Notes under the pieces: generated by a model
What the model saw: only the letters and a program-made list of their open reading frames with translations
Told to the model about the DNA's origin: nothing
Databases searched by the model: none
Program-made: the position numbers and the translations under genes
IMG/VR virus record: IMGVR_UViG_3300017748_000013
Location: 1-49,249 of that record
Origin: a virus
DNA: 49,249 nt
Direction: 5' to 3' (one strand)
Shown: one piece after another, positions 1 through 49,249 of the stretch
How positions within the stretch are numbered: position 1 is the stretch's first letter
How the letters are laid out: each line of letters opens with the position of its first letter

Positions 1-181
1 CATCGGTTGGATCTGTGCGCTGGGCCTGCTCTATAACACCATCATTGCCAACATAATTAGCATCTGGGTAGATGTACCAGAAGTAGATACAACGCTTCTT
101 GTGCCCGTTATGATGGGTATGCTCGGATTGGGCGCTATGCGTTCATATGAGAAGGTTAATCAGGTAGCGCGAGAAAAATAG
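1..181 (+). CDS. Holin, three-TM class (5' end outside window)
   Basis: The window opens inside this gene; 59 codons remain, read from base 2 and ending at TAG 179-181. They show a hydrophobic segment (ICALGLLYNTIIANIISIW), an acidic linker, a second hydrophobic segment (LLVPVMMGMLGLGAM) and a short charged tail ending VAREK. This fits the C-terminal part of the three-transmembrane holins first described for gene-transfer-agent release, which form inner-membrane lesions that let the lysozyme reach peptidoglycan. The lysozyme start codon follows the stop directly, as expected for a lysis cassette. The first TM segment lies off the window. Confidence 0.75.
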   Translation, partial: IGWICALGLLYNTIIANIISIWVDVPEVDTTLLVPVMMGMLGLGAMRSYEKVNQVAREK

Positions 182-616
182 ATGGTAACTTTTATGGGTC
201 AGTTGATAGAGACACTGAAGCGGCACGAAGGCGTAAAGTCTTTTGCTTATCAGTGCACAGCCGATAAGACCACGATTGGTGTCGGTCGCTGCATTGACGA
301 AAATGGCGGTATCGGCCTGTCTGACGATGAGATCGAATACCTGCTGCTAAATGACATAGAGCGTTGTGACGAAGAGTTAGAAAACGCTTACGATTGGTAC
401 AGAGATCTCAAAAAACCTAGACGAGATGCCATGATAAACCTGTGTTTCAACCTCGGTCTGACCAGATTACGAGGGTTTGTCAAAGCCTTAGAAGCCATGT
501 CCCGTAAGCAGTACGATGTAGCTGCTGATGAGTTTATGGACAGTAGGTGGGCAAGTCAGGTGGGTGACCGTGCAGTGGAAGTTACTGATCTTATACGCAC
601 AGGCGAGTACAAATAA
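182..616 (+). CDS. Endolysin, T4-type lysozyme (glycoside hydrolase family 24)
   Basis: The 144-aa product is a muramidase that cleaves the N-acetylmuramic acid-N-acetylglucosamine bond of peptidoglycan at lysis. The catalytic signature is clear: Glu16 in RHEG, then eight residues, Cys25, then five residues, Thr31 in TTIGVG. This is the E-8aa-(D/C)-5aa-T spacing of the family with Cys in the Asp position. The C-terminal half carries the family pattern RRDAMINLCFNLG and SRWASQVGDRA. There is no signal peptide, so release should depend on the preceding holin. Met5 (base 194) is an alternative start; neither start has a strong ribosome binding site. The stop codon overlaps the next ATG by one base (TAATG). 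Confidence 0.9.
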   Translation: MVTFMGQLIETLKRHEGVKSFAYQCTADKTTIGVGRCIDENGGIGLSDDEIEYLLLNDIERCDEELENAYDWYRDLKKPRRDAMINLCFNLGLTRLRGFVKALEAMSRKQYDVAADEFMDSRWASQVGDRAVEVTDLIRTGEYK

Positions 617-2466
617 TGACTCTGAAGAAGTTAGTATTTAAGCCGGGAGTAGATAGAGAGAATACTCGCTACACTAGCGAAGGCGGTTGGTACGACTGCG
701 ATAAAGTACGCTTCCGTGCCGGTATGCCGGAAAAAATAGGCGGGTGGCAACCTGTATCGGGCAGTACGTTTCTTGGGCTAGCTAGGTCTTTATTTGGTTG
801 GGTAACTCTTGAGGGTAATAAATTACTAGGTGTTGGTACTAACTTAAAATACTACATAGAACGTGGTGGTGACTACTTTGATGTAACACCTGAACGTACA
901 CCTTCTGGCGTATCTCTTACTAATCCTTTTACAACGGTAAGTGGGTCTACTACGGTGACGGTCACAGATGCTAACGGAGGCTACATAAACGGTGATTTTG
1001 TTACGTTTAGTGGAGCTTCTGCGGTGGGCGGATTGACGTTAAACGGCGAGTTCCAAATAACTTACTCTGCGGGTAATACATATACCATAGAGTCAAGCAG
1101 CGCAGCGTCATCATCAGCTACAGGTGGCGGATCTGTAACAGCAAAATACCAAATAAACGTGGGTTTAGAGATAGCTCAACCTTTGGTTGGTTGGGGTGCA
1201 GGCACATGGGGACAAGGCACATGGGGCACAGGCGGCACCTCTACTGATGCATTTAGATCGTATAGCGAAGGTAACTTTGGTGAGGATCTAGTGTTTGGCC
1301 CTCATGGGGGTAGTGTCTATTACTGGGACAACACTAATGGATTAACAACTAGAGCAGTAGCACTGTCCGCTATATCTGGATCTTCTAATGCACCTACCAT
1401 ACAAAATTTTGTATTGGTCTCTGATGTAAACCGATTTGTGTTTTGTTTGGGTGCAAATCCGCTAGGGTCAGCGTCGCAAGATCCAATGTTAATACGGTGG
1501 TCTGACCAAGAAAGCCATATAAACTGGACACCCTCTGCTACCAACCAAGCAGGTGATTTACGGCTATCAAAAGGTTCTGAAATAGTATCTGGCCTACAAG
1601 CTAGGCAAGAGGTGTTGATATGGACAGACTCTGCTTTGTATTCGCTCCAATACGTCGGTGCGCCGATTGTATGGGGGTCTACTCTATTAGCAGATAACGT
1701 GTCAATTATATCCAGAAAGTCTGCTGTATACGCCAACGGTGTTACGTACTGGATGGGCGAAGGCAAGTTCTATAAGTACGATGGACGGGTTCAGACTTTA
1801 AATTGCAGCCTGAAAAAGTACATATTTAGGGACTTGAATAAAGAGCAGCAGTTGCAGGTGTTTGCAGGGCTAAATGAAGGCTTTGATGAGGTGTGGTGGT
1901 TCTATTGCTCTAGTTCTTCTACCACCATAGATAAGTATGTTATCTATAACTACGCCCAAGACATTTGGTATTTTGGTAGTTTGGCAAGAACAGCGTGGGT
2001 GGACTCACCGATTCGAGATTTTCCTATGGCTGCTACATACAGTAAAAATGTAGTAACTCACGAAGATGGTCTCAACGACAACTTGACGGGTGTTTCTAGC
2101 GCCATAGAAGCGTTTATAGCTTCAGCACAGTTTGACCTAGATGACGGGCATAAGTTTGCGTTTGTATACAGAGTTGTGCCTGATGTGTCATTCGATGGGT
2201 CAACCGCAGAAAGCCCCAGCGTTACGATGTCTTTATTGCCCTTGCAGTCTTCGGGGTCGGGGTATAACTCGCCGCTGTCTGAGGGTGGGTCAAACACCGC
2301 ATCGGTAACTAGAACAGCTTCTTCGCCTGTAGAGGTATTTACAGACCAAATATACACGAGAGTTCGTGGTAGGCAGATGGCGTTTGAGATACGATCTACC
2401 AGTGAAGATGTTACTTGGCAGCTAGGCTCACCAAGAATAGATATGCGTCCTGACGGGAGAAGGTAA
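616..2466 (+). CDS. P22 gp10-like packaged-DNA stabilisation / tail accessory protein
   Basis: The 616-aa protein begins with a region I recognise from many podovirus-type genomes: FKPGVDRENTRYTSEGG, then WYDCDKVRFRAGMPEKIGGW (residues 7-46). Proteins of this kind are annotated as packaged DNA stabilisation proteins related to P22 gp10, which sit below the portal and plug the head after packaging. The body is rich in Gly, Ser, Thr and aromatic residues, as in beta-propeller or beta-sandwich virion proteins, with no TM segment or coiled coil. It directly follows the lysis genes and heads the run of virion genes up to 18.67 kb. The assignment to the gp10 family is by resemblance; a generic tail structural protein is the alternative. 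Confidence 0.6.
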   Translation: MTLKKLVFKPGVDRENTRYTSEGGWYDCDKVRFRAGMPEKIGGWQPVSGSTFLGLARSLFGWVTLEGNKLLGVGTNLKYYIERGGDYFDVTPERTPSGVSLTNPFTTVSGSTTVTVTDANGGYINGDFVTFSGASAVGGLTLNGEFQITYSAGNTYTIESSSAASSSATGGGSVTAKYQINVGLEIAQPLVGWGAGTWGQGTWGTGGTSTDAFRSYSEGNFGEDLVFGPHGGSVYYWDNTNGLTTRAVALSAISGSSNAPTIQNFVLVSDVNRFVFCLGANPLGSASQDPMLIRWSDQESHINWTPSATNQAGDLRLSKGSEIVSGLQARQEVLIWTDSALYSLQYVGAPIVWGSTLLADNVSIISRKSAVYANGVTYWMGEGKFYKYDGRVQTLNCSLKKYIFRDLNKEQQLQVFAGLNEGFDEVWWFYCSSSSTTIDKYVIYNYAQDIWYFGSLARTAWVDSPIRDFPMAATYSKNVVTHEDGLNDNLTGVSSAIEAFIASAQFDLDDGHKFAFVYRVVPDVSFDGSTAESPSVTMSLLPLQSSGSGYNSPLSEGGSNTASVTRTASSPVEVFTDQIYTRVRGRQMAFEIRSTSEDVTWQLGSPRIDMRPDGRR

Positions 2467-2660
2467 TGGCAATTGATAGCACGCGCTACTATGTAAGTTT
2501 TGTCGCCCCCGTCCTGCCAGAACCACCGCAAGAGTACGATCCTGCACAGTTCAACCAACTAAACAACGCACTACGGTTGTATTTTAACAACCTAGACCGA
2601 GGCATACGCGATGCGTCTACTGCACCTGCTGCTGAAGCTAAGGGCTGGTTCTTTAGCTAA
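2466..2660 (+). CDS. Small conserved virion-module protein, function unknown
   Basis: This 64-aa protein starts at an ATG sharing its A with the previous stop codon (TAATG). It has a Pro-rich N-terminal part (VLPEPPQEYDPAQF) followed by a helix-like stretch (LNNALRLYFNNLDRGIRDAS). No catalytic motif is visible. Its tight coupling to the gp10-like gene before it and the structural gene after it suggests a minor tail or neck component, or an assembly partner. I recognise the type only as a recurrent small protein in marine phage tail modules. Confidence 0.55.
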   Translation: MAIDSTRYYVSFVAPVLPEPPQEYDPAQFNQLNNALRLYFNNLDRGIRDASTAPAAEAKGWFFS

Positions 2661-2983
2661 TGTCTAACGCATACAAAAATGCGAAGGTAGATCTAACCGC
2701 TACCACTGCTACTACGCTGTATACATGCCCTACGGCTACCACGGCTATCGTCAAGTCTATTCTTGTGTCAGAGGACTCTGGCAATGCAGACACTATCACC
2801 GTGACCATTACCGATGCAGATAGTGCTGTGTTTAGTTTGTTCAAAACAAAAGCTGTAAGCGCAAACGCCACAACAGAACTTCTTACTGCGCCTTTAGTAG
2901 TAGAGGAGTCGGAGATACTAAAAGTTACTGCCGCCACTGCTAACAGGTTACACGTTGTTGCTAGCCTGCTGGAGGTGTCGTAA
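2660..2983 (+). CDS. Beta-rich virion protein, function unknown
   Basis: The 107-aa product is Thr/Ala/Val rich, with alternating hydrophobic and polar residues ([38 protein letters not shown]) typical of a small beta-sandwich. The overall pattern (short N-terminal strand, VKSILV, VTITDA, C-terminal [21 protein letters not shown] in two strands) resembles small head or fibre decoration proteins of marine phages. It is coupled by TAATG overlaps on both sides. It could be a decoration, neck or fibre-associated protein; the sequence does not decide. Confidence 0.55.
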
Positions 2984-5900
2984 TGAGTAGAACCGGCGCA
3001 GGTAGAGATCAGGTTGATGAATATGGCAACCTCATATATACCGACGAACAAATACGCGAATTTACCGACTTCTTTCGTGGTTATTTAGCTGAAGGTGCAG
3101 ACTATTTTAGAACTAACTCTAAAGGACGGCAGTATTATAACGTCGATTCAGTAGATCTTTACTATGATAGATCGTTTGGGAATGCCATTACTCGTGCAGG
3201 TGTAGATCTTTTTCAACCTACCGGAAGAAGAGGCGAATATGTACAACAAGACCTTGGTTTAAAACCTGATAGATATATTGAAGCTACTGGCGCACCTGAA
3301 TACCTCTTAGATATATTTGGCAAGGGTAAAGAAGGAAAGGCCCGCGTTGAAGAAGAAGCACAGAGCGCCTATGCAGTGTTGTCTATTGCTGATTCTCCTG
3401 AACAGATAGCCAAAGTCCTTGGCGGGTATTACGGGGTAGATTTTTCTCCTGTAGCACAAGAATTAAGTCGATTTGGCGGAAAACTTTCAAAATACACAGA
3501 TTCTTCCGCCGCACAACTTAATAAATTTCATTCGTTTGTTGAGCCTATTCTTACAGAGCAAATAACGTATTTGCAAATGACTCGGGGGCTAAAATACCAA
3601 GACGCATTGCAGGCTGCGTTTAATGAAGACCCTATGATCCAAGCGTTGTATGGCAAATACGACGTTACTCCGATGCGCCAGACCAGTGACGGTTCTACTT
3701 ATATATACGATCCGTTTAGCTTTGGTGAGATACGTACGTTTAAGGCTGAAAATAACAGCTTTCGAGACTTCGCAAAGATTATTGCTTCTGTAGCTGTTTC
3801 ATATTTTGTGCCGGGAATGCTATCAACTGCACTAGGCATATCAAAAGCTGCTGCCACTGCGGTAGTAGCCGCAGGGCAAACCGCTGTATCTGGCGGTGAC
3901 TTTAGGGATATACTTAAAAATGCAGGATTAGCCTTTGTTGGTGGAACTGCCGCTGAAAAGTTGAGTAATGCTAAAGTAGCCGCTGACACAGCAAATGCTG
4001 CAAACACCGGAGCTAATGCTACTGCGGCTACAGCACAAGCGGCACAAGCGGCAAACGCTGCTTACACCACAGCAAGAGTTCTATACGCAACCACACAAAT
4101 AGGCTCTGGTGCTGTTACTGGTAATGTTGCTGCGGGTATGCTTGCAGCTTTTGGCCCAGATCTAACCACCACTGCTCTTAATAAAGTAGGTCTTACCCCA
4201 GAACTTCTTGATAGAGCAGGTGTAGACCAAGGCTTATTAGTAAATGGTTTAGTCAGAACCCAAACGGCTCTAGCGCGAGGCATGGAGCTTGACGAAGCCT
4301 TAGCTACTGGGTTGGGACAGTACATCTTATCTGGTGGTGGTATAGCAGGTGTAAACAAAGATAACTTCTTTGAGAAGATGGGCGAGGTGCTACGCGACAC
4401 TGGTGAAGCATTAGGTGGTTTGTTCTCACCAAGCCAAGAAGATATAGCTGCTGCTGCTGCAACAAACAGCGCGTTTGATAACATCGGTGGTGCTGAAGCA
4501 ATACAGGCTCCATATACCAGAGAACTGCCACCAGAACAGGCAGCTACATCGCAAAAATTTGCCGAAGAAGAGTTTAACGCCTTAGTAGGACAAGGCCCAA
4601 AAGGGCCAAACGAAGTGTCCGATTGGAGACTTGAGAGAGGACGCGCAGTATTTGATGAAGATACTAAAACTTTTCTTATAGGGCCAAATCAATCAGTACG
4701 AGTTAATTTTGCAGATCAACCTAACCTATGGGATTTTTTAGCTAATCCAGAACAAAGAAAACTAACTTTTGCCACTATAGACGATGTTTTAGCCGCTATA
4801 CCTGAAGGTTCTGCAGCTAACAAATTTATGACAGAGCGATACGGCGAAGGTTGGGTAGGGTCTTTATTTAGCCTAGATGATATTAAAGACGTATCTTTTG
4901 GTGGTGCTCCTCCTTCTACATCTACTACCACTGTAACAAATATAGATGCTCTTAATGACCCTAATGTAGATTTAGAGTCTATTTTAGCAAGTGCTGCAAG
5001 CCAAACGCCCACAATACAGTACACAGCGCCAGATGGAAGCACTCAAAAATATAGCTTAAATGACGCAATTTCTGGTGATCTTGATGCCTCTGTAAAGGGA
5101 CAATTATTAGGGCAAGCAATAGACCAAATAGCTAATGCTATGTACGAAGAAGATCGTGCTAGCGGAGGTAGTTCTGCTCCCGCAGACTTCCGCTTAGACG
5201 CTATGAACGCTTATGTAGAGTTACGTGGTGAAGGCTACAGTCATCTAAGGCTATTAGAAGAGTCTGGTGTGGAGCTTACTGGTAGGCTTGTAGATGCTGT
5301 ATCTGCGTTAGATCTTAATGAGCTTGCACAACTACGTAATAGTGACCCAGAAGCGTACACAGACAAGCTAGGCCGCACCGACTCTGTTACAGGCAATAAA
5401 GAAAGCGTTGAGTACGTCAAAGAAAACGGTGCAGGAAGTGCTACTAACGGTATTAGTGTCTATGAAATAGCACAAGATGCTGTAGAAGCAGCTAATAATG
5501 TATCTGAAAACATCCTACCTGCCATGCTTGCTTCCGGCATGGACGAAACAAAAGCTCGTAAGCTGGCTGCTGATTTAGAAGCAGGCGTAGTTAACACTAC
5601 TGCAAATATGATTCGTGCGGGTGCGGGCTTTACCAAAGCCATGTTAGGGCTTACTTACCTGTTTGGGGCACGTCCTGATGACTTAAAATTTGGGCAAGAG
5701 GTAAACAAACTTCTTGAACTTGGTGACTCTGCAAATACCGAAGGGTATCAAGATCGTGTTGAAGAAATGTGGGGCACGATACAAGAGGCAGAGGGGTTCT
5801 GGAATACCACTCAAGCATGGGCAGACGCATTTGTTGATGATCCAACTATCATGTTGGCTGAGATTGCGGGGGTAGAATTTTTTCAAGAAGTTGGTCCTTT

Positions 5901-8862
5901 ACTCGTGGGTGGCGGTGTAGGGGCAATAGCAAAGGGTGCCACATTAGCCGCAGCAAAAGTTGCAGGTAAGGGCGCTGTATCTACTTCTGCCAAGGTCGCG
6001 GCAAATCAAATAGGTATAAGGTCGGGTATGTCCGCCGCTGCCGCCACTGATGCTAGTGAGGCTTTTGGTGGTAGTGCTGACGGGGCTTATGACGAAGCAT
6101 TTGATGCAAAGTTAAAGCAATTACAAGAAAACAACCAAGCTACAGTAGCTCTTATGGAAGCTGCTGGCATACCTGTCGGCAACTTACTTAATAAAAATGG
6201 GCTGTTTGCAGGGCAAATGGATGAGATTCACGAGTTTGCCCATAACGCTGCAATGCTTAATGGTAGCACCGCTGCTGTGCTGTCGCTTATTTCCTACGGT
6301 ATGGGCGGCGAAGCATTAGATAAGTTTTTATTGGGTGGCAGAAAGGGTACCTTAGATCCAAAAGTAGCAGAAGCGGTAAAAGAGTTAGGTGATCGTATTG
6401 ATGCTGGAGACTCTCTCGTTGCAGGGCTGCAAGCCGCAAAAACTATAGGTACAGAGGGTCTTTTTGAATACGTAGAAGAAGCGTTAACTGCCACACAATT
6501 AGAGGCTTTTTTAACCTCGGTAGACCCAAACCGCGATTGGGGCGCTGCAATAGCTTCTTCAGGTATGGGAGGTCTTGTTGGTGGTAGCGGAGTCACAGCA
6601 GCCGTATTGGGTATTGATAGCGCACAGGATGCCTTAGCTGGAGCTATACGTTCTACTCATGCGGGTGTAAATGCCACAATAGAAGGCGCTAAAAACGGGC
6701 TAATTAACGATGCAGAGGCTAGAGCGGCCCTAGCAGAGTTTGGCATAACCAGTGATGAATATGGCGGCTTACAGACTAGCCTGCTAAATGATGCGTTTGA
6801 TGCCGACTACACTACATACACCGAATCCAGAGACGCATTTCAAGCTGAAAACCCAGACTATGAGCCTACTGAAGCCGACATACTTCAGTTTACTGGCAAT
6901 CGTGCTGAAGACCGTTTAGACGCAAGCGTTGCTGATTTAGTAGACCGCAGCTACATCGACGCGCAAGAAGTTATAGATGCCGCAGCCCGTGAAGGTTTGA
7001 CGTTAACCGAAGAACAAGCTGCCGAATACGTGCGTCAAACTGAATCTGGTCAAGCAAATACCGTGCTAAGGCAACTTCGTTCAGACTTTGACGCACAGTA
7101 CACCACTCGTAATGAAGCACTAGACTATTTTACTGACATTGGGTACGCCCCGACACAAGAAGATTTAGCAGAATTTATTGGCAAAACAGAAGCGGAGGCG
7201 GAAGCTGAAGATGGTGGAGTAGCGGACTACTCTGAAAACATACTAATGCTTCAGTTGGATGGGTTACTTGGTGATCCAAATGCAACTCCCGAGCAGATAG
7301 ATAGTTTATTAGACCGTATTGAGTTTATTAACGAAGGTTCCACTGCCCGTGAAGATGCTGGCATTGACGATGATGGTAACAGATCAGAACCTGAGCCAGA
7401 ACCTGAGCCAGAACCTGAGCCAGAACCTGAGCCAGAACCTGAGCCTGAGCCAGAGCCAGAACCTGAGCCTGAGCCAGAGCCAGAACCTGAGCCAGAACCT
7501 GAGCCAGAACCTGAGCCAGAACCTGAGCCAGAACCTGAGCCAGAACCTGAGCCAGAACCTGAGCCAGAGCCAGAGCCTGAGCCTGAGCCTGAGCCTGAGC
7601 CAGAGCCTGAGCCAGAACCTGTAGAAGATGCCGTAACCAAAGAAGACCTCGAAGATCTAGAAGATAGTCTACTTGAGCGCATAGAAAAGTTAGAAACAGA
7701 AGGCAAAACTCGTGATGAGGCGTTAGCACAAGCAATAGAAGAGCTTGCTGGTGATCTAGGTACAACGAAAGAAGACTTATTAGATGCTATAGCAGACTCT
7801 GAGCTTTCTATACGAGAAGATTTTGCTGATGAGCTAGACAATCTAAAAGAAGAATTAACAGATGAAATAGCTAGTTCAGAAGATCGTATCTTAGAAAAAA
7901 TGGCCGAATACGAGAAGGCAGGGCTTTCTCGTGATGAAGCATTAGCTAAAGCCATAGAAGATGTAGCTGAAGATTTAAACCTTAGTGTAGAAGAGTTAAG
8001 TGATCTAGTAACTGGGGTAGCTGAAGATTTATCTAGCGATATTGATACCGCCAAACGTGACCTTCTAAACAAGATTGACGAAGCAGAGCAAGCGGGTGCC
8101 GACAGAGATGCTGCACTAGGCGGTGCAATTTCTGACCTCGCTGAAGAGCTTGGCATCACAGAAGAAGCTCTGCTTGAGCGTATTGGTGAGTCTGAAGAGT
8201 CTTTACGCACAGCAATCGGTGAAACAGAAGCCGACCTTCTACGCGCCATTAGTGACACTGAAGGTGCACTGACCGAAGAAATAGAGGCTGTTGCTGATCT
8301 TGTAGGCAAGCCTGCTTCAGAGGTAACTGACACCGACATAGATTTTGTTGCAGATCTTATAGCGCAACAAGAAGCCTTAGAAGAAGGAGCTGCGTTTGAT
8401 TTCACACAAGAACAACTACTGTATGACGTAACAGGCGATCAGATAGTTGACCAAGCTGACTTGGATCTTTTGCAACAAGCGCAACAAGACCCTAATGTAC
8501 TGTTTGACTTAGAAAGTAAGTTTGCTCCTACTGGTATATACGCTACACAACAAGAACTAGCACAACAGCAGCAGCAGTCGCAGCAACAGATACAACAGCA
8601 GATTAAGACAGAAGCTACAAAAGATGCAGCTAGGGACTTTTTTGGAGAGCTACTAGGCGCTGCCGATTTAACAGGGCAGAAGGTAGATGTAGCTCAATCG
8701 CCGCTTGCTAAGATAGATTATCTGTATGATTTTGGTAGTATTTTTGGAACACCTCAACAAAGTGCGCTATTTCCAACCCCCTATGGCAATATAGGTGGGC
8801 GTAAACAAGGCGGTCTAATAGAGCGTAATAAAGAATTACTGCGTGTTATCGGAGAAGACTAA
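2983..8862 (+). CDS. Giant (1959 aa) virion-associated protein with Glu-Pro repeat and triplicated helical repeats
   Basis: The N-terminal 250 residues are soluble and mixed. Residues about 262-305 are an Ala/Val/Gly-rich hydrophobic stretch, and another lies near 990-1030, so membrane interaction is possible. Residues 1469-1546 are 39 uninterrupted Glu-Pro dipeptides, a stiff acidic rod. Residues about 1563-1734 hold three copies of a helical repeat with core (T/S/D)RD(E/A)AL followed by AI and (D/E)L. Residues 1814-1830 ([17 protein letters not shown]) look like a dockerin or EF-hand calcium loop. A Gln-rich segment precedes the end, which carries [12 protein letters not shown]. Length, position and composition suggest an internal virion, ejection or tape-measure-like protein of a podovirus. 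I cannot name a family and enzymatic activity is not evident. Confidence 0.65.
7387..7620 (+). repeat. Glu-Pro codon repeat, 39 dipeptide units
   Basis: This 234-bp tract inside the 1959-aa gene consists only of GAA/GAG and CCT/CCA codons. The main repeat unit is the 12-mer GAGCCAGAACCT, interrupted by GAGCCTGAGCCAGAGCCA variants. It encodes an unbroken acidic polyproline-type rod. Such tracts change length easily by slippage, so the unit count may vary among relatives or be affected by assembly. Confidence 0.95.
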
Positions 8863-9476
8863 TGAGTTGGTGGACTAATCTTACAGGCACTATAGGAAAA
8901 GCGTTAGAAAATCCTGCAACAATGGGGCTAGCAAGTCTAGGAACTTCGGCACTAGCAAAAGAATTTGGTTTTTTGGATACCAAAACACCCGTAGTAGGCT
9001 ATCAAGGCAGTATACCAAAGTACGAAGCTGTACGAGAGCGCGTGCCTATGCCAGCAGACCCTAATCGTAGGCCCGGATCGGGTGGCAGGCGATATTTTAG
9101 TGACGTTGTTTACGCAGATCGACCAGAGCGTCAACCTATGTCTGTAGCACAGGCAAGAGAGCAGGCGGGGCAGCAAGCACAAGGGTTAGCTGCGCTCAAT
9201 CAACCACCTAAAATGGCTGGTGGTGGGCAGTATCTTGATGGCGCAACCGATGGTATGGCTGACGTTGTACCTGCTAGAATATCAGGCGGGCAAGAAGCAA
9301 GACTAAGTGATGGCGAGTTTGTTGTACCTGCTGACGTAGTAAGTCATCTTGGTAATGGTAACTCTGACGCTGGTGCAAAACAGCTACACGCAATGATGAC
9401 TAGAGTACGTAAAGAACGCACAGGCAACCCAAAACAGGGTAAACAAATAAAACCGCAAACGATGCTACCAGTATAG
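8862..9476 (+). CDS. Tape-measure-like / internal virion protein, 204 aa
   Basis: The N-terminal 45 residues are Gly/Ala/Leu rich (NPATMGLASLGTSALAKEFG). The C-terminal third carries a pattern I know from phage tape-measure and internal proteins of marine phages: GGGQYLDGATDGMADVVPAR, then SGGQEARLSDGEFVVPADVV, then SHLGNGNSDAGAKQLHAMM. The function of this module is not established. The start overlaps the preceding stop (TAATG), so it is probably translated with the 1959-aa protein and works with it in the virion. The end is basic (RVRKERTGNPKQGKQIK). Confidence 0.6.
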   Translation: MSWWTNLTGTIGKALENPATMGLASLGTSALAKEFGFLDTKTPVVGYQGSIPKYEAVRERVPMPADPNRRPGSGGRRYFSDVVYADRPERQPMSVAQAREQAGQQAQGLAALNQPPKMAGGGQYLDGATDGMADVVPARISGGQEARLSDGEFVVPADVVSHLGNGNSDAGAKQLHAMMTRVRKERTGNPKQGKQIKPQTMLPV

Positions 9477-9486
9477 GACTGTAGAT

Positions 9487-10377
9487 ATGTATTACTTTCA
9501 AGAAGGCGGCGATGTAACTGTACCTATGGACCCTGATGTAGGTGAAGTTGCAGGAGTGTCTGGTGCGTTAGCTGAGTTTGCTGGCGATTATGTTACCGAC
9601 ATGCTTGGTAGAGGCGAGGCTCTTTCGCAACAACCTTATCAAGCCTATACAGGGCCACTCACTGCTGGTACTTCAGGGTTACAAGATACAGCGTTTACAG
9701 GTCTAGCTAATCTAGCACTTCCTACCACCGCTGCTAATTTTGATGCTACTACCGCTCAAAATTTAATGAACCCGTTCATACAGTCCGCACTAAATCCACA
9801 GCTTCAGGCTGCAAGAGATGAAGCAGAACGGCAAAGACTCGCTAATGCAGCTAGACTACAACAAGCGGGTGCGTTTGGTGGTAGTCGCCAAGCAATCATG
9901 GAGTCAGAGGGACAACGCAACTTAAATCAAAACCTTGCAGATATACGCGCTAAAGGCTACGCACAAGCCTACGATCAAGCTATGGATCAATTTGGCAGAG
10001 ACAGAGCGTATGGGCTAGATGCGCTAACAGCGCAACGTGCAGGTGGCGCAGAACAACGAGCCATAGAAGGTGAAGGCGTAGCCGCCGACTTTGCACAGTT
10101 CCGCGAAGAACGAGATTTTCCATACAAACAAGTACAGTACGCACAGTCTTTACTACAGGGACTGCCAATAGCAGCTAGAGCGTATTCGTACAACCAACCA
10201 AGCACACTTTCTACCGTATTAGGTAGTGCGGGTGGTATATCTGGCCTTCTTGAGAATTTGTTTAACATTGGTGGTGGCGGGGGTGAGTCTTCTCCCATAC
10301 CCACAACGGGAACATATACAGATGTACAAGGTAATAAATACATTGACGGTGTGTTGCAAGGGGCGGGAGTAGCTTAA
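9487..10377 (+). CDS. Putative DNA-ejection / internal virion protein, 296 aa
   Basis: The product starts MYYFQEGGDV and has a central amphipathic helical region (residues about 95-190) rich in Ala, Gln, Arg and Asp, containing NPQLQAARDEAERQRLANAA and GAFGGSRQAIMESEG. This segment recurs in internal or tail proteins of marine podoviruses. The C-terminal part is Gly-rich (NIGGGGGESSP). The gene lies between other candidate ejection proteins. There is no signal peptide or catalytic motif. The 10-bp gap before it is one of the few non-overlapping junctions of this cluster. The role is inferred from context and composition. Confidence 0.55.
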   Translation: MYYFQEGGDVTVPMDPDVGEVAGVSGALAEFAGDYVTDMLGRGEALSQQPYQAYTGPLTAGTSGLQDTAFTGLANLALPTTAANFDATTAQNLMNPFIQSALNPQLQAARDEAERQRLANAARLQQAGAFGGSRQAIMESEGQRNLNQNLADIRAKGYAQAYDQAMDQFGRDRAYGLDALTAQRAGGAEQRAIEGEGVAADFAQFREERDFPYKQVQYAQSLLQGLPIAARAYSYNQPSTLSTVLGSAGGISGLLENLFNIGGGGGESSPIPTTGTYTDVQGNKYIDGVLQGAGVA

Positions 10378-12338
10378 TGTTATCAGGAGTCGGTATAGGC
10401 CAAGAGATAGAGCGTAAAAAAGAGGCTTATAGAGGCAATCCTCAAGCCCTGCAAAAACGCTATCAGCAAAACAAACAGCTAGTGGATCTTCTTGCACTGC
10501 AACAACTCAAGAGCGAGAAAGAAACCGCTGTTCGTAACATGCAAGCTCAGATGCAACAAAATCCTGCGACGATTGCACAACAGCGTGAGCAAGAACTTCT
10601 TGCCATGATTAAGCAGGAGCAAGGCCAGAAGCTAGGTGACGTTGCAAAACGCACTGCCGGTACACTTGGTCAAATTAACAAACGCGCTCAACAAAACATG
10701 CAACGCACTGCCAAGCGTGGCCTACCTTCTATGGCTGGTTTGCAGGGTATGGGTGGCCTACAAGGTATGCGTGGCCCTCAACGCAGAATGGCACAGGGCG
10801 GTATTATTGGGTTTTTTGAAGGCGGTGGTGGAGAAATATCCGAAGCGCAGATTGCAGAGTCTTATGGAAGTGATTTCCTTAACTATGTAGCTGAAAACCC
10901 CGCAGAACTTGCTAGTTTAGGTCTGATGTTTGTGCCGGGGCTAGGGTTAGTTTCCGCAGGTGCACGAGGCGTCATGGCGTTGGGTAAGGTGTTACCTAAA
11001 TTAGGCCAGCTAGCACAAAAATTTAGAGGTAAAAAAGACACCGGCCCAGACTTTGAAGTGACTCCTAGAGGTACTACGGTGCCTAAAGATAGGTCGCAAA
11101 TACCTTCTACTTCTAAAGAAATGGTGCCATACAGAGGCGATCCTAGCCGACCAGTAGATCCCGGCAAACAACTTTCTGATCCTAGGCTACAACAAGTGGG
11201 GCCGTCCAGACGTATGGATTTTAGCGGTGCTAAACCTATTGCGGCTAGAGCAGGGCTAGGTGCGTTAACGCAAGAAGATGAACAAGAAGCTATTGTAGCA
11301 AAGCAAGAAGGAGTAACTGTAGATCCAGTAGATCCAGTAGATCCAGTAGAGCCAGAAAAACCAATAGATTACTTTGCTGGTATAGAGGATCTCAAACCAG
11401 TTAAAGCTGAGTTTGGCACGATGGCGCGAGATGCTGTTAAAGAACGTGCAGGCATTCTTGGTCTAGCTGGTGCTAGTGATAGTGACCCTACACCAGTAGA
11501 AGCACGAGACGCAGAACAAGAACGTGTTATGGGGCTTTTCGACAAAGAAGGGAAGCTAGGGGTTAAAGACGAACAACTACGCCGTATGCAGGAGTTGCAA
11601 CAAAGACAAACAGATCCTGACAAGTTACGTAGACAACGACTTACAGCGGGTCTTCTAGGTGCTGCTGGACGTGGTAGCACAGCGTTGGCTGGTCTTGGCG
11701 CAGGAATGTTTAACGAGCGTGTCCAACAAGAAGCAGCCGAGCGTAAAAACTTGGCTGATCAGTTTGGTATTGAGAACGAAAAAATAAAACTTGATTTCGA
11801 CATAACCAATGCGGGCATAGAAAGCGGGATGACGGCTTTTGAAATTAACAAAGCAGACCGTAGAGCTATAGCCAGTGATATGACTAAAGCCACAAACACA
11901 GATATAGAACTCGGCAAAGCGTATGCCCAACAGGTATTTGATTCTGATGCAGCAAATATAGCTACTAAATTAACGCAAGCTAGTGCGGCTGCTACACGAG
12001 CTTCAGAAGAAGCAAAAGGGCGAAGAGATGCTATCCCTAAATTGATAGCAGAATACAACAAACTTACTGAAGTTAAGTTTGATACATACCGAGAACTGCA
12101 AAAAAATTCAGATCTTATGCTTGCGTTTCGCAGTGGTGACAAAGAACGAATAGAGCGAGCACTTCTACAAACAGAAGTTGCGGGTGCACAAGTTGCAGAG
12201 TTGGCACAAGTACATGCGGCGGAAGAATTAATAGAAAATCAGCTAAGAGCTATGGGTGCAGAGCTTCCTACACGCAGCCGACTTACATCAGGAAACGCCG
12301 AATTAGATCGGCTTATGAAAATGTACGGCTCTATGTAG
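10377..12338 (+). CDS. Putative internal virion / ejection protein, 653 aa
   Basis: The N-terminal 110 residues are a Gln/Lys/Arg-rich helix (for example KRYQQNKQLVDLLALQQLKS) typical of coiled coils. Residues about 140-160 contain RRMAQGGIIGFFEGGGG, a glycine motif shared with neighbouring proteins. A hydrophobic patch follows (LASLGLMFVPGLGLVSAGAR). The middle is a disordered Pro-rich linker with a tandem Val-Asp-Pro repeat, and the C-terminal 250 residues are again helical and charged. This order (coil, hydrophobic patch, linker, coil) fits podovirus proteins that leave the capsid with the DNA. No enzymatic domain is recognised. Confidence 0.55.
   Translation: MLSGVGIGQEIERKKEAYRGNPQALQKRYQQNKQLVDLLALQQLKSEKETAVRNMQAQMQQNPATIAQQREQELLAMIKQEQGQKLGDVAKRTAGTLGQINKRAQQNMQRTAKRGLPSMAGLQGMGGLQGMRGPQRRMAQGGIIGFFEGGGGEISEAQIAESYGSDFLNYVAENPAELASLGLMFVPGLGLVSAGARGVMALGKVLPKLGQLAQKFRGKKDTGPDFEVTPRGTTVPKDRSQIPSTSKEMVPYRGDPSRPVDPGKQLSDPRLQQVGPSRRMDFSGAKPIAARAGLGALTQEDEQEAIVAKQEGVTVDPVDPVDPVEPEKPIDYFAGIEDLKPVKAEFGTMARDAVKERAGILGLAGASDSDPTPVEARDAEQERVMGLFDKEGKLGVKDEQLRRMQELQQRQTDPDKLRRQRLTAGLLGAAGRGSTALAGLGAGMFNERVQQEAAERKNLADQFGIENEKIKLDFDITNAGIESGMTAFEINKADRRAIASDMTKATNTDIELGKAYAQQVFDSDAANIATKLTQASAAATRASEEAKGRRDAIPKLIAEYNKLTEVKFDTYRELQKNSDLMLAFRSGDKERIERALLQTEVAGAQVAELAQVHAAEELIENQLRAMGAELPTRSRLTSGNAELDRLMKMYGSM
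11319..11354 (+). repeat. Tandem 9-bp repeat (Val-Asp-Pro)
   Basis: Three exact copies of GTAGATCCA and a fourth with one change (GTAGAGCCA) lie head to tail and in frame inside the 653-aa gene. They encode VDPVDPVDPVEP, part of a flexible linker. It is a second, shorter Pro/acidic repeat in this virion cluster, besides the Glu-Pro tract of the 1959-aa gene. Confidence 0.9.
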
Positions 12339-12349
12339 GTAGATAAATT

Positions 12350-15300
12350 ATGGCTGAAGCCTATTCAGACCGCACAGAAGAGCTAGGTATTGCACTGAAG
12401 AATGCTCATGCTGCTGGTGATACTAGAGCAGCTAGGATTCTTGCTACAGAACTGCAAAACCAACTACGCCGCGACCAGCGATCCGCTAAAATACGCGCAG
12501 CTATACCTCCTAGAGAAACCGGCGTTTTTGAGGACATCACCACCGGATTCGGCGCGGGTCTTGTTGGCATAGGTGAAACAGCCAGTTTAGGTGTTGCTAG
12601 CCTATTAGAAGAGAAAGAAGAAACCGCTGCTAGAAACCGCATTAGAAGTATAGCGGACTCTTTACGTCCTGAAGGTGGCGATCCTGATTCACCTACCTAC
12701 AAAGTAGCCTCTGGTCTTGGATCTCTTGCTGGTTTTGCTGGGGCTGGCTTAGGCGCTGCGGTTCTTGGCGCTCCCGGCGCGGCTGTTGCTACAGGCTTAG
12801 GAGGCTTAGGATACGCGGCTGCAAGAGGTGAAGCGAGCGAACGAGCACGCGCTGCTGATGCCACAGTAGAAGAACGAGAAAAAGCAGTAGATGCACCTCT
12901 TGTCTTACTAGCAGGTGTACTCGAAGCAATACCTCTTGCAAGAGTGGTTAAACTTGCTGACCTACCTACGCTCACTAAAATCTTAGAAAAAATACCGCCT
13001 GAGAAAGTTGAGACTATAAGTGAGCGTCTTACTAGCGCGGGTATAACAGGCGGCGCAGAACTTACGCAAGAAGCTGCATCCAACATACTGCAAAACCTTA
13101 ACGAGCAAGAATACAACGCTGCTAGAGAAATTCTTGGTATTGACACGGCAGAAGAAGCCGCAGTTGGTGGTGCCGCAGGTGCCATACTTCAAGGGTTTGT
13201 TGATCTCTTTGCTCCACGACGGGCAGGTAAAACTGTTGGTGATGCCGCAAAAGAAGAAGCAGAGAAACCTGATGACGTTGCAGGGCTGCTTGAGTTTAAA
13301 CCCGAAGAACCTACTCAGCTTGACTTAGCACTTGATACCGAAGAAGCCGAAGCTATTGACGGCGAAGCTATACGCGCACAAGTGTTCAAGGGGTTCAAGA
13401 AGCCATTTGACCAGCTAACTGAGAAGCAACAAAAAACTGTACAAGACAGGATAGTAGCTTTGTCGCCTGCCGAGTTTGATGCGCTTGAGCGTGTGATTGA
13501 AACCATAGAAGAACGCACTGCCGAAGTAAGCCCTGACCAAATGTCACTGCCGGGATTAGAACCAGAACGTGCACGGTTTGGCCCACAACTACAGGAGCTG
13601 CCTGCACCAGAAAAAGAAAAACGTGCGTTAGGTGATGTTGAAAGACAAGACGTGTTTGTACCTAGAAGGGGACGAAAAGCAGAAAGAGATCTTGAAAGGC
13701 AGCTTGAAAGACGTAGACGCGATACAGATACCGTTGCGGGTGAAACACTTGCCGTTACCCCAGAAGGACAGGCACTTACTCGACAAGAAGTCTTAGACCG
13801 TATTAACCAGCGTGGTAAAGAACAAAAAATTACGGACGATATGCCCGCCGCAGAAGTGCGACTTGCGCGAGAACGTGAAGCAATAGCCCAAGAGGAACAG
13901 GGCGAGATGTTTCCTACAGAGCTTGCCATAGAGAGAGAAGCTGCACTCGACGCTACTGAAACTCGTGACGTTGATACCGCACCCGCGCCTCGCGTGGTAA
14001 CAGAAGAAGATTTAACTACCGCTGGGTTTGCTACAAACAACACGAGAATACGTAGTCAAGTTCTTGGTAAGGACTTAACAGACCCTACTATACGTGACGC
14101 GCTGACTAATGAAGCTAATCGCCTAAAGTCTCAAAAGGTTCGGCGTGGTGTTACCCAGTTATTAGAAGGAGTACCTAGTGAGCAACGTCGTATACCCGAT
14201 AGAGTTTTGGCACCGCGAAAAAGAAGAGCTGTCGCAGAGCGAGATAGAGCAGGCGATGAAGCTGGTGTGTCAAGCGTGGATTCAGTGGGAGAGCGTGAAG
14301 ATACCGGCGAGGTTGTTGCACTTGACGGACGAGCAGTGGGAGATGTTGGAAGAGACGCTGATGCAGTTGATGTTGGAAAAGGAAAACAGCGTGGTGCACT
14401 AGCTCGTAAGGTCAAAGCTAAGGTAGGTCGTAAACGTACCAAAGCTAGTATGTCTGAAATTGACTCGACCACAGGTGATGCAGAGATTAGATTCCCTGAC
14501 GGTAGCGTAGAACGTGTTAGGAGAGAAGAGTCTGTAGACCCTGAAACCGGAGAAACAGATTTTAGCTTCATATCTCTTGATCGCCCTGATCCTGACTTCC
14601 CCGCTGATGTAGAGGCTCCTCTACCACTAGGTTCTACTCAAGCGGCTGCTATTAAGAAGTTAACAGAAGTTCGTGAAGCTCCACCTAGAGAGCCTGTAAG
14701 AAGAGCTACGGCGGCGGACATAGCAGAAAGACGTGCGGATGAGCGTGATGCTATTGCATTTCAAGAAAGGCTTACCACTCAAAGGCAAACAGAAAGGGCA
14801 CAGCGAGTTGCCGAAGGTGAAAAGTCTAGGGCTGAAACACAAGAACGCATAAAGACAGCCGACCTTAGAAAAGTTAGGGCTGCACAACGCGAGGCCACTG
14901 ACAGGCTAGAAGAAATAACTGCTGAAAGAAAAGCTGTAAGAAAAGCAAAAGAAGATGGCGTCGAAATACTCTACGCCCCCACACGTACGGAAATTGAATT
15001 AGATTCGGTCATGCCGAAACAGGTACAGAAAGCGTTGCGTAATAATGAGTTACGACGTGCGTTATTAAACCTAGCGGATTCTTCAAATGATAAGTTTATT
15101 AAGCGTGCGGCTAAAAAACTTGCAGACTTTACCGGCGACACCCGAGTACAAATTGTACCGCAAGAAAAACTAGGTACTCGCGGTGGAAGCACCATTGATG
15201 CTGTATTCGTCACCAAAGATAACACGATACTTCTTAGCGAAGACTACTTAGATACTCATGTACTGCTACATGAAATGACGCATGCCGCTACTATTAACAC

Positions 15301-18300
15301 GTTACGGAATAAAGCGCATCCGACGACCAAACAACTAAACAAATTATACGAAGATACAAAAGATTCCCTCTCCTCCTACTACGGTTCTAAAAATGTTGCA
15401 GAATTTGTAGCTGAAGCGTTTTCTAATCCTAAGTTTCAACTTGAACTGGCAGGTATAAACCCTAAAGGCGAGAAACTTAGCGCATGGCAGCGATTCCTTA
15501 AAACCATCATGGATTTTCTTAAAATTGGCAAACTCGGCCCTAAGACCGCCCAGCGTGAAGCAAGCCGCATGATAGAAGAAATCCTTGCCCCTGCTGCTAG
15601 ACACCGTTACGGGCCTACCCTGCGGTCTATGAGTGACAGAGAAGGCGTCACAGAAATAGCAGATCGCATAAAAGATTCTCGACGTGACTTAAAGAGCAAA
15701 GAAGGGCGTAAGGCGGCTGGGGCTAAACTAGCGCGAGATATTTCTGCTGTGTTAGATAAAGATTCCACACAGGGAAAACAAGGTAAAAAAGTAGTTTTAG
15801 GGCTTCTACCCAACCAATCCGTATTGGATATAGCTGAGCATCGGGGTATAACTGGCGCTAAGAAAGTTCTTACAGCTATAGAAAATCAACGTGGTGATCT
15901 AACCGTATCAGAACAAAACACTCGTAGAAGACTAACTCCTATATTCAGGTGGGCGAACAACGCATCTGAAAAAACAATGAAGGATTGGAATAACCTAATC
16001 TACGACAGTACATTAGATGAAGTAGACCCCGCTCTTACCCCTGCACAGGCTAGAAAGAAATACGGTAAACAGACTGTAGAAGGCACTAACCAGCTAAAAG
16101 TAGCTCGACACAAAGAACTACACGCTATCTACATGGGTGCTACGCTCGGCAAAGACGGTAGGCAAGCCTACGATAACTTGCGACAGTTCTATAAGGATCA
16201 GTACAACGAACTGCTAAACGCACTCAAAGGTAGAATCGACAACGCTGATATTAACGACGAGCAAAAAACGACGCTCAAAAACGAACTGCTCAGTAAGTTA
16301 CTAGAACGTACGGGCGTAGAACCATACTTTCCCTTAACTCGTGAGGGTACACATTGGCTAGCAGTAAAGAATCCAGAAGCACTGTCCGAGTCTGCTGTAT
16401 TTGCCTTTAAGACGCAGGGGGACAGGCTCAAAGCGGCAGAAGACTATGCTGCACAAGGATTTGATGTAGAAGTATTCAACCCTGATGAGTCTAATGTCTA
16501 CACTGATCCTCCATCTGGATCTTTCATATCGCAAGTGCTTGGCGTACTCAACGCTAATGATGCAGCGCCAGACGTAAAAGAACAGGTAATGCGCTTGTTC
16601 CTTGAGTCATTACCAGAGTCTTCTTTTGCAAAGGGGCTAGTTAAGCGTAAAAAGACCTCGGGTTTTGACGTTGATGCGGTAGAAGCAGCCAGAACAAAAG
16701 CGTACGACTTAGCGCGACAAACGGAGCGTATAAAAAATACTAACCGCATAATGCGGCTGAAAGATGAGTTTTTGGAGAACGTACCTAAAGACCGTAGGGA
16801 CAGTGCAGTGATTGCAGAAGTGGTGAACCGTGCCAACTTTGCGGTTAATCCACCCAGAGATACTGTTGCCAAAAACGCAAACCGACTTGCATTTATGTGG
16901 ACTATCGGCTGGAACCCCTCGTCTGCAATAGTAAACCTGTCTCAGATACCTCTGTTTGCCTACCCAATGCTCGCTGGCAAATACGGCTACGGGGACACTC
17001 GTAAGGCTCTTGGTGCTGCAACAAAGTTGTTTATGGGGTCTCCTTCTAACAAGTCAGCAGAAACTTTGTTCGGAGACAACACTACACCTGCATCTGTAAA
17101 AGAAGCATTCCGTGAAGGTGGTGTGGGACAAGCTCTTGAAGCCATGCAAGACAAGGCTTTGAAATCAATCGACAACTACTACACGTTTACTAGAGACAGT
17201 GACGGCTCGTTAGTTTTCTCAGTGCGCGAAGACTTAGATTTACCTGCAACAAAAGATGAAGCTGACGGTAAAGTATCCAAAGAAGAACTAGATAATCTCA
17301 AGCCTTTGATAGAACTAGCAGCCCGTCGTGGGCAGCTCAACTCATCATTCCTAGCGGAGACACTCAACGTAGATCAATCAGGTCGAAAGCAAAGTGTTCC
17401 TGATGTAGTGACGAACATATCTGCATTGATGTTTCACGAAGCAGAAGTAATGAACCGCCAAGTAACGCTAATCACTGCGTACAATCTTGCACTGAACAAG
17501 TTAACAGGTGGTAAGAAGCCTACATTTGAACAACAGCAACAAGCCGCAGAAGAGGCAATATACGAAACACAACAGATTAACGGTGGTGCAACCCTAGAAA
17601 CTGGCCCACGCTTTGCGCGAAGGCATGTTGGTCGCGTGGCTCTGATGTACAAGAACTACGGCATTCAGATGTACTACACGATGCTCAAAACCGGAAAAGA
17701 AGCACTTGATATAGCGCGAGCTTCTTTTGCTAAAGATCTTGAATCAAAGAATATAGCAGCAGGTATGAACCTAGAGACTGCAAAAGCAGCAGCCAGTGCC
17801 GCAGCCGATGCTTTGCGATCTGATGCAGCAAAACAGCTTGCAGGAGTTCACCTGTCCGCGTTGTTCTTTTCAGGAGTGCAGGGAATACCAATATACGGTG
17901 CGGTAACCATGCTGGCGGACATGTTCTTCCTAGGGGACGATGACGAAGAAGCTGACTTTTATGTGCGTCGTGGAATAGACAATGAACTGTTGTACCGAGG
18001 TCTAGTCTCTGAACTTACTGGATTCGACGTAGCTCAGCGTGTGAAGTTAACGGACTTAATATATGAAGCCGACAGGTTTAACAGTAATCCTTCACCAGAG
18101 GAAGAGTTTGCTCACCTTGTAGGTGGCCCTGCGTGGAGTGTGTACCGCAGAGCTAGAAAAGGTATTGATAAGATAGCAGAGGGTGACTTAGTAAGAGGTA
18201 TGGAAGACATACTACCGGGAGCTGTCAGGAACGCAATGCAGGCTGTCAGGTTTGGTATGGAAGGGGGTATCCGCACTCGGCGTGGCGACTTTATGTACGA

Positions 18301-18670
18301 CGACATAACAGCCGGTGATTTGGTTGCCAAGGTGCTTGGATTCCCACCAAACGAATACACCAAGGAGATGGATGAGACTTCTTTTGGTAAAAGGATGTCA
18401 GATAGGGATATAGCTAAACGTGCAAGGCTAGCGAAAAAACTGTTCATAGCTAGACAGTACAGAGATTTTGAAGCAGAAGAGGATATACGGCGCGAGATGG
18501 ATGAGTTCAACGCTTCAGCAGCCGTAGACATAAATCCTAACCTGTTTATAGATGATGAGTACCTAGATAGATCGTTCACTAGACACAGCTCAACAAGCGC
18601 AAAAATGCATAACGGCGTATTACTACCCGAAAGTGTAAAAGCTATCGTAGAAGAAGACGGGTTTTTCTAA
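12350..18670 (+). CDS. Giant polyvalent virion protein (2106 aa) with HEMTH metallopeptidase-like motif
   Basis: This is the largest gene. The N-terminal region has Gly/Ala hydrophobic stretches (residues about 60-150) that could insert in a membrane. Residues 974-978 are HEMTH in LLHEMTHAAT, the HExxH zinc-peptidase signature, with EFVAEAF (Glu1018, Glu1022) downstream as possible third ligand. Residues about 1500-1750 include AFMWTIGWNPSSAIVNLSQI, which I associate with the large polyvalent protein domain LPD38. A late hydrophobic segment (VHLSALFFSGVQGIPIYGAV) is followed by charged helices. Polyvalent proteins are ejected with DNA into the cell and carry several effector domains. It is the last late gene before the convergent boundary. 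Domain limits are approximate and peptidase activity is inferred. Confidence 0.65.
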   Translation: MAEAYSDRTEELGIALKNAHAAGDTRAARILATELQNQLRRDQRSAKIRAAIPPRETGVFEDITTGFGAGLVGIGETASLGVASLLEEKEETAARNRIRSIADSLRPEGGDPDSPTYKVASGLGSLAGFAGAGLGAAVLGAPGAAVATGLGGLGYAAARGEASERARAADATVEEREKAVDAPLVLLAGVLEAIPLARVVKLADLPTLTKILEKIPPEKVETISERLTSAGITGGAELTQEAASNILQNLNEQEYNAAREILGIDTAEEAAVGGAAGAILQGFVDLFAPRRAGKTVGDAAKEEAEKPDDVAGLLEFKPEEPTQLDLALDTEEAEAIDGEAIRAQVFKGFKKPFDQLTEKQQKTVQDRIVALSPAEFDALERVIETIEERTAEVSPDQMSLPGLEPERARFGPQLQELPAPEKEKRALGDVERQDVFVPRRGRKAERDLERQLERRRRDTDTVAGETLAVTPEGQALTRQEVLDRINQRGKEQKITDDMPAAEVRLAREREAIAQEEQGEMFPTELAIEREAALDATETRDVDTAPAPRVVTEEDLTTAGFATNNTRIRSQVLGKDLTDPTIRDALTNEANRLKSQKVRRGVTQLLEGVPSEQRRIPDRVLAPRKRRAVAERDRAGDEAGVSSVDSVGEREDTGEVVALDGRAVGDVGRDADAVDVGKGKQRGALARKVKAKVGRKRTKASMSEIDSTTGDAEIRFPDGSVERVRREESVDPETGETDFSFISLDRPDPDFPADVEAPLPLGSTQAAAIKKLTEVREAPPREPVRRATAADIAERRADERDAIAFQERLTTQRQTERAQRVAEGEKSRAETQERIKTADLRKVRAAQREATDRLEEITAERKAVRKAKEDGVEILYAPTRTEIELDSVMPKQVQKALRNNELRRALLNLADSSNDKFIKRAAKKLADFTGDTRVQIVPQEKLGTRGGSTIDAVFVTKDNTILLSEDYLDTHVLLHEMTHAATINTLRNKAHPTTKQLNKLYEDTKDSLSSYYGSKNVAEFVAEAFSNPKFQLELAGINPKGEKLSAWQRFLKTIMDFLKIGKLGPKTAQREASRMIEEILAPAARHRYGPTLRSMSDREGVTEIADRIKDSRRDLKSKEGRKAAGAKLARDISAVLDKDSTQGKQGKKVVLGLLPNQSVLDIAEHRGITGAKKVLTAIENQRGDLTVSEQNTRRRLTPIFRWANNASEKTMKDWNNLIYDSTLDEVDPALTPAQARKKYGKQTVEGTNQLKVARHKELHAIYMGATLGKDGRQAYDNLRQFYKDQYNELLNALKGRIDNADINDEQKTTLKNELLSKLLERTGVEPYFPLTREGTHWLAVKNPEALSESAVFAFKTQGDRLKAAEDYAAQGFDVEVFNPDESNVYTDPPSGSFISQVLGVLNANDAAPDVKEQVMRLFLESLPESSFAKGLVKRKKTSGFDVDAVEAARTKAYDLARQTERIKNTNRIMRLKDEFLENVPKDRRDSAVIAEVVNRANFAVNPPRDTVAKNANRLAFMWTIGWNPSSAIVNLSQIPLFAYPMLAGKYGYGDTRKALGAATKLFMGSPSNKSAETLFGDNTTPASVKEAFREGGVGQALEAMQDKALKSIDNYYTFTRDSDGSLVFSVREDLDLPATKDEADGKVSKEELDNLKPLIELAARRGQLNSSFLAETLNVDQSGRKQSVPDVVTNISALMFHEAEVMNRQVTLITAYNLALNKLTGGKKPTFEQQQQAAEEAIYETQQINGGATLETGPRFARRHVGRVALMYKNYGIQMYYTMLKTGKEALDIARASFAKDLESKNIAAGMNLETAKAAASAAADALRSDAAKQLAGVHLSALFFSGVQGIPIYGAVTMLADMFFLGDDDEEADFYVRRGIDNELLYRGLVSELTGFDVAQRVKLTDLIYEADRFNSNPSPEEEFAHLVGGPAWSVYRRARKGIDKIAEGDLVRGMEDILPGAVRNAMQAVRFGMEGGIRTRRGDFMYDDITAGDLVAKVLGFPPNEYTKEMDETSFGKRMSDRDIAKRARLAKKLFIARQYRDFEAEEDIRREMDEFNASAAVDINPNLFIDDEYLDRSFTRHSSTSAKMHNGVLLPESVKAIVEEDGFF

Positions 18671-18676
18671 TGGAAG

Positions 18677-18715
18677 CCCTCTACTGCGTGTGGAAGGGGA
18701 GAACGCAGTAGAGGG
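18677..18715. terminator. Large stem-loop at the convergent boundary of late and early blocks
   Basis: CCCTCTACTGCGT (18677-18689) and ACGCAGTAGAGGG (18703-18715) form a perfect 13-bp stem with a 13-base loop, seven bases after the stop of the 2106-aa gene and 49 bases beyond the end of the last early gene. Neither strand has a run of T after the stem, so it is not a classic intrinsic terminator. Its place between converging transcripts suggests a bidirectional terminator or an RNA-stabilising 3' hairpin. Confidence 0.6.
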
Positions 18716-18763
18716 GACAAGTTCTATTGGAGGAGACCATCAACCTTGTCGGGCGAGATCCTA

Positions 18764-18988
18764 TCATAAGATTCTCCAAACACGAACACCCACATGTGGA
18801 TTTTCTATCACCCCCTTAGCTCTTATATCCCATCCTTTCCTGTTAACACAAATGGTCTTTAGTTGTTGTATCGCTTTGTCAGTATTGATACATGGTATAA
18901 ACACAGAGCTACCGACAACCATATCCTCCCACTTGACCACTATGTGCACGCCATCAGGGTTGAGATCGTCTAGTTTTACTACAGACAT
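18764..18988 (-). CDS. Small conserved early protein, function unknown
   Basis: This 74-aa protein is the last gene of the leftward early block. Its ATG overlaps the TGA of the HTH gene upstream by one base (TGATG), which supports translation by coupling. The sequence looks like a compact alpha/beta domain (HIVVKWEDMVVGSSVFIPCI, then AIQQLKTICVNRKGWDIRAK, ending VGVRVWRIL). I recognise no motif. Its position with a small HTH protein suggests a regulatory or accessory role, but that is only context. Confidence 0.55.
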   Translation of the reverse strand: MSVVKLDDLNPDGVHIVVKWEDMVVGSSVFIPCINTDKAIQQLKTICVNRKGWDIRAKGVIENPHVGVRVWRIL

Positions 18989-19284
18989 CAGGAACCGTGA
19001 GTGCGTACCAGCCTGTGTATTTCGTTTCCTTTGCGGTAAAACCGCCGTGTGATATTGCTTATCTTAGATGGCGACACCTGCAACATGTCTGCTATCCCCG
19101 ATCTAGGCACACCCTTCGCTTGTAAATCCAACACCCGCTCCGCAAGTTTTATGTCAATCAATTTACTAGTGGGTTTCTTCTTAACGTCCTGCGGTAGTGA
19201 CCCGTTCCGACTTTTCTTATTCTTCCATAGCTCCTTCACTTTCTCCTGCGCTTGTATTGCTTGCAGAAACATCCTGCTCATCAT
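18988..19284 (-). CDS. Small HTH DNA-binding protein, putative regulator
   Basis: The 98-aa protein has a basic N-terminal part (KVKELWKNKKSRNG) and a helix-turn-helix in residues about 48-83: LAERVLDLQAKGVPRSGIAD followed by MLQVSPSKISNITRRFYRK, the pattern of resolvase or Trp-repressor-like HTHs with a recognition helix SPSKISNITR. The first start overlaps the end of the primase-helicase gene by 68 bp; a GTG (Val16) lies within the overlap, so the true N-terminus is uncertain. It is a candidate for the factor that reads the palindromes or GGAACATT repeats of this genome, but nothing links them directly. Confidence 0.6.
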   Translation of the reverse strand: MMSRMFLQAIQAQEKVKELWKNKKSRNGSLPQDVKKKPTSKLIDIKLAERVLDLQAKGVPRSGIADMLQVSPSKISNITRRFYRKGNEIHRLVRTHGS

Positions 19285-22078
19285 CTCCTCCGATTTTCAT
19301 TTTTACTATCAGTACATGCTGGGCATCAGTCCTAAACTGTGTGCCCTTGGTCAAACGCATTTTCCCGCGCTTGGCCCCCATCTTTTTAATTAGGTCGTTA
19401 ACAAACGAGCTATAGTTCACCTGCTGTGCACCACACCACACCTTGAGCGGTTTTGGCGCGAGGTAAACCTGCTGTAGGTCTGTCTCGTATCGCGCCACAA
19501 GTTTCCCCTTCGGTAGCGCATCTGGTATGACCAATGAGTCCAGCCCGTTTGCCTGCTTACGCAAGTCATCGGTGCTTTTTATCATCAGTATGTTGTTGAA
19601 GTTTTCATTCAAGTATTCGTTTAGTGTTTGCCTGACTGATACTCCCATGTTGTTAACCGAGTCCATGTTGTGTTTTAAGAGGCTGATAGCCCATCTAAAC
19701 AACGCTTTCGTGTCGTATTCTATGAGACCCAACTGCTTCGCAATTATCGCTCCGGTCAATGTGCAAGCAACCCCCGCAGACCAAAACCTGTTCTCAGACG
19801 TTAGCCCTGCCTCTGTGTCTACACGCTGCTGTACTTCTTTCAGTTTGACCTTTACTTCATCGAGGTTCTGCATGACGTGCTGTATGAATATGATTCCAGC
19901 GTGCCCGTAGTTAGCCTCTACCGCTTCATCAAACAAATCAGTGTCACGCTTCTCCGCAGTGCTGCCGAACACCTTTTGAGCAGGCCACTCCATCATGCGT
20001 TGGGCCTCTGCTTTCGGTGCTTGTTTTTCCAGTGCAATGCGCTCTATAACGCTAGCGTTACCTGTAGTAACCGTAAGGAACTTCCAAGGCTCCCCGCGCA
20101 CCCGTTCAAGATTAGACCCGCCTGACATACGCCCACGCTGCTGCCCCGAAGATAGCTGGTAGGCTAAATTACTGAGCTTTTCACTCTTGTGGTTAGTCAG
20201 TTCGTCCACGTAGAACGGCAGATTGTGCAGCACCTCTGCACGATTAAACTTCATAGCGTCCGTGTCGTTTTCTTCGACCATTAGAGCTTTGTCAAACCCC
20301 CACACCGAAGCTGCTACGCGCATGGCTGCGGTCTTACCACACCCGCTAATCTCACTATGGAGATGTAACGCACAAGCGTTTTGTGGGAAGAAGTGCATGA
20401 GAGGTGAACCGAATGCGGTGCAAACCACATACTGGTGCATAGCTAGATCAGATCGGGTTGTGTAGAAGTTAGCCATCGACTTCCATCCGTCTAGTGTGCC
20501 TTTCGGCTCAAATCTGGCTATTAGTGACGCGGTGGGTGTTGATGGGGGGTTGTATTTTATTTTGTCGGCACGTATTTCCTTATCACCTACCACAAACGCC
20601 GAACATTTTTCATCTACCCAACCAAACTGGCGGTGTGCAACATCCGCTGTAGTGGATGCTTGCAACTCATTTACCCAAGTAGTCATATACTGTATTAGAT
20701 CCTCTGGTCTTGTGACTGCAACGCCCTGCATGGACATTGTTTTTCTAAACTCTTCACGAGATGTTACCGCCGTGAGCGGCATCGTAAATTCTCTCACACC
20801 GTCCTTGGGTAAGTGTAGCCTGCACACCACTGACTCACCTGCTTCTATATCTACGAGTCGTTTGGTGATGTATAGATCATTGTGGTAGATAGCTCTTTCG
20901 TCTATCTCACCGTCCGACCCAACGCTACGGACATAGATCCCACCACTTGCCCCTCGAAAGTACGGGCGTGGATAACTTGGGATAACATGTTCTGACAAAG
21001 TAGTCTCTTTGCCAACTGTAGTATCAGAGAAAAGAGTATTTGGATCAGGTGTTGCAGGTGTTGCAGGAGCAAACCTAGCGCCAAGAGATATAGGTGATTT
21101 GATCTTGCCCCAGTTCGGGCAGTGAATGCAGACATCAGGACGCAGTTCATCAAACGTACCACAACGATACGGCCCTTGAATGAGGTCTAATTTCTGCTGG
21201 GTAAGCTCTGGAGTATATTCGGCGTGGTCTTGTGAAATGTTGTGTGCGTGCCGGTCTGCATTCTCGCAGTATTTGACTATCGAAAGCCCTGCCCTCCACA
21301 AAGGTTCTTCTGTGCCTTCTTGGTGAAGCACGATGCTACGTAGTTGCTCACACCCTTTACCCGCCTGCGTCTTGGCTAAGATATTTTTGAAGCTGAAGAT
21401 CCTATCCTTCGGCGGCTCGTATATCGCTTCCGCTATTTTAGGAACTGGTATCAGATTAACGCCGAGCTTATCTGCGAGAAAATCGAAATCAACGGCGGGT
21501 GCATCCTGTAACAGCTTTACAGGAGTAGGGGTATCGAACTTGTAGTTATGTGTACCTAATATGCGTAGCACTCTTGCCGCATCCGCAGGCACTGCTGTAT
21601 CTATCTGAAACTTATGTTCCGCACACAGCGCCTTAAATTTGTCTGCAACGGGCTTCCAATCAGTGACGCTGACGCTATCAGTAAAACTCCAATAGGTATG
21701 TATGCCGCCACCAGAGTCCAACAACATGGGCTTTGGTAGCTCTAACACGCTGCAAAACCGCTTTAACTCACGCAGGGCATGAGCTTTATTTGTGTGCGGT
21801 TTGTCCTCTCCAACATCAATATCAAGGAACAGAGCTTTGATATGCGAAGCATCTGCTGCCTTACGAGTACCTTCTTCTTTGAACGTACTTAATGCGAAAT
21901 AAGCATCCCAACCTTGCTTGTCGTACTCCGTCGCCTGCGCTGCTAACTCGTCTATGTCCTCAAATGACAGTGTTCGTGTGTATCTATTGAGTTCGGGGTT
22001 ATTGCACCAGAGAACGTATACTCCTTGTCTAGGCAGAATCTTCCGCAAGAAAATTCTTGTATCCATAATTGCACCCAT
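19217..22078 (-). CDS. Replicative primase-helicase (AEP primase plus DUF927-type ATPase)
   Basis: The 953-aa protein combines priming and unwinding at the fork. Residues about 60-190 match archaeo-eukaryotic primases: acidic pair LDID (85-88), DSGGGIHTYW with His127, and LRILGTHNYK (171-180). Cysteines at 306, 317 and 320 (CIHC) may bind zinc. The C-terminal half is a DUF927/VirE-like ATPase with Walker A HSEISGCGKT (574-583) and Walker B PFYVDE (621-626). No separate DnaB-type helicase is present, so this is the likely replicative helicase. The ATG lies four bases from a palindrome copy and lacks a clear Shine-Dalgarno sequence; Met5 is an alternative start. The acidic C-terminus may contact partners. 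Confidence 0.82.
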   Translation of the reverse strand: MGAIMDTRIFLRKILPRQGVYVLWCNNPELNRYTRTLSFEDIDELAAQATEYDKQGWDAYFALSTFKEEGTRKAADASHIKALFLDIDVGEDKPHTNKAHALRELKRFCSVLELPKPMLLDSGGGIHTYWSFTDSVSVTDWKPVADKFKALCAEHKFQIDTAVPADAARVLRILGTHNYKFDTPTPVKLLQDAPAVDFDFLADKLGVNLIPVPKIAEAIYEPPKDRIFSFKNILAKTQAGKGCEQLRSIVLHQEGTEEPLWRAGLSIVKYCENADRHAHNISQDHAEYTPELTQQKLDLIQGPYRCGTFDELRPDVCIHCPNWGKIKSPISLGARFAPATPATPDPNTLFSDTTVGKETTLSEHVIPSYPRPYFRGASGGIYVRSVGSDGEIDERAIYHNDLYITKRLVDIEAGESVVCRLHLPKDGVREFTMPLTAVTSREEFRKTMSMQGVAVTRPEDLIQYMTTWVNELQASTTADVAHRQFGWVDEKCSAFVVGDKEIRADKIKYNPPSTPTASLIARFEPKGTLDGWKSMANFYTTRSDLAMHQYVVCTAFGSPLMHFFPQNACALHLHSEISGCGKTAAMRVAASVWGFDKALMVEENDTDAMKFNRAEVLHNLPFYVDELTNHKSEKLSNLAYQLSSGQQRGRMSGGSNLERVRGEPWKFLTVTTGNASVIERIALEKQAPKAEAQRMMEWPAQKVFGSTAEKRDTDLFDEAVEANYGHAGIIFIQHVMQNLDEVKVKLKEVQQRVDTEAGLTSENRFWSAGVACTLTGAIIAKQLGLIEYDTKALFRWAISLLKHNMDSVNNMGVSVRQTLNEYLNENFNNILMIKSTDDLRKQANGLDSLVIPDALPKGKLVARYETDLQQVYLAPKPLKVWCGAQQVNYSSFVNDLIKKMGAKRGKMRLTKGTQFRTDAQHVLIVKMKIGGDDEQDVSASNTSAGESEGAMEE

Positions 22079-22082
22079 GAGA

Positions 22083-22100
22083 GTTCTAACATGTTAGAAC
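22083..22100. promoter_or_regulatory. Palindrome copy 1 (GTTCTAACATGTTAGAAC)
   Basis: A perfect 18-bp palindrome lies four bases upstream of the first ATG of the primase-helicase gene, where a ribosome binding site would be expected. A bound protein or RNA hairpin here could block expression of that gene. The same sequence occurs five more times in the early block. Confidence 0.75.
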
Positions 22101-22115
22101 CCTTTCGATTAAAGA

Positions 22116-22167
22116 CACTACGGCAGAGGTGTCGATACACCCTTTTCGGTCTAGCCTAGCCGTAGTG
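22116..22167 (-). other. Long-loop inverted repeat between ssDNA-binding protein and primase-helicase genes
   Basis: CACTACGGC (22116-22124) and GCCGTAGTG (22159-22167) form a 9-bp stem around a 34-base loop in the intergenic leader of the primase-helicase gene. On the minus strand the stem is followed by TCTTTAATC, only weakly T-rich, so it could be an attenuator or mRNA structure and is not a convincing terminator. Confidence 0.35.
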
Positions 22168-22182
22168 GAAATTCTGTTGCGA

Positions 22183-22923
22183 TCAGTCGTCCCAATCTTC
22201 AATCACAGAACTAAGGTCATCATCGTCTGTGGGTGCAGGAGCAGACTTTTTGACAACCTTCTTCGGTTCTTGTGAAGCTGGAGCTTCTTCCTCAACAGAA
22301 TTAAAAATGTCATCGGAGTCATCGTCTTCATCTAACTCGACAACGGGTGCAGTGGTATCACTAAACGGGTTATCAGGTTCTGCTACGAACCCACCGTCAA
22401 CAACACCAAAGGGTGAACGTGATTGCATTGGTTTATATTCAATCACCTGTACGCCGTTAAGACGTAGACTAACGCCAGTACCACTCAGATTGTACGGCAC
22501 AAAAGTAAACGCAAGGTTCACGATGCTGCCGGTAGTCAACTGAAAGTCTTCTGGTAACTTATTATTCTTAGCGTCAACTTGCAGTGGAGGCGTCGTCTTG
22601 TCTGTACCATACGCCCCTTTCAGTTTAGCCTTACCCAAGTACCTACCATCTTCCTGCTTCTTGAATGGTAGTGGGAACTTGTCAGGCCAACCGTCCTCCT
22701 TCTTCTTGGTGTAAGCCGCCTTCATTGCTTTGTACAGCGTCTTTGCTTCTGGCTCAGTCATCAAAAACGATACGGTGTATTCGGCACCGTCGTCCAACGC
22801 GCTGCATTTCACAGAGCCGCCCTTACCACCGTTAGCTCGGTTATCGAACTTATAGGTGGTATCCAGTTTTGGGTACATCGCTTCTACGTTAGCGATCTGG
22901 TAGTACATATATTCTTCAGCCAT
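22183..22923 (-). CDS. Single-stranded DNA-binding protein with acidic tail (gp2.5/DUF2815-like)
   Basis: The 246-aa protein has a mixed beta-rich body (residues 1-165, including GKGGSVKCSALDDG and VNLAFTFVPYNLSGTGVSLR), then a long acidic, Pro-rich linker and a terminal DDDDLSSVIEDWDD. A body followed by an acidic tail ending in an aromatic-acidic motif is the design of phage ssDNA-binding proteins such as T7 gp2.5, in which the tail recruits replication partners. It lies directly upstream of the primase-helicase. A good ribosome binding site (AGGAGA, six bases before ATG) fixes the start, which overlaps the previous gene by eight bases. Confidence 0.72.
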   Translation of the reverse strand: MAEEYMYYQIANVEAMYPKLDTTYKFDNRANGGKGGSVKCSALDDGAEYTVSFLMTEPEAKTLYKAMKAAYTKKKEDGWPDKFPLPFKKQEDGRYLGKAKLKGAYGTDKTTPPLQVDAKNNKLPEDFQLTTGSIVNLAFTFVPYNLSGTGVSLRLNGVQVIEYKPMQSRSPFGVVDGGFVAEPDNPFSDTTAPVVELDEDDDSDDIFNSVEEEAPASQEPKKVVKKSAPAPTDDDDLSSVIEDWDD

Positions 22924-23578
22924 TTTGGTCTCCTGATTGGCTATTTATATCGAACCCTTCCGTCGTATCGAACAGTGTGTCTGATGTGGTCGTTTGACTA
23001 ATCGCCTCTAGCGCATCATCGTGATCTACCATCAAACTCACTTTCTCTAACTCATCTTCTTCCAACGGTCTGCGTGGGTAGAAGAACAGCTTTGGGTAAG
23101 GACTCCCTACGTCAAAACTGATTCTGGTGACAACCGCAACAGACGGTGTGCCATGCCCACTTAAAAATTTGGCGTAGGCTTGCAACGGCATACAGCTATT
23201 GTTTACCTCCTTACCAAATATACTGCTGGCGGGAACCTGTAGTTGGTAGACCGTACTTAGGTCTTGCTCCTCCACGACTGCTAGCCGCTGATGAAATCTA
23301 CAAGCTCTGCCACCTCCCGAACTAGAACCCCGAATGTTATGCACACAATCCATACATCGCGTACTTTGTCGTTGTTCTTCTGGCACCTCGGGTGCCGGTC
23401 TTTGCGTATCAGCCGACCAGCATGTTGGTGCTTGCCGTAACTGTGGGTCAAAGACTCCTTCAAAGTATGAACGTGAGACAGGCCCAGCGTTCACAATAAC
23501 AACATCTACCTCATCGCTAGATTCGGCGTGATGCAGGAACCCCGAAAATTTGGCCCCTTGAATACTTATTCGACGCAT
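22916..23578 (-). CDS. Zinc-ribbon-like replication-module protein, function unknown
   Basis: A start at ATG 23578 is preferred to the TTG one codon upstream because it overlaps the preceding TGA (TGATG). The 220-aa product has a cysteine pattern CMDCVHN, then RGSSSGGGRACRFHQRLAVV, which looks like a zinc-binding or ssDNA-binding knuckle. The rest is mixed alpha/beta with an acidic C-terminus. Overlap with the ssDNA-binding protein gene suggests a recombination or replication partner. I recall similar proteins next to phage ssDNA-binding genes but know no established function. Confidence 0.6.
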   Translation of the reverse strand: MRRISIQGAKFSGFLHHAESSDEVDVVIVNAGPVSRSYFEGVFDPQLRQAPTCWSADTQRPAPEVPEEQRQSTRCMDCVHNIRGSSSGGGRACRFHQRLAVVEEQDLSTVYQLQVPASSIFGKEVNNSCMPLQAYAKFLSGHGTPSVAVVTRISFDVGSPYPKLFFYPRRPLEEDELEKVSLMVDHDDALEAISQTTTSDTLFDTTEGFDINSQSGDQNG

Positions 23579-23793
23579 CAAACATCATCGTCAAGGTCTA
23601 AACTTTCTGGTTTTTTCTTTTCGTCGTAGCGCATTAGTGCATCAGCCACACGCTCAAGAGCAAATCTCTGGGTATGCCCTACCTTCACATACATGTTGTC
23701 TGGTATTACACCGTCACGTATCCACTTTCTGACTGTGGATAGACTGACACTGAAGTGTCTAGCTACGTCTTCAATCGGCACAAGAGTGTTCAT
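23578..23793 (-). CDS. Excisionase/MerR-type winged-HTH protein
   Basis: This 71-aa protein is nearly all one domain of the HTH_17 type: VPIEDVARHFSVSLSTVRKW, then IRDGVIPDNMYVKVGHTQRF, the wing and recognition elements of excisionase and MerR-like proteins. With no integrase in view, a transcriptional or replication-initiator role is more likely than excision. It overlaps its upstream neighbour by four bases (ATGA). It is one of two small HTH proteins that could bind the palindromes or GGAACATT repeats. Confidence 0.75.
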   Translation of the reverse strand: MNTLVPIEDVARHFSVSLSTVRKWIRDGVIPDNMYVKVGHTQRFALERVADALMRYDEKKKPESLDLDDDV

Positions 23794-24209
23794 TTAGCTT
23801 TCCTCATGGTCAGGACATACTCCGAATCTACGTTTAGTCCCTTTGGTAACTTATCTGGATTGTCTTCAAGGAATTGCTTGATAGCACCCTGATGTAGGCG
23901 TTTCTCAAAAAACTCAGGGACTTGTTCTTCCAGCACGAACTTGTGCATGGACTCCCAATCGTTAGTCCAATAGCGTTGTTTTACTGTGCGATAGAAAGTA
24001 CCGAAGTCAGTCTTACCACTCTTCTGTCCTGTAGACTTCAAGTGGTCAAGCAAGACTGTTTTTATCTTGTTTTGTTTCCGCTCTAGCACACCATCCGCTT
24101 CTTCAAACTCTCTCTTTAACGCATCGCGTTTAGCTTTGAGACTAAAAAATACGGAGGTCAGCTTATCTACAGGTAGATCAGTGCCGCTACAATCCGAATC
24201 CATATACAT
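23790..24209 (-). CDS. Gp157/Gam-like coiled-coil early protein, function unknown
   Basis: The protein has up to 139 residues. Met3 (base 24203) is the likelier start because GAGG lies seven bases before it. Residues about 15-60 form a charged coiled coil (LKAKRDALKREFEEADGVLE), followed by KTDFGTFYRTVKQRYWTNDW and a helical region ending with a short strand. The layout of a coil followed by an FGTF-like strand recalls siphovirus Gp157 and Gam-type host-nuclease inhibitors, but I cannot confirm homology. It lies between the helicase and the HTH gene. Confidence 0.55.
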   Translation of the reverse strand: MYMDSDCSGTDLPVDKLTSVFFSLKAKRDALKREFEEADGVLERKQNKIKTVLLDHLKSTGQKSGKTDFGTFYRTVKQRYWTNDWESMHKFVLEEQVPEFFEKRLHQGAIKQFLEDNPDKLPKGLNVDSEYVLTMRKAK

Positions 24210-24260
24210 CCTCGTGTTGTGTACGATGGTGAGGACTGCATGGTAGTGGTAGGCTATGAC

Positions 24261-25796
24261 TTATGCAAGTATTTCTTTGTATAAATCAATAATTTTTGTG
24301 TGTGTGTCTATCTTATTATCTAGTAATGAGTAAACACGCTTTTCGATGTGCGATCCCTGCAACTGCACAACTGTGCACTTGTGATCTTGCCCCGCTCTGT
24401 GCACACGCGCATTGGCCTGTGCATACGTTTCGACTGAGCTTGTTGGCCCCCACCATACCACAGTATTTGCAGCGGTCAGTGTAACTCCATGCGCTGCGGC
24501 TTGGGGTTGAATCACTAAGACTCTGGGGGCATCCGAGGTTTGGAATGCTTTGAATATATCAGTGCGTTGCGAAGCAGAAACAGCACCGCTAATTACTTCA
24601 GTAGGGATACCGTCTTTACGTAGCTTATCGGCAAGCAGCTTAATCGTGTGTTTGAACGGAACGAACACCAGCACTTTCTTACTCGACTCATCTATAACCT
24701 CACGTAACACTTTGTATCGGTGCTTGATGTCGAACTCCAATGTCTCGCCGCCATCTGTATAGACCGCACCAGAACTTATTTGCAGGAGCTTGTTCATGTT
24801 TACGGCTGCGGTATTGGTGGTAATCTCCTCACCAGCCGCCTGCATAATCATTTTGTCTTTCAGTTCTTTGTAGTATTTCTGCTGCTGCCGAGTCAACTCA
24901 ACCTCTCGTTTGGTATATACGATCTCAGGCAGGTCGAGGCATTCTTCTTTTGTAAACCGAATCGCAGGCTGTAATGCTTTGAAGACCGTTTCAGTAGCGT
25001 CAGGCTTGGGTATCCACTTAAAGTTGGTCACCTTGTACATGACCATATCTCTGAACGACCCAAAGAACCGAGGCACGGATTTGGGATTAATGAGTTTTGC
25101 TAGGCCATAGGCATCGACGGGACTTTGAGCGGCTGGTGTACCTGTTAACATCCAAAGCCATTTGTCGGAGCCAAGCAATCTGTTCAGTGTCTTCCATCGC
25201 TTCGTCTGTGCGTTCTTGTAGTGAGTTGCCTCATCAACAATTATCAGATCGAACCCACCGTTTGCTACAGCTTCCGCCACAATCTCTACTCCGTCATAAT
25301 TAATTATGACGAACTTGGCATCTCCACCAACTATTTCTTCACGTTTCTTAGCAGAACCGTAGGCAATATCTACGGTACGGTGCATCGCAAAGGTAAACAG
25401 ATCTTCTTTCCATGCAGAATCCATGATCGACAACGGGCAGATGATAAGCACCCGATTGATCTTACCTTGGTTCATTAAAAAATCTGCTGCCCATATCGCA
25501 CTGGCTGTCTTGCCAGTGCCCTGTTCGTTAAAACAAAAGGCTCTCTTGTTGAGCGTGAGAAAAGATGAAGTGGTCTTTTGGTGGGCAAACGGTTTGTGCT
25601 TACCCGTCCACTGATACTTACCTTCGATAGGCGACGGTGCCTTGATACCAAGATTCTTCAGCACATGCGTTTCATCAATACCCCAATTAACCACTACCTT
25701 GTTATCAGGTAGTGCTTTACTTTTTGGTATGACCTGCGTGACTTTCTCTTGATTGCGGAGCCTGAGTAATAAGGCTTTGTTGTCTATGACTCTCAC
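24261..25796 (-). CDS. SNF2/DEAD-like superfamily 2 helicase
   Basis: The 511-aa protein carries the SF2 motifs in order: Walker A EQGTGKT (91-97), motif Ia VLIICPLSIMDSAW, motif II DEATH (188-192), motif III LTGTPAAQ (218-225), motif V HGVTLTAANTVVWWG, and motif VI QANARVHRAGQ (460-470). This is the SNF2-related phage helicase type used in replication, recombination or fork remodelling. The start is GTG in TAGTG, overlapping the preceding stop by one base. No nuclease domain is fused to it. The gene lies between the alpha-CTD-like gene and the coiled-coil gene. Confidence 0.88.
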   Translation of the reverse strand: MRVIDNKALLLRLRNQEKVTQVIPKSKALPDNKVVVNWGIDETHVLKNLGIKAPSPIEGKYQWTGKHKPFAHQKTTSSFLTLNKRAFCFNEQGTGKTASAIWAADFLMNQGKINRVLIICPLSIMDSAWKEDLFTFAMHRTVDIAYGSAKKREEIVGGDAKFVIINYDGVEIVAEAVANGGFDLIIVDEATHYKNAQTKRWKTLNRLLGSDKWLWMLTGTPAAQSPVDAYGLAKLINPKSVPRFFGSFRDMVMYKVTNFKWIPKPDATETVFKALQPAIRFTKEECLDLPEIVYTKREVELTRQQQKYYKELKDKMIMQAAGEEITTNTAAVNMNKLLQISSGAVYTDGGETLEFDIKHRYKVLREVIDESSKKVLVFVPFKHTIKLLADKLRKDGIPTEVISGAVSASQRTDIFKAFQTSDAPRVLVIQPQAAAHGVTLTAANTVVWWGPTSSVETYAQANARVHRAGQDHKCTVVQLQGSHIEKRVYSLLDNKIDTHTKIIDLYKEILA

Positions 25797-26089
25797 TACC
25801 GTGATTCCGACTTAAACAAAACAAGATGATGTCTGGCTAAGGCGTTCAAGAGTTCAAAGAGAGAATCGGTGCCGAGTCCATTTATTGCGTATATCTCTTT
25901 TGCAGTCCACCCAGCTAAATCTCTCACGTATAAAATGCCTACACCGCCCAAGCAGTTTTGTGTGCGACTATTGAGATTTAGCTCTCGTATACGCATCTCT
26001 GTTTTAATTGAATCCATATCCCTTCCAATAAAAAGTGGGGCAGGGCCGTAAGGTTTGCCTACGCCGAGCATCCGGTTGAGGCCCACCAT
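25796..26089 (-). CDS. RNA polymerase alpha C-terminal-domain-like protein
   Basis: The 97-aa product aligns without gaps to the DNA-binding core of the RNA polymerase alpha-CTD: LNLNSRTQNCLGGVGILYVR, then DLAGWTAKEIYAINGLGTDS. Compared with E. coli RpoA from memory, Arg42, Asn45, Cys46, Gly73, Ser76 and Glu79 match Arg265, Asn268, Cys269, Gly296, Ser299 and Glu302, while Lys298 is replaced by Asp75. The fold is a helix-hairpin-helix relative that binds UP elements and activators. No alpha N-terminal assembly domain is present. The start is uncertain: ATG 26089 is given, with TTG 26110 and ATG 26017 (after GGAAGGG) as alternatives. Since the phage uses host polymerase, a transcription-redirecting role is plausible; a generic HhH DNA-binding protein is the alternative. 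Confidence 0.72.
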   Translation of the reverse strand: MVGLNRMLGVGKPYGPAPLFIGRDMDSIKTEMRIRELNLNSRTQNCLGGVGILYVRDLAGWTAKEIYAINGLGTDSLFELLNALARHHLVLFKSESR

Positions 26090-26276
26090 TACTGACGGGC
26101 CGTACCCCAAAACTGGTTGTGGTGGTTGGTGAAATTGACGCCTTCAACTCATCGCTCTATCAGACGATGTGTGGGGGAGCGTACTTCATTTCACCCTTTC
26201 TTTTGCAAGGCTTAAGGATAACGCCTTGGGAGAAAGTCGGATGCCACCACTCACCCGACTTCCATGCCCCCACTAG
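26090..26276 (-). other. Leader region before the alpha-CTD-like gene
   Basis: About 190 bases with no supported gene. On the minus strand AAAGGGTGAAATGAAG could start a 9-codon peptide ending TGA, too short to call. I see no clear sigma70 promoter, although the upstream terminator implies either read-through or a local promoter here. Confidence 0.4.
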
Positions 26277-26308
26277 AAAAAGTCCCGTCTTCGGTCACAC
26301 GGACGGGA
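26277..26308 (-). terminator. Intrinsic terminator on the minus strand
   Basis: On the minus strand TCCCGTC and GACGGGA form a 7-bp GC-rich stem (arms 26302-26308 and 26283-26289) around a 12-base loop, followed by C and TTTTT. It lies 34 bases beyond the stop of the 29-aa membrane peptide gene and about 190 bases before the alpha-CTD-like gene, so it separates an upstream from a downstream early transcript or dampens read-through. Confidence 0.75.
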
Positions 26309-26341
26309 ACGTGCTAACTGGGAGAAAGGAAACCCCCCGAC

Positions 26342-26431
26342 CTAAACCATTAAATACAAAATATACGCTACGAGATATATACCAGCAGCGACACCAACTC
26401 CAGCCAAAATACCTTTGACTTCCTCGCTCAC
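26342..26431 (-). CDS. 29-aa single-span membrane peptide
   Basis: A GTG start at 26431 overlaps the stop of the HNH-like gene by four bases (GTGA), and the frame runs 29 codons to TAG 26342-26344. The peptide begins with Met-Ser-Glu-Glu-Val-Lys and continues as one hydrophobic span: GILAGVGVAAGIYLVAYIL, then YLMV. An intrinsic terminator follows. The overlap, the clean membrane helix and the terminator argue for a real gene, although the Shine-Dalgarno sequence is weak. Possible roles include host membrane modulation, superinfection exclusion or lysis timing; none is demonstrated. Confidence 0.5.
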   Translation of the reverse strand: MSEEVKGILAGVGVAAGIYLVAYILYLMV

Positions 26432-26730
26432 TGCCTACGCCGTGGTCGGGCAGATGCTTTCTTCAAGGGCTTCTTACCATTACGACTACGGTTGGCGCTT
26501 TTACTTTCTACACGCACGCCGTCTTTGTTTGAACCACCACGGCTTAACGGCTTATTGTGACTTACGTCTTTGCCTTCACGTTTGTCTGCTCTACCATCTC
26601 CGTTGGCATCGCGGCTCGTTCTGTCCATAGCTCTACGCGCACGTTGTCTTTCCATACGTGCTTCATGCGCTTTGCTACCCACAGGCGGATTCTTTTGTTT
26701 CTTACGATCTTTTGGATTCTTGTACGGCAT
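26428..26730 (-). CDS. Small basic HNH-like protein
   Basis: The start is set at ATG 26730, which overlaps the stop of the nuclease gene (TGATG) and has GGAAGGAA upstream. The 100-aa product is strongly basic. Its C-terminal half carries DVSHNKPLSRGGSNKDGVRV followed by ESKSANRSRNG, which resembles the His-Asn part of HNH endonucleases (DxxHxxPxSxGGxN...NxR). The usual zinc cysteine pairs are missing, so it may be a reduced HNH nickase, perhaps helping terminase or DNA processing, or a non-catalytic DNA binder. It is coupled to the membrane peptide gene downstream. Confidence 0.6.
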   Translation of the reverse strand: MPYKNPKDRKKQKNPPVGSKAHEARMERQRARRAMDRTSRDANGDGRADKREGKDVSHNKPLSRGGSNKDGVRVESKSANRSRNGKKPLKKASARPRRRQ

Positions 26731-27401
26731 CAGTTCCTTCCATTGTGTGGGCATTCCGTGACAGGACAGTGCCGTTTGCACAGTCCACTAGGGCTTGGGT
26801 TCCATACATCAACATCAAACGATGACTGCATATCCCCATACCTAGCTAGCCATTTAACCCATAAATTACTTTCCTCTTGTCGTGTAAAAGTTTCCTTTAT
26901 GAGGTCACTACTTACCACGAACAATAAGCCTGCCCGAACAGTCTCCACTTCAGGGTAATGCTTAAACATAGCTAAGGTCATCAATTCTAGCTGACCTTTG
27001 TCTGCGTATCTTGCGGACTTACCTGTTTTGTAATCAACAACCCACGCTAACTTGTCCTCACGATCCAGTATCACAAGATCTGCAATGCCTCTGAACCACA
27101 CATCCTTAGCAAAGAAACTGCATGGCTCTAAGTCCTTAGTCAGACCCATCTTAATCTCACACAGCTTCTCACCTTTCTTGGCGTTCAGCGCGTCAAGTGT
27201 ATTCTTCGCATAACTAAACCTAGGGTCTAGTTCACCACCATCACGTATGTAAGTCTCCGCAGCTTCGTGAAAAGCTGTTCCATACAATGTGGCATCCGTT
27301 TCTTTGAACGGGTACTGGTTGAGTACCTTCTCATGGTAGAACTGTTTAGCGCACTGCTGGTACGCCTTGATCTTACTGAATGACCACGGTGCGGCGTTCA
27401 A
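26730..27401 (-). CDS. PD-(D/E)XK exonuclease, RecB/Cas4-like, possible Fe-S protein
   Basis: The 223-aa protein has the RecB-family nuclease motifs: WSFSKIKAYQQC at the N-terminus, GTAFHE (His45), GIADLVI (Asp108), VVDYKTGK (Asp123, Lys125) and Gln137. Cys17 together with Cys208, Cys212 and Cys217 near the end reproduces the four-cysteine arrangement of Cas4/AddB iron-sulphur nucleases. It probably resects DNA ends in replication-linked recombination. No ATG precedes the first motif; the start is TTG at 27401, overlapping the previous TGA, with GAGG ten bases upstream. There are no cas genes nearby, so a CRISPR role is not supported. Confidence 0.82.
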   Translation of the reverse strand: MNAAPWSFSKIKAYQQCAKQFYHEKVLNQYPFKETDATLYGTAFHEAAETYIRDGGELDPRFSYAKNTLDALNAKKGEKLCEIKMGLTKDLEPCSFFAKDVWFRGIADLVILDREDKLAWVVDYKTGKSARYADKGQLELMTLAMFKHYPEVETVRAGLLFVVSSDLIKETFTRQEESNLWVKWLARYGDMQSSFDVDVWNPSPSGLCKRHCPVTECPHNGRN

Positions 27402-27619
27402 TCTTCGTCATCCTCATCATGCACCTGTTCAAGACGTGCTTTGTAGTTGGCCCAGAATATGTCATCACTAAGATTAAATCTGTCATCTACCTGCACTATG
27501 TCAAACCGCAGCTTGGGAAACCTTCTGACGAATCTTTCTTTGGCATCGTAAGCAGCTTCGATGTGGGTGTACTTCCCGTCCATAAGCGGAGTGCCTGTAA
27601 ACAAGATAACGTAGCTCAT
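27398..27619 (-). CDS. Small early protein downstream of DNA polymerase, function unknown
   Basis: The start is ATG 27619, overlapping the polymerase stop (TGATG) with GGAGA upstream; the two TTG codons before it are unlikely starts. The 73-aa product begins with a strand (SYVILFTGTPL), has a helical middle (HIEAAYDAKERFVRRFPKLR), and ends acidic (VHDEDDED). It has no catalytic motif. Its place between polymerase and exonuclease genes suggests an accessory replication factor. Confidence 0.5.
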   Translation of the reverse strand: MSYVILFTGTPLMDGKYTHIEAAYDAKERFVRRFPKLRFDIVQVDDRFNLSDDIFWANYKARLEQVHDEDDED

Positions 27620-29445
27620 CAACAATCTCCGTATGCTTTAGCCACACCACTCTCGCAGTCCAACGGCAAACCATCTGCCCATGTAGGAACACGGCGCATA
27701 CACGCTTCAATGTACGCTTGCCCTTCATCAATCTCGTCTTCTGGTACACATGCTACAACAGAATCATGCACTGTCAATACTGGACGATACTTTTTAGCTA
27801 TATCTAACATCTGTTCTGCAATGATACAACGAGCTAATGCCTGACACACGTTCTCAATAATTTTGCCACCGTATATCTTGGTTCGGCCTCGCCGTGTTTT
27901 GTATGTGTAGTCAGTGCCTTCTTCGTTAGAACTTCCCTCCAGCTCCTCGTATCGCATAAGTAGACCAGAGGGTAACTTGATAGCCTGTGCATCACCGACA
28001 ATCTCTATAGCCCCATCTCTACCAAACGGTAGCGACTCCCCGTTGTTCATATACTTTAGTGCATAGTTGGCGTCTGCCCACACGTTAGATATTTTCCAGT
28101 TTGTATCACGATAGATACTTATGATACGCCTTGCTTCATACAACTCTATGTCTGTGCCAAACGATTTCAACTGTGCTTGGAACTTGACTGCACCCATGCC
28201 GTACCCAGCACCGAGGATCGTAGTCTTGCCAACAAACCTCTGCTCTGGTGTTACCTCATGCTCACCCACGCCGTAGATACGCGAAGCCATTTTTATATAA
28301 ACGTCTTCTTTATCACTAAACGCTTGAGTCAAATCATCCTGCTCTGCAAACCACGCCAGCACTCTTGCTTCTATCTGTGATGAGTCGCAGTCCACTAGCA
28401 TGTACCCATCTGGTGCAATGATGCTGCGCTTGAGTTTCTTCGCATTCGGCCCACGGCTAGGTAGATTCTGTACGTTAATCTTGTCATCACCGCCCCATCT
28501 ACCAGTGTGTGCTGCGTAGTATTTTGTTGGAACCGGGAAAGAACCACGTTTTGCTATTTCTATAAACCTCTCAGTGCGTGTTTCTTCCAAGGTACTTTTC
28601 AAGCCTAAACGTGCACTAACAAGTGCCTGCACATGGGAGTTCTCATGCTCTACTAAGCACTTGAATTCCTCATCTGTTTTTGCGAATGCGTAGGTATCTT
28701 CGCCAGTGGTAGGGCTGACCTTCATCGGGGGTTCTACACCTAGACTTCTCAGTGCATCGGCAAACTTCGGGTTGCTCATCAGAGTTTCTTTATCGACTCC
28801 AGCTTCTGATAACAACTTATCTTTAGACTGTTTGATGTCGTACAGATTATCCTCAAGTAAACACGAATCTAGTTCTAACAGCGGATGTATAAACATACGC
28901 AGTGTGCAGTCGATAACCCGTAATTCTTTCTTAGGAAACCCTGCGTTGAGAAAGATGTTAAACAGTTTGTAGGTAAGCTCCACATCATTGATGCAGTAGT
29001 CACCGTAGCTGTCTAGCTCGTCATCGGTGAAGTCTTCTCGACGTTTGCCCAACGCATCTAAGACTTCTGTCCCTTTCTCTCCAATGTTGTAGCGTTCAGC
29101 TAACGCTTTGAGGCTTCCACTAGCCTCCACCCCATGTAGAGAACGGGCAATGCAAAGAGTGTCAGCCCAAACCCTAGGACGAATATCAAAGAGCCAAGAT
29201 AATATAGCACCGTCGAACATACAGTTATGGGCGAGTACCATACTGTCGGCCCAGTTAAATTCGTGAAAATACTCTTTAAGTTCTTCATGCGTTCCACTCG
29301 CCCACTCCGTAGCACCATTGTTTACTTTTACTCCTACACCCACGACCTCAAATCTGGGGTCGCGGATATATTCTTCTGTTGTTAACTTACTAAGAGAAAA
29401 CTTCTTATCGTAGTATGTCTCAAAGTCCAAGGTGATAAGATCCAC
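27619..29445 (-). CDS. polA: DNA polymerase, family A, with 3'-5' exonuclease
   Basis: The 608-aa replicative polymerase shows both active sites. Exonuclease motifs are LDFET (Asp7, Glu9), AHNCMFD (Asp78) and YCINDVEL (Tyr150, Asp154). Polymerase motif A is VDCDSSQIEAR (351-361; catalytic Asp354), motif B spans Arg403, Lys407, Tyr415 and Gly416 with the canonical spacing, and motif C is HD at 560-561. There is no 5'-3' exonuclease domain. It starts with GTG in TAGTG, coupled to the small gene before it. It should act with the primase-helicase and ssDNA-binding protein; processivity presumably depends on a host factor, since no clamp gene is seen. Confidence 0.93.
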   Translation of the reverse strand: MDLITLDFETYYDKKFSLSKLTTEEYIRDPRFEVVGVGVKVNNGATEWASGTHEELKEYFHEFNWADSMVLAHNCMFDGAILSWLFDIRPRVWADTLCIARSLHGVEASGSLKALAERYNIGEKGTEVLDALGKRREDFTDDELDSYGDYCINDVELTYKLFNIFLNAGFPKKELRVIDCTLRMFIHPLLELDSCLLEDNLYDIKQSKDKLLSEAGVDKETLMSNPKFADALRSLGVEPPMKVSPTTGEDTYAFAKTDEEFKCLVEHENSHVQALVSARLGLKSTLEETRTERFIEIAKRGSFPVPTKYYAAHTGRWGGDDKINVQNLPSRGPNAKKLKRSIIAPDGYMLVDCDSSQIEARVLAWFAEQDDLTQAFSDKEDVYIKMASRIYGVGEHEVTPEQRFVGKTTILGAGYGMGAVKFQAQLKSFGTDIELYEARRIISIYRDTNWKISNVWADANYALKYMNNGESLPFGRDGAIEIVGDAQAIKLPSGLLMRYEELEGSSNEEGTDYTYKTRRGRTKIYGGKIIENVCQALARCIIAEQMLDIAKKYRPVLTVHDSVVACVPEDEIDEGQAYIEACMRRVPTWADGLPLDCESGVAKAYGDC

Positions 29446-29636
29446 TACACTCGCTCCCTCTCAGATATGGCTGTAACAACCACACCTGTAGTGAGAGGCA
29501 TACGAACAGTTGTACCGCCATCATCTATTGCTTTGTACTTAGCCGTTTCTTCGTTCTTTGCTTCCACCACCACTTGCCTTGAAATGGTTTCTTCAATGGT
29601 CACATAGAACACTTTAAGATCTGCACCCTCATCCAT
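29445..29636 (-). CDS. Small protein of DpnD/PcfM-like appearance
   Basis: ATG 29636 is the likely start because the earlier ATG at 29666 lies inside the preceding gene. The 63-aa product is a compact beta-alpha domain: LKVFYVTIEETISRQVVVEA, then KNEETAKYKAIDDGG. Strand-strand-helix with an alternating-valine core resembles DpnD/PcfM-type small proteins found in mobile elements. The function is unknown. It is coupled to the polymerase start by TAGTG. Confidence 0.5.
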   Translation of the reverse strand: MDEGADLKVFYVTIEETISRQVVVEAKNEETAKYKAIDDGGTTVRMPLTTGVVVTAISERERV

Positions 29637-29637
29637 A

Positions 29638-30141
29638 TCAACCCCCCAACCGCTTGATCTCGGCATCTATATAGAACCGAATCTTTTTAGCGTCACGTAG
29701 CTTGTCACTGTGAGATGACTGTCCGTAACGGTATGTCGCACGGAATATCTCACCGATCTGAGCGTTCATGTCTTTATAAGAGATAAGGTCTTGAAGCTCT
29801 TTCGCATCTTGTGGTAACTCGTAATATGATGCTGTACTACCATCACTCACCGCTGCCAATCCTTGTATTATCGGTGCCTGTTGTGCATTGTCCGCCAGCT
29901 TTATAGATGTAGGAGGGTGTGAAAGCTTAATCTTAGTAGCCCCAGCACCGTCCACCACACGTTTGAATGTACGAGCATTGGGAAAATCCGTACTCGTCAC
30001 TGCTTTCTTGCAGAACTCCTGTTTAATACTCCACGCATTACCGTAGCTACACTTCGCCCACGCCGCAGCTTCCTTGGCTGTTGCTTCAGGGTTTTTCTTA
30101 AAATACTCACGCAGCTTCGCCGCCTTGGTTCCATTTGCCAT
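29638..30141 (-). CDS. HTH plus DUF3310-like protein
   Basis: The 167-aa protein has an N-terminal HTH-like part (LREYFKKNPEATAKEAAAWA, then KCSYGNAWSIKQEF) and a C-terminal domain (YYELPQDAKELQDLISYKDM, then GEIFRATYRYGQSS and RDAKKIRFYIDAEIKRL) resembling DUF3310, often annotated as nucleotide-kinase-like in phages. The two are joined by a low-complexity linker. AGGAGA lies at the right distance from the ATG. A role in nucleotide metabolism or DNA-linked regulation is possible; neither is proven. Confidence 0.6.
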   Translation of the reverse strand: MANGTKAAKLREYFKKNPEATAKEAAAWAKCSYGNAWSIKQEFCKKAVTSTDFPNARTFKRVVDGAGATKIKLSHPPTSIKLADNAQQAPIIQGLAAVSDGSTASYYELPQDAKELQDLISYKDMNAQIGEIFRATYRYGQSSHSDKLRDAKKIRFYIDAEIKRLGG

Positions 30142-30150
30142 TGTGGTCTC

Positions 30151-30474
30151 CTAAAAATCAAACGCCATTTGGCGTTCATCAGTTTCTTTTTGGTTGAGAA
30201 TATCCGCGACTGTATGCACGTTGTCCTCGTTTACTACCGCAGCGATGCCATCGCATGAGCGGATTTCTTGTAGGTTCTTAGTCTGTAGCGTAGTGAGTTT
30301 TCCCTTCCCCGCCTTGCATTCAATACCAAAGAACTTACCTTGATAGCACCCAACAATGTCGGGCACACCGCTGCGCCCATACCCACCCGATACGGGGTAG
30401 AAGTAGTACGCACCGATATTTTTAAGGACAGACGTTACCTTGTCCTTCACTTTCTTTTCTGGCGTCTTTGCCAT
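30151..30474 (-). CDS. VRR-NUC domain nuclease
   Basis: The 107-aa protein is a stand-alone VRR-NUC (PD-(D/E)XK) nuclease: GVPDIVG with Asp39, GIECKAG with Glu52 and Lys54, then Gln64. Such small phage enzymes act on branched or nicked DNA in recombination or packaging. The C-terminus QMAFDF resembles the Q-x-x-hydrophobic-x-F peptide that docks on bacterial sliding clamps, a possible link to host replication. The start is supported by AAGGGAAAC before ATG. Confidence 0.85.
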   Translation of the reverse strand: MAKTPEKKVKDKVTSVLKNIGAYYFYPVSGGYGRSGVPDIVGCYQGKFFGIECKAGKGKLTTLQTKNLQEIRSCDGIAAVVNEDNVHTVADILNQKETDERQMAFDF

Positions 30475-30484
30475 GTTTCCCTTC

Positions 30485-30835
30485 CTATCCGAACACCCAA
30501 TAGGTCTCGGGGCCAGACCTAAGTCCGACCCCTGCCACCTGTGGCGTTTGTGGTTCCAACACCGAAAGCCTGAGTACCTTGTCTCTCAGTTCTTGCGGCA
30601 GTTCGTCTATTGAATAGTAGACACCACGATATGGACTGTCAACACATTCCATACCAACGCACAATACTTTCCAACAGTCTATCTTACTATCTACTTTTAT
30701 GTGATAGATAGGGCCATCATGTGATAACTTATTCTGTTTAGCTAGTGTTGTTGTTATTGCCTCCACCATAGCTAAGTTATCGTAATAGTTGGCCCAGTAT
30801 CTAGTCAGTTCTTTCTTACCAGTTGTCGTGGACAT
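30485..30835 (-). CDS. Early protein, 116 aa, with tail shared with its upstream neighbour
   Basis: The protein is unrecognised. It has a helical N-terminus (YWANYYDNLAMVEAITTTLA), a central strand region (PIYHIKVDSKIDCWKVLCVG) and a C-terminal tail (LRLSVLEPQTPQVAGVGLRS, then ETYWVF). That tail resembles the tail of the gene before it, suggesting a shared binding peptide or an old duplication. It overlaps that gene by 20 bp and has GAGG nine bases before its ATG. Confidence 0.5.
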   Translation of the reverse strand: MSTTTGKKELTRYWANYYDNLAMVEAITTTLAKQNKLSHDGPIYHIKVDSKIDCWKVLCVGMECVDSPYRGVYYSIDELPQELRDKVLRLSVLEPQTPQVAGVGLRSGPETYWVFG

Positions 30836-31733
30836 AGAACATATCCTCTGTCAGCTTCATCCCCACACCCCGTACATACGTCTGATCCTCCAGCACTGTC
30901 AGTCGATTGACGTACCCCGCAAGCTCCTCGTACCTGTCCTTGGTGTCACCTATGGGACTGAGGATCTTAGACTCAAAGTAGTTACTGTGGCGGTTGTCCC
31001 AATGCTCATCTCCGTTCACCACTGCTTTCGGCACCGGCACCGTAAACAATAGATGATCGTCACCGTACTGACTTTTCTTGATGCAGATGAACGTAGCGTT
31101 TGTGTTCATGCCTTTGTCTTCAAACAGATCCCATTCAATCTGTGCTGCTTCTCGAACACCCTGCTGAAATGCACCTTCTGGTAACTCGTCAACCATTGCT
31201 CTGCACGTAGTCCACGCATTGGGTGTGTTCGCTGCTTGATTGGCCCTGTTGTGTGCATTGTGTTGAAACCCCAAACTGACCATCTTTTCACGTAGCTGAG
31301 TGTCCAGATTTGTGGTGCTACTCCTTCGGGCCTGACGTAACGTATCCATACCTGCCTCTGCGATTCTACCCGTCACCCAAGGTTGTAAGTACCTGCAAGC
31401 GTTGCTGACCGCAGTCTTCAACCGTTTGCTCATCAGCATGGATTGCTGTTCACTGTAGCTGGCGTACTTGTTGTTACAGATACTGTGAGCGCAAACAACG
31501 TACTGCTTTGTTTCGCCTGTATCCGTGAACACACCGTAACTTATCCACCCTAGTGGGAACGGACTATCGTCAAAGACAAACACTTTACTAGAGCTACCAT
31601 GCTTCATCTTACGGAAATGTACCCAAGACATCTTGCGTTGCAGTTCCAGCATGAAGTCTCTTATGTGTTCGTCTGGGATAGACTTGACGGTGACTTCTAC
31701 CGTTTCGTTCTTGTGTGTGTATTCGTTTTTCAT
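30816..31733 (-). CDS. Early protein, 305 aa, function unknown
   Basis: No family is recognised. The sequence is mixed alpha/beta, with conserved-looking segments KVFVFDDSPFPLGWISYGVF, ETKQYVVCAHSICNNKYASY and VTGRIAEAGMDTLR. The C-terminus (NRLTVLEDQTYVRGVGMKLT, then EDMFYV) is shared in outline with the next gene. Its leader holds a palindrome copy 26 bases before ATG, followed by AAGGAAAC as ribosome binding site. It follows the AAA+/VWA module and may be a substrate or adaptor of it; this is inference from position only. Confidence 0.5.
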   Translation of the reverse strand: MKNEYTHKNETVEVTVKSIPDEHIRDFMLELQRKMSWVHFRKMKHGSSSKVFVFDDSPFPLGWISYGVFTDTGETKQYVVCAHSICNNKYASYSEQQSMLMSKRLKTAVSNACRYLQPWVTGRIAEAGMDTLRQARRSSTTNLDTQLREKMVSLGFQHNAHNRANQAANTPNAWTTCRAMVDELPEGAFQQGVREAAQIEWDLFEDKGMNTNATFICIKKSQYGDDHLLFTVPVPKAVVNGDEHWDNRHSNYFESKILSPIGDTKDRYEELAGYVNRLTVLEDQTYVRGVGMKLTEDMFYVHDNW

Positions 31734-31758
31734 CGTTCCTGTTTCCTTATTTTAGTTT

Positions 31759-31776
31759 GTTCTAACATGTTAGAAC
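31759..31776. promoter_or_regulatory. Palindrome copy 2 (GTTCTAACATGTTAGAAC)
   Basis: A perfect 18-bp palindrome sits between the VWA gene stop and the 305-aa gene, ending 26 bases before the ATG. A TAAAAT hexamer follows on the minus strand, so the site could occupy the -35 region of a local promoter or act as a block on read-through. Confidence 0.75.
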
Positions 31777-31779
31777 TCA

Positions 31780-33033
31780 TTACAGTTTGCTGCTGTCTAA
31801 GTGGACAGCGCTGCCTACACTTGGTTGTGTGCGCTTGTTATCCAAGATCAACCACAGTAAGGGACTGTTCCATCGCCCCCAGCTACCACCCAAGTATCCG
31901 TCCGTGAACACGATAACTGCTTGTGGGTTGATGCTGTTCTCTTGAATGTATCGAGTCACACAAGTGACATCCGTACCACCGCCGCCTTCTGGCTTGGTTG
32001 ACTTGCGTAAGTCTGCGATCTCATGCTGCTCGTAGACTTCTTCACGGCACACCTGCGTATCCCAGTAAAGCACTCGTATCTTCTTAGGCTTCACTGTCTC
32101 ACAGATGTGTGCGACCTCAGACAGAAACACGGTCAACTCTCTCTGCCCAATAGACCCTGACGTATCGCACGCAAGCACCAGTTCATCAACGGTTTCGGTG
32201 ATGCCGCTCGGCATGTACACACCTGCCCCGATGTACCTTCGGTTTGGACGTTTCCATGTGGAGTAGTCACTGCCTTTGCATGTGTCGTTAACGAACTCAC
32301 GCAATACATCTCGCCAGTTAACCTGCGGAGCCAGCAGTTCGTCTATTGACCTGTTACCACCTGACCCCATCTTGCCTGCGGCGAGCACACCCTGACGTAG
32401 TGCTTCGTCAATCTCGCGCTCGTTCTTGCGCTGTTCCTCTGCGGGTATCTCTTGTGCACCTTCCCAGTCGTGCTCGTCAAAGCCTTGTGGTAACTCGTTA
32501 CTAGGTTGACCATTTGTTGGGGGGTCGTCTGGGCTTGATACGTTCCCAGTACCTTTACCTTCTTCTTGCAGTGTTTTGAAGATAGCAGCCGAGTCCATCC
32601 ACCCGCTCTTGATCCTGTACTTCTCGTCGTACAATCCAATGATCTTGCCCTTATCATCGACGGGCATGGTGGCAAATTTGTCTGACTTGTTCTCATCCAC
32701 CAACTTGCCGTTGATGTTGTAGTCACAAGCAGCATTAGCCAGTGGCCCGTCCTTGTCATACATCCACCGCCATGTGGTCAGGTGTTTGTATATCTTGTGA
32801 TACAACTCATGCAGCAGAACAAAGCGTAGCTCTGCATCGGTCAACGATTGTGCAAACGCACGCCCGAACTTTATGTCGATGCCGTTTGTCTGAGCGGTTG
32901 GTATGTCTTCAACCACTTCGATCTTACCCAGCATCAGCGCACCAGCAGCCCACATGTATCGGTCATGCCGCATGATGTCCACAACACACTTCTGTAGGCG
33001 CTGTTCTTCCGTTAGTTTTGTTGCTAGTAACAC
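31780..33033 (-). CDS. VWA-like protein with N-terminal metallopeptidase-like domain (DUF2201 type)
   Basis: The 417-aa protein has two domains. The N-terminal one has HELYH (75-79) and AACDYNING (Asp104), the zinc-peptidase-like pattern of DUF2201 proteins. The C-terminal VWA-like domain has a complete metal-ion-dependent adhesion site: DTSGS (290-294), GGGTD (Thr354, Asp355) and FTDG (Asp378). A charged linker joins them. Together with the MoxR-type ATPase gene 267 bases upstream it forms the classic AAA+/VWA pair, in which the VWA protein directs the ATPase to metal-dependent remodelling targets. The start is GTG with GGAGGG upstream. Confidence 0.85.
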   Translation of the reverse strand: MLLATKLTEEQRLQKCVVDIMRHDRYMWAAGALMLGKIEVVEDIPTAQTNGIDIKFGRAFAQSLTDAELRFVLLHELYHKIYKHLTTWRWMYDKDGPLANAACDYNINGKLVDENKSDKFATMPVDDKGKIIGLYDEKYRIKSGWMDSAAIFKTLQEEGKGTGNVSSPDDPPTNGQPSNELPQGFDEHDWEGAQEIPAEEQRKNEREIDEALRQGVLAAGKMGSGGNRSIDELLAPQVNWRDVLREFVNDTCKGSDYSTWKRPNRRYIGAGVYMPSGITETVDELVLACDTSGSIGQRELTVFLSEVAHICETVKPKKIRVLYWDTQVCREEVYEQHEIADLRKSTKPEGGGGTDVTCVTRYIQENSINPQAVIVFTDGYLGGSWGRWNSPLLWLILDNKRTQPSVGSAVHLDSSKL

Positions 33034-33034
33034 G

Positions 33035-33295
33035 TTACTCGACCCTCCATATTTGTATTGCTGAGTTTTCTACGTTGCGCTTTACCGTTACTTTTTGATT
33101 AGCCCTTTTTGCTATGGCAGTTAGGGAGCTAGCGCGATTGCTTATCCCTCTGCCCCTCTTATTTTTTCTGTCCAAATCAAATACAACGGAGTCGCCTACT
33201 TCCCACATCTTCACAAGATCATATAAATCTTGATGTTTCTTACGGGCACCAACACCACGTTGAGGTATCGGTACGTTCTTTATTATTTCTATCAT
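33035..33295 (-). CDS. Small basic protein between AAA+ and VWA genes
   Basis: The start is set at ATG 33295, just after the ATPase stop, with AAGGTG upstream; longer forms would run back into the ATPase gene. The 86-aa product (IPQRGVGARKKHQDLYDLVK, WEVGDSVVFDLDRKNKRGRG) looks like a small basic nucleic-acid-binding or beta-barrel protein and ends QIWRVE. Its place inside the module suggests a dedicated adaptor, but no known family is recognised. Confidence 0.55.
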   Translation of the reverse strand: MIEIIKNVPIPQRGVGARKKHQDLYDLVKMWEVGDSVVFDLDRKNKRGRGISNRASSLTAIAKRANQKVTVKRNVENSAIQIWRVE

Positions 33296-33299
33296 CTGC

Positions 33300-34412
33300 T
33301 TACACCTTGTCCGCTGCGAACATGTATGAATTCTGCATGGCCCACTCGCCATACTTGGCATCTTGCACCACGGCCTCGCGTCGTTTGTGGTCGAACTTCT
33401 CAGCACGAATACCGTTGACGAACAGACCTTGTGCTTCCTTATCAAGACGCGATAGGTACGTCATCCATGCCGGAACCCAAGACCTTTCGATAGAGCCAAG
33501 CGTTCTGAACACCACCATGCACATAGCCGATGGAGTCTTGGGTATCATCGCCGTGTCTGGATTCTGTTTGATCGACTCCAACGTCGGCAGGTCGTTTGCC
33601 AGCTTGACGAATGCCATCATGTCCATCGCGGCCTGCTCACCGATGATGCCCATGAGCAAACCCGTTATGACATGGGGGGTTAGCTGTTCGCGTTTCTTGA
33701 TGATGTGACTCGCCTTCTCCAATGATCGGGGGGTCACAAATGCAGTCCGTTCCTTGGCACTGGGGTGGTAGATGTATGGGTTGTCGCGTGGGTCAGGCAC
33801 CTCATCGAATGTCTGAAACAACTGCGGGGTCTCTTTGACCCAACCCAGCAGGATAGGATCGACACCGTTGTTCAACCCCCACTCTATCCACTCCATGTTA
33901 GTGGGCTTGCGTACTCGCATCCGCACTATCCGATTGCACGCATGTGCTGGTAACAAGTCACCCACACCTTCGGCACCTAGGTTAGTCGTCGCAAAGACAA
34001 TTGAGTCGGGGTGCAGCTTGCGTCCTGCTAGCATCCGTTCTTGTATCAAACCCAGCAGTGCCAGCTTGACCGATGGGTTGGCTTTACCGAACTCGTCAAG
34101 ACACAACACAACTGGCTCATTGAGATGCAGCCCCAGTTCTTCGTTGGTTGCGAATGTCACGGATGACACCTCATCGTTGAGCTTGATGTTGGGGATCATC
34201 AGATCACCCAAGTCCTTGGTAGTGCAGTCGAACAAGATATGTCGGTGCTTCGGGAACTTCTGCATTAACATCTTTAGGATAGATGTCTTGCCTGTACCCA
34301 TGTGCCCCTCGGCTAAGTACACAATCCCACCGTCCTGTTCTCTACCAGTTTCGGCAATGGCTTCTGCGGATTCGTCCAGCGATACCGCGTACATGTTTAG
34401 AGCTTGGCTCAT
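33300..34412 (-). CDS. MoxR/CobS-type AAA+ ATPase
   Basis: The 370-aa protein has Walker A EGHMGTGKT (35-43), Walker B VLCLDE (102-107), sensor 1 FATTN (140-144) and the helix-2-insert region of MoxR-type AAA+ proteins, then a helical C-terminal part. Such ATPases form hexamers that work with VWA partners to mature or remodel protein complexes. The partner gene lies just downstream and a DUF3150 gene just upstream. AAGGAGA precedes ATG. What it remodels here (host polymerase, capsid, replisome) is unknown. Confidence 0.85.
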   Translation of the reverse strand: MSQALNMYAVSLDESAEAIAETGREQDGGIVYLAEGHMGTGKTSILKMLMQKFPKHRHILFDCTTKDLGDLMIPNIKLNDEVSSVTFATNEELGLHLNEPVVLCLDEFGKANPSVKLALLGLIQERMLAGRKLHPDSIVFATTNLGAEGVGDLLPAHACNRIVRMRVRKPTNMEWIEWGLNNGVDPILLGWVKETPQLFQTFDEVPDPRDNPYIYHPSAKERTAFVTPRSLEKASHIIKKREQLTPHVITGLLMGIIGEQAAMDMMAFVKLANDLPTLESIKQNPDTAMIPKTPSAMCMVVFRTLGSIERSWVPAWMTYLSRLDKEAQGLFVNGIRAEKFDHKRREAVVQDAKYGEWAMQNSYMFAADKV

Positions 34413-34433
34413 TATGGTCTCCTTAGTTTCTTG

Positions 34434-35384
34434 TTAGATTTCCAATGATGGAAGGTTATCAATGACGTTCTGTGTCATGGATTTGGTTTGCGCTCTCAGG
34501 TACGGACTGTCCCTGAGTGCTTCGGGTGTGACGCGCAGCAGTTCATTTTCTAGCCTGTCACACAACGCGCTGATCTGAGTGTTACCGATGACGTTACATG
34601 ACCTAACCAGTTTGGTTGCGTCGAGTACGTTACTGATAAGCGTGTTACGGAAGATGGCCTGTTCCCCGTCAGGCGTTTCACCTAGCCGATCAACCATCTT
34701 TCCTAGATAGTCTTTCAGTTCACCCAGCACCCTGTTCATGCCAGTGGCGTAGGTTTCTTGGATGAATTTGTCGTAGCCTTCTTTAGCGACCTGCAATGCC
34801 TGAGTACCTATGTCCACTCTGAAATCGTCACCTGAAGGTACGGGATGTGTCAGCACTTCCAGTGAGAACTTATCCTGTAGTACCGATCTGTCTGGGTACT
34901 CGTGAGCACGAAACATATCGCCAAGCACTGCTTGCTGCTCGGACACATAGAAGTCATACGAGTCTAGGAACTCATGGACTTTCTTATCGAACATCTGCTT
35001 TTTGGCAGTCACTTTGTTTATGTAGTCTGGGTACACTGCTTGAGGGCAGAGACGTGGGCCGCGATCTATCCACGGCATGGTAGTGCGATAGTGAATGTGG
35101 TTGCGGGTCTCACCGATGATTGACTTGATGCTTGCGAGTAACTTGTTACCAGCGAACAGATTCTTGGTGTATGTGCCCGCCTGAGACTCGGCATTGTTGT
35201 CGTGAGCGACCTGCTGCGAGATGTCCTCGTCAGTCACCTTACCGTCCCAACAAGACGTTTTTAATTCGACCAGCACCGCAGCACTGGAGATAGAGGGTAC
35301 GTTGATCTCAGAGAGACTCGGTAGCTCTGTCTGTTCTAACATGTTAGAACCTGTTGGTTCAGAGATGTCGTGTAGGTTTTCCAT
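34434..35384 (-). CDS. DUF3150-like partner of the AAA+/VWA module
   Basis: The 316-aa helical protein contains VLVELKTSCWDGKVTDEDIS, KNLFAGNKLLASIKSIIGET, then RNHIHYRTTMPWIDRGPRL, which resembles DUF3150, a family found beside CobS/MoxR ATPases and VWA proteins in conjugative elements and phages. The start shares its A with the previous stop (TAATG) and has AAAGGAAAA upstream. Codons 12-17 are made by a palindrome copy, so Gly-Ser-Asn-Met-Leu-Glu is dictated by the DNA site. The family assignment is from memory and should be treated as probable. Confidence 0.65.
   Translation of the reverse strand: MENLHDISEPTGSNMLEQTELPSLSEINVPSISSAAVLVELKTSCWDGKVTDEDISQQVAHDNNAESQAGTYTKNLFAGNKLLASIKSIIGETRNHIHYRTTMPWIDRGPRLCPQAVYPDYINKVTAKKQMFDKKVHEFLDSYDFYVSEQQAVLGDMFRAHEYPDRSVLQDKFSLEVLTHPVPSGDDFRVDIGTQALQVAKEGYDKFIQETYATGMNRVLGELKDYLGKMVDRLGETPDGEQAIFRNTLISNVLDATKLVRSCNVIGNTQISALCDRLENELLRVTPEALRDSPYLRAQTKSMTQNVIDNLPSLEI
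35333..35350. promoter_or_regulatory. Palindrome copy 3, inside the start of the DUF3150-like gene
   Basis: This perfect 18-bp palindrome is the only copy within an accepted coding region, beginning 35 bases after the A of the start codon. Exact retention inside a reading frame argues for selection on the DNA or RNA site and not just intergenic drift. Confidence 0.75.
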
Positions 35385-35767
35385 TAGTTAGTTTTCCTTT
35401 CTCTTAGTAAGTAAATGAAACCGCTCAATAGCAGTTCGTCTTTCTCTGGGTCACCCCAGTTCGTTATGGCCCGCAGTAAGTAATACTTCGGTAGCCAATT
35501 CAGTTTCACAGCCATACGCATGGCAGCTAAATCGTGGTACTCGTTTAGCTCCATGTCTCCACCGACTTCGACTAGCACTTCTTCGCCCTTCTCACCCATC
35601 GTATTGATGGCTTTGATCTTTGCCGGTTTGGTATCCGTTGCTGGCACATAGCTAGTTACGATGCGTTGCAGATGGTTCCGCTCCACATGTATGTCTAACG
35701 TGTCCAGTACATCCTTAACGTCTTCCAACTTGCTTCTCCTATCTCCCAATGTGTTCGATGTCGCCAT
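35384..35767 (-). CDS. Early protein, about 127 aa, function unknown
   Basis: The start is ambiguous. ATG 35767 overlaps the preceding gene by 29 bases. TTG 35728 lies after AGGAGAAGCAAG, an excellent ribosome binding site placed just after that gene's stop. The TTG form would have 114 residues. The protein has a short helix, a strand region (IVTSYVPATDTKPAKIKAIN) and a helical C-terminus (LAAMRMAVKLNWLPKYYLLR). No motif is recognised. It precedes the DUF3150-like gene with a TAATG overlap and so belongs to the same translational chain. Confidence 0.5.
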   Translation of the reverse strand: MATSNTLGDRRSKLEDVKDVLDTLDIHVERNHLQRIVTSYVPATDTKPAKIKAINTMGEKGEEVLVEVGGDMELNEYHDLAAMRMAVKLNWLPKYYLLRAITNWGDPEKDELLLSGFIYLLRERKTN

Positions 35768-36023
35768 CAGGTATGACCTGATACGCACCTTTGTTGTAGG
35801 GGATGGACACAGTGAACAGATTGTTCTTCTGTCCGTCCCGGTTCTTTCTGTCACTTGCATCGTAACCTGTTAGCGCGTAGTGGCTTACTGGCCCCGTGTG
35901 CGACGGGTACTTCGCACGAAAATCGGCAGAGCGTTGTTGCTCGGTGGGGGTACTGCAAACCATCGGTTTGAAAGGTCTTGCAGGCCGTCGAGGTTTACGC
36001 ACTGGTTTGTATCTTCTTGGCAT
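35739..36023 (-). CDS. First gene of the main early operon, basic 94-aa protein
   Basis: The product is very basic at its N-terminus (MPRRYKPVRKPRRPARPFKP) and then polar, with SHYALTGYDASDRKNRDGQK and a short C-terminal strand. It has the best early ribosome binding site (AGAGGAGA before ATG) and lies 88 bases downstream of the near-consensus early promoter, so it should be made first and strongly. A basic first early protein often targets host nucleic acids or polymerase, but its target here is unknown. Confidence 0.6.
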   Translation of the reverse strand: MPRRYKPVRKPRRPARPFKPMVCSTPTEQQRSADFRAKYPSHTGPVSHYALTGYDASDRKNRDGQKNNLFTVSIPYNKGAYQVIPDGDIEHIGR

Positions 36024-36038
36024 ATTGTCTCCTCTGTA

Positions 36039-36056
36039 GTTCTAACATGTTAGAAC
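36039..36056. promoter_or_regulatory. Palindrome copy 4, in the leader of the main early operon
   Basis: A perfect 18-bp palindrome lies 15 bases upstream of the first ATG of the operon, adjoining its ribosome binding site and about 55-70 bases downstream of the predicted transcription start. A protein bound here would act as a roadblock. It shares 24 identical bases (palindrome plus TTGTTA) with copy 5. Confidence 0.75.
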
Positions 36057-36069
36057 TTGTTACTGTAAG

Positions 36070-36085
36070 GTCGCTTGAGGGCGAC
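36070..36085 (-). other. Small hairpin in early leader
   Basis: GTCGC and GCGAC form a 5-bp stem around a 6-base loop in the 5' leader between the early promoter and the palindrome. It may influence mRNA stability; alone it is weak. Confidence 0.35.
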
Positions 36086-36117
36086 GAATCAATTGTGTAT
36101 CTGTCACACACAAAGAC

Positions 36118-36146
36118 ATTATCGCATATTCGTCGTCTTGTGTCAA
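36118..36146 (-). promoter_or_regulatory. Early sigma70-type promoter driving the leftward block
   Basis: Read on the minus strand: TTGACA (36146-36141), a 17-bp spacer, then GATAAT (36123-36118). The spacer ends TGC, so there is also an extended -10 TG. This is nearly consensus and should fire immediately with host RNA polymerase. Predicted start is near 36111, giving a leader of about 88 bases to the ATG at 36023. Confidence 0.85.
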
Positions 36147-36373
36147 GTATTATGATTAGGTGTTTTCTAATGGTTAGAGGTGTAATGTTCTATAATGTTC
36201 CAGAATGTTCCCTCGTATAGGTGGGCAAGTCCTTGATTTACCTAGAATGTTCCAATGTGCCTTTTTTAGGGAAATTGAATGGGTGGCGTAGAAGGGAGGA
36301 AGGAGGACGGAACATTAGGTAATTACGTGGTAACTTGTTTGGTGTGTGTTTTTACTAAGTCAAAATCTACCCC

Positions 36374-36415
36374 TATACATATATATTTCTAAAAAAGGAA
36401 CATTATACATATATA
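36374..36415. repeat. AT-rich direct repeats (possible DNA-unwinding element)
   Basis: TATACATATATA occurs at 36374-36385 and again at 36404-36415, exactly 30 bp apart, in a stretch of very high AT content inside the GGAACATT cluster. Such easily melted DNA next to repeated binding sites is expected at an origin; promoters are the alternative, since TATAAT-like hexamers are embedded. Confidence 0.6.
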
Positions 36416-36430
36416 GTCTTAAACGAATAT

Positions 36431-36460
36431 GCAGATACCGCCAGATAACGCCAGATACAA
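36431..36460. repeat. Three tandem 10-bp repeats (CCAGATAACG type)
   Basis: GCAGATACCG, CCAGATAACG and CCAGATACAA follow each other without gaps. The 10-bp period again matches a helical turn, and the core CAGATA is invariant. They lie between the AT-rich repeats and the right GGAACATT array and form a second type of binding-site array. Confidence 0.75.
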
Positions 36461-36577
36461 CCATACACCATCTGTCATTTGTTCCTTTTTGCCCAAAAAA
36501 AAGGGAACATTAGGGGAACATTATGGAACATTTGGAACATTACCCCCACGTAAAAAGGAACATTGCTCAACTGCCAT

Positions 36578-36595
36578 GTTCTAACATGTTAGAAC
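36578..36595. promoter_or_regulatory. Palindrome copy 5, edge of the repeat cluster
   Basis: A perfect 18-bp palindrome at the right edge of the GGAACATT array, in non-coding DNA with no supported gene start near. With copy 4 it brackets the control region. Confidence 0.75.
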
Positions 36596-36663
36596 TTGTT
36601 AACTTATGGTTTCTTCTGTCACGCAACGCTACGTTAGGAACTGGCCTCACAAGGTGGGGGCGT

Positions 36664-36696
36664 AAAAAAACCCCGACCAGCAAATGCTGGCCGAGG
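36664..36696 (-). terminator. Strong intrinsic terminator after the 174-aa early gene
   Basis: On the minus strand CCTCGGCCAGC and GCTGGTCGGGG form an 11-bp stem (two G-U pairs) with a 4-base loop, followed by TTTTTTT. It lies 19 bases past the stop of the gene at 36715-37239, insulating that transcript from the repeat cluster. Confidence 0.9.
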
Positions 36697-36714
36697 TTGG
36701 TTGGTGGTTGGTAG

Positions 36715-37239
36715 TTAGGACTTGATTGCTTGGCGTAGAGCCTTGATCGCGTCCATTACCGGCTTGACGTTTTCAATGTCTGGCGTCTCGGCGTTTTCTA
36801 TCCGTTTCTCCATCGCCGTGCATTGTTCAGTTAGATAGGTCGCTAGCGTTTTCTTCGTGCGTTTCGCAACCTCGCCAGCTCTGGCTTTCTCCACTGCCAC
36901 TACTGCCTGCTTCCATCGGGTGCAGTATTGGGTGACACTTTTCTGAATGGACTTGCGTTCTGCCTTTTCATCATCACTTAGCGCGGTAGTCGGTGTGGCG
37001 ATAAGCCTAACCGCTTTCTCCCCTCGCCCTCGAATGATAGCAGCGCGATGCTTTGCCCAGTCCAGTTTGTTAGTCGCGTCCGTTGCCTGTAGTTTCAGCA
37101 AATCTTTCTCGCTAGTGGGGAGCCAGATGGACTTACCACCCGCATCAAGATAGGCGTTAACCGCTTTCTCTTTTGATGCTTCACTCTCGCCGAATTGTCC
37201 AGTTGCCGCGTACAGATCTTTCATTGTTATGTTAGTCAT
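36715..37239 (-). CDS. Isolated early protein, 174 aa, own promoter and terminator, function unknown
   Basis: The product is helical and highly charged: LQATDATNKLDWAKHRAAII, RGRGEKAVRLIATP, then a long coiled-coil-like C-terminal half (EKAERKSIQKSVTQYCTRWK, AMEKRIENAETPDIENV). No catalytic motif is seen. It is transcribed alone: a candidate promoter lies at 37292-37320, GGAG precedes ATG, and a strong terminator follows. A separate monocistronic unit beside the control region suggests a regulator, replication initiator or host-takeover protein, but I cannot say which. Confidence 0.55.
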   Translation of the reverse strand: MTNITMKDLYAATGQFGESEASKEKAVNAYLDAGGKSIWLPTSEKDLLKLQATDATNKLDWAKHRAAIIRGRGEKAVRLIATPTTALSDDEKAERKSIQKSVTQYCTRWKQAVVAVEKARAGEVAKRTKKTLATYLTEQCTAMEKRIENAETPDIENVKPVMDAIKALRQAIKS

Positions 37240-37291
37240 AAGAATGACTCCTTTTTAGTTAAGTTATGCCGCCATCGCTGGCGACCAATAC

Positions 37292-37320
37292 ATAATAACA
37301 AACCACCAGATAAATGCAAA
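37292..37320 (-). promoter_or_regulatory. Candidate promoter for the isolated 174-aa early gene
   Basis: On the minus strand TTTGCA (37320-37315), a 17-bp spacer and TATTAT (37297-37292) match sigma70 at 4/6 and 5/6 positions. Palindrome copy 6 lies 20 bp upstream of the -35. The predicted leader is about 45 bases. Confidence 0.55.
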
Positions 37321-37340
37321 GAATGGCATTAAATACCAAC

Positions 37341-37356
37341 TTCTAACATGTTAGAA
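37341..37356. promoter_or_regulatory. Palindrome copy 6 (trimmed: TTCTAACATGTTAGAA)
   Basis: The 16-bp core is perfect, but the outermost left base is C instead of G, so the 18-bp symmetry is lost by one pair. It sits about 100 bases upstream of the 174-aa gene, above its candidate -35, a position suited to an activator or to a repressor of the divergent late side. Confidence 0.7.
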
Positions 37357-37590
37357 CCTAACTAAACACCACTCCCCCCCGACCCCCCGCGCACAGCTTG
37401 TGACTCCTAGCAGTTCTCTATATTACTAATCTGCACGAACTTTCAGCATTTTTCTGGGTTTTGGTCTTGACCCCCCTCCACACAGAACCCCCCACCCTAA
37501 ATTTTAAGTACCTAGCAAAAAAATTTTTGTTATATCTAGTAGTCTTTGGTGTATATTCGCGCCAACGGCTATCAGCCAGCGGTAAAATCT
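37357..37590. promoter_or_regulatory. Early/late intergenic region: C-runs, A-tract, possible rightward promoter
   Basis: About 230 bases with no supported gene. Runs of C (37374-37380 and 37383-37388, and again around 37470-37497) would put G-runs on the minus strand able to form a quadruplex. AAAAAAATTTTT (37517-37528) is an A-tract likely to bend DNA. A weak rightward promoter could be TTGTGA (37398-37403), 17 bp, TATTAC (37421-37426). The late genes must start from here, and the terminase recognition (pac/cos) site may also lie here; neither is proven. Confidence 0.45.
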
Positions 37591-38187
37591 ATGACATTAC
37601 TTATAGAACCTGAGATCGGCGTTCCTTTTTCCGACGACTTTAGCTTTGTCGATTTGAAAGAACGCGCAGCCGCTGCTTGTAGCACAGCACTAGAACTCTC
37701 TAAGCACGGGTTAGATCTAACACCAAGTAAAGAAGATGAAGATACCGCTGCGCGACTTGCTATTGCTTATGCTGATGACCCTGAAAAAACTTCTAAGAAA
37801 GTTACAGCAAAGAAAGCGGCGACGCTTACCCCTGCCTCTCTTGTTCTGACAAACAACATACTGCAAGAGTTTGGGCATTCTGTTGCAGAAAGTGCAACAC
37901 AGATCAGGCATCTCGTAACCAATAAGCTATTACTAGAGTCAGAGAACGAAGATCCGCGCATTCGTATGCGTGCGCTGGAGCTGTTAGGTAAGATCTCAGA
38001 CGTAGGTTTGTTTGCTGAGAAGTCGGAAGTGACAATCACACATCAATCGACAGATGACTTACGTAACAAGTTACGTGATAAACTGGAAAAATTGATTACG
38101 CCTGACGCAGACATCGTAGATGGGGAGTACACCGACGTGGCATTCGATGTAGATAGTGAGCTTGGCATAGATAGTGACCAACATTAG
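37591..38187 (+). CDS. Terminase small subunit (probable)
   Basis: A start at ATG 37591 is preferred; the frame is open back to TTG/GTG at 37546-37549 but without a ribosome binding site. The 198-aa product has a helical middle (SLVLTNNILQEFGHSVAESA) and a segment PRIRMRALELLGKISDVGLF then AEKSEVTITHQSTDDL, which resembles the C-terminal region of phage small terminases that recognise the packaging site. It precedes and overlaps the large terminase by 14 bases, the usual order. No HTH is obvious by eye, hence moderate confidence. Confidence 0.7.
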   Translation: MTLLIEPEIGVPFSDDFSFVDLKERAAAACSTALELSKHGLDLTPSKEDEDTAARLAIAYADDPEKTSKKVTAKKAATLTPASLVLTNNILQEFGHSVAESATQIRHLVTNKLLLESENEDPRIRMRALELLGKISDVGLFAEKSEVTITHQSTDDLRNKLRDKLEKLITPDADIVDGEYTDVAFDVDSELGIDSDQH

Positions 38188-39736
38188 TCACAAGATTCCT
38201 GACTTTAGCGAAGACGAAGTAGAGCAGATGCTCAATAACCTTGATTCGTTTACGGACGAAGAGGTTGTTGAGATAAATCGCATCGTTGACGAGCTAGACG
38301 AGCGCAGAATTAACAAAGAAGCGTACCTAGACCTCATAGAGTTCTGCAAACGTATGCAGCCAGACTACATTGTGGGTAAGCATCACCGCATTTTGGCTGA
38401 CTTACTCATGGATATTGAGCGAGGTAGGAAGGATCGCATCTGTGTGAACATCCCACCACGCCACGGTAAGTCCCAACTTGTTTCTATTTTCTTCCCAGCG
38501 TGGTTTTTAGGGCGAAACCCGAACAAAAAAGTGATGATGGTGTCGCATACTACTGATTTGGCAGTAGATTTTGGTAGAAAAGTGCGAAATCTCATCTCTA
38601 CGGACGCATATCAGGCCATTTTTCCTACCGTACAGCTTGCAAGTGACTCAAAATCAGCCGGTAGATGGAATACAAACACAGGTGGCGAGTATTATGCGTG
38701 TGGTATTGGCTCTGCTCTTGCTGGTCGCGGCGCTGATTTACTCTTGGTAGATGATCCGCACTCTGAACAGGACGTAATTAACGGTAATTTTACTGTTTTT
38801 GAGAAAGCGTACGAGTGGTTTACGTTTGGAGCACGTACTCGTCTGATGCCGGGGGGTCGTGTAGCTATAATTCAGACCCGATGGCACATGGATGACCTCA
38901 CTGGGCGTGTAACACGCGACATGGTGCAGAACGACAGGGCAGATGAGTATGAAGTGGTCGAGTTTCCCGCCATATTAGAGATAGAGGACGAGGAAACAGA
39001 CGACATTGTAGAAAAACCGCTCTGGCCTGAGTTTTTTGACCTAGAGGCGCTGCTGCGGACTAAGGCATCCATGCCGACATTCCAGTGGAACGCGCAGTAT
39101 CAGCAGACACCCACGGCAGAAGAGGCCGCACTGGTCAAACGCGAGTGGTGGCAGACGTGGGATCAGGAAAGTCCGCCCAGTTGTGAGTACATTATTATGT
39201 CGCTGGACGCGGCAGCAGAGAAACATAACCGTGCTGACTACACGGCGCTGACTACATGGGGTGTATTCCTGTACGAGGAGACAGGTGCGTACAATATCAT
39301 TCTGTTAAACAGTATAAAGAAGCGCCTAGAGTTTCCCGAGCTAAAAGACATGGCGATGGAAGAGTATGGTGAGTGGGAACCTGATGCGTTTATCGTAGAA
39401 AAGAAATCATCGGGCACGGCGCTGTACCAAGAGATGAGGCGCATGGGGTTGCCCGTTTCAGAGTATACGCCTCACAGGGGATCAGGTGATAAACTTGCAC
39501 GCCTTAACTCAGTATCTGATATTGTTGCGTCTGGTTTAGTATGGGTTCCTCCCACACGCTGGGCGGAAGAGGTGATCGAAGAGATAGCGGGGTTTCCGTT
39601 TATGAGTCATGATGACTTGGTTGACTCAACGGTCATGGCGCTCATGCGGTTCAGACAAGGTGGATTTATCAGGCTACCAACAGATGAGCCAGAAGAAACA
39701 CGATACTTCAAACGGCGCGGAAGCGGGTTCTACTAG
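38174..39736 (+). CDS. Terminase large subunit
   Basis: The 520-aa packaging motor has an ATPase domain with Walker A PPRHGKSQ (94-101), Walker B LLLVDDP (189-195) and coupling motif IIQTRWH (232-238). The C-terminal RNase H-like nuclease has acidic residues at Asp345 (SLDAAAE), Glu409 (FIVEKKS) and Asp480/481/484 (SHDDLVD). It translocates DNA into the prohead through the portal and cuts the concatemer. The start is GTG 38174, overlapping the small subunit gene. Walker B ends in Asp-Asp instead of Asp-Glu, as in some phage terminases. Confidence 0.95.
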   Translation: MTNISHKIPDFSEDEVEQMLNNLDSFTDEEVVEINRIVDELDERRINKEAYLDLIEFCKRMQPDYIVGKHHRILADLLMDIERGRKDRICVNIPPRHGKSQLVSIFFPAWFLGRNPNKKVMMVSHTTDLAVDFGRKVRNLISTDAYQAIFPTVQLASDSKSAGRWNTNTGGEYYACGIGSALAGRGADLLLVDDPHSEQDVINGNFTVFEKAYEWFTFGARTRLMPGGRVAIIQTRWHMDDLTGRVTRDMVQNDRADEYEVVEFPAILEIEDEETDDIVEKPLWPEFFDLEALLRTKASMPTFQWNAQYQQTPTAEEAALVKREWWQTWDQESPPSCEYIIMSLDAAAEKHNRADYTALTTWGVFLYEETGAYNIILLNSIKKRLEFPELKDMAMEEYGEWEPDAFIVEKKSSGTALYQEMRRMGLPVSEYTPHRGSGDKLARLNSVSDIVASGLVWVPPTRWAEEVIEEIAGFPFMSHDDLVDSTVMALMRFRQGGFIRLPTDEPEETRYFKRRGSGFY

Positions 39737-39745
39737 AGACAGATT

Positions 39746-42196
39746 ATGGCTATAGAAAAAGGTTTGTACGCAGCGCCTCAAGGTATGGAAGAAGAGGAAG
39801 CACCAGATTTAGAGATTGAGATTGTTGATCCTGAGATGGTGACGTTGGACGATGGCAGCGTAGAGATCACCATAATTCCTAACGCAGAACCTACGGACAT
39901 GCTGCCGTTTGATGCAAACCTAGCTGAAGTATTAGAAGACAGTGTTCTCGGTGAAATGGCTGACGAACTGATCGGTTCAATAGAAGCAGACATGGGTAGC
40001 CGCAAAGAGTGGGCGGATACATTTGTTCGTGGGCTGGACGTATTAGGTTTTAGATACGAAGAGCGTAGCGAACCGTGGGAAGGCGCGTGTGGTGTGTACT
40101 CCACAGTGCTTGCCGAAGCAGCCATACGCTTTCAAGCAGAAACCATGTCAGAGACTTTTCCCGCCGCTGGCCCCGTCAAGGTAAAGGTGCTGGGCGAAGA
40201 AACTAAAGATAAGGAAGAAGCCGCAGAAAGAGTGAAGGCGGACATGAACTATGAGCTTACTGAGCACATGGTGGAGTACCGGCCTGAACATGAGCGTCTT
40301 TTATATAACTTAGGTTTGGCAGGCAGTGCGTTCAAAAAGGTGTACTACGACCTGAACCTAGGGCGACAGGTTGCCATGTTCATACCAGCAGAAGATGTAG
40401 TAGTGCCTTACGGTGCCTCACACATAGAAACTGCTGAACGTGTGACACATGTCATGCGTAAAACAAAGAACGAACTGAAGAAACTACAAGTGGCTGGGTT
40501 CTACAGAGACGTGGAACTAGGCGATCCTACCCCCTACCACTCTGATATAGAAGAACGTAAAGCTGAAGAGGGCGGGTACTCACTAACAGACGATGATCGT
40601 TTTGCGCTGTACGAGGTGCACGCAGACTTAATAATTGAAGGTATTGACGATGACGAGGATGGCATAGCCAAGCCCTACGTGGTGACACTAGAGCGCGGCA
40701 ACTCTGAGGTCTTATCTATTCGTCGTAACTGGAATCCTGATGATGCGTTGATGCTGAAGCGCCAGCACTTCGTACACTACGTGTATGTGCCGGGGTTCGG
40801 CTTTTATGGTCTTGGATTGATACATATAATAGGGGGGTACGCTAAGGCGGGCACTTCTATCATACGGCAACTGGTGGACGCTGGCACGCTAGCTAATCTA
40901 CCGGGGGGTCTGAAGTCTCGTGGATTGCGGATCAAAGGTGACGATACGCCGATTGAACCCGGAGAGTTTAAGGACGTAGATGTGCCGTCTGGCAGCATAC
41001 GCGACAACATCTTGCCGCTTCCTTATAAGGAGCCAAGTCAAACACTTCTAGCTCTACTTAACCAGATAACAAAAGAAGGGCAGCGTCTTGGGGCGATCAG
41101 CGATATGAATATCTCTGATATGTCTGCAAATGCGCCGGTTGGTACTACGCTTGCTCTGTTAGAAAGAACGCTCAAGCCAATGGCAGCAGTGCAGGCTCGC
41201 GTGCATTACGCCATGAAGCAAGAGTTTAAGATGCTCAAAGTTTTGATGGCAGAGTATGCACCCATAGAATATGGGTATCAGCCACACAGAGGTGAGATCT
41301 CGGCAAAACAAGCGGATTACATGTTAGTAGATGTAATACCTGTTAGTGATCCGAATAGTTCCACGATGGCGCAGCGTGTCGTACAATATCAGGCAGTAAT
41401 ACAACTGGCACAATCCGCACCACAGATATACAATCTGCCGCAATTACACAGGCAGATGATTGAGGTGTTGGGTATAAAGAACGCTGACAAGCTAGTGCCC
41501 ACAAAAGATGACGCTAAACCTACTGACCCAGTTAGTGAAAATATGGACGCGCTGGTTGGCAAACCACTCAAAGCATTTATATACCAAGATCACGATGCTC
41601 ATATCGCAACGCACCAAGCGTTTATGCAAGACCCAACAATCATGCAGATGATCGGACAGAACCCACAGGCGAAACCAATCATGGCTGCGCTACAAGCGCA
41701 CATTGCAGAGCACCTTGGCTTCAAGTACCGCAAAGAAGTTGAAGAGAAACTGGGCGCACCGCTACCACCACCGAATGAAGAGTTACCCGAGCAGGTTGAA
41801 GTTAACCTTGCTAGGTTGGTCGCTGACGCAGGCAAACAGCTTACACAGCAGAATCAACAGCGGGTGGCACAGCAGCAGGCACAACAGAAGGCGCAAGACC
41901 CTGTGGTGCAGATGCAGCAGGCAGAGCTACAGATAAAACAGCAAGAAGTGCAGCGTAAGGCAGCTAAAGATCAGCTAGATGCTCAGATGAAGCAGGCAGA
42001 GCTGGAGCTAAAAGCACGTAACCAGATGCAGGATGCACAGATAGATCAAGCAGAACTTGCTATTAAACAGCAAGAATTACAAATTGACGCACAGAAAGCA
42101 GGCGCTAAACTTGCCGCAGATCGTAGAAAGGACAATACGAAGTTGGATCTGGACTTACTAAAAACTATGAAAGATTCGACGCCTAGGGATCAGTAA
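39746..42196 (+). CDS. Portal protein, P22-like
   Basis: The 816-aa protein follows the large terminase and has the P22-type portal pattern: EWADTFVRGLDVLGFRYEER, YNLGLAGSAFKKVYYD, FIPAEDVVVPYGASHI and HFVHYVYVPGFGFYGLGLIH. The N-terminus is acidic (MEEEEAPDLEIEIVD). The last 130 residues are Gln/Lys/Ala-rich helix, as expected for the long C-terminal barrel of P22-like portals, which senses DNA pressure. It forms the dodecameric DNA channel at one capsid vertex. Length is slightly above P22 gp1. Confidence 0.88.
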   Translation: MAIEKGLYAAPQGMEEEEAPDLEIEIVDPEMVTLDDGSVEITIIPNAEPTDMLPFDANLAEVLEDSVLGEMADELIGSIEADMGSRKEWADTFVRGLDVLGFRYEERSEPWEGACGVYSTVLAEAAIRFQAETMSETFPAAGPVKVKVLGEETKDKEEAAERVKADMNYELTEHMVEYRPEHERLLYNLGLAGSAFKKVYYDLNLGRQVAMFIPAEDVVVPYGASHIETAERVTHVMRKTKNELKKLQVAGFYRDVELGDPTPYHSDIEERKAEEGGYSLTDDDRFALYEVHADLIIEGIDDDEDGIAKPYVVTLERGNSEVLSIRRNWNPDDALMLKRQHFVHYVYVPGFGFYGLGLIHIIGGYAKAGTSIIRQLVDAGTLANLPGGLKSRGLRIKGDDTPIEPGEFKDVDVPSGSIRDNILPLPYKEPSQTLLALLNQITKEGQRLGAISDMNISDMSANAPVGTTLALLERTLKPMAAVQARVHYAMKQEFKMLKVLMAEYAPIEYGYQPHRGEISAKQADYMLVDVIPVSDPNSSTMAQRVVQYQAVIQLAQSAPQIYNLPQLHRQMIEVLGIKNADKLVPTKDDAKPTDPVSENMDALVGKPLKAFIYQDHDAHIATHQAFMQDPTIMQMIGQNPQAKPIMAALQAHIAEHLGFKYRKEVEEKLGAPLPPPNEELPEQVEVNLARLVADAGKQLTQQNQQRVAQQQAQQKAQDPVVQMQQAELQIKQQEVQRKAAKDQLDAQMKQAELELKARNQMQDAQIDQAELAIKQQELQIDAQKAGAKLAADRRKDNTKLDLDLLKTMKDSTPRDQ

Positions 42197-42390
42197 TGGC
42201 AAAAACCGTCTTTGACGTGTTAAGAGAAAAAATTGAAGCGGATAAAAACGCCGCACTACAACACCTTGCAGGTGGGGGGGCTAAAGACTTCGCCATGTAC
42301 AAGGAGGCTACGGGTTTAATTCGAGGTCTCGAAACCTGTCTGGGCCATATAGAAGACCTCTCGCGCAATTTGGAATACGAAGATGACTGA
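42196..42390 (+). CDS. Small conserved head-module protein
   Basis: This 64-aa protein is coupled to the portal gene by TAATG and overlaps the co-chaperonin gene by eight bases. It is helical (VFDVLREKIEADKNAALQHL) with AGGGAKDFAMYKEATGLIRG, a pattern I recall from small proteins next to podovirus portals. The role is unknown; it may be a head-tail or portal-assembly accessory. Confidence 0.6.
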   Translation: MAKTVFDVLREKIEADKNAALQHLAGGGAKDFAMYKEATGLIRGLETCLGHIEDLSRNLEYEDD

Positions 42391-42751
42391 ACCGCTTGTT
42401 GCTCCTGAAGAGCTAGAAACACAGCTACCCGTGCCCGTGGGGTATAGAATCCTTGTGGCTATGCCACAGGTAGAAGAAACCTTTGATGGCACTAACTTAT
42501 TAAAAACAGATACCACTAAAAGTCACGAGACAGTAATGTCTATCATCGGGCTTGTGTTGGATATGGGTGGGCAAGCCTACGCTGACGAAGATAGGTTTCC
42601 TACTGGCCCGTGGTGTAAGCAGGGAGACTATGTAATGTTCCGTGCTAACAGCGGTACGAGGTTCAAGGTTGATGGCGTAGAGTATCGTCTGATGAATGAC
42701 GACTCTATTGAAGCGGTTGTAGCAGATCCCCGTGGTGTAACAAGAGCATAG
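42383..42751 (+). CDS. GroES-like co-chaperonin (Cpn10)
   Basis: The 122-aa protein is a Cpn10-type beta-barrel: PVGYRILVAMPQVEE near the N-terminus, a GroES-like mobile loop at about 34-50 (FDGTNLLKTDTTKSHE) with hydrophobic contact residues Leu-Leu, then GLVLDMG, RFPTGPWCKQGDYVMFRANS and YRLMNDDSIEAVVADPRGV. Like T4 gp31 it would cap host GroEL so that a phage protein, most likely the capsid protein encoded about 2.1 kb downstream, can fold. No GroEL gene is visible, so the partner must be the host's. Confidence 0.78.
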   Translation: MTEPLVAPEELETQLPVPVGYRILVAMPQVEETFDGTNLLKTDTTKSHETVMSIIGLVLDMGGQAYADEDRFPTGPWCKQGDYVMFRANSGTRFKVDGVEYRLMNDDSIEAVVADPRGVTRA

Positions 42752-42759
42752 GAGTAAGC

Positions 42760-43779
42760 ATGGCGTTCCAAAAAGTGGAGTTTACGTTTCCAGAAGACGA
42801 AAACGATGTAGAGGTAGAGAGTACAAACGCGGTTGAAATTGACTTGTCCGGCTCTAAAACCGTTGATGAGTACGCAGATACCTCAACTGAATCTGAGCTT
42901 GAAACACAAGCGAAAGAAGAACCTGATGATTTTGAGATTGAGGTTGTTGACGATACCCTAGAGGATGATAGTGACTTTGATCCCCGCGCACCGAAAGATG
43001 TTACTGATGAAGAGCTTAAAGGATATTCTAGGAAAGTACGCAGGCGAATCGCGCACCTCAATAAGGGGTTTCAAGATGCGCGGCGGGAAAAAGCAACTAT
43101 ACAGCGAGAACGACAAGAACTAGAAGCTCTAGCGCAAAGACTTGTTAATGAGAACAAAGAACTAAAGGGCAATGTAACCAAGAACCAAGAAGCGTTACTA
43201 GAGCAAGCTAAGAAAAATGCCGCTATTGAGATGGAAAGCGCCAAACGCTCGTACAAAACGGCGTATGACAGTGGTGACTCTGATGCGGTACTTGAAGCAC
43301 AAGACAAGCTAACATCTGCCAAAATAAAGACAGATAAGTTAAATAACTTTCAAATACCCGCTTTACAAGAAGAAGAGACTGCGGTACAAGAACCCCAACA
43401 TGTAGAGTCGAATGTACCTCGTGACCCCAATGCGGAAGCATGGGTAGCCAAGAATTCTTGGTTTAACGAAGATCCAGAAATGCGTAGTTTTGCTTACGGG
43501 GTACATGAGAAGCTGGTTCAACAAGGAGTTAGCCCTCAAGACGATACATACTATGAGCGTATTGACGCTCGTATGCGGCAAGTCTTCCCAGATTATTTTG
43601 GGGAGCAAACTATAGATTCCGAGCCTAAGCGAAGACCTAATGTGGTGGCACCCGCTACGCGGAGCACCGTACCTAAAAAGGTACATTTATCGCCAACACA
43701 GGTGACTCTAGCTAAAAGGTTAGGTGTCCCGTTAGAAGAATACGCCAAACAGGTTGCACTTGAAATGAGGAAAGCGTAA
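42760..43779 (+). CDS. Capsid scaffolding protein
   Basis: The 339-aa protein has an acidic disordered N-terminus (residues 1-85), a central coiled coil (RREKATIQRERQELEALAQR onward) and a basic C-terminal end (TQVTLAKRLGVPLEEYAKQV), the design of podovirus scaffolds whose C-terminus binds the capsid protein. It lies between portal and capsid genes. ATAGGAGTAAGC precedes ATG. No protease motif is visible, so it probably leaves the prohead intact or is cut by another enzyme. Confidence 0.82.
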   Translation: MAFQKVEFTFPEDENDVEVESTNAVEIDLSGSKTVDEYADTSTESELETQAKEEPDDFEIEVVDDTLEDDSDFDPRAPKDVTDEELKGYSRKVRRRIAHLNKGFQDARREKATIQRERQELEALAQRLVNENKELKGNVTKNQEALLEQAKKNAAIEMESAKRSYKTAYDSGDSDAVLEAQDKLTSAKIKTDKLNNFQIPALQEEETAVQEPQHVESNVPRDPNAEAWVAKNSWFNEDPEMRSFAYGVHEKLVQQGVSPQDDTYYERIDARMRQVFPDYFGEQTIDSEPKRRPNVVAPATRSTVPKKVHLSPTQVTLAKRLGVPLEEYAKQVALEMRKA

Positions 43780-44228
43780 TGGCTGAGAACCGAATAAAGC
43801 GTGATAAAGAAACTCGTGAAACTAAGTCTCGTAAAAGAGCTTGGCAACGACCCGAGGTATTACCCTCACCTGACCCAGAACCGGGTTACGCGCACCGTTA
43901 TGTAAGAGTTTCCATGCAAGGTCAGACAGACGCTACAAATGTTTCTTCTAAACTGCGTGAAGGTTGGGAACCCGTAAGAGCTGAAGACCACCCTGAAATA
44001 ACTATGGCTACCATTGAAAGCGAAAAATTTGCTGACAACGTGGTTATCGGAGGGCTAATGCTTTGCAAAGCTCCCGAAGAGTTAGTTGAAGAGCGGACGG
44101 AGCATTACGAACAACAGACAGCATCTCAGATGCTATCAGTAGACAACAACCTGATGCGTGAAAATGACCCACGTATGCCTTTGTTTAACGAAAGAAAAAC
44201 AAAAGTTACGTTTGGGAACGGAACTTAA
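43779..44228 (+). CDS. Conserved protein between scaffold and capsid genes
   Basis: The 149-aa protein starts with a basic segment (IKRDKETRETKSRKRAWQRP), then has a compact domain (YAHRYVRVSMQGQTDATNVS, SKLREGWEPVRAEDHPEI, KFADNVVIGGLMLCKAPEEL) and a polar C-terminus. I recall this type in podovirus head modules, often unnamed. It is coupled to the scaffold gene by TAATG. It may be a minor head or scaffold-associated protein. Confidence 0.65.
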   Translation: MAENRIKRDKETRETKSRKRAWQRPEVLPSPDPEPGYAHRYVRVSMQGQTDATNVSSKLREGWEPVRAEDHPEITMATIESEKFADNVVIGGLMLCKAPEELVEERTEHYEQQTASQMLSVDNNLMRENDPRMPLFNERKTKVTFGNGT

Positions 44229-44246
44229 TACTTCTAGGAGCTTATA

Positions 44247-44840
44247 ATGGCTTATCCTACTGTCGATGCCCCTTACGGGCTAAAGCCAGTGAAGCTGTTA
44301 AGCGGTGTTCCATATGTTGGTACTGTGCGTCACTACTCTATTGCGAGTGGCTACGCTACAGACATCTTCTACGGCGACGCTGTTAAACTGGTAACTGGCG
44401 GCACTGTCGAGCGTGATACGTTTGATGCTGCTATGACTCCTATTGGGGTCTTCATGGGTGTTTCTTACACTGACCCCGGTACGTCACAAAAGACTTTCCG
44501 ACAATACTATCCTGCTAGCACAGCAGCCTCTGACATCGTAGCGTATGTGTGCGATGCCACTGATGTATTGTTCAAAGTTGCTGTCGTGTCGTCTGGCACT
44601 ACTATTGGTGATCTAGCCATCACTGACATTGGTGCTAACGTGGCTGGTGTTAACAATTCTGGAAGCACCACAACTGGCAACTCCAAAAGTGCTATATCAG
44701 ACACTTCCGCCACTACAGCAACGCTTCCATTCCGCATCGTAGAGTTGGTTGAAGAAACCAAGAACTCTTCTGGCGGGTTCACGGAAGCACTTGTTAAGTG
44801 GAACGCAGGTCATGCGTTTAATAACACTACTGGTATTTAA
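44247..44840 (+). CDS. Beta-rich head protein upstream of capsid gene (possible decoration protein)
   Basis: The 197-aa product begins AYPTVDAPYGLKPVKLLSGV and is rich in Thr, Val, Ala and Gly (GVFMGVSYTDPGTSQKTFRQ), consistent with a beta-sandwich virion protein. TAGGAGC lies before ATG. Genes at this place in many phages encode capsid decoration or stabilisation proteins made in large amounts with the capsid protein. The identity is inferred. Confidence 0.62.
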   Translation: MAYPTVDAPYGLKPVKLLSGVPYVGTVRHYSIASGYATDIFYGDAVKLVTGGTVERDTFDAAMTPIGVFMGVSYTDPGTSQKTFRQYYPASTAASDIVAYVCDATDVLFKVAVVSSGTTIGDLAITDIGANVAGVNNSGSTTTGNSKSAISDTSATTATLPFRIVELVEETKNSSGGFTEALVKWNAGHAFNNTTGI

Positions 44841-44853
44841 GGAGTAAAGTAAA

Positions 44854-45762
44854 ATGGCTATTTCAAGAGCGCAATTACTTAAAGAACTCCTACCCGGACT
44901 GAACGCTTTGTTTGGAATGGAGTATGCTAAGTACGGTGAAGAGCATAAAGAAATCTTTGAATCAGAGACTTCTGACCGCTCATTTGAAGAAGAAACCAAG
45001 TTGTCTGGTTTCTCCGCTGCTCCCGTCAAGGACGAAGGTGCGGCGATTGAGTATGACAACGCACAAGAAGCGTTTACCGCAAGGTATACGCACGAGACAA
45101 TAGCGATGGGTTTCTCTATTACCGAGGAAGCTATCGAAGATAATCTCTATGATTCTCTTTCTTCGCGTTATACGAAGGCGTTGGCTCGCGCTATGGCTTA
45201 CACCAAGCAGGTGAAAGCGGCAGCGATTCTTAACAATGCGTTTGCATCAGGCACAACTTACGGAGATGGCGTATCTCTGTGTAACACGGCCCACCCGCTA
45301 GTTTCTGGCGGAACTAACTCAAACCGACTGACTGTTGCGGCAGACCTGAACGAGACCTCACTTGAGGCTTCTGTAATTCAGATTGCTGGTTGGACGGATG
45401 AGCGTGGTCTGTTGATTGCAGCACGTCCTCGTAAGCTGATTATCCCACCAGCCCTACAGTTTGTAGCAACTCGTGTGCTAGAAACAGAAGGCCGTGTGGG
45501 TACAGCCGACAATGACTTGAACGCGATTCGTAACAACGGGGCTATCCCTGAAGGTTACGCAATCAATCACTATCTAACAGATACTGATGCGTTCTTCTTG
45601 ACGACTGACATCCCCAATGGCTTGAAGCATTTTGTTCGTTCTCCGATGGCTACATCTATGGATGCAGACTTCGATACGGGCAACTCGCGCTATAAAGCCC
45701 GCGAGCGATACAGTTTTGGCGTGTCCGACCCACTTGGGGTTTTCGGTTCACCCGGAGCGTAA
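44854..45762 (+). CDS. Major capsid protein
   Basis: The 302-aa protein has an N-terminal helix (LLKELLPGLNALFGMEYAKY), an E-loop-like acidic segment, YTHETIAMGFSITEEAIEDN, a spine-type helix (YTKALARAMAYTKQVKAAAI), NTAHPLVSGGTNSN, and a C-terminal domain ending SFGVSDPLGVFGSPG. This fits the HK97 fold and resembles Mu gpT-type capsid proteins. AAGGAG lies nine bases before ATG, and a strong terminator just after the stop would boost or cap its expression. The upstream scaffold and co-chaperonin support the call. Confidence 0.88.
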   Translation: MAISRAQLLKELLPGLNALFGMEYAKYGEEHKEIFESETSDRSFEEETKLSGFSAAPVKDEGAAIEYDNAQEAFTARYTHETIAMGFSITEEAIEDNLYDSLSSRYTKALARAMAYTKQVKAAAILNNAFASGTTYGDGVSLCNTAHPLVSGGTNSNRLTVAADLNETSLEASVIQIAGWTDERGLLIAARPRKLIIPPALQFVATRVLETEGRVGTADNDLNAIRNNGAIPEGYAINHYLTDTDAFFLTTDIPNGLKHFVRSPMATSMDADFDTGNSRYKARERYSFGVSDPLGVFGSPGA

Positions 45763-45775
45763 AACGCTGCATAAG

Positions 45776-45807
45776 AAGAGGGGCACATGTTGCCCCTTTT
45801 CTTTTTC
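45776..45807 (+). terminator. Strong intrinsic terminator after the capsid gene
   Basis: AGGGGCA (45779-45785) and TGCCCCT (45791-45797) form a 7-bp stem with loop CATGT, extended by A/T pairs, followed by TTTCTTTTT. It lies 16 bases beyond the capsid stop, so transcripts ending here would give the capsid protein extra expression relative to the genes beyond. Confidence 0.9.
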
Positions 45808-45876
45808 TACTGTATAAGTATCTCATCCCTGACAGATACATCCCGTATCTGACACTAGCCACGACAGGAGATCACA

Positions 45877-46425
45877 ATGGCTAATACGACGTTTAACGGC
45901 CCCGTCCGATCAGAAAACGGGTTTAAGGTTGTTTCAAAGAACGCAAGCACTGGTGCGCTAACTGATGTAGTAGATATTGCTTCTACTGGCATTGTTACAA
46001 ACAAATACGTAAAGCACGTTGGCTTTGCCACAGGTGTAACGGTTAACACCACAGCAGGTGACAGCCCCTCTATTGGTGAATTTACTCAGCCTGCCAACAC
46101 GATCATCACCGACATTAAGATCTTCTGTGACACCTCACCAGTTATTGGTACGGGTGACATTGGTTATGAAGTCGGCACTTCTAGTTCTGGCGCACAGATT
46201 GTTGCAGCAGTGACTGATGAGATACTAGACGGCGGCACCACTGTTGTTGAGCACAACGTAACCACAACAACGCTTGTGACTCAGACGCAAAGCGGTACTA
46301 CGGCACCTGCTTCTGTTCAGTACACTTCTGCTGCAAGAACTATTTTTTGTAACATCACAAACACTGTTGACGCGACCACCGCTGGTTCTTTTACGTTCAT
46401 CATTGAGTACGTTCAGATAGCGTAA
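45877..46425 (+). CDS. Virion structural protein, 182 aa
   Basis: The product starts ANTTFNGPVRSENGFKVVSK and is Thr/Val/Gly rich with strand-like alternation throughout (TTTTLVTQTQSGTTAPASVQ). I recall the N-terminal pattern from abundant structural proteins in cyanophage and marine phage genomes. ACAGGAGATCACA precedes ATG. It is the first gene after the capsid terminator. It may be a head fibre or decoration protein. Confidence 0.65.
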   Translation: MANTTFNGPVRSENGFKVVSKNASTGALTDVVDIASTGIVTNKYVKHVGFATGVTVNTTAGDSPSIGEFTQPANTIITDIKIFCDTSPVIGTGDIGYEVGTSSSGAQIVAAVTDEILDGGTTVVEHNVTTTTLVTQTQSGTTAPASVQYTSAARTIFCNITNTVDATTAGSFTFIIEYVQIA

Positions 46426-46437
46426 TAGGAGGTAGTC

Positions 46438-47049
46438 ATGGGTCTCTCCGATGTAAAAGCGGTATTTTTAACCGCAGGCATAGCCGCAGACGACGATGGC
46501 ATATCAGAAAACGCTGCTGTCGGAAACAACGCAGCACTGACTATCGGAGGCGCTCTAGCTTCTGGTGGGGCAGTTACGTTGAATGCTGGGCAGCTTGTCA
46601 CTATCACCTCTGCTGGAGATGACGACGAAATATCATTTACCGTAGTAGGTACAGATATTTTTGGCGCTGATTTAACAGAGTCAGTTACCGGCGCAAATGC
46701 GGGTGTTGCTACTAGCAGTAACTTCTTTAAAACCATTGCTTCTATAACCGCTGTGGGGGATCCCGCTGGCAATGTAAAAGCTGGAGTCAGTGCAGACTGT
46801 GCAGACAACATCTTTGCTGGCCCAGCCAGATTGAAGGGGGCTTACATAGTCAACTCAGCAACGGCGGGCACAATAAAGTTTAGGACTACTTCTGTTTCAG
46901 GAACTGTTCTGATGGAAGTGGGGACTGTTGCTAGTGCTACGGTAACGCGAGATGTAAGCATCCCTGAAGAAGGCGTTAAGTTTCCAAGTGGGGTAATAAT
47001 AACCTACACAGGAGCTACGTTTACTTCACTAACGGCGTTTCATGCGTAG
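46438..47049 (+). CDS. Virion structural protein, 203 aa
   Basis: The product is a second beta-rich Thr/Gly/Val protein (AVTLNAGQLVTITSAGDDDE, ISFTVVGTDIFGADLTESVT, NAGVATSSNFFKTIASITAV). Its strand-rich design and position suggest a trimeric or decoration-type virion protein. AGGAGGTAGTC before ATG is one of the strongest ribosome binding sites of the window, implying abundance. The exact role is unknown. Confidence 0.65.
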   Translation: MGLSDVKAVFLTAGIAADDDGISENAAVGNNAALTIGGALASGGAVTLNAGQLVTITSAGDDDEISFTVVGTDIFGADLTESVTGANAGVATSSNFFKTIASITAVGDPAGNVKAGVSADCADNIFAGPARLKGAYIVNSATAGTIKFRTTSVSGTVLMEVGTVASATVTRDVSIPEEGVKFPSGVIITYTGATFTSLTAFHA

Positions 47050-47362
47050 CTACTACAAAAAGGCATCGCCATGCCCCTCGTTCAAAAAAGGTGGTATGGC
47101 GGGCATGTCTGTAAAGAGTGGGGACAAGCGACCTACTAAGTCTGGTGCTGGTATGACAGCAAAAGGCGTTGCTAAATACAGACGGCAAAACCCCGGCAGT
47201 AAGTTGCAGACCGCAGTGACAGAGAAAAAACCCACTGGAAAGCGTGCGGCACGTAGAAAATCGTTCTGTGCGCGTTCTGCTGGACAAATGAAAAAATTTC
47301 CAAAAGCAGCCAAAGATCCTAACTCAAGGTTAAGGCAGGCGAGAAAGAGGTGGAACTGTTAG
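47042..47362 (+). CDS. Basic protein, DUF6321-like
   Basis: The 106-aa protein is strongly basic. Its C-terminal half, RRKSFCARSAGQMKKFPKAA then KDPNSRLRQARKRWNC, matches a pattern I recall as DUF6321 in marine phages. Conserved Cys and basic residues suggest nucleic-acid binding or zinc contact. The start overlaps the preceding gene by eight bases. It is the first of several Lys/Arg-rich proteins that end the rightward genes of this window. Confidence 0.65.
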   Translation: MRSYYKKASPCPSFKKGGMAGMSVKSGDKRPTKSGAGMTAKGVAKYRRQNPGSKLQTAVTEKKPTGKRAARRKSFCARSAGQMKKFPKAAKDPNSRLRQARKRWNC

Positions 47363-48052
47363 ATGGCATACTTGCAAAGTAACATCCCGTACTTTAAGTG
47401 CTGGGTGCGAAAGGAGTACACACACAATCACGAGAAGTATCATGGCGAGTTTATTCACGCTATGGCGATTGCAGTAACGACGATGCCAACTAGGTGTTTG
47501 AGTTTCCAAGTAATTTTTACTGGGGCTGAAACATACGACGAAGAAGACGAACCCAATGTGCATGGAGGTGCAATGTGGGCACGGATGCCGATTACAGCGT
47601 TGGTAGGAGACACCCCTTTCGAGGAGTGGCCCGAGCCTATGCCTGTATGGGCAGCACAGCCTTGGGATTGCAGTTCGAGGGATCACGCTGTGTACGTGCT
47701 TGATAGAGCTACACCATGCCCTTGGCTAGCAAAGATAGACGGGGAGATGTATCCCGCGAAGTATATGTTCACGGTGGACTATACGAACAACGAGATTGCT
47801 GATGACCCTGCACAACACAAGCAGAGTCATGTGATGGAGTTACTGGATGCTGGTGAGTGGACGGGTAACATTGTAGCTCTACCAAACAATAGGGTGCGGG
47901 TAACACATCCCGCTTGGTTTGAAACGGGAGAAGGCGCACCAGATTTTCGTCCTTCTCAACACATTCACTACAGCAAGTCTGATCTGGACTACACGCTGGA
48001 CGTGAATCAAGTGTTTGATAACTTGTATGCGGAGAAAGACGATGGCGAGTAG
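47363..48052 (+). CDS. Conserved late protein, 229 aa, possible virion component
   Basis: The sequence begins AYLQSNIPYFKCWVRKEYTH and contains HGEFIHAMAIAVTTMPTRCL, WARMPITALVGDTPFEEWPE, ARPW-type aromatic segments (AAQPWDCSSRDHAVYVLDRA) and an acidic end (AEKDDGE). Trp, His and acidic residues are frequent. I recall similar proteins in marine phage head modules without a known role. The compact sequence has no TM segment. The gene abuts the previous stop and overlaps the next start. Confidence 0.6.
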   Translation: MAYLQSNIPYFKCWVRKEYTHNHEKYHGEFIHAMAIAVTTMPTRCLSFQVIFTGAETYDEEDEPNVHGGAMWARMPITALVGDTPFEEWPEPMPVWAAQPWDCSSRDHAVYVLDRATPCPWLAKIDGEMYPAKYMFTVDYTNNEIADDPAQHKQSHVMELLDAGEWTGNIVALPNNRVRVTHPAWFETGEGAPDFRPSQHIHYSKSDLDYTLDVNQVFDNLYAEKDDGE

Positions 48053-48899
48053 AAGAGGCGGCAAAATGCCGCAAAAAAAGAAACGACCTGTTTTTGGCAG
48101 GCAAGATAGTGATGCGGTAATTAAGTTTGATAGCCGTAATCCTGTTACTGCACGAAAAGAAGAGGCGGCTAAAAAAACAGCCGCTAAAAAAGCTGCACAA
48201 GCTAAAACAGATGCCGCTGTAGCTAAACGTACAGCTACACAAAAAACAGAACGTGACGCTATGGTGAAAAAGGTTAAAACACCAAGCAAAGCAACTACGG
48301 CTGTGGCTAAAGCTAGAGAAATGGGTAAAGCAGCGGCAGCTAGTCCTAAACCTACTCGCCCAGCCACAGCTAAAATGCTACCTGCGATGCCTAAAGCCCC
48401 TGCTCCAGCTAAAATGGGGGCCACAAAAGGTGCGACTATGGCAACACCTAAGATGGATATGACTCCTGATGTAGCAGCGCCAATGCCTATGGGGGAGGTC
48501 AAAAAACGAAGAAGCCCCGGTGCTCGTGCAGGCGCAAAAGGTAGACGCATTATTCGTCGCATGGGCGGCGGCATGATGAAGTCGAAGATGAAAGCCAAGG
48601 GCATGAAAGCTGGCGGCAAAATGAAAGCTAAGGGTTACGCAGTAGGTGGCCTCAAGGAAGCGTCAGAAGATAATAAGGGTCTTAAAAAGCTACCAAAAGA
48701 AGTTCGTAACAAGATGGGTTTCATGGCTAAAGGCGGCATGATGAAGTCCAAAGGTTATGCAAAAGGCGGCATGAAGTCTAAGGGCTACGCCGCAGGTGGT
48801 ATGAAGTCTAAGATGGCTACTAAAAAGAAGACCACTAAGCAAAAGGTTCGCGGTGCCGGTATAGCTCGTAAAGGCGTACGTCCAGCGAAGATGCGATGA
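48042..48899 (+). CDS. Lys/Ala/Gly-rich histone-like virion-module protein
   Basis: The start is placed at ATG 48042 (GGAGA upstream); it overlaps the preceding gene by 11 bases. The 285-aa product resembles histone H1-like tails: AAKKTAAKKAAQAKTDAAVA, then RRSPGARAGAKGRRIIRRMG, then repeats of Met-Lys-Ser-Lys-Gly-Tyr-Ala and Ala-Gly-Gly-Met-Lys. A short folded-looking insert, DNKGLKKLPKEVRNKMGFMA, recurs in marine phages. It probably binds DNA, perhaps packaged with it, or is a scaffold-like disordered protein. Confidence 0.6.
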   Translation: MASRRGGKMPQKKKRPVFGRQDSDAVIKFDSRNPVTARKEEAAKKTAAKKAAQAKTDAAVAKRTATQKTERDAMVKKVKTPSKATTAVAKAREMGKAAAASPKPTRPATAKMLPAMPKAPAPAKMGATKGATMATPKMDMTPDVAAPMPMGEVKKRRSPGARAGAKGRRIIRRMGGGMMKSKMKAKGMKAGGKMKAKGYAVGGLKEASEDNKGLKKLPKEVRNKMGFMAKGGMMKSKGYAKGGMKSKGYAAGGMKSKMATKKKTTKQKVRGAGIARKGVRPAKMR

Positions 48900-49075
48900 G
48901 ACGCTACTATAAGTCAGGCGGTAAGGTGAAGTCGGGCGGCAAGATCTGCCCGAAAGGTAAGGCGTGGGCCAAGCGTACGTTTGATACCTACCCGTCTGCA
49001 TACGCAAACATGGCAGCTTCTAAGTATTGCAAAGACCCTAACTATGCTAAGGGCAGCAAGAAGAAGAGTAAGTAA
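48896..49075 (+). CDS. Small basic conserved protein, 59 aa
   Basis: The ATG overlaps the preceding stop by four bases (ATGA). The product begins RRYYKSGGKVKSGGKICPKG and contains KAWAKRTFDTYPSAYANMAA then SKYCKDPNYAK, which I recall as a widespread small late protein of marine phages. Two cysteines and high Lys suggest metal or nucleic-acid contact. Its ORF is shorter than 60 codons and easily missed. It overlaps the next start by one base. Confidence 0.65.
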   Translation: MRRYYKSGGKVKSGGKICPKGKAWAKRTFDTYPSAYANMAASKYCKDPNYAKGSKKKSK

Positions 49076-49249
49076 TGGGGCAGCTTAAACAGTGGCGGGA
49101 TCAGCAGTGGGTTCGTATTGGCACCGATGGCAAGATCAAAGGGCCATGCGGCACGTCGAAAGACAAAAAGAACCCTGATCGCTGCTTACCTAAAGCTAAA
49201 GCACAGTCACTGAGCCAGTCTGAACGTGCTACCACAGCGCGTAAGAAGA
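49075..49249 (+). CDS. DUF5872-like small basic protein (3' end outside window)
   Basis: The start overlaps the preceding stop (TAATG). The 58 codons present encode WVRIGTDGKIKGPCGTSKDK then KNPDRCLPKAKAQSLSQSER and the start of a Lys-rich tail. This matches my memory of DUF5872, a small domain found in marine phages and some large viruses, often beside the 59-aa type protein. The window ends within the gene, so only the last residues are missing. The function is unknown. Confidence 0.65.
   Translation, partial: MGQLKQWRDQQWVRIGTDGKIKGPCGTSKDKKNPDRCLPKAKAQSLSQSERATTARKK

Follow-up and report, generated by a model that had tools for sequence, protein, structure and literature searches.

Candidate operators dispersed through a phage early block switch together with the first early gene

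Why should one palindrome recur near the starts of widely spaced early genes in a phage genome, and what reads it? In the window, the whole 49,249-bp stretch of viral DNA analysed, GTTCTAACATGTTAGAAC is perfect at 22083, 31759, 35333, 36039 and 36578, and a single-mismatch copy, CTTCTAACATGTTAGAAC, occupies 37340-37357 (16-bp core at 37341). No other match with up to three mismatches exists in the whole 49,249 bp, and the chance expectation is 0.01 (100 dinucleotide shuffles), in agreement with the initial annotation of a six-copy palindrome limited to the early block; the 16-bp core as query, with up to three mismatches, gave one extra, chance-like late match, TTCTAACAAGTCAGCA at 17044. The 22083 site is separated by 4 bp from the start codon of the DUF927 primase-helicase (22078), the 31759 site by 25 bp from that of the 305-aa gene (31733) and the 36039 site by 15 bp from that of a 94-aa gene (36023). 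The annotated closeness to early starts therefore stands, except that the gene 15 bp past the 36039 site had been taken for the first early gene; that is a 174-aa gene (36715-37239), with its start 100 bp beyond the copy at 37340. The 35333 copy lies within the start of the 316-aa ORF, where the translation reads ...EPTGSNMLEQ, as the claim of a coding copy forcing Gly-Ser-Asn-Met-Leu-Glu had it. The 316-aa gene itself has no Pfam match; since two of three tested orthologues pass the DUF3150 cut-off, its earlier name "DUF3150-like" is fair. The features of the early block are given below, the promoters and terminators being consensus predictions.

37340..37357, no strand: operator 1, CTTCTAACATGTTAGAAC, one mismatch; upstream of the first early promoter, about 63 bp before the predicted P1 start
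37292..37320, minus strand: P1, predicted sigma-70 promoter, TTTGCA-17-TATTAT, extended -10; consensus match alone, 9/12
36715..37239, minus strand: first early gene, for a 174-aa all-alpha protein of a hyper-divergent family with a long helix at 89-120; proposed to be the cognate DNA-binding regulator
36669..36698, minus strand: predicted intrinsic terminator, 13-bp stem and T-rich tail, ending the regulator's own transcription unit
36578..36595, no strand: operator 2, perfect
36118..36146, minus strand: P2, predicted strong sigma-70 promoter for the next early genes, TTGACA-17-GATAAT, 11/12 consensus
36039..36056, no strand: operator 3, perfect; 15 bp ahead of the 94-aa gene, with the predicted P2 start about 64 bp upstream
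35739..36023, minus strand: 94-aa early gene, putative target, downstream of operator 3
35333..35350, no strand: operator 4, perfect, inside the beginning of the 316-aa DUF3150-like coding sequence, where it encodes GSNMLE
34434..35384, minus strand: 316-aa DUF3150-like early gene, putative target
31759..31776, no strand: operator 5, perfect, in the gap that separates the DUF2201 and 305-aa genes
30816..31733, minus strand: 305-aa early gene, putative target, fast-evolving
22083..22100, no strand: operator 6, perfect, 4 bp upstream of the start codon of the DUF927 primase-helicase
19217..22078, minus strand: DUF927 primase-helicase, putative target

To place these sites we compared 148 non-redundant related IMG/VR loci from a group of uncultured, mostly marine phages. 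An exact-match search of IMG/VR with the window motif returned close copies alone, and allowing up to four mismatches found little in relatives outside the closest clade; palindromes therefore had to be found de novo. At least three copies of an own palindrome were present in 134 of the 148 loci (mirror control, 3; shuffled control, 0), and an earlier seed-based count at DNA-polymerase loci had given 284 versus 0. Between 3 and 13 sites were detected per locus, many kb apart, and the half-site consensuses number about 40 within this one phage group. A class-by-genome matrix of the window and five 59-66 kb relatives was diagonal, no genome carrying another class's sites; the late genes of the five relatives held no site, and in all six records the sites were confined to the early block. 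Across relatives, the palindromes keep close to early start codons even as their flanks diverge, and symmetry is retained while the palindrome sequence changes. Each of the refuting outcomes named in the initial annotation thus comes down in favour of the early-block regulon of symmetric sites proposed there. Judged by sequence comparison, the palindrome is lineage-specific and switches together with the first early gene, a property invisible from a single window. The first gene and such palindromes were absent from bacterial-genome relatives of the polymerase, and no such palindrome set was found in the stretches read of cultured KPP25, Rollin, HTVC023P, HTVC027P, 023Pt_psg01 and DSL-LC04.

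Are the sites read as RNA or as DNA? They are transcribed and near gene starts, and could form hairpins in early transcripts, bound by the first-gene protein as lambda N/boxB-like or translational repressor sites; N-like proteins of lambdoid phages are also early and diverse. However, the arm deviations do not preserve RNA pairing: among 168 one-sided deviations 13 kept a G-U pair, 24 gave A-C and 131 were transversion mismatches, and compensated changes amounted to just 6. Inside each genome the arms are invariant and the centre, which would form the loop, varies freely; some spacers are just 1-2 nt, and the predicted P1 start is downstream of operator 1. Unlike a lambda N/boxB-type element, then, the sites do not conserve stem pairing, which argues for DNA operators of a dimer, and we regard the RNA alternative raised by the initial annotation as very improbable. 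The binding protein might instead come from the host. Palindromes of such size are typical of bacterial regulators, and if phages had borrowed the operators of, for example, LexA, motif differences would reflect different hosts, which close relatives could infect. Yet unrelated motifs occur in phages whose neighbouring proteins are 98-100% identical, which sets the sites apart from a LexA-type regulon, where close relatives would share one site whatever their phage genes, and makes a host regulator, also considered in the initial annotation, highly unlikely. Furthermore, a change of motif is accompanied by the exchange of a phage gene, and the occurrence of some 40 half-site types within one phage group also counts against a host regulator.

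The placement of the sites bears on what a bound protein would do. In total, 747 of 905 sites fell between genes or at their ends, compared with 27% of randomly placed positions. Near-consensus sigma-70 promoters seldom overlap the palindromes and peak 40-140 bp upstream of them (80 versus 2.9 expected in the 40-60 bp bin), and the arrangement at P2 recurs in 113 loci. Because sites lie 40-140 bp downstream of strong host sigma-70 promoters and in early-gene gaps, a roadblock of elongating polymerase is the most likely mechanism, and the earlier suggestion of a roadblock repressor of early genes remains the best reading. Operator 1 differs: it is upstream of the first promoter start, mostly by 60-100 bp in the 32 loci where a promoter was called, and so placed it would be better suited to activation or another role than to a roadblock. 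Activators often bind upstream of promoters, and the first-gene protein with its operators could be an activator, or an antiterminator or processivity factor loaded near early promoters; early-first expression would also suit an antiterminator. For an activator, however, most sites are misplaced, lying past the promoter start or within operons; the early promoters near sites are already near-consensus (10-12/12), and no promoter element was found in fixed register to the palindrome. We therefore consider this reading unlikely.

Which protein, then, is the probable binder of the palindromes? On sequence grounds it is likely to be the product of the first early gene rather than one of the small HTH proteins that the initial annotation had put forward for binding assays. 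The 71-aa HTH gene (23578-23793) does not track the motif, since it is 79-87% conserved between genomes whose motifs differ; the first early gene does. The 305-aa gene was rejected as the regulator, being near-identical in loci L074 and L055, whose motifs differ; it, too, evolves rapidly (40% between classes A and B). The 174-aa protein has no Pfam, PHROG, PDB-sequence or fold match, the fold searches having used two AlphaFold models (pLDDT 85 and 86), and its family gave weak single-member HTH matches alone. Residue columns that covary with the motif concentrate in helix 6, one long helix. First genes of distant classes are 13-25% identical, and some entered the family alignment on positional grounds, which makes common descent of all the classes putative.

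Ranking gene families by identity separated them poorly (AUC 0.93-0.98 for seven of eight), and we therefore turned to switch pairs, in which AAA is at least 85% identical and the motif differs. In these pairs, which are not independent of one another, the first gene has a median identity of 25%, against 72% in same-motif pairs, and is usually replaced; the corresponding values are 74 and 89 for the DUF3150 gene, 82 and 87 for the DUF2201 gene and 49 and 68 for the 305-aa gene. Site sequence distance likewise tracks first-gene distance. When near-identical phages differ in palindrome, the operators are rewritten in place with conserved flanks: L106 and L107 are about 95.6% identical in nucleotide sequence across the late genes and 89% across the early ones, similarity is absent across site 1 and the first gene, and the operators have changed where they stand. 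Sites evolve more slowly than their flanks where the motif is the same (0.96 versus 0.87) and faster where it differs (0.56 versus 0.77), and L117 retains one old-class site and one hybrid site. Counting against the proposal, first genes are less than 50% identical in about one-fifth of same-motif pairs, and motifs differ among the P, Q and M classes though first genes are 63-82% identical.

These comparisons yield candidate operators, their placement, their lineage-specific sets and their co-switching with the first gene, and we think it probable that the palindromes are operators of a dimeric phage-encoded regulator, most likely the first early gene product, which would block early genes in a stoperator-like manner and change specificity by gene replacement and operator rewriting. 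Terminators were predicted after the first gene at 70 of 104 family loci, compared with 6 of 312 control stretches; with its own promoter and terminator, the gene would be expressed first and alone. Its dimer would contact the symmetric sites, partly via long helix 6, and would most likely stop elongating host RNA polymerase, lowering expression of early and replication genes. The outcome would be early shut-off, possibly with exclusion of co-infecting phages that share operators. Specificity would change by a swap of the regulator gene, or its DNA-binding part, together with rewriting of the dispersed operators. Across the group, a lineage's palindrome changes at many sites together when one fast-evolving early gene is exchanged, which looks like a phage-encoded repressor and its operators changing lock and key.

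In the lambdoid immunity regions (lambda, 434, 21, P22), too, repressor and operators switch jointly between close relatives. Lambdoid operators, however, adjoin the repressor genes and move with them as one cassette, whereas the 3-13 sites per locus here are many kb apart and rewritten separately. Cluster A mycobacteriophages (L5, Bxb1, Trixie) have dispersed stoperators, mostly off promoters, which roadblock elongation and are the basis of heteroimmunity (PMC6550527, PMC9283540). As in cluster A, each genome has many dispersed copies of a lineage-specific site whose sequence tracks the divergence of the regulator, here the first gene. Cluster A sites, in contrast, are asymmetric 13-bp sequences, mostly in one orientation and genome-wide, whereas those described here are palindromic and confined to the early block; the cluster A protein is a monomeric repressor of temperate phages, to which the 174-aa candidate regulator showed no homology by Pfam, PHROG, PDB-sequence or fold match, and the candidate here is an early gene, probably the first to be expressed, whose product matches no known fold, in phages where lysogeny genes were not found. 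In these possibly incomplete records we detected no integrase, no resolvase over the cut-off and, in the nine tested, no ParB. A tentative reading, which we hold to be somewhat less probable than its negation, is a heteroimmunity-like system without detectable lysogeny genes: a new DNA-binding family, made first, would shut early genes at dispersed palindromes, and escape from relatives' repressors would have selected about 40 specificities, near-identical genomes having exchanged the regulator and rewritten their dispersed operators in place in a coordinated way. If the protein does block co-infecting relatives, superinfection immunity and its arms race would extend to phages without lysogeny genes. 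Comparative genomics alone here connects an orphan protein family with its probable DNA code; the near-isogenic locus pairs are ready-made material for specificity swaps, and the family-to-site table is a source of candidate orthogonal repressor-operator pairs. A direct question follows: by what route do dispersed operators change in step with the regulator, and why is this so frequent in lytic-looking phages?

Were the palindromes to serve a non-transcriptional purpose, the first-gene protein would bind them as partition, replication, packaging or recombination sites. A parallel is the cluster O repeat TGTTCGG-N3-CCGAACA, present in 34 copies in Corndog and proposed to bind dimers; its authors considered a role in transcriptional regulation improbable, as the majority of copies are not close to promoters, and the repeats also occur in coding DNA (PMC4351075). 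Like the sites described here, it has invariant inverted arms, a variable centre and many copies, many of them intergenic or near starts. It has one sequence in all cluster O phages and no known cognate protein (PMC4351075), whereas here the motif switches between lineages and has a candidate cognate gene. Repeats similar to those described here are present in the cultured phages Pag-Yong1 and RHph_TM3_14A, and in two cultured phages they extend through the late region, in favour of a non-transcriptional role. The sites analysed here, unlike Corndog-type repeats, are confined to the early block in the six records and strongly linked to early promoters and gene starts, and ParB was not found in the nine records tested; such a role is therefore quite improbable, though slightly less so than RNA hairpins or a host regulator. 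The putative origin, moreover, is marked by a separate conserved repeat, AATGTTC, which does not switch.

The initial annotation had described a repeated palindrome, GTTCTAACATGTTAGAAC, confined to the early block of the window, and we recovered five perfect copies and one copy with a single mismatch, all within 22083-37357, against a chance expectation of 0.01; the 18-mer has no further match with three or fewer mismatches anywhere in the window. The reported distances of these copies to early gene starts also stood, with one correction: the first early gene is a 174-aa gene at 36715-37239 (minus strand; here the first gene), which starts 100 bp downstream of the sixth copy. The window covers a 49-kb part of an uncultured phage genome and is organized as follows:

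plus strand: late genes (terminase, portal, large virion proteins)
minus strand: early/replication block (DUF927 primase-helicase, SSB-like, SNF2 helicase, family A polymerase, DUF2201, AAA, DUF3150-like)

Many relatives are present in IMG/VR, and cultured relatives are distant even at their nearest (DNA polymerase 36% identical to Rhizobium phage RHph_TM3_14A; terminase 46% to Pelagibacter phage HTVC027P). Much of the early block has distant counterparts, with a polymerase at 40% identity, on two Bradyrhizobium contigs from isolate genomes (L312 and L318); these contigs have neither the first gene nor the palindromes and are possibly prophages.

Relatives were collected using the polymerase and then, in greater number, using the AAA gene. 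Those found by polymerase mostly lack the window's palindrome, and palindromes of their own occupy the matching early-block slots. Of 148 non-redundant loci, 134 proved in a de novo search to have such a palindrome in three or more copies; the same search returned 3 loci for mirror repeats and none for shuffled DNA. Examples are:

TGTCTAAC-N2-GTTAGACA
TGTTAGTG-N3-CACTAACA
TTTACGGA-AT-TCCGTAAA
TTTAGGGA-N2-TCCCTAAA
TTCGGGCA-N2-TGCCCGAA
GTTATAC-GCC-GTATAAC

Half-site consensuses fall into about 40 types among 102 loci. When the window was compared with five relatives 59-66 kb long that belong to different classes, every genome contained its own class only, giving a diagonal matrix, and the late genes of all six were free of sites. 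A single odd operator was seen in another relative, L122, where the site at 14762-14780 is of another class (TGTTAGGGACTCCCTAACA) and the remaining sites are TGTTAGGC-type; its close relative L126 has an operator of the normal type at the matching slot, and the odd copy may have been imported by recombination.

An RNA hairpin acting on translation had been offered as an alternative to a DNA operator. If the sites act as RNA, departures from symmetry are expected to preserve pairing, and they rarely did: among 168 one-sided deviations, pairing survived as G-U in 13, the change produced an A-C mismatch in 24 and a transversion mismatch in 131, and only 6 two-sided changes were compensated. The arms are constant inside one genome and the central 1-5 bases vary. 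These variable centres, together with spacers of as little as one base, favour a protein dimer on DNA, and the patterns argue for reading the sites as DNA sites for such a dimer.

To identify the gene that switches with the motif, comparison was restricted to pairs of loci with 85% or higher identity between their AAA proteins. The median identity of the first gene was 25% when motifs differed versus 72% when they agreed, a far larger drop than for DUF3150-like (74% versus 89%), DUF2201 (82% versus 87%) or the 305-aa early gene (49% versus 68%). In the clearest switch pair, relatives L106 and L107, the late genes are 95.6% identical in DNA; similarity is lost over site 1 and the first gene and returns at 89% for the remaining early block, in which the mapped operators change from TGTTAGTG-type to TTTACGGA-type within conserved flanks. 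In a second pair, L115 and L117, the AAA proteins are 100% identical and the motifs differ; the first genes share their C-terminal 47-51 residues and differ in the preceding part. In L117, which has otherwise switched, two operators (7107 and 9801) are transitional: one combines two half-site types and the other is still of the old class. The two genomes are also divergent over another stretch (75% identity, L115 7614-8533), which makes this pair less useful than L106/L107 for pinning down the gene. Among the mapped sites, conservation in same-motif pairs was higher at sites than in flanks (0.96 versus 0.87), and in switch pairs it was lower (0.56 versus 0.77); both differences are highly significant, but the pairs share ancestry. 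The 305-aa gene (30816-31733) diverges nearly as quickly as the proposed regulator without following the motif, being 40% identical between close relatives whose neighbouring genes are mostly 66-83% identical.

All 104 members of the first-gene family in these loci were recovered by profile search, and 82 of 102 motif-bearing members have a detected site 18-161 bp before the called start. Identity between distant classes is no higher than 13-25%, and several members were initially recruited by position, so that a common origin for the whole family is no more than likely. For two members, AlphaFold gave confident models made up entirely of helices, one of them long (residues 89-120 in the window protein). 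Neither matched the PDB, the window protein's model had no match in a viral library, and profile searches gave weak single hits only, including a few against HTH families. Alignment columns that track the motif after correction for overall identity cluster in this helix (99-102, 104, 107-111 and 115), with a few more in a loop around 37-44, and in GTTAG half-site classes a QQQIG-like stretch tends to recur there. This correlation among related sequences points to a putative DNA-contacting surface.

Sites are intergenic or at gene ends in 747 of 905 cases, versus 27% of random positions in the same span, and peak 20-40 bp before start codons. Near-consensus sigma-70 promoters seldom overlap them and are strongly enriched 40-140 bp upstream (80 versus 2.9 expected in the 40-60 bp bin), giving 175 promoter-site pairs with this spacing in 113 loci; in the window, a predicted promoter at 36146-36118 is followed by the 36039 site. 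The first gene is the exception. Its own site precedes its predicted promoter, and in 70 of 104 loci the gene is followed by a predicted intrinsic terminator, against 6 of 312 control stretches. It thus resembles an independent transcription unit, the arrangement expected of a regulator.

We propose that the first-gene product would act as a repressor. Expressed from its own unit, it would build up early and stop host RNA polymerase shortly past the other early promoters and in the gaps between early genes, a roadblock like that of the stoperator-bound repressors of cluster A mycobacteriophages (PMC6550527, PMC9283540). The sequence comparisons support the operator nature of the sites, their placement, their lineage-specific sets and their co-switching with the first gene; binding, dimerisation, the roadblock, and early shut-off or exclusion of relatives are what we infer. 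The main rival is that the same protein acts by activation or antitermination. A role in lysogenic immunity has no support, since searches for a tyrosine integrase in 23 records, and for ParB or a resolvase scoring above the cut-off in nine, gave no hit, although these records may be incomplete.

Dispersed lineage-specific operators are already known in cluster A phages (PMC6550527, PMC9283540), and palindromic repeats are known, unexplained, in cluster O phages (PMC4351075). In the literature searched we did not find the present combination described: palindromic early-block operators, a regulator family without a known fold, roughly 40 kinds of half-site within a single phage group, and rewriting of the dispersed operators alongside the regulator between near-identical genomes. 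Two distant cultured phages carry comparable palindromes throughout their genomes. Planktothrix phage Pag-Yong1 (L341, OL906435.1) has 28 copies of GGTTCAG-N-CTGAACC in 50 kb, spanning early and late regions; this cyanophage also has AAA and VWA early genes, and its first early gene is not recognized by the first-gene family profile. RHph_TM3_14A (L092/L149/L169, MN988472.1) has about 41 copies of GTTACCT-N4-AGGTAAC, including variants with up to two mismatches, scattered genome-wide, late genes included.

Two further repeats were observed in the window. The non-coding minus-strand stretch at 36150-36600, lying between the first early gene and the predicted promoter at 36146-36118, is dense in AATGTTC(C)/(G)GAACATT repeats and AT-rich ATATATGTATA runs and is likely a replication origin; over the 700 bp that follow the first gene in 104 relatives the AATGTTC-type word is enriched 22-fold (5.33 versus 0.24 per kb) and, in contrast to the operators, is constant across lineages. 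The 1959-aa virion gene contains, at 7337-7669, a 12-bp GAGCCAGAACCT-like tandem repeat, present 19 times and coding for Glu-Pro.

Follow-up and report, generated by a model that had tools for sequence, protein, structure and literature searches.

A stand-alone phage protein with the fold of the RNA polymerase α C-terminal domain is encoded by an exchangeable cassette upstream of an SNF2-type helicase gene

In the C-terminal domain of the Escherichia coli RNA polymerase α subunit (αCTD), residues 259, 261, 286 and 287 are used towards σ and activators, with residue 261 facing σ and residues 286 and 287 facing activators; a lone, untethered αCTD binds UP-element DNA weakly. Phages are known to act on host transcription through this domain: the bacteriophage T4 proteins Alt and ModA ADP-ribosylate its residue Arg265 (PMC2988021). 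While the T4 proteins are enzymes that modify the host domain, the phage described here brings its own copy of it. Proteins of this kind are already on record. The BFVD matches of our protein include entries named “RNA polymerase, alpha subunit, C-terminal” (A0A6J5M7I6, A0A6J5MNY7 and others), proteins of Rhodococcus phage Finch and Mycobacterium phage Mithril carry the same annotation, and all of these, like the “DNA binding protein” gp24 of Microbacterium phage Atraxi, contain an αCTD-like domain as does our protein. Matches listed under that name are 98–240 aa long and have extra residues beside the domain. The “RNA polymerase subunit alpha” of Bacillus phage Goe8 (210 aa, Pfam E-value 4.3e-22) and gp23 of Ruegeria phage V16 (288 aa, 1.2e-10), both strong αCTD matches, also have extra regions, and there is no helicase among those of their annotated neighbours that were read. 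The protein studied here differs from the annotated phage αCTD proteins in being a bare 73-aa domain, in having a helicase gene behind it and in its own pattern at positions 284–287. It is the helicase-linked bare-domain family and its cassette behaviour that are new. In the full-text literature, mostly outside subscription journals, we found no study of the function of any phage-encoded αCTD protein.

The gene is located in a 49,249-base stretch of marine phage DNA (IMGVR_UViG_3300017748_000013), hereafter the window, and its genes include those for terminase, portal and head proteins, DNA polymerase, primase/helicase and nuclease. A scan of the window proteins, which covered a subset of the ORFs of a possibly incomplete record, recognised no RNA polymerase. 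Several other features of the window were recorded. A palindrome, GTTCTAACATGTTAGAAC, occurs in six copies (at positions 22083, 31759, 35333, 36039, 36578 and 37340), five of them exact and one with one mismatch, against a chance mean of 0.01; these are likely phage repressor operators, as predicted from the sequence. Two Rfam matches above the gathering score were obtained, a Mu-gpT-DE RNA (45827–45879, plus strand) ahead of 45877–46425 and an int-alpA RNA (22101–22166, minus strand) near the primase gene. The plus strand at 12350–18670 encodes a polyvalent-type protein of 2106 aa with an LPD39 domain and a DarB-like antirestriction match, a 1959-aa ORF contains an internal array of 12-nt tandem repeats (7337–7669, plus strand), and a gene at 47363–48052 (plus strand), among the late genes, matches a PHROG annotated as ferredoxin.

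The sequence-only reading had reported an ORF with αCTD similarity. The ORF is present on the minus strand and its similarity is not due to chance: the 73-aa protein matches the Pfam family RNA_pol_A_CTD (PF03118) with an E-value of 1.2e-10 and 41.4 bits (cut-off 23.8), and it scores 36.5 bits with an αCTD HMM built from 66 distinct cellular or cellular-type rows, none from the phage family of the window, while the best of 2000 shuffled copies reaches 7.1. The gap-free alignment on which that reading relied is real, though longer than the approximately 45 residues given for it, since the Pfam match pairs residues 5–61 with profile positions 10–66 of 67, i.e., 57 on both sides. A phmmer search of solved structures retrieved mostly RNA polymerase α subunits; its top row was a repeat protein, 8vd6, none of whose stretches passes on its own. 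A structure model built from 13 rows, all viral, has a pLDDT of 87.5 and a pTM of 0.74, and replaced a poor first model (pLDDT 58.5) from five near-identical rows. The best PDB match of the model is the E. coli αCTD bound to CAP and DNA (Foldseek, 5.3e-05), and VIA-align 2 superimposed it on the αCTD chain 1z3e_B with a Z of 12.6 and 1.2 Å over 67 residues. The profile and structure comparisons that the sequence-only reading had proposed as checks thus came out in its favour: the predicted model has the αCTD fold and RNA_pol_A_CTD passes in Pfam, with no HhH family listed at E-values up to 1. PHROGs contain no family for the protein.

One alternative is that the αCTD likeness is superficial and that the protein is a generic helix-hairpin-helix (HhH) protein. 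The αCTD itself contains HhH-type hairpins, and Gly296 and Ser299, both kept in our protein, would also suit a generic hairpin. However, RNA_pol_A_CTD is the only Pfam family that passes, the sole other family listed being TfoX_C at 0.11, and the 50 VIA-align 2 rows shown look like RNA polymerase α chains of bacteria or plastids. On these results the generic HhH protein is rejected as hardly credible; neither a better generic match nor a different fold, the two outcomes that would have spoken for it, was found. We conclude that the ORF encodes a stand-alone protein of the αCTD fold.

The absence of an α N-terminal domain, also claimed from the sequence, is borne out by the 73-aa length of the ORF, and RpoA models match at their C-terminal end only, far under their cut-offs (TIGR02027, 37.1 versus 227.8 bits). 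Since the N-terminal assembly domain of RpoA is missing, the protein is not a polymerase subunit. A truncated or decayed rpoA was likewise rejected, on dN/dS values of 0.11–0.16 between the window gene and its versions on the related viral contigs L159 and L172; the gene is under purifying selection. Comparisons with close relatives, where dN/dS rises to about 1.0–1.2, are based on 0 to 7.5 synonymous differences and are little informative. A single-protein query of genome contigs yielded 169 pattern matches, none of which was confirmed, leaving the protein without a close cellular or prophage source in that search; a plasmid search gave one weak match, an RpoA. The genome of Vibrio hannami (G005, which holds locus L051) has a second PF03118 match at C5:8197–8394 in a 192-aa frame (106 bits), beside which a 334-aa frame of rpoA size is also present.

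The αCTD gene occupies positions 25796..26017 of the minus strand, from an ATG at 26017 to a TAG at 25798–25796, and is preceded by a probable ribosome binding site, GGAAGGG (26020..26026, minus strand), judged by its sequence. The 5′ end proposed earlier, 26089, is very probably wrong, and the ATG at 26017 behind GGAAGGG is the most likely start; the longer ORF matches RNA_pol_A_CTD at 2e-10 and 40.7 bits (cut-off 23.8). The ATG at 26089 was rejected because it sits in a leader that, in related phages, stands ahead of other genes. In contigs L007–L009, the leader ends at the same ATG and there runs into the helicase gene (in L007 and L009 it is 93% identical to that of the window over 430 nt), with the GGAAGGG site also standing ahead of the helicase; in L010, it joins a 64-aa ORF at the same ATG. 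Since the upstream stretch precedes other genes with its junction exactly at this codon, and since relatives of the L159 type, which do not have this stretch, start at the same Met (MNSIKTEM where the window has MDSIKTEM), translation is placed at 26017.

The leader itself (26018..26427, minus strand) is located between an upstream gene (26428–26781) and the αCTD gene and is probably non-coding, although its frame stays open in the window and would permit translation. The leader of the window and of L007–L012 is mobile and heads different genes of related phages, and its pieces are present or absent independently of each other. Just ahead of the ribosome binding site there is a strongly conserved hairpin, GGGGTACGGCC...GGCCCTGCCCC (26037..26108, minus strand), followed by a T-run (26031–26035), which by appearance is attenuator-like or terminator-like. 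Blastn shows 92–100% identity around this hairpin in most contigs that carry it, ahead of different genes, and its pattern matched nine viral-contig stretches. The hairpin folds with −38.6 kcal/mol (z −1.82, with 7 of 200 shuffles equally good); the leader fold is only slightly better than that of shuffles, and the copies are too alike for covariation. A second, GC-rich hairpin, CCCGTC...GACGGG followed by ACTTTTT (26284..26307, minus strand), is terminator-like by eye, is not reported by the terminator scan, and is retained in the alignment of L001–L003 and L005–L010. No Rfam family was found for the leader and a phage collection gave no match. In T4-type phages, PeSL is a mobile regulatory cassette in which a stem-loop, an early promoter and a terminator move together between genes. 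The leader hairpins here also stand ahead of different genes, but the promoter scan showed no σ70-like promoter in the window leader.

Residues are numbered below as in E. coli α. The protein shares fold and family with the RpoA CTD and, as stated in the sequence-only reading, keeps Arg265, Asn268, Cys269, Gly296, Ser299 and Glu302, with Lys298 replaced by Asp. That Lys298 alone changes is true of the residues listed there; beyond them, Lys297 is replaced by Thr, Glu261 by Asn and Glu286 by Ala. Across 13 phage rows, Arg265 and Gly296 are found in all 13, Asn268 and Ser299 in 12, and Cys269 and Glu302 in seven. Position 298 is Asp in six phage rows (the window and L159 types), Lys in six and Asn in one, and four of the five DNA-facing residues (Arg265, Asn268, Gly296, Lys298 and Ser299) are kept in the window protein. 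Neither Lys nor Arg is found at position 297 in the 12 helicase-linked rows. Asp298, together with the loss of Lys/Arg297, should weaken contact with the DNA backbone, judging from the sequence.

The surfaces other than the DNA face are strongly changed. Trp284 and Lys287 are each present in 12/13 phage rows and in 12/12 helicase-linked ones, position 286 is Ala, Val, Thr or Ser, and positions 301 and 304 are mostly hydrophobic. The cellular set, by comparison, has Lys or Arg at 297, Glu at 286, Lys at 298 and Arg or Lys at 284 at 113/113 loci and Glu at 261 at 112/113, but it is largely gammaproteobacterial and the contrast with the phages may be smaller against other phyla. These 113 loci, which represent 64 distinct aligned sequences, come from one scan (80, the best rows being gammaproteobacteria), from other genomes (32) and from E. 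coli. Positions 284–287, 301 and 304 thus form a phage-specific pattern, which sets the protein apart from the RpoA CTD, and residues 259, 261, 286 and 287 are not conserved in the phage rows.

Two further scans revealed the αCTD gene on 20 related viral contigs besides the window. It occurs in three sub-types, those of the window, of L159 (75–76% identical to the window protein) and of L216 (about 35–41%). On all 20 contigs an SNF2-type helicase gene lies downstream, directly on 19 and after an extra small ORF on L232. Contigs L247 (3001–3339) and L248 encode an αCTD-like domain and, after it, a longer C-terminal tail; their 6150-nt stretches gave no helicase match, and the count of 20 excludes them. 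When the search was started from the helicase, 9 of the 80 loci carried the αCTD gene; eight of the 80 reach less than 300 nt upstream, and seven of these were left out of the tree and start counts (L150 was kept). In a quickly built tree of 86 helicase rows, presence of the αCTD gene changes nine times, seven of these changes being forced by well-supported branches. With such a patchy distribution and at least seven gains or losses, the gene behaves as an exchanged cassette. Moreover, the αCTD genes of L159 and L172 differ by three nucleotides, while their helicases fall into separate supported groups, which favours exchange between lineages. We conclude that the αCTD gene is an exchangeable cassette upstream of the phage SNF2-type helicase gene. 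Alternative cargo of the slot includes a 412-aa protein without a Pfam match (L196:1766–3001), a PDDEXK nuclease (L211:2320–2733) and an HTH protein (L165:107–370), with an HNH protein slightly further upstream in L224 (2458–2871); the PDDEXK, HTH and HNH proteins resemble host-takeover or conflict cargo.

In the window, the helicase gene (24261..25796, minus strand; SNF2-rel_dom 2.8e-24, Helicase_C 2.1e-17, phrog_62) begins with a GTG that overlaps the αCTD stop codon (TAGTG), and it is the αCTD gene that has the ribosome site of the leader. The helicase start is GTG in 14/21 rows with the αCTD gene versus 4/64 without it, where ATG prevails (55/64); the 21 rows represent 20 contigs, one of which is listed twice (as L159 and as L239), and include several near-identical sequences. 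A Shine–Dalgarno string within 20 nt upstream of the helicase is found in 0/21 rows with the αCTD gene versus 49/64 without it, for nine strings that do not include the GGAAG of L216-type starts. Given the GTG start, the absence of Shine–Dalgarno strings and the stop overlap, translation of the helicase is probably coupled to that of the αCTD gene.

What the protein does has to be judged from these features. The sequence-only reading pictured an αCTD-fold phage protein lacking the N-terminal domain, which stands, and had it occupy UP elements or bind activators and σ. The latter part fares less well: Asp298 in half of the rows, together with the pattern at 284–287, 301 and 304, argues against simple occupation of UP elements and favours a DNA-binding domain adapted to a different partner, either the host transcription machinery or the helicase, and the proposed host-factor contacts are unsupported because 259, 261, 286 and 287 are not conserved. 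We tentatively prefer, at somewhat less than an even chance, to regard the protein as a small one that binds DNA, modulates host transcription and is made with the phage replication genes. Minor-groove contact residues are retained, with the usual σ and activator faces replaced by the protein's own pattern, and the protein therefore probably acts when brought by a partner, which may be a host factor, the host polymerase or the neighbouring helicase. Once brought to DNA or RNA polymerase, it probably competes with, or stands in for, the host αCTD rather than cover UP elements alone. Family and fold, the kept DNA-facing residues, the dN/dS values, the patchy presence and the conflict-like cargo of the slot all speak for such a modulator, and the T4 enzymes acting on Arg265 are a precedent for phages targeting the αCTD. 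On the other hand, a functional connection with the helicase explains the constant position beside it equally well.

Such a connection would make the protein a DNA-binding subunit that is separate from, but serves, the adjacent SNF2-type ATPase; we consider this on balance unlikely. The αCTD fold would grip the minor groove, positions 284–287, 301 and 304 would dock on the helicase or pair two copies, and the motor would thereby be guided onto AT-rich DNA or onto RNA polymerase that is bound to DNA. Besides the invariable helicase downstream, the probable dependence of helicase translation on the αCTD gene, suggested by the start contexts, and the presence of Trp284 and Lys287 in every helicase-linked row are consistent with this possibility. 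So is what is known of SNF2 proteins, which travel along the minor groove and include RapA, a protein that frees RNA polymerase after transcription (PMC5512222). However, 71 of the 80 helicase loci (in seven of which the upstream DNA is too short to judge) show no αCTD gene, and therefore the helicase works without the αCTD protein. In addition, the slot accepts unrelated cargo, the αCTD-like proteins of Atraxi, V16 and Goe8 have no annotated helicase in the stretches read, and adjacency among related phages may reflect common descent or recombination in the flanking DNA. Pfam gave no backing to a helicase–αCTD fusion in Microbacterium phage Pabst, which a weak tblastn match (E 2) had suggested. 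Less probable again is a decoy that soaks up factors attacking or occupying the host αCTD, such as host defence factors, modifying enzymes or transcription inhibitors from rival phages. Arg265, the T4 Alt and ModA target (PMC2988021), is kept throughout the phage rows and the patchy, exchanged distribution suits conflict cargo, but the protein has no PADLOC match and its non-DNA surfaces are strongly changed, whereas a decoy should preserve them. The remaining probability falls to a generic HhH role or to functions we have not thought of.

A more specific proposal, which we regard as rather unlikely, is that the αCTD is a separate, exchangeable targeting subunit for the SNF2-type motor, with its translation tied to that of the motor. 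If true, the motor would be directed to promoter DNA rich in AT or to host RNA polymerase and would displace or recycle polymerase during takeover. The αCTD is a main hub of bacterial transcription tuning, and a lone domain in which minor-groove contact residues are kept and partner surfaces rebuilt is a natural separation-of-function experiment. Because the αCTD gene has been gained and lost repeatedly in one slot, phages that carry it can be compared with matched phages that lack it, and the family thus offers a testable handle on phage-encoded αCTD proteins.

Follow-up and report, generated by a model that had tools for sequence, protein, structure and literature searches.

A conserved DUF3150, MoxR-like ATPase and zincin-VWA gene set in a marine phage and on bacterial plasmids, a candidate remodelling system of mobile DNA

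Our comparative analyses show that a marine phage carries, within one early/replication operon on the minus strand, a module of three genes coding for a DUF3150-family protein, a MoxR-like AAA+ ATPase and a protein that joins a zincin to a VWA domain. The window analysed (49,249 nucleotides) corresponds to positions 1 to 49,249 of the IMG/VR record IMGVR_UViG_3300017748_000013, for which a nucleotide search retrieved no near relatives among isolated phages. Its recurrence on bacterial plasmids makes it probable that the set serves mobile DNA in general, as a tool that pries apart or cuts a protein complex early after entry. An earlier sequence-only reading had proposed a module of four genes, and all four open reading frames were found on the minus strand at the coordinates it gave. 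The dedicated and conserved DUF3150/AAA+/VWA set was upheld, whereas the fourth gene, coding for a small basic protein, falls outside it.

The ATPase (33300..34412, minus strand, 370 aa; PHROG 1297) is a homologue of gp24 of phage N4 and has intact motifs: Walker A (GHMGTGKT, residues 36-43, 34284..34307, minus strand; G36xxGxGK42), Walker B with D106 and E107 at its end (34092..34112, minus strand) and N144 at the sensor 1 position. All 29 sequences compared, those of N4 and phage G among them, share residues G39, G41, K42, D106, E107, N144, R161 and R229 without exception, so that the complete Walker A, Walker B and sensor 1 claimed for the window protein hold for its relatives as well; we interpret R161 and R229 as the arginine finger and sensor 2. 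The gene for the VWA protein adjoins that for the ATPase, as expected of the MoxR type. Against the MoxR/dynein-like Pfam model AAA_5 the window protein scores 19.7 bits (cut-off 22), and its homologue in the cyanophage MinM2 scores 23.6 bits, above the cut-off.

The zincin-VWA protein (31780..33033, minus strand, 417 aa; PHROG 1314), homologous to N4 gp25, matches the Pfam families DUF2201_N, described as “putative metallopeptidase” (E 7.5e-25, 88.5 bits for a cut-off of 23.2), and the VWA-like DUF2201 (E 5.4e-17, 62.5 bits for a cut-off of 26.4). Both motifs noticed beforehand, HELYH and an intact MIDAS, proved invariant in 31 sequences of 28 to 72% identity and in plasmid homologues too. 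The former (H75-E-L-Y-H79; 32797..32811, minus strand) is accompanied by the likewise invariant H84, N100 and D104, and the latter consists of DTSGS (residues 290-294, with D290, S292 and S294; 32152..32166, minus strand) completed by T354 and D378. A zinc-peptidase capacity is predicted from this motif conservation; PDB searches matched only the VWA half of the protein and gave no solved zincin for its N-terminal domain. Direct homology between DUF2201_N and the N-terminal part of CobT was considered and rejected, the match of the window-family profile being weak and unreliable and confined to the surroundings of HExxH (E 0.015, probability 3%) and the alignment being confined to the VWA halves once plasmid members were added. 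PHROG 1314 and many public phage records label the protein an HNH endonuclease, a function to which we attach next to no probability: a Pfam scan found no HNH domain, DUF2201_N and DUF2201 span the sequence, and the fold of the C-terminal half is that of a VWA domain. These labels look wrong.

The third protein (34434..35384, minus strand, 316 aa) had been called DUF3150-like. Searched as a single sequence it has no match in Pfam or PHROG; nevertheless, 22 of its 29 relatives match PF11348 (DUF3150; best E 9.7e-7), profile-profile comparison (hhalign) of the window family with DUF3150 gives an E of 2.4e-5, or 2.4e-8 once plasmid members are added, and the predicted fold matches that of a phage “DUF3150 domain-containing protein” (Foldseek E 5.6e-18). 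Homology with DUF3150, as judged from relatives, profiles and predicted fold, is thus established. Fold searches against the PDB yielded only generic helical bundles, and in a mixed alignment of phage and plasmid DUF3150 proteins no block was sufficiently conserved to serve as a search query. Median pairwise identity is 0.69 for the AAA protein, 0.55 for the VWA protein and 0.47 for the DUF3150 protein, and the role of an adaptor or third subunit is suggested for the last because it is the least conserved and faster-evolving of the three.

The module lies near the head of its operon, downstream of a promoter that relatives also keep (TTGACA-17-GATAAT with extended -10; 36118..36146, minus strand). 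Since a scan for sigma-70 promoters gave counts below the shuffle expectation, the promoter call rests on this conservation, seen in the related genomes L006 and L009. The palindrome TTCTAACATGTTAGAA (36040..36055) sits between the promoter and the first gene, which codes for a 94-aa protein (35739..36023, minus strand); it has five further perfect copies, at 22084, 31760, 35334, 36579 and 37341. Upstream of the module, the operon also contains a gene for a 158-aa protein with no assigned function (35384..35860, minus strand). DNA polymerase A (polA), SSB, helicase, primase and nuclease genes share the strand of the module, and terminase and portal genes are on the opposite one, so that the module stands away from the structural genes. 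Both the conserved promoter and this grouping with replication genes speak for early expression. The gene for the 86-aa basic protein (33035..33295, minus strand) lies between the ATPase and VWA genes in only three near-identical genomes, L002-L004, and its homologue in L006 adjoins polA instead. It is a lineage-specific insert and not a part of the module.

Among close relatives with long enough contigs, DUF3150 is present in 50/50 and the VWA gene in 49/49, and a neighbourhood check, as the sequence-only reading had suggested, found the order DUF3150-AAA-VWA wherever the contig of a relative extended far enough. More distant viral loci contain the trio, always on one strand, in 34 of 81 cases, arranged as AAA-DUF3150-VWA (26), DUF3150-AAA-VWA (5) or AAA-VWA-DUF3150 (3); MinM2 is one of the viruses in which DUF3150 is co-located with the ATPase/VWA pair. 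Of 54 scorable bacterial loci, 46 have the trio, many of them plasmid-borne and a few with the ATPase end cut off or undetected; the plasmids include those of Rhodovastum, Simplicispira, Cupriavidus and Paraburkholderia. DUF3150 thereby gains a recurring set of partners. A tree of AAA and VWA proteins requires at least three changes in the presence of DUF3150 (six on the best tree), along with five changes of gene order; linkage is therefore kept although arrangement is not. The ATPase/VWA pair occurs without DUF3150 in N4, in phage G and in about half of the scored viral loci, and because so many viruses do without it, DUF3150 is optional. Lack of joint conservation and degradation of catalytic residues, either of which would speak against a functional module, were both tested for and neither was found, the residues being invariant down to about 20-30% identity. 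All three genes are under purifying selection (dN/dS 0.15-0.25, window against L005). Mirror-tree correlations (r 0.85-0.92 among the three genes, 0.82-0.86 with a neighbouring nuclease gene) were dropped as proof of interaction, the three-gene signal being no stronger than that with the nuclease gene.

Our preferred, still tentative interpretation is that of an ATP-driven three-part remodeller and protease, made early from the replication operon and acting on a protein complex during establishment of the replicon. As in its family, the AAA+ protein would form an ATP-driven ring; the VWA protein might dock on the ring, on the substrate or on both through its MIDAS metal site, its N-terminal zincin domain might clip what the ring pulls out, and the DUF3150 protein would be an adaptor or substrate selector. 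The target would be a complex that the incoming replicon encounters during its establishment and copying. It is possible, though rather unlikely, that this complex is the replication or partition machinery of the element itself, remodelled in a housekeeping role comparable to that of ClpX on initiators and not in an attack on the host. Throughout the phage lineage the replication operon houses the module, with a VRR-type nuclease gene and polA as its neighbours, and such constant synteny could also mean housekeeping, as could a conserved core gene set, with gp24/25 being core genes in N4. Plasmid copies of the trio have ParB and toprim genes or a PRTRC cassette in their vicinity; a PRTRC ThiF gene is likewise present in the Burkholderiaceae carriers sampled, 8-12 kb from the trio on the two plasmids measured. 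However, pol A phages, MinM2 and conjugative plasmids, all of them carriers, have mutually unrelated replication genes, and therefore no shared self-target is visible; moreover, chromosomes too carry AAA/VWA pairs, there without replication genes and in some cases next to retron-like RT genes. A 323-aa protein of these RT cassettes was rejected as a stand-in for DUF3150 (hhalign E 0.71). We slightly prefer a host complex, namely a defence or a block to replication or transcription, as the target of the remodeller. A wider and more doubtful proposal is that the trio is a widespread, unrecognised three-component system, shared by phages and conjugative plasmids, for taking apart and cleaving a host complex so that incoming DNA can establish, related AAA/zincin-VWA pairs serving bacteria in retron-like RT cassettes. 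The plasmid trio offers a small cultivable test system for target finding.

In RavA-ViaA, too, a MoxR-type ATPase acts together with a VWA protein; that system is not known to have a zincin domain or DUF3150. The ATPase/zincin-VWA pair itself is already known, and we could not find a description of DUF3150 as its third member; the open literature searched contained no paper on DUF3150, and no mechanism for it or for N4 gp24/gp25. In Schitoviridae, gp24 and gp25 form a homologous pair in the same order as in the window (19% identity for the ATPase, 28% for the VWA protein), are listed as core genes of N4-like phages and annotated as unknown or vWFA domain; N4 differs in having no detectable DUF3150 gene near the pair. 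Our results link this core but unassigned gene pair to plasmid biology. Its transcripts are middle, not earliest, in N4 (PMC4193335).

Group 2.2 jumbo phages have a MoxR and metallopeptidase-vWA pair (Iyer et al. 2021, PMC7824862) with the same two-protein architecture, an N-terminal metallopeptidase being fused to vWA; the authors proposed a function in virion assembly, and DUF3150 is unmentioned. A chaperone or protease for assembly or maturation of capsid or tail proteins, as reported for tail development of the archaeal virus ATV, would also fit the N4-like phage RPP1, in which genes for some virion proteins lie close to the homologues of gp24/25 (PMC4193335). We nonetheless consider it improbable, and the data argue against it as a general role, because the trio is found on plasmids and chromosomes from which no virions are made and because the window module is in an early operon on the strand opposite to, and away from, terminase, portal and structural genes.

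MoxR-vWA ternary conflict systems of the VMAP, FtsH, beta-propeller and iSTAND types (PMC7159879, PMC12839542) similarly combine a MoxR ATPase, a vWA protein sometimes fused to a peptidase and a third component thought to sense. The window module differs in that its third component is DUF3150, a gene without Pfam matches to VMAP, FtsH, beta-propeller or iSTAND components (Pfam models only); none of the three proteins matches a PADLOC defence model, and NCBIfam gave no useful family.

Canonical DUF3150 genes of Proteobacteria form a parallel trio with a CbbQ-like AAA protein, detected in four of five loci, and a CobT-like VWA protein adjoining in 5/5 with a conserved HExxH...ED.R.E. These partners would suit insertion of a metal or cofactor, as by CobNST cobaltochelatase, NorQD or CbbQO. 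For the window we judge this very improbable, given that CobN was not found in the 49-kb record, which may be incomplete, that the VWA protein has no CobT match in Pfam and that the genes scanned revealed no plausible metallo-client. The proteobacterial trio differs from that of the phage in its VWA protein, of CobT type and not DUF2201, and in its ATPase, of CbbQ/NorQ type, but shares with it a homologous DUF3150 protein and a VWA partner that has kept HExxH.

The module lies close to the head of the minus-strand replication operon of this IMG/VR virus record of 49,249 bases, whose terminase and portal are encoded on the plus strand. This operon runs from roughly 36.0 to 19.2 kb and encodes DNA polymerase A, a VRR-type nuclease, a PD-(D/E)XK exonuclease, a SNF2-type helicase, an ssDNA-binding protein and a primase/helicase. 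A 94-aa and then a 158-aa gene precede the DUF3150-like gene (34434–35384), the MoxR-like ATPase gene (33300–34412), a small basic gene of 86 aa (33035–33295) and the zincin-VWA gene (31780–33033), all on the minus strand. A motif scan and the relatives place a promoter, TTGACA-17-GATAAT with an extended −10, at 36146–36118. Promoter-like sites were rarer in the window than in shuffles, so the match by itself carries little weight; identical −35 and −10 elements with differing spacers occur upstream of the 94-aa gene in the viral relatives L006 and L009. The palindrome TTCTAACATGTTAGAA has six perfect copies (22084, 31760, 35334, 36040, 36579 and 37341; chance expectation 0.3 even with 3 mismatches allowed), five of them clustered near the module and operon head, and L006 has the symmetric variant GTCTAACATGTTAGAC at the corresponding site upstream of the first operon gene, a pattern as expected for a putative operator of a dimeric regulator. 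An AT-rich stretch upstream of the promoter (36184–36530) contains recurring AATGTTCC / GGAACATT words.

Among 54 viral relatives retrieved with the ATPase, DUF3150 lies upstream in all 50 with a long enough contig and VWA downstream in 49 of 49, all exceptions being contig ends. The order DUF3150-ATPase-VWA is thus conserved wherever relatives reach far enough, but the basic gene, which the sequence-only reading had counted in the module, sits between ATPase and VWA only in three near-identical genomes and drops out. It is a mobile small gene whose homologue in L006 (8252–8527) adjoins polA; compared with the viral relative L005, its dN/dS of 0.63, based on few changes, indicates a relaxed or weakly constrained gene, and the three main genes (0.15–0.25) are under purifying selection. 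A search using bacterial VWA proteins added more diverse viral loci. Some of the IMG/VR contigs could themselves be plasmids, or fragments. At the added loci, ATPase and VWA, wherever both are visible, are on the same strand and close together, and DUF3150 occurs in 34 trios with three gene orders, not counting L130, a locus with DUF3150 that ends before the VWA gene. Counts of pairs alone are upper bounds, as distant DUF3150 proteins may escape detection. On a quick joined ATPase and VWA tree with long branches, DUF3150 presence changes at least three times and gene order five times, both counts being approximate.

The window DUF3150-like protein by itself had no match in a Pfam search; 22 of its 29 relatives match PF11348, family alignment profiles match canonical DUF3150 and its predicted structure has a match in a phage protein named DUF3150, which bears out the original assignment. 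Cyanophage MinM2 also has a DUF3150 gene (tblastn). In the model, a mixed N-terminal part is followed by a C-terminal helical bundle, for which a PDB fold search gave no specific match; the model's scores (mean pLDDT 79.5, pTM 0.49) leave the domain arrangement uncertain. The catalytic residues first read from the window are kept throughout: from the window to N4 and phage G, the ATPase has invariant Walker A and Walker B motifs and an invariant sensor 1 asparagine. Two of its arginines are likewise invariant. The VWA protein matches DUF2201_N (putative metallopeptidase) and DUF2201 (VWA-like) in Pfam, and over its C-terminal half the fold is that of a VWA domain (Z about 13), with the midasin MIDAS domain among Foldseek matches. 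In homologues from phages, N4, phage G and plasmids, at 28–38% identity, HExxH, a histidine five residues later and all MIDAS residues are invariant, none being degraded, and an N..CD motif is kept with its aspartate invariant. The zincin motif suggests cutting as a predicted activity. The PHROG label 'HNH endonuclease', carried by PHROG 1314 / N4 gp25 and many phage records, is unsupported by the Pfam scan; judged by its domains, this family is a predicted DUF2201 metallopeptidase-VWA protein.

The trio also occurs on plasmids of Rhodovastum, Cupriavidus, Paraburkholderia and Simplicispira, the ATPase being 4 kb away from the rest in the last. Of 54 bacterial loci that could be scored (leaving out the incomplete locus L066), 46 have DUF3150 next to the VWA gene, with the ATPase undetected in two of the 46. 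Sampled Burkholderiaceae carriers also encode a full-length PRTRC ThiF, at distances of 8 and 12 kb in the two plasmids that have this gene and the trio on one record; the Rhodovastum and Simplicispira plasmids lack it. Canonical PF11348 proteins, found in 5 of 274 genomes searched, all adjoin a CobT-like VWA protein in which HExxH and ED.R.E are conserved, and a CbbQ-like ATPase was detected at four of the five. The phage/plasmid and canonical trios are two related designs joining DUF3150 to a predicted AAA+ ring and HExxH-VWA protein. At these canonical loci (L125–L129), the retained HExxH...ED.R.E suggests that the CobT-like proteins, too, may be zincins rather than cobaltochelatase subunits.

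Remodelling by an ATPase and its VWA partner is established for RavA-ViaA, CbbQO and others. With their VWA partners, MoxR/CbbQ ATPases act as remodellers of protein complexes (PMC7159879), and the module's ATPase and VWA protein would remodel one while the incoming element establishes, the zincin-VWA protein cutting a substrate and DUF3150 serving as adaptor, a role that we infer because DUF3150 is optional, repeatedly linked and the fastest-evolving of the three (its median identity is 0.47, that of the ATPase 0.69 and that of VWA 0.55). The zincin activity and every interaction among the module proteins are likewise what we infer. We favour a protein-complex target during establishment, with a host target slightly ahead of a self target because of the breadth across unrelated mobile elements and because chromosomal relatives of the pair are found in cassettes that also encode a retron-like reverse transcriptase and a DNA methylase, both of which lines are suggestive only. 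These conserved cassettes (L103:127-7218, L108:16-7212 and L100, all chromosomal loci) encode a roughly 1000-aa protein carrying the reverse transcriptase at its C-terminus, an N6/N4 DNA methylase, a 323-aa protein, an AAA ATPase and a zincin-VWA protein. In L103 no PADLOC model was found for the last three, and the cassette may be an unreported RT-based defence system.

The components and the ATPase/VWA pair are already known; in the literature searched, which omits most subscription journals, we found no paper naming DUF3150 and no description of the trio. Transcripts of N4 gp24/25, homologues of the pair, are middle ones (PMC4193335). For the jumbo-phage version, a role in virion assembly has been suggested (PMC7824862); by contrast, the window module stands in an early-type operon and has copies on plasmids and chromosomes, and both features speak against virion assembly as its general function.

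Follow-up and report, generated by a model that had tools for sequence, protein, structure and literature searches.

The locus examined here raises the question of what is served by a short word repeated many times, in two opposed orientations, between two genes of a virus, and which protein would be expected to bind it. The whole stretch of DNA analysed, called the window below (G000 in the set of genomes), is a virus record of 49,249 bases without end repeats. It is probably incomplete, because three relatives are circular, with direct end repeats of 108-127 bases and a length of 62-64 kb. The gap that contains the array is 691 bp long and bounded by two leftward genes (36023 and 36715), and the rightward late block begins about 1 kb beyond the array. 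The following elements were located in and around the gap.

36039..36056: 18-bp palindrome GTTCTAACATGTTAGAAC, left of the array
36118..36146, minus strand: early promoter-like site (consensus match only), TTGACA and GATAAT with a 17-nt spacer and a TG preceding the second hexamer
36184..36261, minus strand: left arm of the array, with exact GGAACATT at 36194, 36204 and 36246
36309..36564, plus strand: right arm of the array, with GGAACATT at 36309, 36397, 36504, 36515, 36525, 36534 and 36557
36374..36393 and 36404..36423: AT-rich direct repeat beginning with TATACATATATA, flanking one iteron
36432..36451: 10-bp tandem repeat CAGATACCGC/CAGATAACGC
36578..36595: 18-bp palindrome GTTCTAACATGTTAGAAC, right of the array
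36669..36698, minus strand: terminator-like hairpin (consensus match), 3' of the 36715-37239 gene, between this gene and the array

The word GGAACATT occurs ten times in exact form within 36194-36564, three times on the minus strand to the left and seven times on the plus strand to the right. Two one-mismatch copies, AGAACATT at 36184 and GGCACATT at 36254, also belong to the left arm on the minus strand. This recount agrees with the preliminary description of the locus, which had reported ten exact and two near copies in 381 bp, the left ones opposite in orientation to the right ones. The chance expectation of about 0.01 given there was likewise reproduced (1.41 ± 1.13 copies in the whole window, i.e. 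about 0.011 per 381 bp). Outside the array, the window holds a single further exact copy, at 42634. The maximum in any 381-bp stretch was 2 in 200 Markov-2 resamplings of the window, and when the 691-bp gap was resampled 300 times, no 8-mer of any sequence exceeded 3 copies, compared with the 10 observed. The spacing of 9-11 bp between neighbouring copies holds inside the clusters (10, 10 and 11, 10, 9 bp) but not elsewhere (8, 23, 42, 55, 88 and 107 bp). The AT-rich direct repeats and the tandem 10-bp repeat mentioned in the same description are those listed above. The AT content of the array is 62%, and its most AT-rich 60 bp, which include the direct repeat at 36374..36423, reach 80%; this repeat is a candidate melting element. 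The value of 80% was reached by 9 of 200 shuffles of the window array, and in only 6 of 16 arrays was the observed AT value reached by at most 10 of 200 shuffles, which were scanned at every third position only, a procedure with a slight bias towards the real arrays.

An early promoter had been placed just to the left of the array, and a consensus match is indeed present there on the minus strand. Its TTGACA (36146) and GATAAT (36118), separated by a 17-nt spacer, agree with the consensus at 11 of 12 positions. On the upstream side, about 40 bp separate this site from the end of the left arm. Promoter-like sites in the region number 2, with a mean of 2.7 in shuffles. The 18-bp palindrome is present six times in the window (22083, 31759, 35333, 36039, 36578 and 37341, the last copy being one base short), and several copies lie directly upstream of early-gene starts. 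Such a dyad occurs 4-16 times per genome in 17 of 18 large genomes (window included), mostly with a sequence of its own in each, and one palindrome type is common to the genomes G004, G010 and G011. Among 144 dyad copies, 88 are intergenic (rough background fraction 0.39) and 109 lie between -60 and 150 relative to an ORF start. The palindrome resembles an operator particular to each phage, which might serve immunity or the control of early genes.

The leftward early genes extend from 36023 down to 19217 and encode a DUF3150-family protein, an AAA ATPase, a DUF2201/VWA-like protein, an endonuclease, PolA, an exonuclease, a helicase, a Gp2.5-like protein and a primase-helicase. The rightward late genes occupy 37546 to the window end, together with the window start to about 19.4 kb. 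The genes that matter for the argument are given below.

19217..22078, minus strand: primase-helicase, 953 aa, the proposed initiator
22183..22923, minus strand: Gp2.5-like ssDNA-binding/annealing protein
24261..25796, minus strand: helicase (phrog_62)
27619..29445, minus strand: family A DNA polymerase with a 3'-5' exonuclease domain
31780..35384, minus strand: conserved early trio adjoining the array
31780..33033, minus strand: DUF2201 metallopeptidase/VWA-like protein (Pfam)
33300..34412, minus strand: AAA ATPase
34434..35384, minus strand: DUF3150-family protein (family matched by 37 of 54 relatives but not by the copy in the window)
37546..38187, plus strand: presumed small terminase, named by position, with no family match
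38174..39736, plus strand: large terminase; the start of the late block spans 37546..39736

The family of the 31780-33033 gene is labelled 'HNH endonuclease' by PHROG 1314, a label that may be wrong, as Pfam gives DUF2201 metallopeptidase and VWA-like. Dense tandem words at 7385-7613 (CCTGAGCCA, 15 copies; CAGAACCTG, 14 copies) lie inside a 1959-aa ORF (2983-8862) and represent a repeat region within a large late protein. A DNA search of a phage collection with 34000-38500 returned no near or isolated relative. On the host side, one of 80 matched genome-contig stretches encodes a relative, at 27% identity, on a 3-kb contig of a Rhodospirillales MAG.

Conservation of the array was evaluated in relatives that had been retrieved by the ATPase gene, independently of the array itself. 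This gave 54 loci, 31 of which hold both flanks, and a word cluster was found at the early/late junction in 30 of the 31 (23 of 24 groups without near copies). A lack of conservation, which the preliminary description had named as evidence against its own reading, is rejected by this unbiased set. In each of the 30 loci, a single switch from minus on the left to plus on the right, relative to the terminase, accounts for 80% or more of the copies, and the sense of the word is identical (GGAAC/GAAC/GGTAC), the sense having been set so that the right half was mostly plus. The detector counted 7-13 copies in 30 of the 31 real loci, and at least 7 in 2 of 620 resampled regions; the single miss (L046, from G009) holds GGTAC-type words in the same layout by eye. 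The 23 ATPase-found loci lacking a flank were kept out of this count. A cluster was present in 11 of them, and 11 of the 12 loci without one hold less than 900 bp past the early gene. In L034, which does not hold both flanks, the arms are reversed, with plus on the left and minus on the right. The word is GGAACATT in the clade of the window and takes other forms in other phages (AGAACATTA, CGAACATTA, GAACTTT, TTGGAACTT, ACGGAACAT, TGGAACAAT, TGGTACA and GGTAACA), and same-strand neighbours are spaced by 8-12 bp in about half of the cases (51 of 105, 18 genomes). In a wider collection the array was present in 98 of 121 loci and in 53 of the 54 with both flanks, counts that are not a fair test because L063-L182 were fetched by the word itself; 51 of the 53 were two-armed (null mean 20, maximum 31). 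Across the array loci measured, the distance from the array to the terminase genes downstream of it is nearly always about 1-2.5 kb; in L177, whose best word falls outside the GAAC type, it is 3.0 kb.

No GAAC-type two-armed array figured among the top-ranking words in the fetched stretches of seven large-terminase relatives (HTVC027P, 023Pt_psg01, DSL-LC04, HTVC023P, Pag-Yong1, ctsTn925 and CRP-901). Other word clusters were seen in some of these phages. In 023Pt_psg01 (L191, 4541-4750), TGGCACA occurs seven times, with copies on both strands, and in Planktothrix phage Pag-Yong1 (L194, 7130-7476), GTATGAC occurs nine times on one strand; both lie upstream of the large terminase and are unlike the word of the window. 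HTVC023P carries TAGGAAA six times. MinM2, Pag-Yong1 and Pra-JY27, recorded from different cyanobacterial hosts, agree in length (65,014) and in their terminase match, and are possibly one phage.

Cumulative GC skew had been proposed as a check on an origin at this place. The minimum, at 37,861, does lie 1.3 kb from the array, but it coincides with a transcription switch and is therefore not independent evidence; the maximum (18,735) also stands at such a switch. GC skew was consequently rejected as origin evidence, since replication is not separable from transcription here. The three circular relatives showed no clean replication terminus in GC skew: past the half-way point the skew falls toward zero in G003, and nothing clear is seen in the other two.

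Four protein families, namely the primase-helicase, PolA, a helicase and the VWA protein, are present in all 18 large records (window included). The primase-helicase is the likely binder of the array words. It consists of a PrimPol domain (residues 1-206), a helicase like those of SaPI Rep and Cch (about 367-810) and a winged helix (about 812-929). The protein matches Pfam PF06048 (E 1.5e-25), its helicase core belongs to the DUF927/Rep-Cch family, and among solved proteins the family profile matches SaPIbov1 Rep (8tch_A, E 1.8e-26) and Cch (5dgk_A, E 4.4e-22). In a full-length model (alignment of 21 sequences, mean pLDDT 80.5, pTM 0.44), residues 367-931 resemble SCCmec Cch (5dgk_B, Z 29.8, 473 aligned, 7.5 Å), residues 369-930 SaPIbov1 Rep (8tch_B, Z 26.7, 442 aligned, 9.1 Å), and residues 1-206 the PrimPol of cyanophage S-2L (Z 19.8, 178 aligned, 2.6 Å). 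When the C-terminal part was folded alone with 83 sequences, the top match of the winged helix was 8tch_A (Z 8.6, 89 residues, 2.5 Å), followed by 5dgk_B (Z 8.4, 83 residues, 2.8 Å), with the next match at 7.6; both top matches are the C-terminal domains of SaPIbov1 Rep and Cch. Foldseek alone gave no match under 0.001 for this domain. On the predicted fold, the protein would carry a C-terminal DNA-binding domain of the SaPIbov1 Rep/Cch type. SaPI-type repeats lie directly downstream of the initiator gene, and the window family departs from this arrangement. In all 14 genomes holding that flank, 0-1 word copies are present within 900 bp downstream of the primase-helicase gene (G018 and G022, in which the gene runs off the contig end, were left out), and in the window the array is 14.1 kb away from the gene, at the early/late junction.

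For 28 phages, word distance was compared with residues 505-930, with residues 1-350 as control, which gave a partial r of 0.37 (permutation p 0.007, 300 permutations), and the reverse test gave r -0.28 (p 0.99); these p values are rough, as Mantel permutations treat phages as exchangeable. By sequence comparison, the word tracks the helicase half of the protein, not the PrimPol half. Among 60-residue windows (100 permutations), 701-760 (r 0.32, p 0.01) and 501-560 (r 0.21, p 0.05) stood out, and one window outside the helicase, 251-310, also scored (r 0.26, p 0.03).

Moreover, a natural swap is found among four phages, in which the word is GGTACA in G009 and G010 and GGAACA in G004 and G011. 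In most genes G010 is nearer to G004 and G011 than to G009, yet it has the GGTACA word in common with G009. In residues 505-810 of the G010 protein, identity to G009 rises to 83-98% and identity to G011 falls to 57-78%, and the informative sites of this block support the word grouping by 41:0:0. Elsewhere in the protein the counts are 2:7:3 (1-350), 0:1:3 (351-504) and 4:1:1 (811-930), and over the nine other gene families that include all four phages the total is 33:64:32. The change concerns the iterons rather than the whole control region, because G010 keeps the palindromic operator type of G004 and G011. The block 505-810 corresponds to the helicase core and lid and ends before the winged helix, so it may not act directly on DNA choice. 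Either this motor block takes part in word choice, or the agreement is a coincidence of one event.

The same comparisons bear on whether the origin is bound by another protein, e.g. DUF3150, the ATPase or VWA, with the primase-helicase loaded secondarily. When 30 gene families were screened, with up to 18 genomes each, VWA ranked first (partial r 0.30, p 0.012) and the primase-helicase second (partial r 0.23, p 0.07), with the remaining families lower and neither signal surviving correction; in addition, DUF3150 (12:4:3) is the only one of the nine families whose sites in the quartet clearly favour the word grouping. However, the quartet sites of VWA oppose this grouping (2:9:4), and DUF3150, the ATPase and VWA are without a DNA-binding family match in Pfam, whereas the primase-helicase is of an origin-binding helicase type. 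Binding by one of these other proteins is therefore regarded as improbable.

Phages that are only distantly related provide a further comparison. A relative of the primase-helicase was found in 19 phage records, from which seven distant loci were scanned (22-26% identity in the helicase part), as well as Pseudomonas phage Rollin and one of four Rhizobium phages; duplicates, short fragments and unfetched phages were left out. Comparable arrays were found near the helicase gene in 5 of the 7 distant loci, one of which, THSA-485A, had already been seen before the scan. Thermoanaerobacterium phage THSA-485A carries 9-10 copies of GGTAACCGA, Faecalibacterium phage FP_Epona 10 copies of AGGTGAAA and Klebsiella phage P12620-1 11 copies of TGAACCAA, in each case starting 6-25 bp after the annotated end of the helicase gene. 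These three resemble the window phage in having a helicase of the same family (22-23% identical in its helicase part) and a short word present 9-11 times, with copies on both strands, and differ from the window family in the position of the array just past the gene and in the more mixed strands. Ruminococcus phage phiRg507T2_3 and MT835606 have a common word, GTAACAA, present seven times in the layout +++----, about 0.2 kb after the gene in the former and 0.7 kb after the matched stretch in the latter. In Roseburia phage Jekyll GTAACAA occurs four times, not above shuffles, and MT837305 has no array in the stretch scanned. Rhizobium phage RHph_TM3_14A, whose primase-helicase is 24% identical, has no obvious array in 16801-20500, and a scan of the whole record found none save a repeat inside an annotated gene; the 24% relative itself (L421, 42239-45322) is annotated there as 'putative integrase protein'. 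In Rollin (27% for the primase-helicase), two overlapping word clusters lie in a stretch without annotated genes, one of AAAAGGTAG, most copies of which form +/- pairs reminiscent of a palindromic operator, and one of TATGCAA (eight copies). The Rollin clusters (L419/L420) occupy the circular record from about position -20 to position 680, before a plus-strand gene block that starts at 1455. Taken together, the window family and the distant phages suggest that such origins are common among phages with DUF927-type helicases and may lie away from the initiator gene, at the early/late junction.

The location of the array also has to be weighed in terms of transcription. It could represent a cooperative operator or enhancer at which a transcription regulator of the phage controls the early/late switch, with replication starting elsewhere. 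Such a role would fit the junction at which the array stands, the divergence of leftward early and rightward late genes from it, and the early promoter-like site about 40 bp from the end of the left arm. On the other hand, the four families present in all 18 large records hold no recognised transcription regulator (other families were partly tested for DNA-binding domains), and a separate phage-specific palindrome already resembles a transcription operator. This palindrome does not follow the iteron type, as G010 has the palindrome of G004 and G011 and the word of G009. The arrays near the helicase gene in five of seven distant loci also argue against a purely transcriptional function, which is considered unlikely. 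That the array is a packaging (pac) site, its multiple copies bound by the small terminase, is very improbable despite its position upstream of the terminase genes, since co-variation between the word and the presumed small terminase is weak (partial r 0.17, p 0.17, 16 genomes), distant phages carry the array near the helicase gene and, to our knowledge, pac sites do not look like an inverted two-armed layout with AT-rich DNA.

The preferred reading, to which a probability of roughly three in four is assigned, is that the array is the replication origin of the phage, that the primase-helicase binds its 8-bp words via the winged helix, and that the helicase block affects word choice. The array is most likely a two-armed, SaPI-like iteron origin at the early/late junction, about 14 kb from the initiator gene. 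Iterons for an initiator had been one of the two proposals of the preliminary description, and they are supported by the junction position, the two-armed layout, the co-divergence with a SaPI Rep/Cch-like helicase and the arrays near such a helicase in distant phages. The 'master switch' proposed alongside is a possible second role, because the left arm ends so close to the early promoter-like site. Initiators often regulate nearby promoters, and by analogy the array may also regulate this site.

In the proposed mechanism, the primase-helicase would recognise the 8-bp words by its C-terminal winged helix, with some influence of the helicase block on the choice of word, and initiator hexamers would load on each of the two opposed arms. 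Because the arms run in opposite directions, a pair of hexamers facing away from one another could form on them. In SaPI-type iteron origins an AT-rich segment lies among the repeats. In the window, the hexamers would melt the candidate AT-rich element, unwind the DNA and move apart, giving a bidirectional start, after which the fused PrimPol domain would prime and the phage family A polymerase would extend. The analysis establishes the array itself, its conserved place and layout, the drift of its word, the predicted fold of the protein and the statistical coupling between word and helicase half, while binding, loading on each arm, melting and the bidirectional start are inferred. A more far-reaching version is possible but doubtful. 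According to it, one polypeptide would recognise the words, melt and unwind the DNA as two opposed MCM-like rings and prime both strands, within a code that turns over fast, and the origin would be read at least partly by the motor block 505-810, not only by the winged helix. Phages would thereby switch origin type by swapping this block.

The closest known systems include SaPIbov1 Rep with its iteron origin, from a pathogenicity island of Staphylococcus aureus. SaPIbov1 Rep and the window primase-helicase have in common the initiator helicase fold and sequence family and a similar C-terminal domain, and the SaPIbov1 origin is likewise an array of short words specific to the element. SaPIbov1 Rep is reported to bind via its C-terminal domain and as two hexamers (PMC7581432). 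Unlike SaPIbov1 Rep, the window helicase is fused to a PrimPol domain; moreover, SaPIbov1 is a satellite island, whereas the window family consists of phages with circular relatives of 62-64 kb. The closest solved fold to the window helicase is that of SCCmec Cch (5dgk_B), a protein that is described as containing DUF927 and as related to SaPIbov1 Rep (PMC7581432; PMC7145576). For SCC elements, no origin is reported to have been identified previously, and one is proposed for the unrelated Cch2 (PMC7581432). Judging from its length of 603 aa, the Cch chain would be too short for a fused PrimPol like that of the window protein. The alpha protein of satellite phage P4 combines primase, helicase and origin binding in one protein and acts with short origin repeats; its helicase is of a different family from that of the window.

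None of the papers listed by the literature searches describes the origin of this phage family. The presented results propose, at the level of sequence, an origin together with its corresponding initiator in a large family of phages for which metagenomes are almost the sole source. Furthermore, the natural series of word and protein pairs would make the recognition code of SaPI Rep-type helicases readable and testable.
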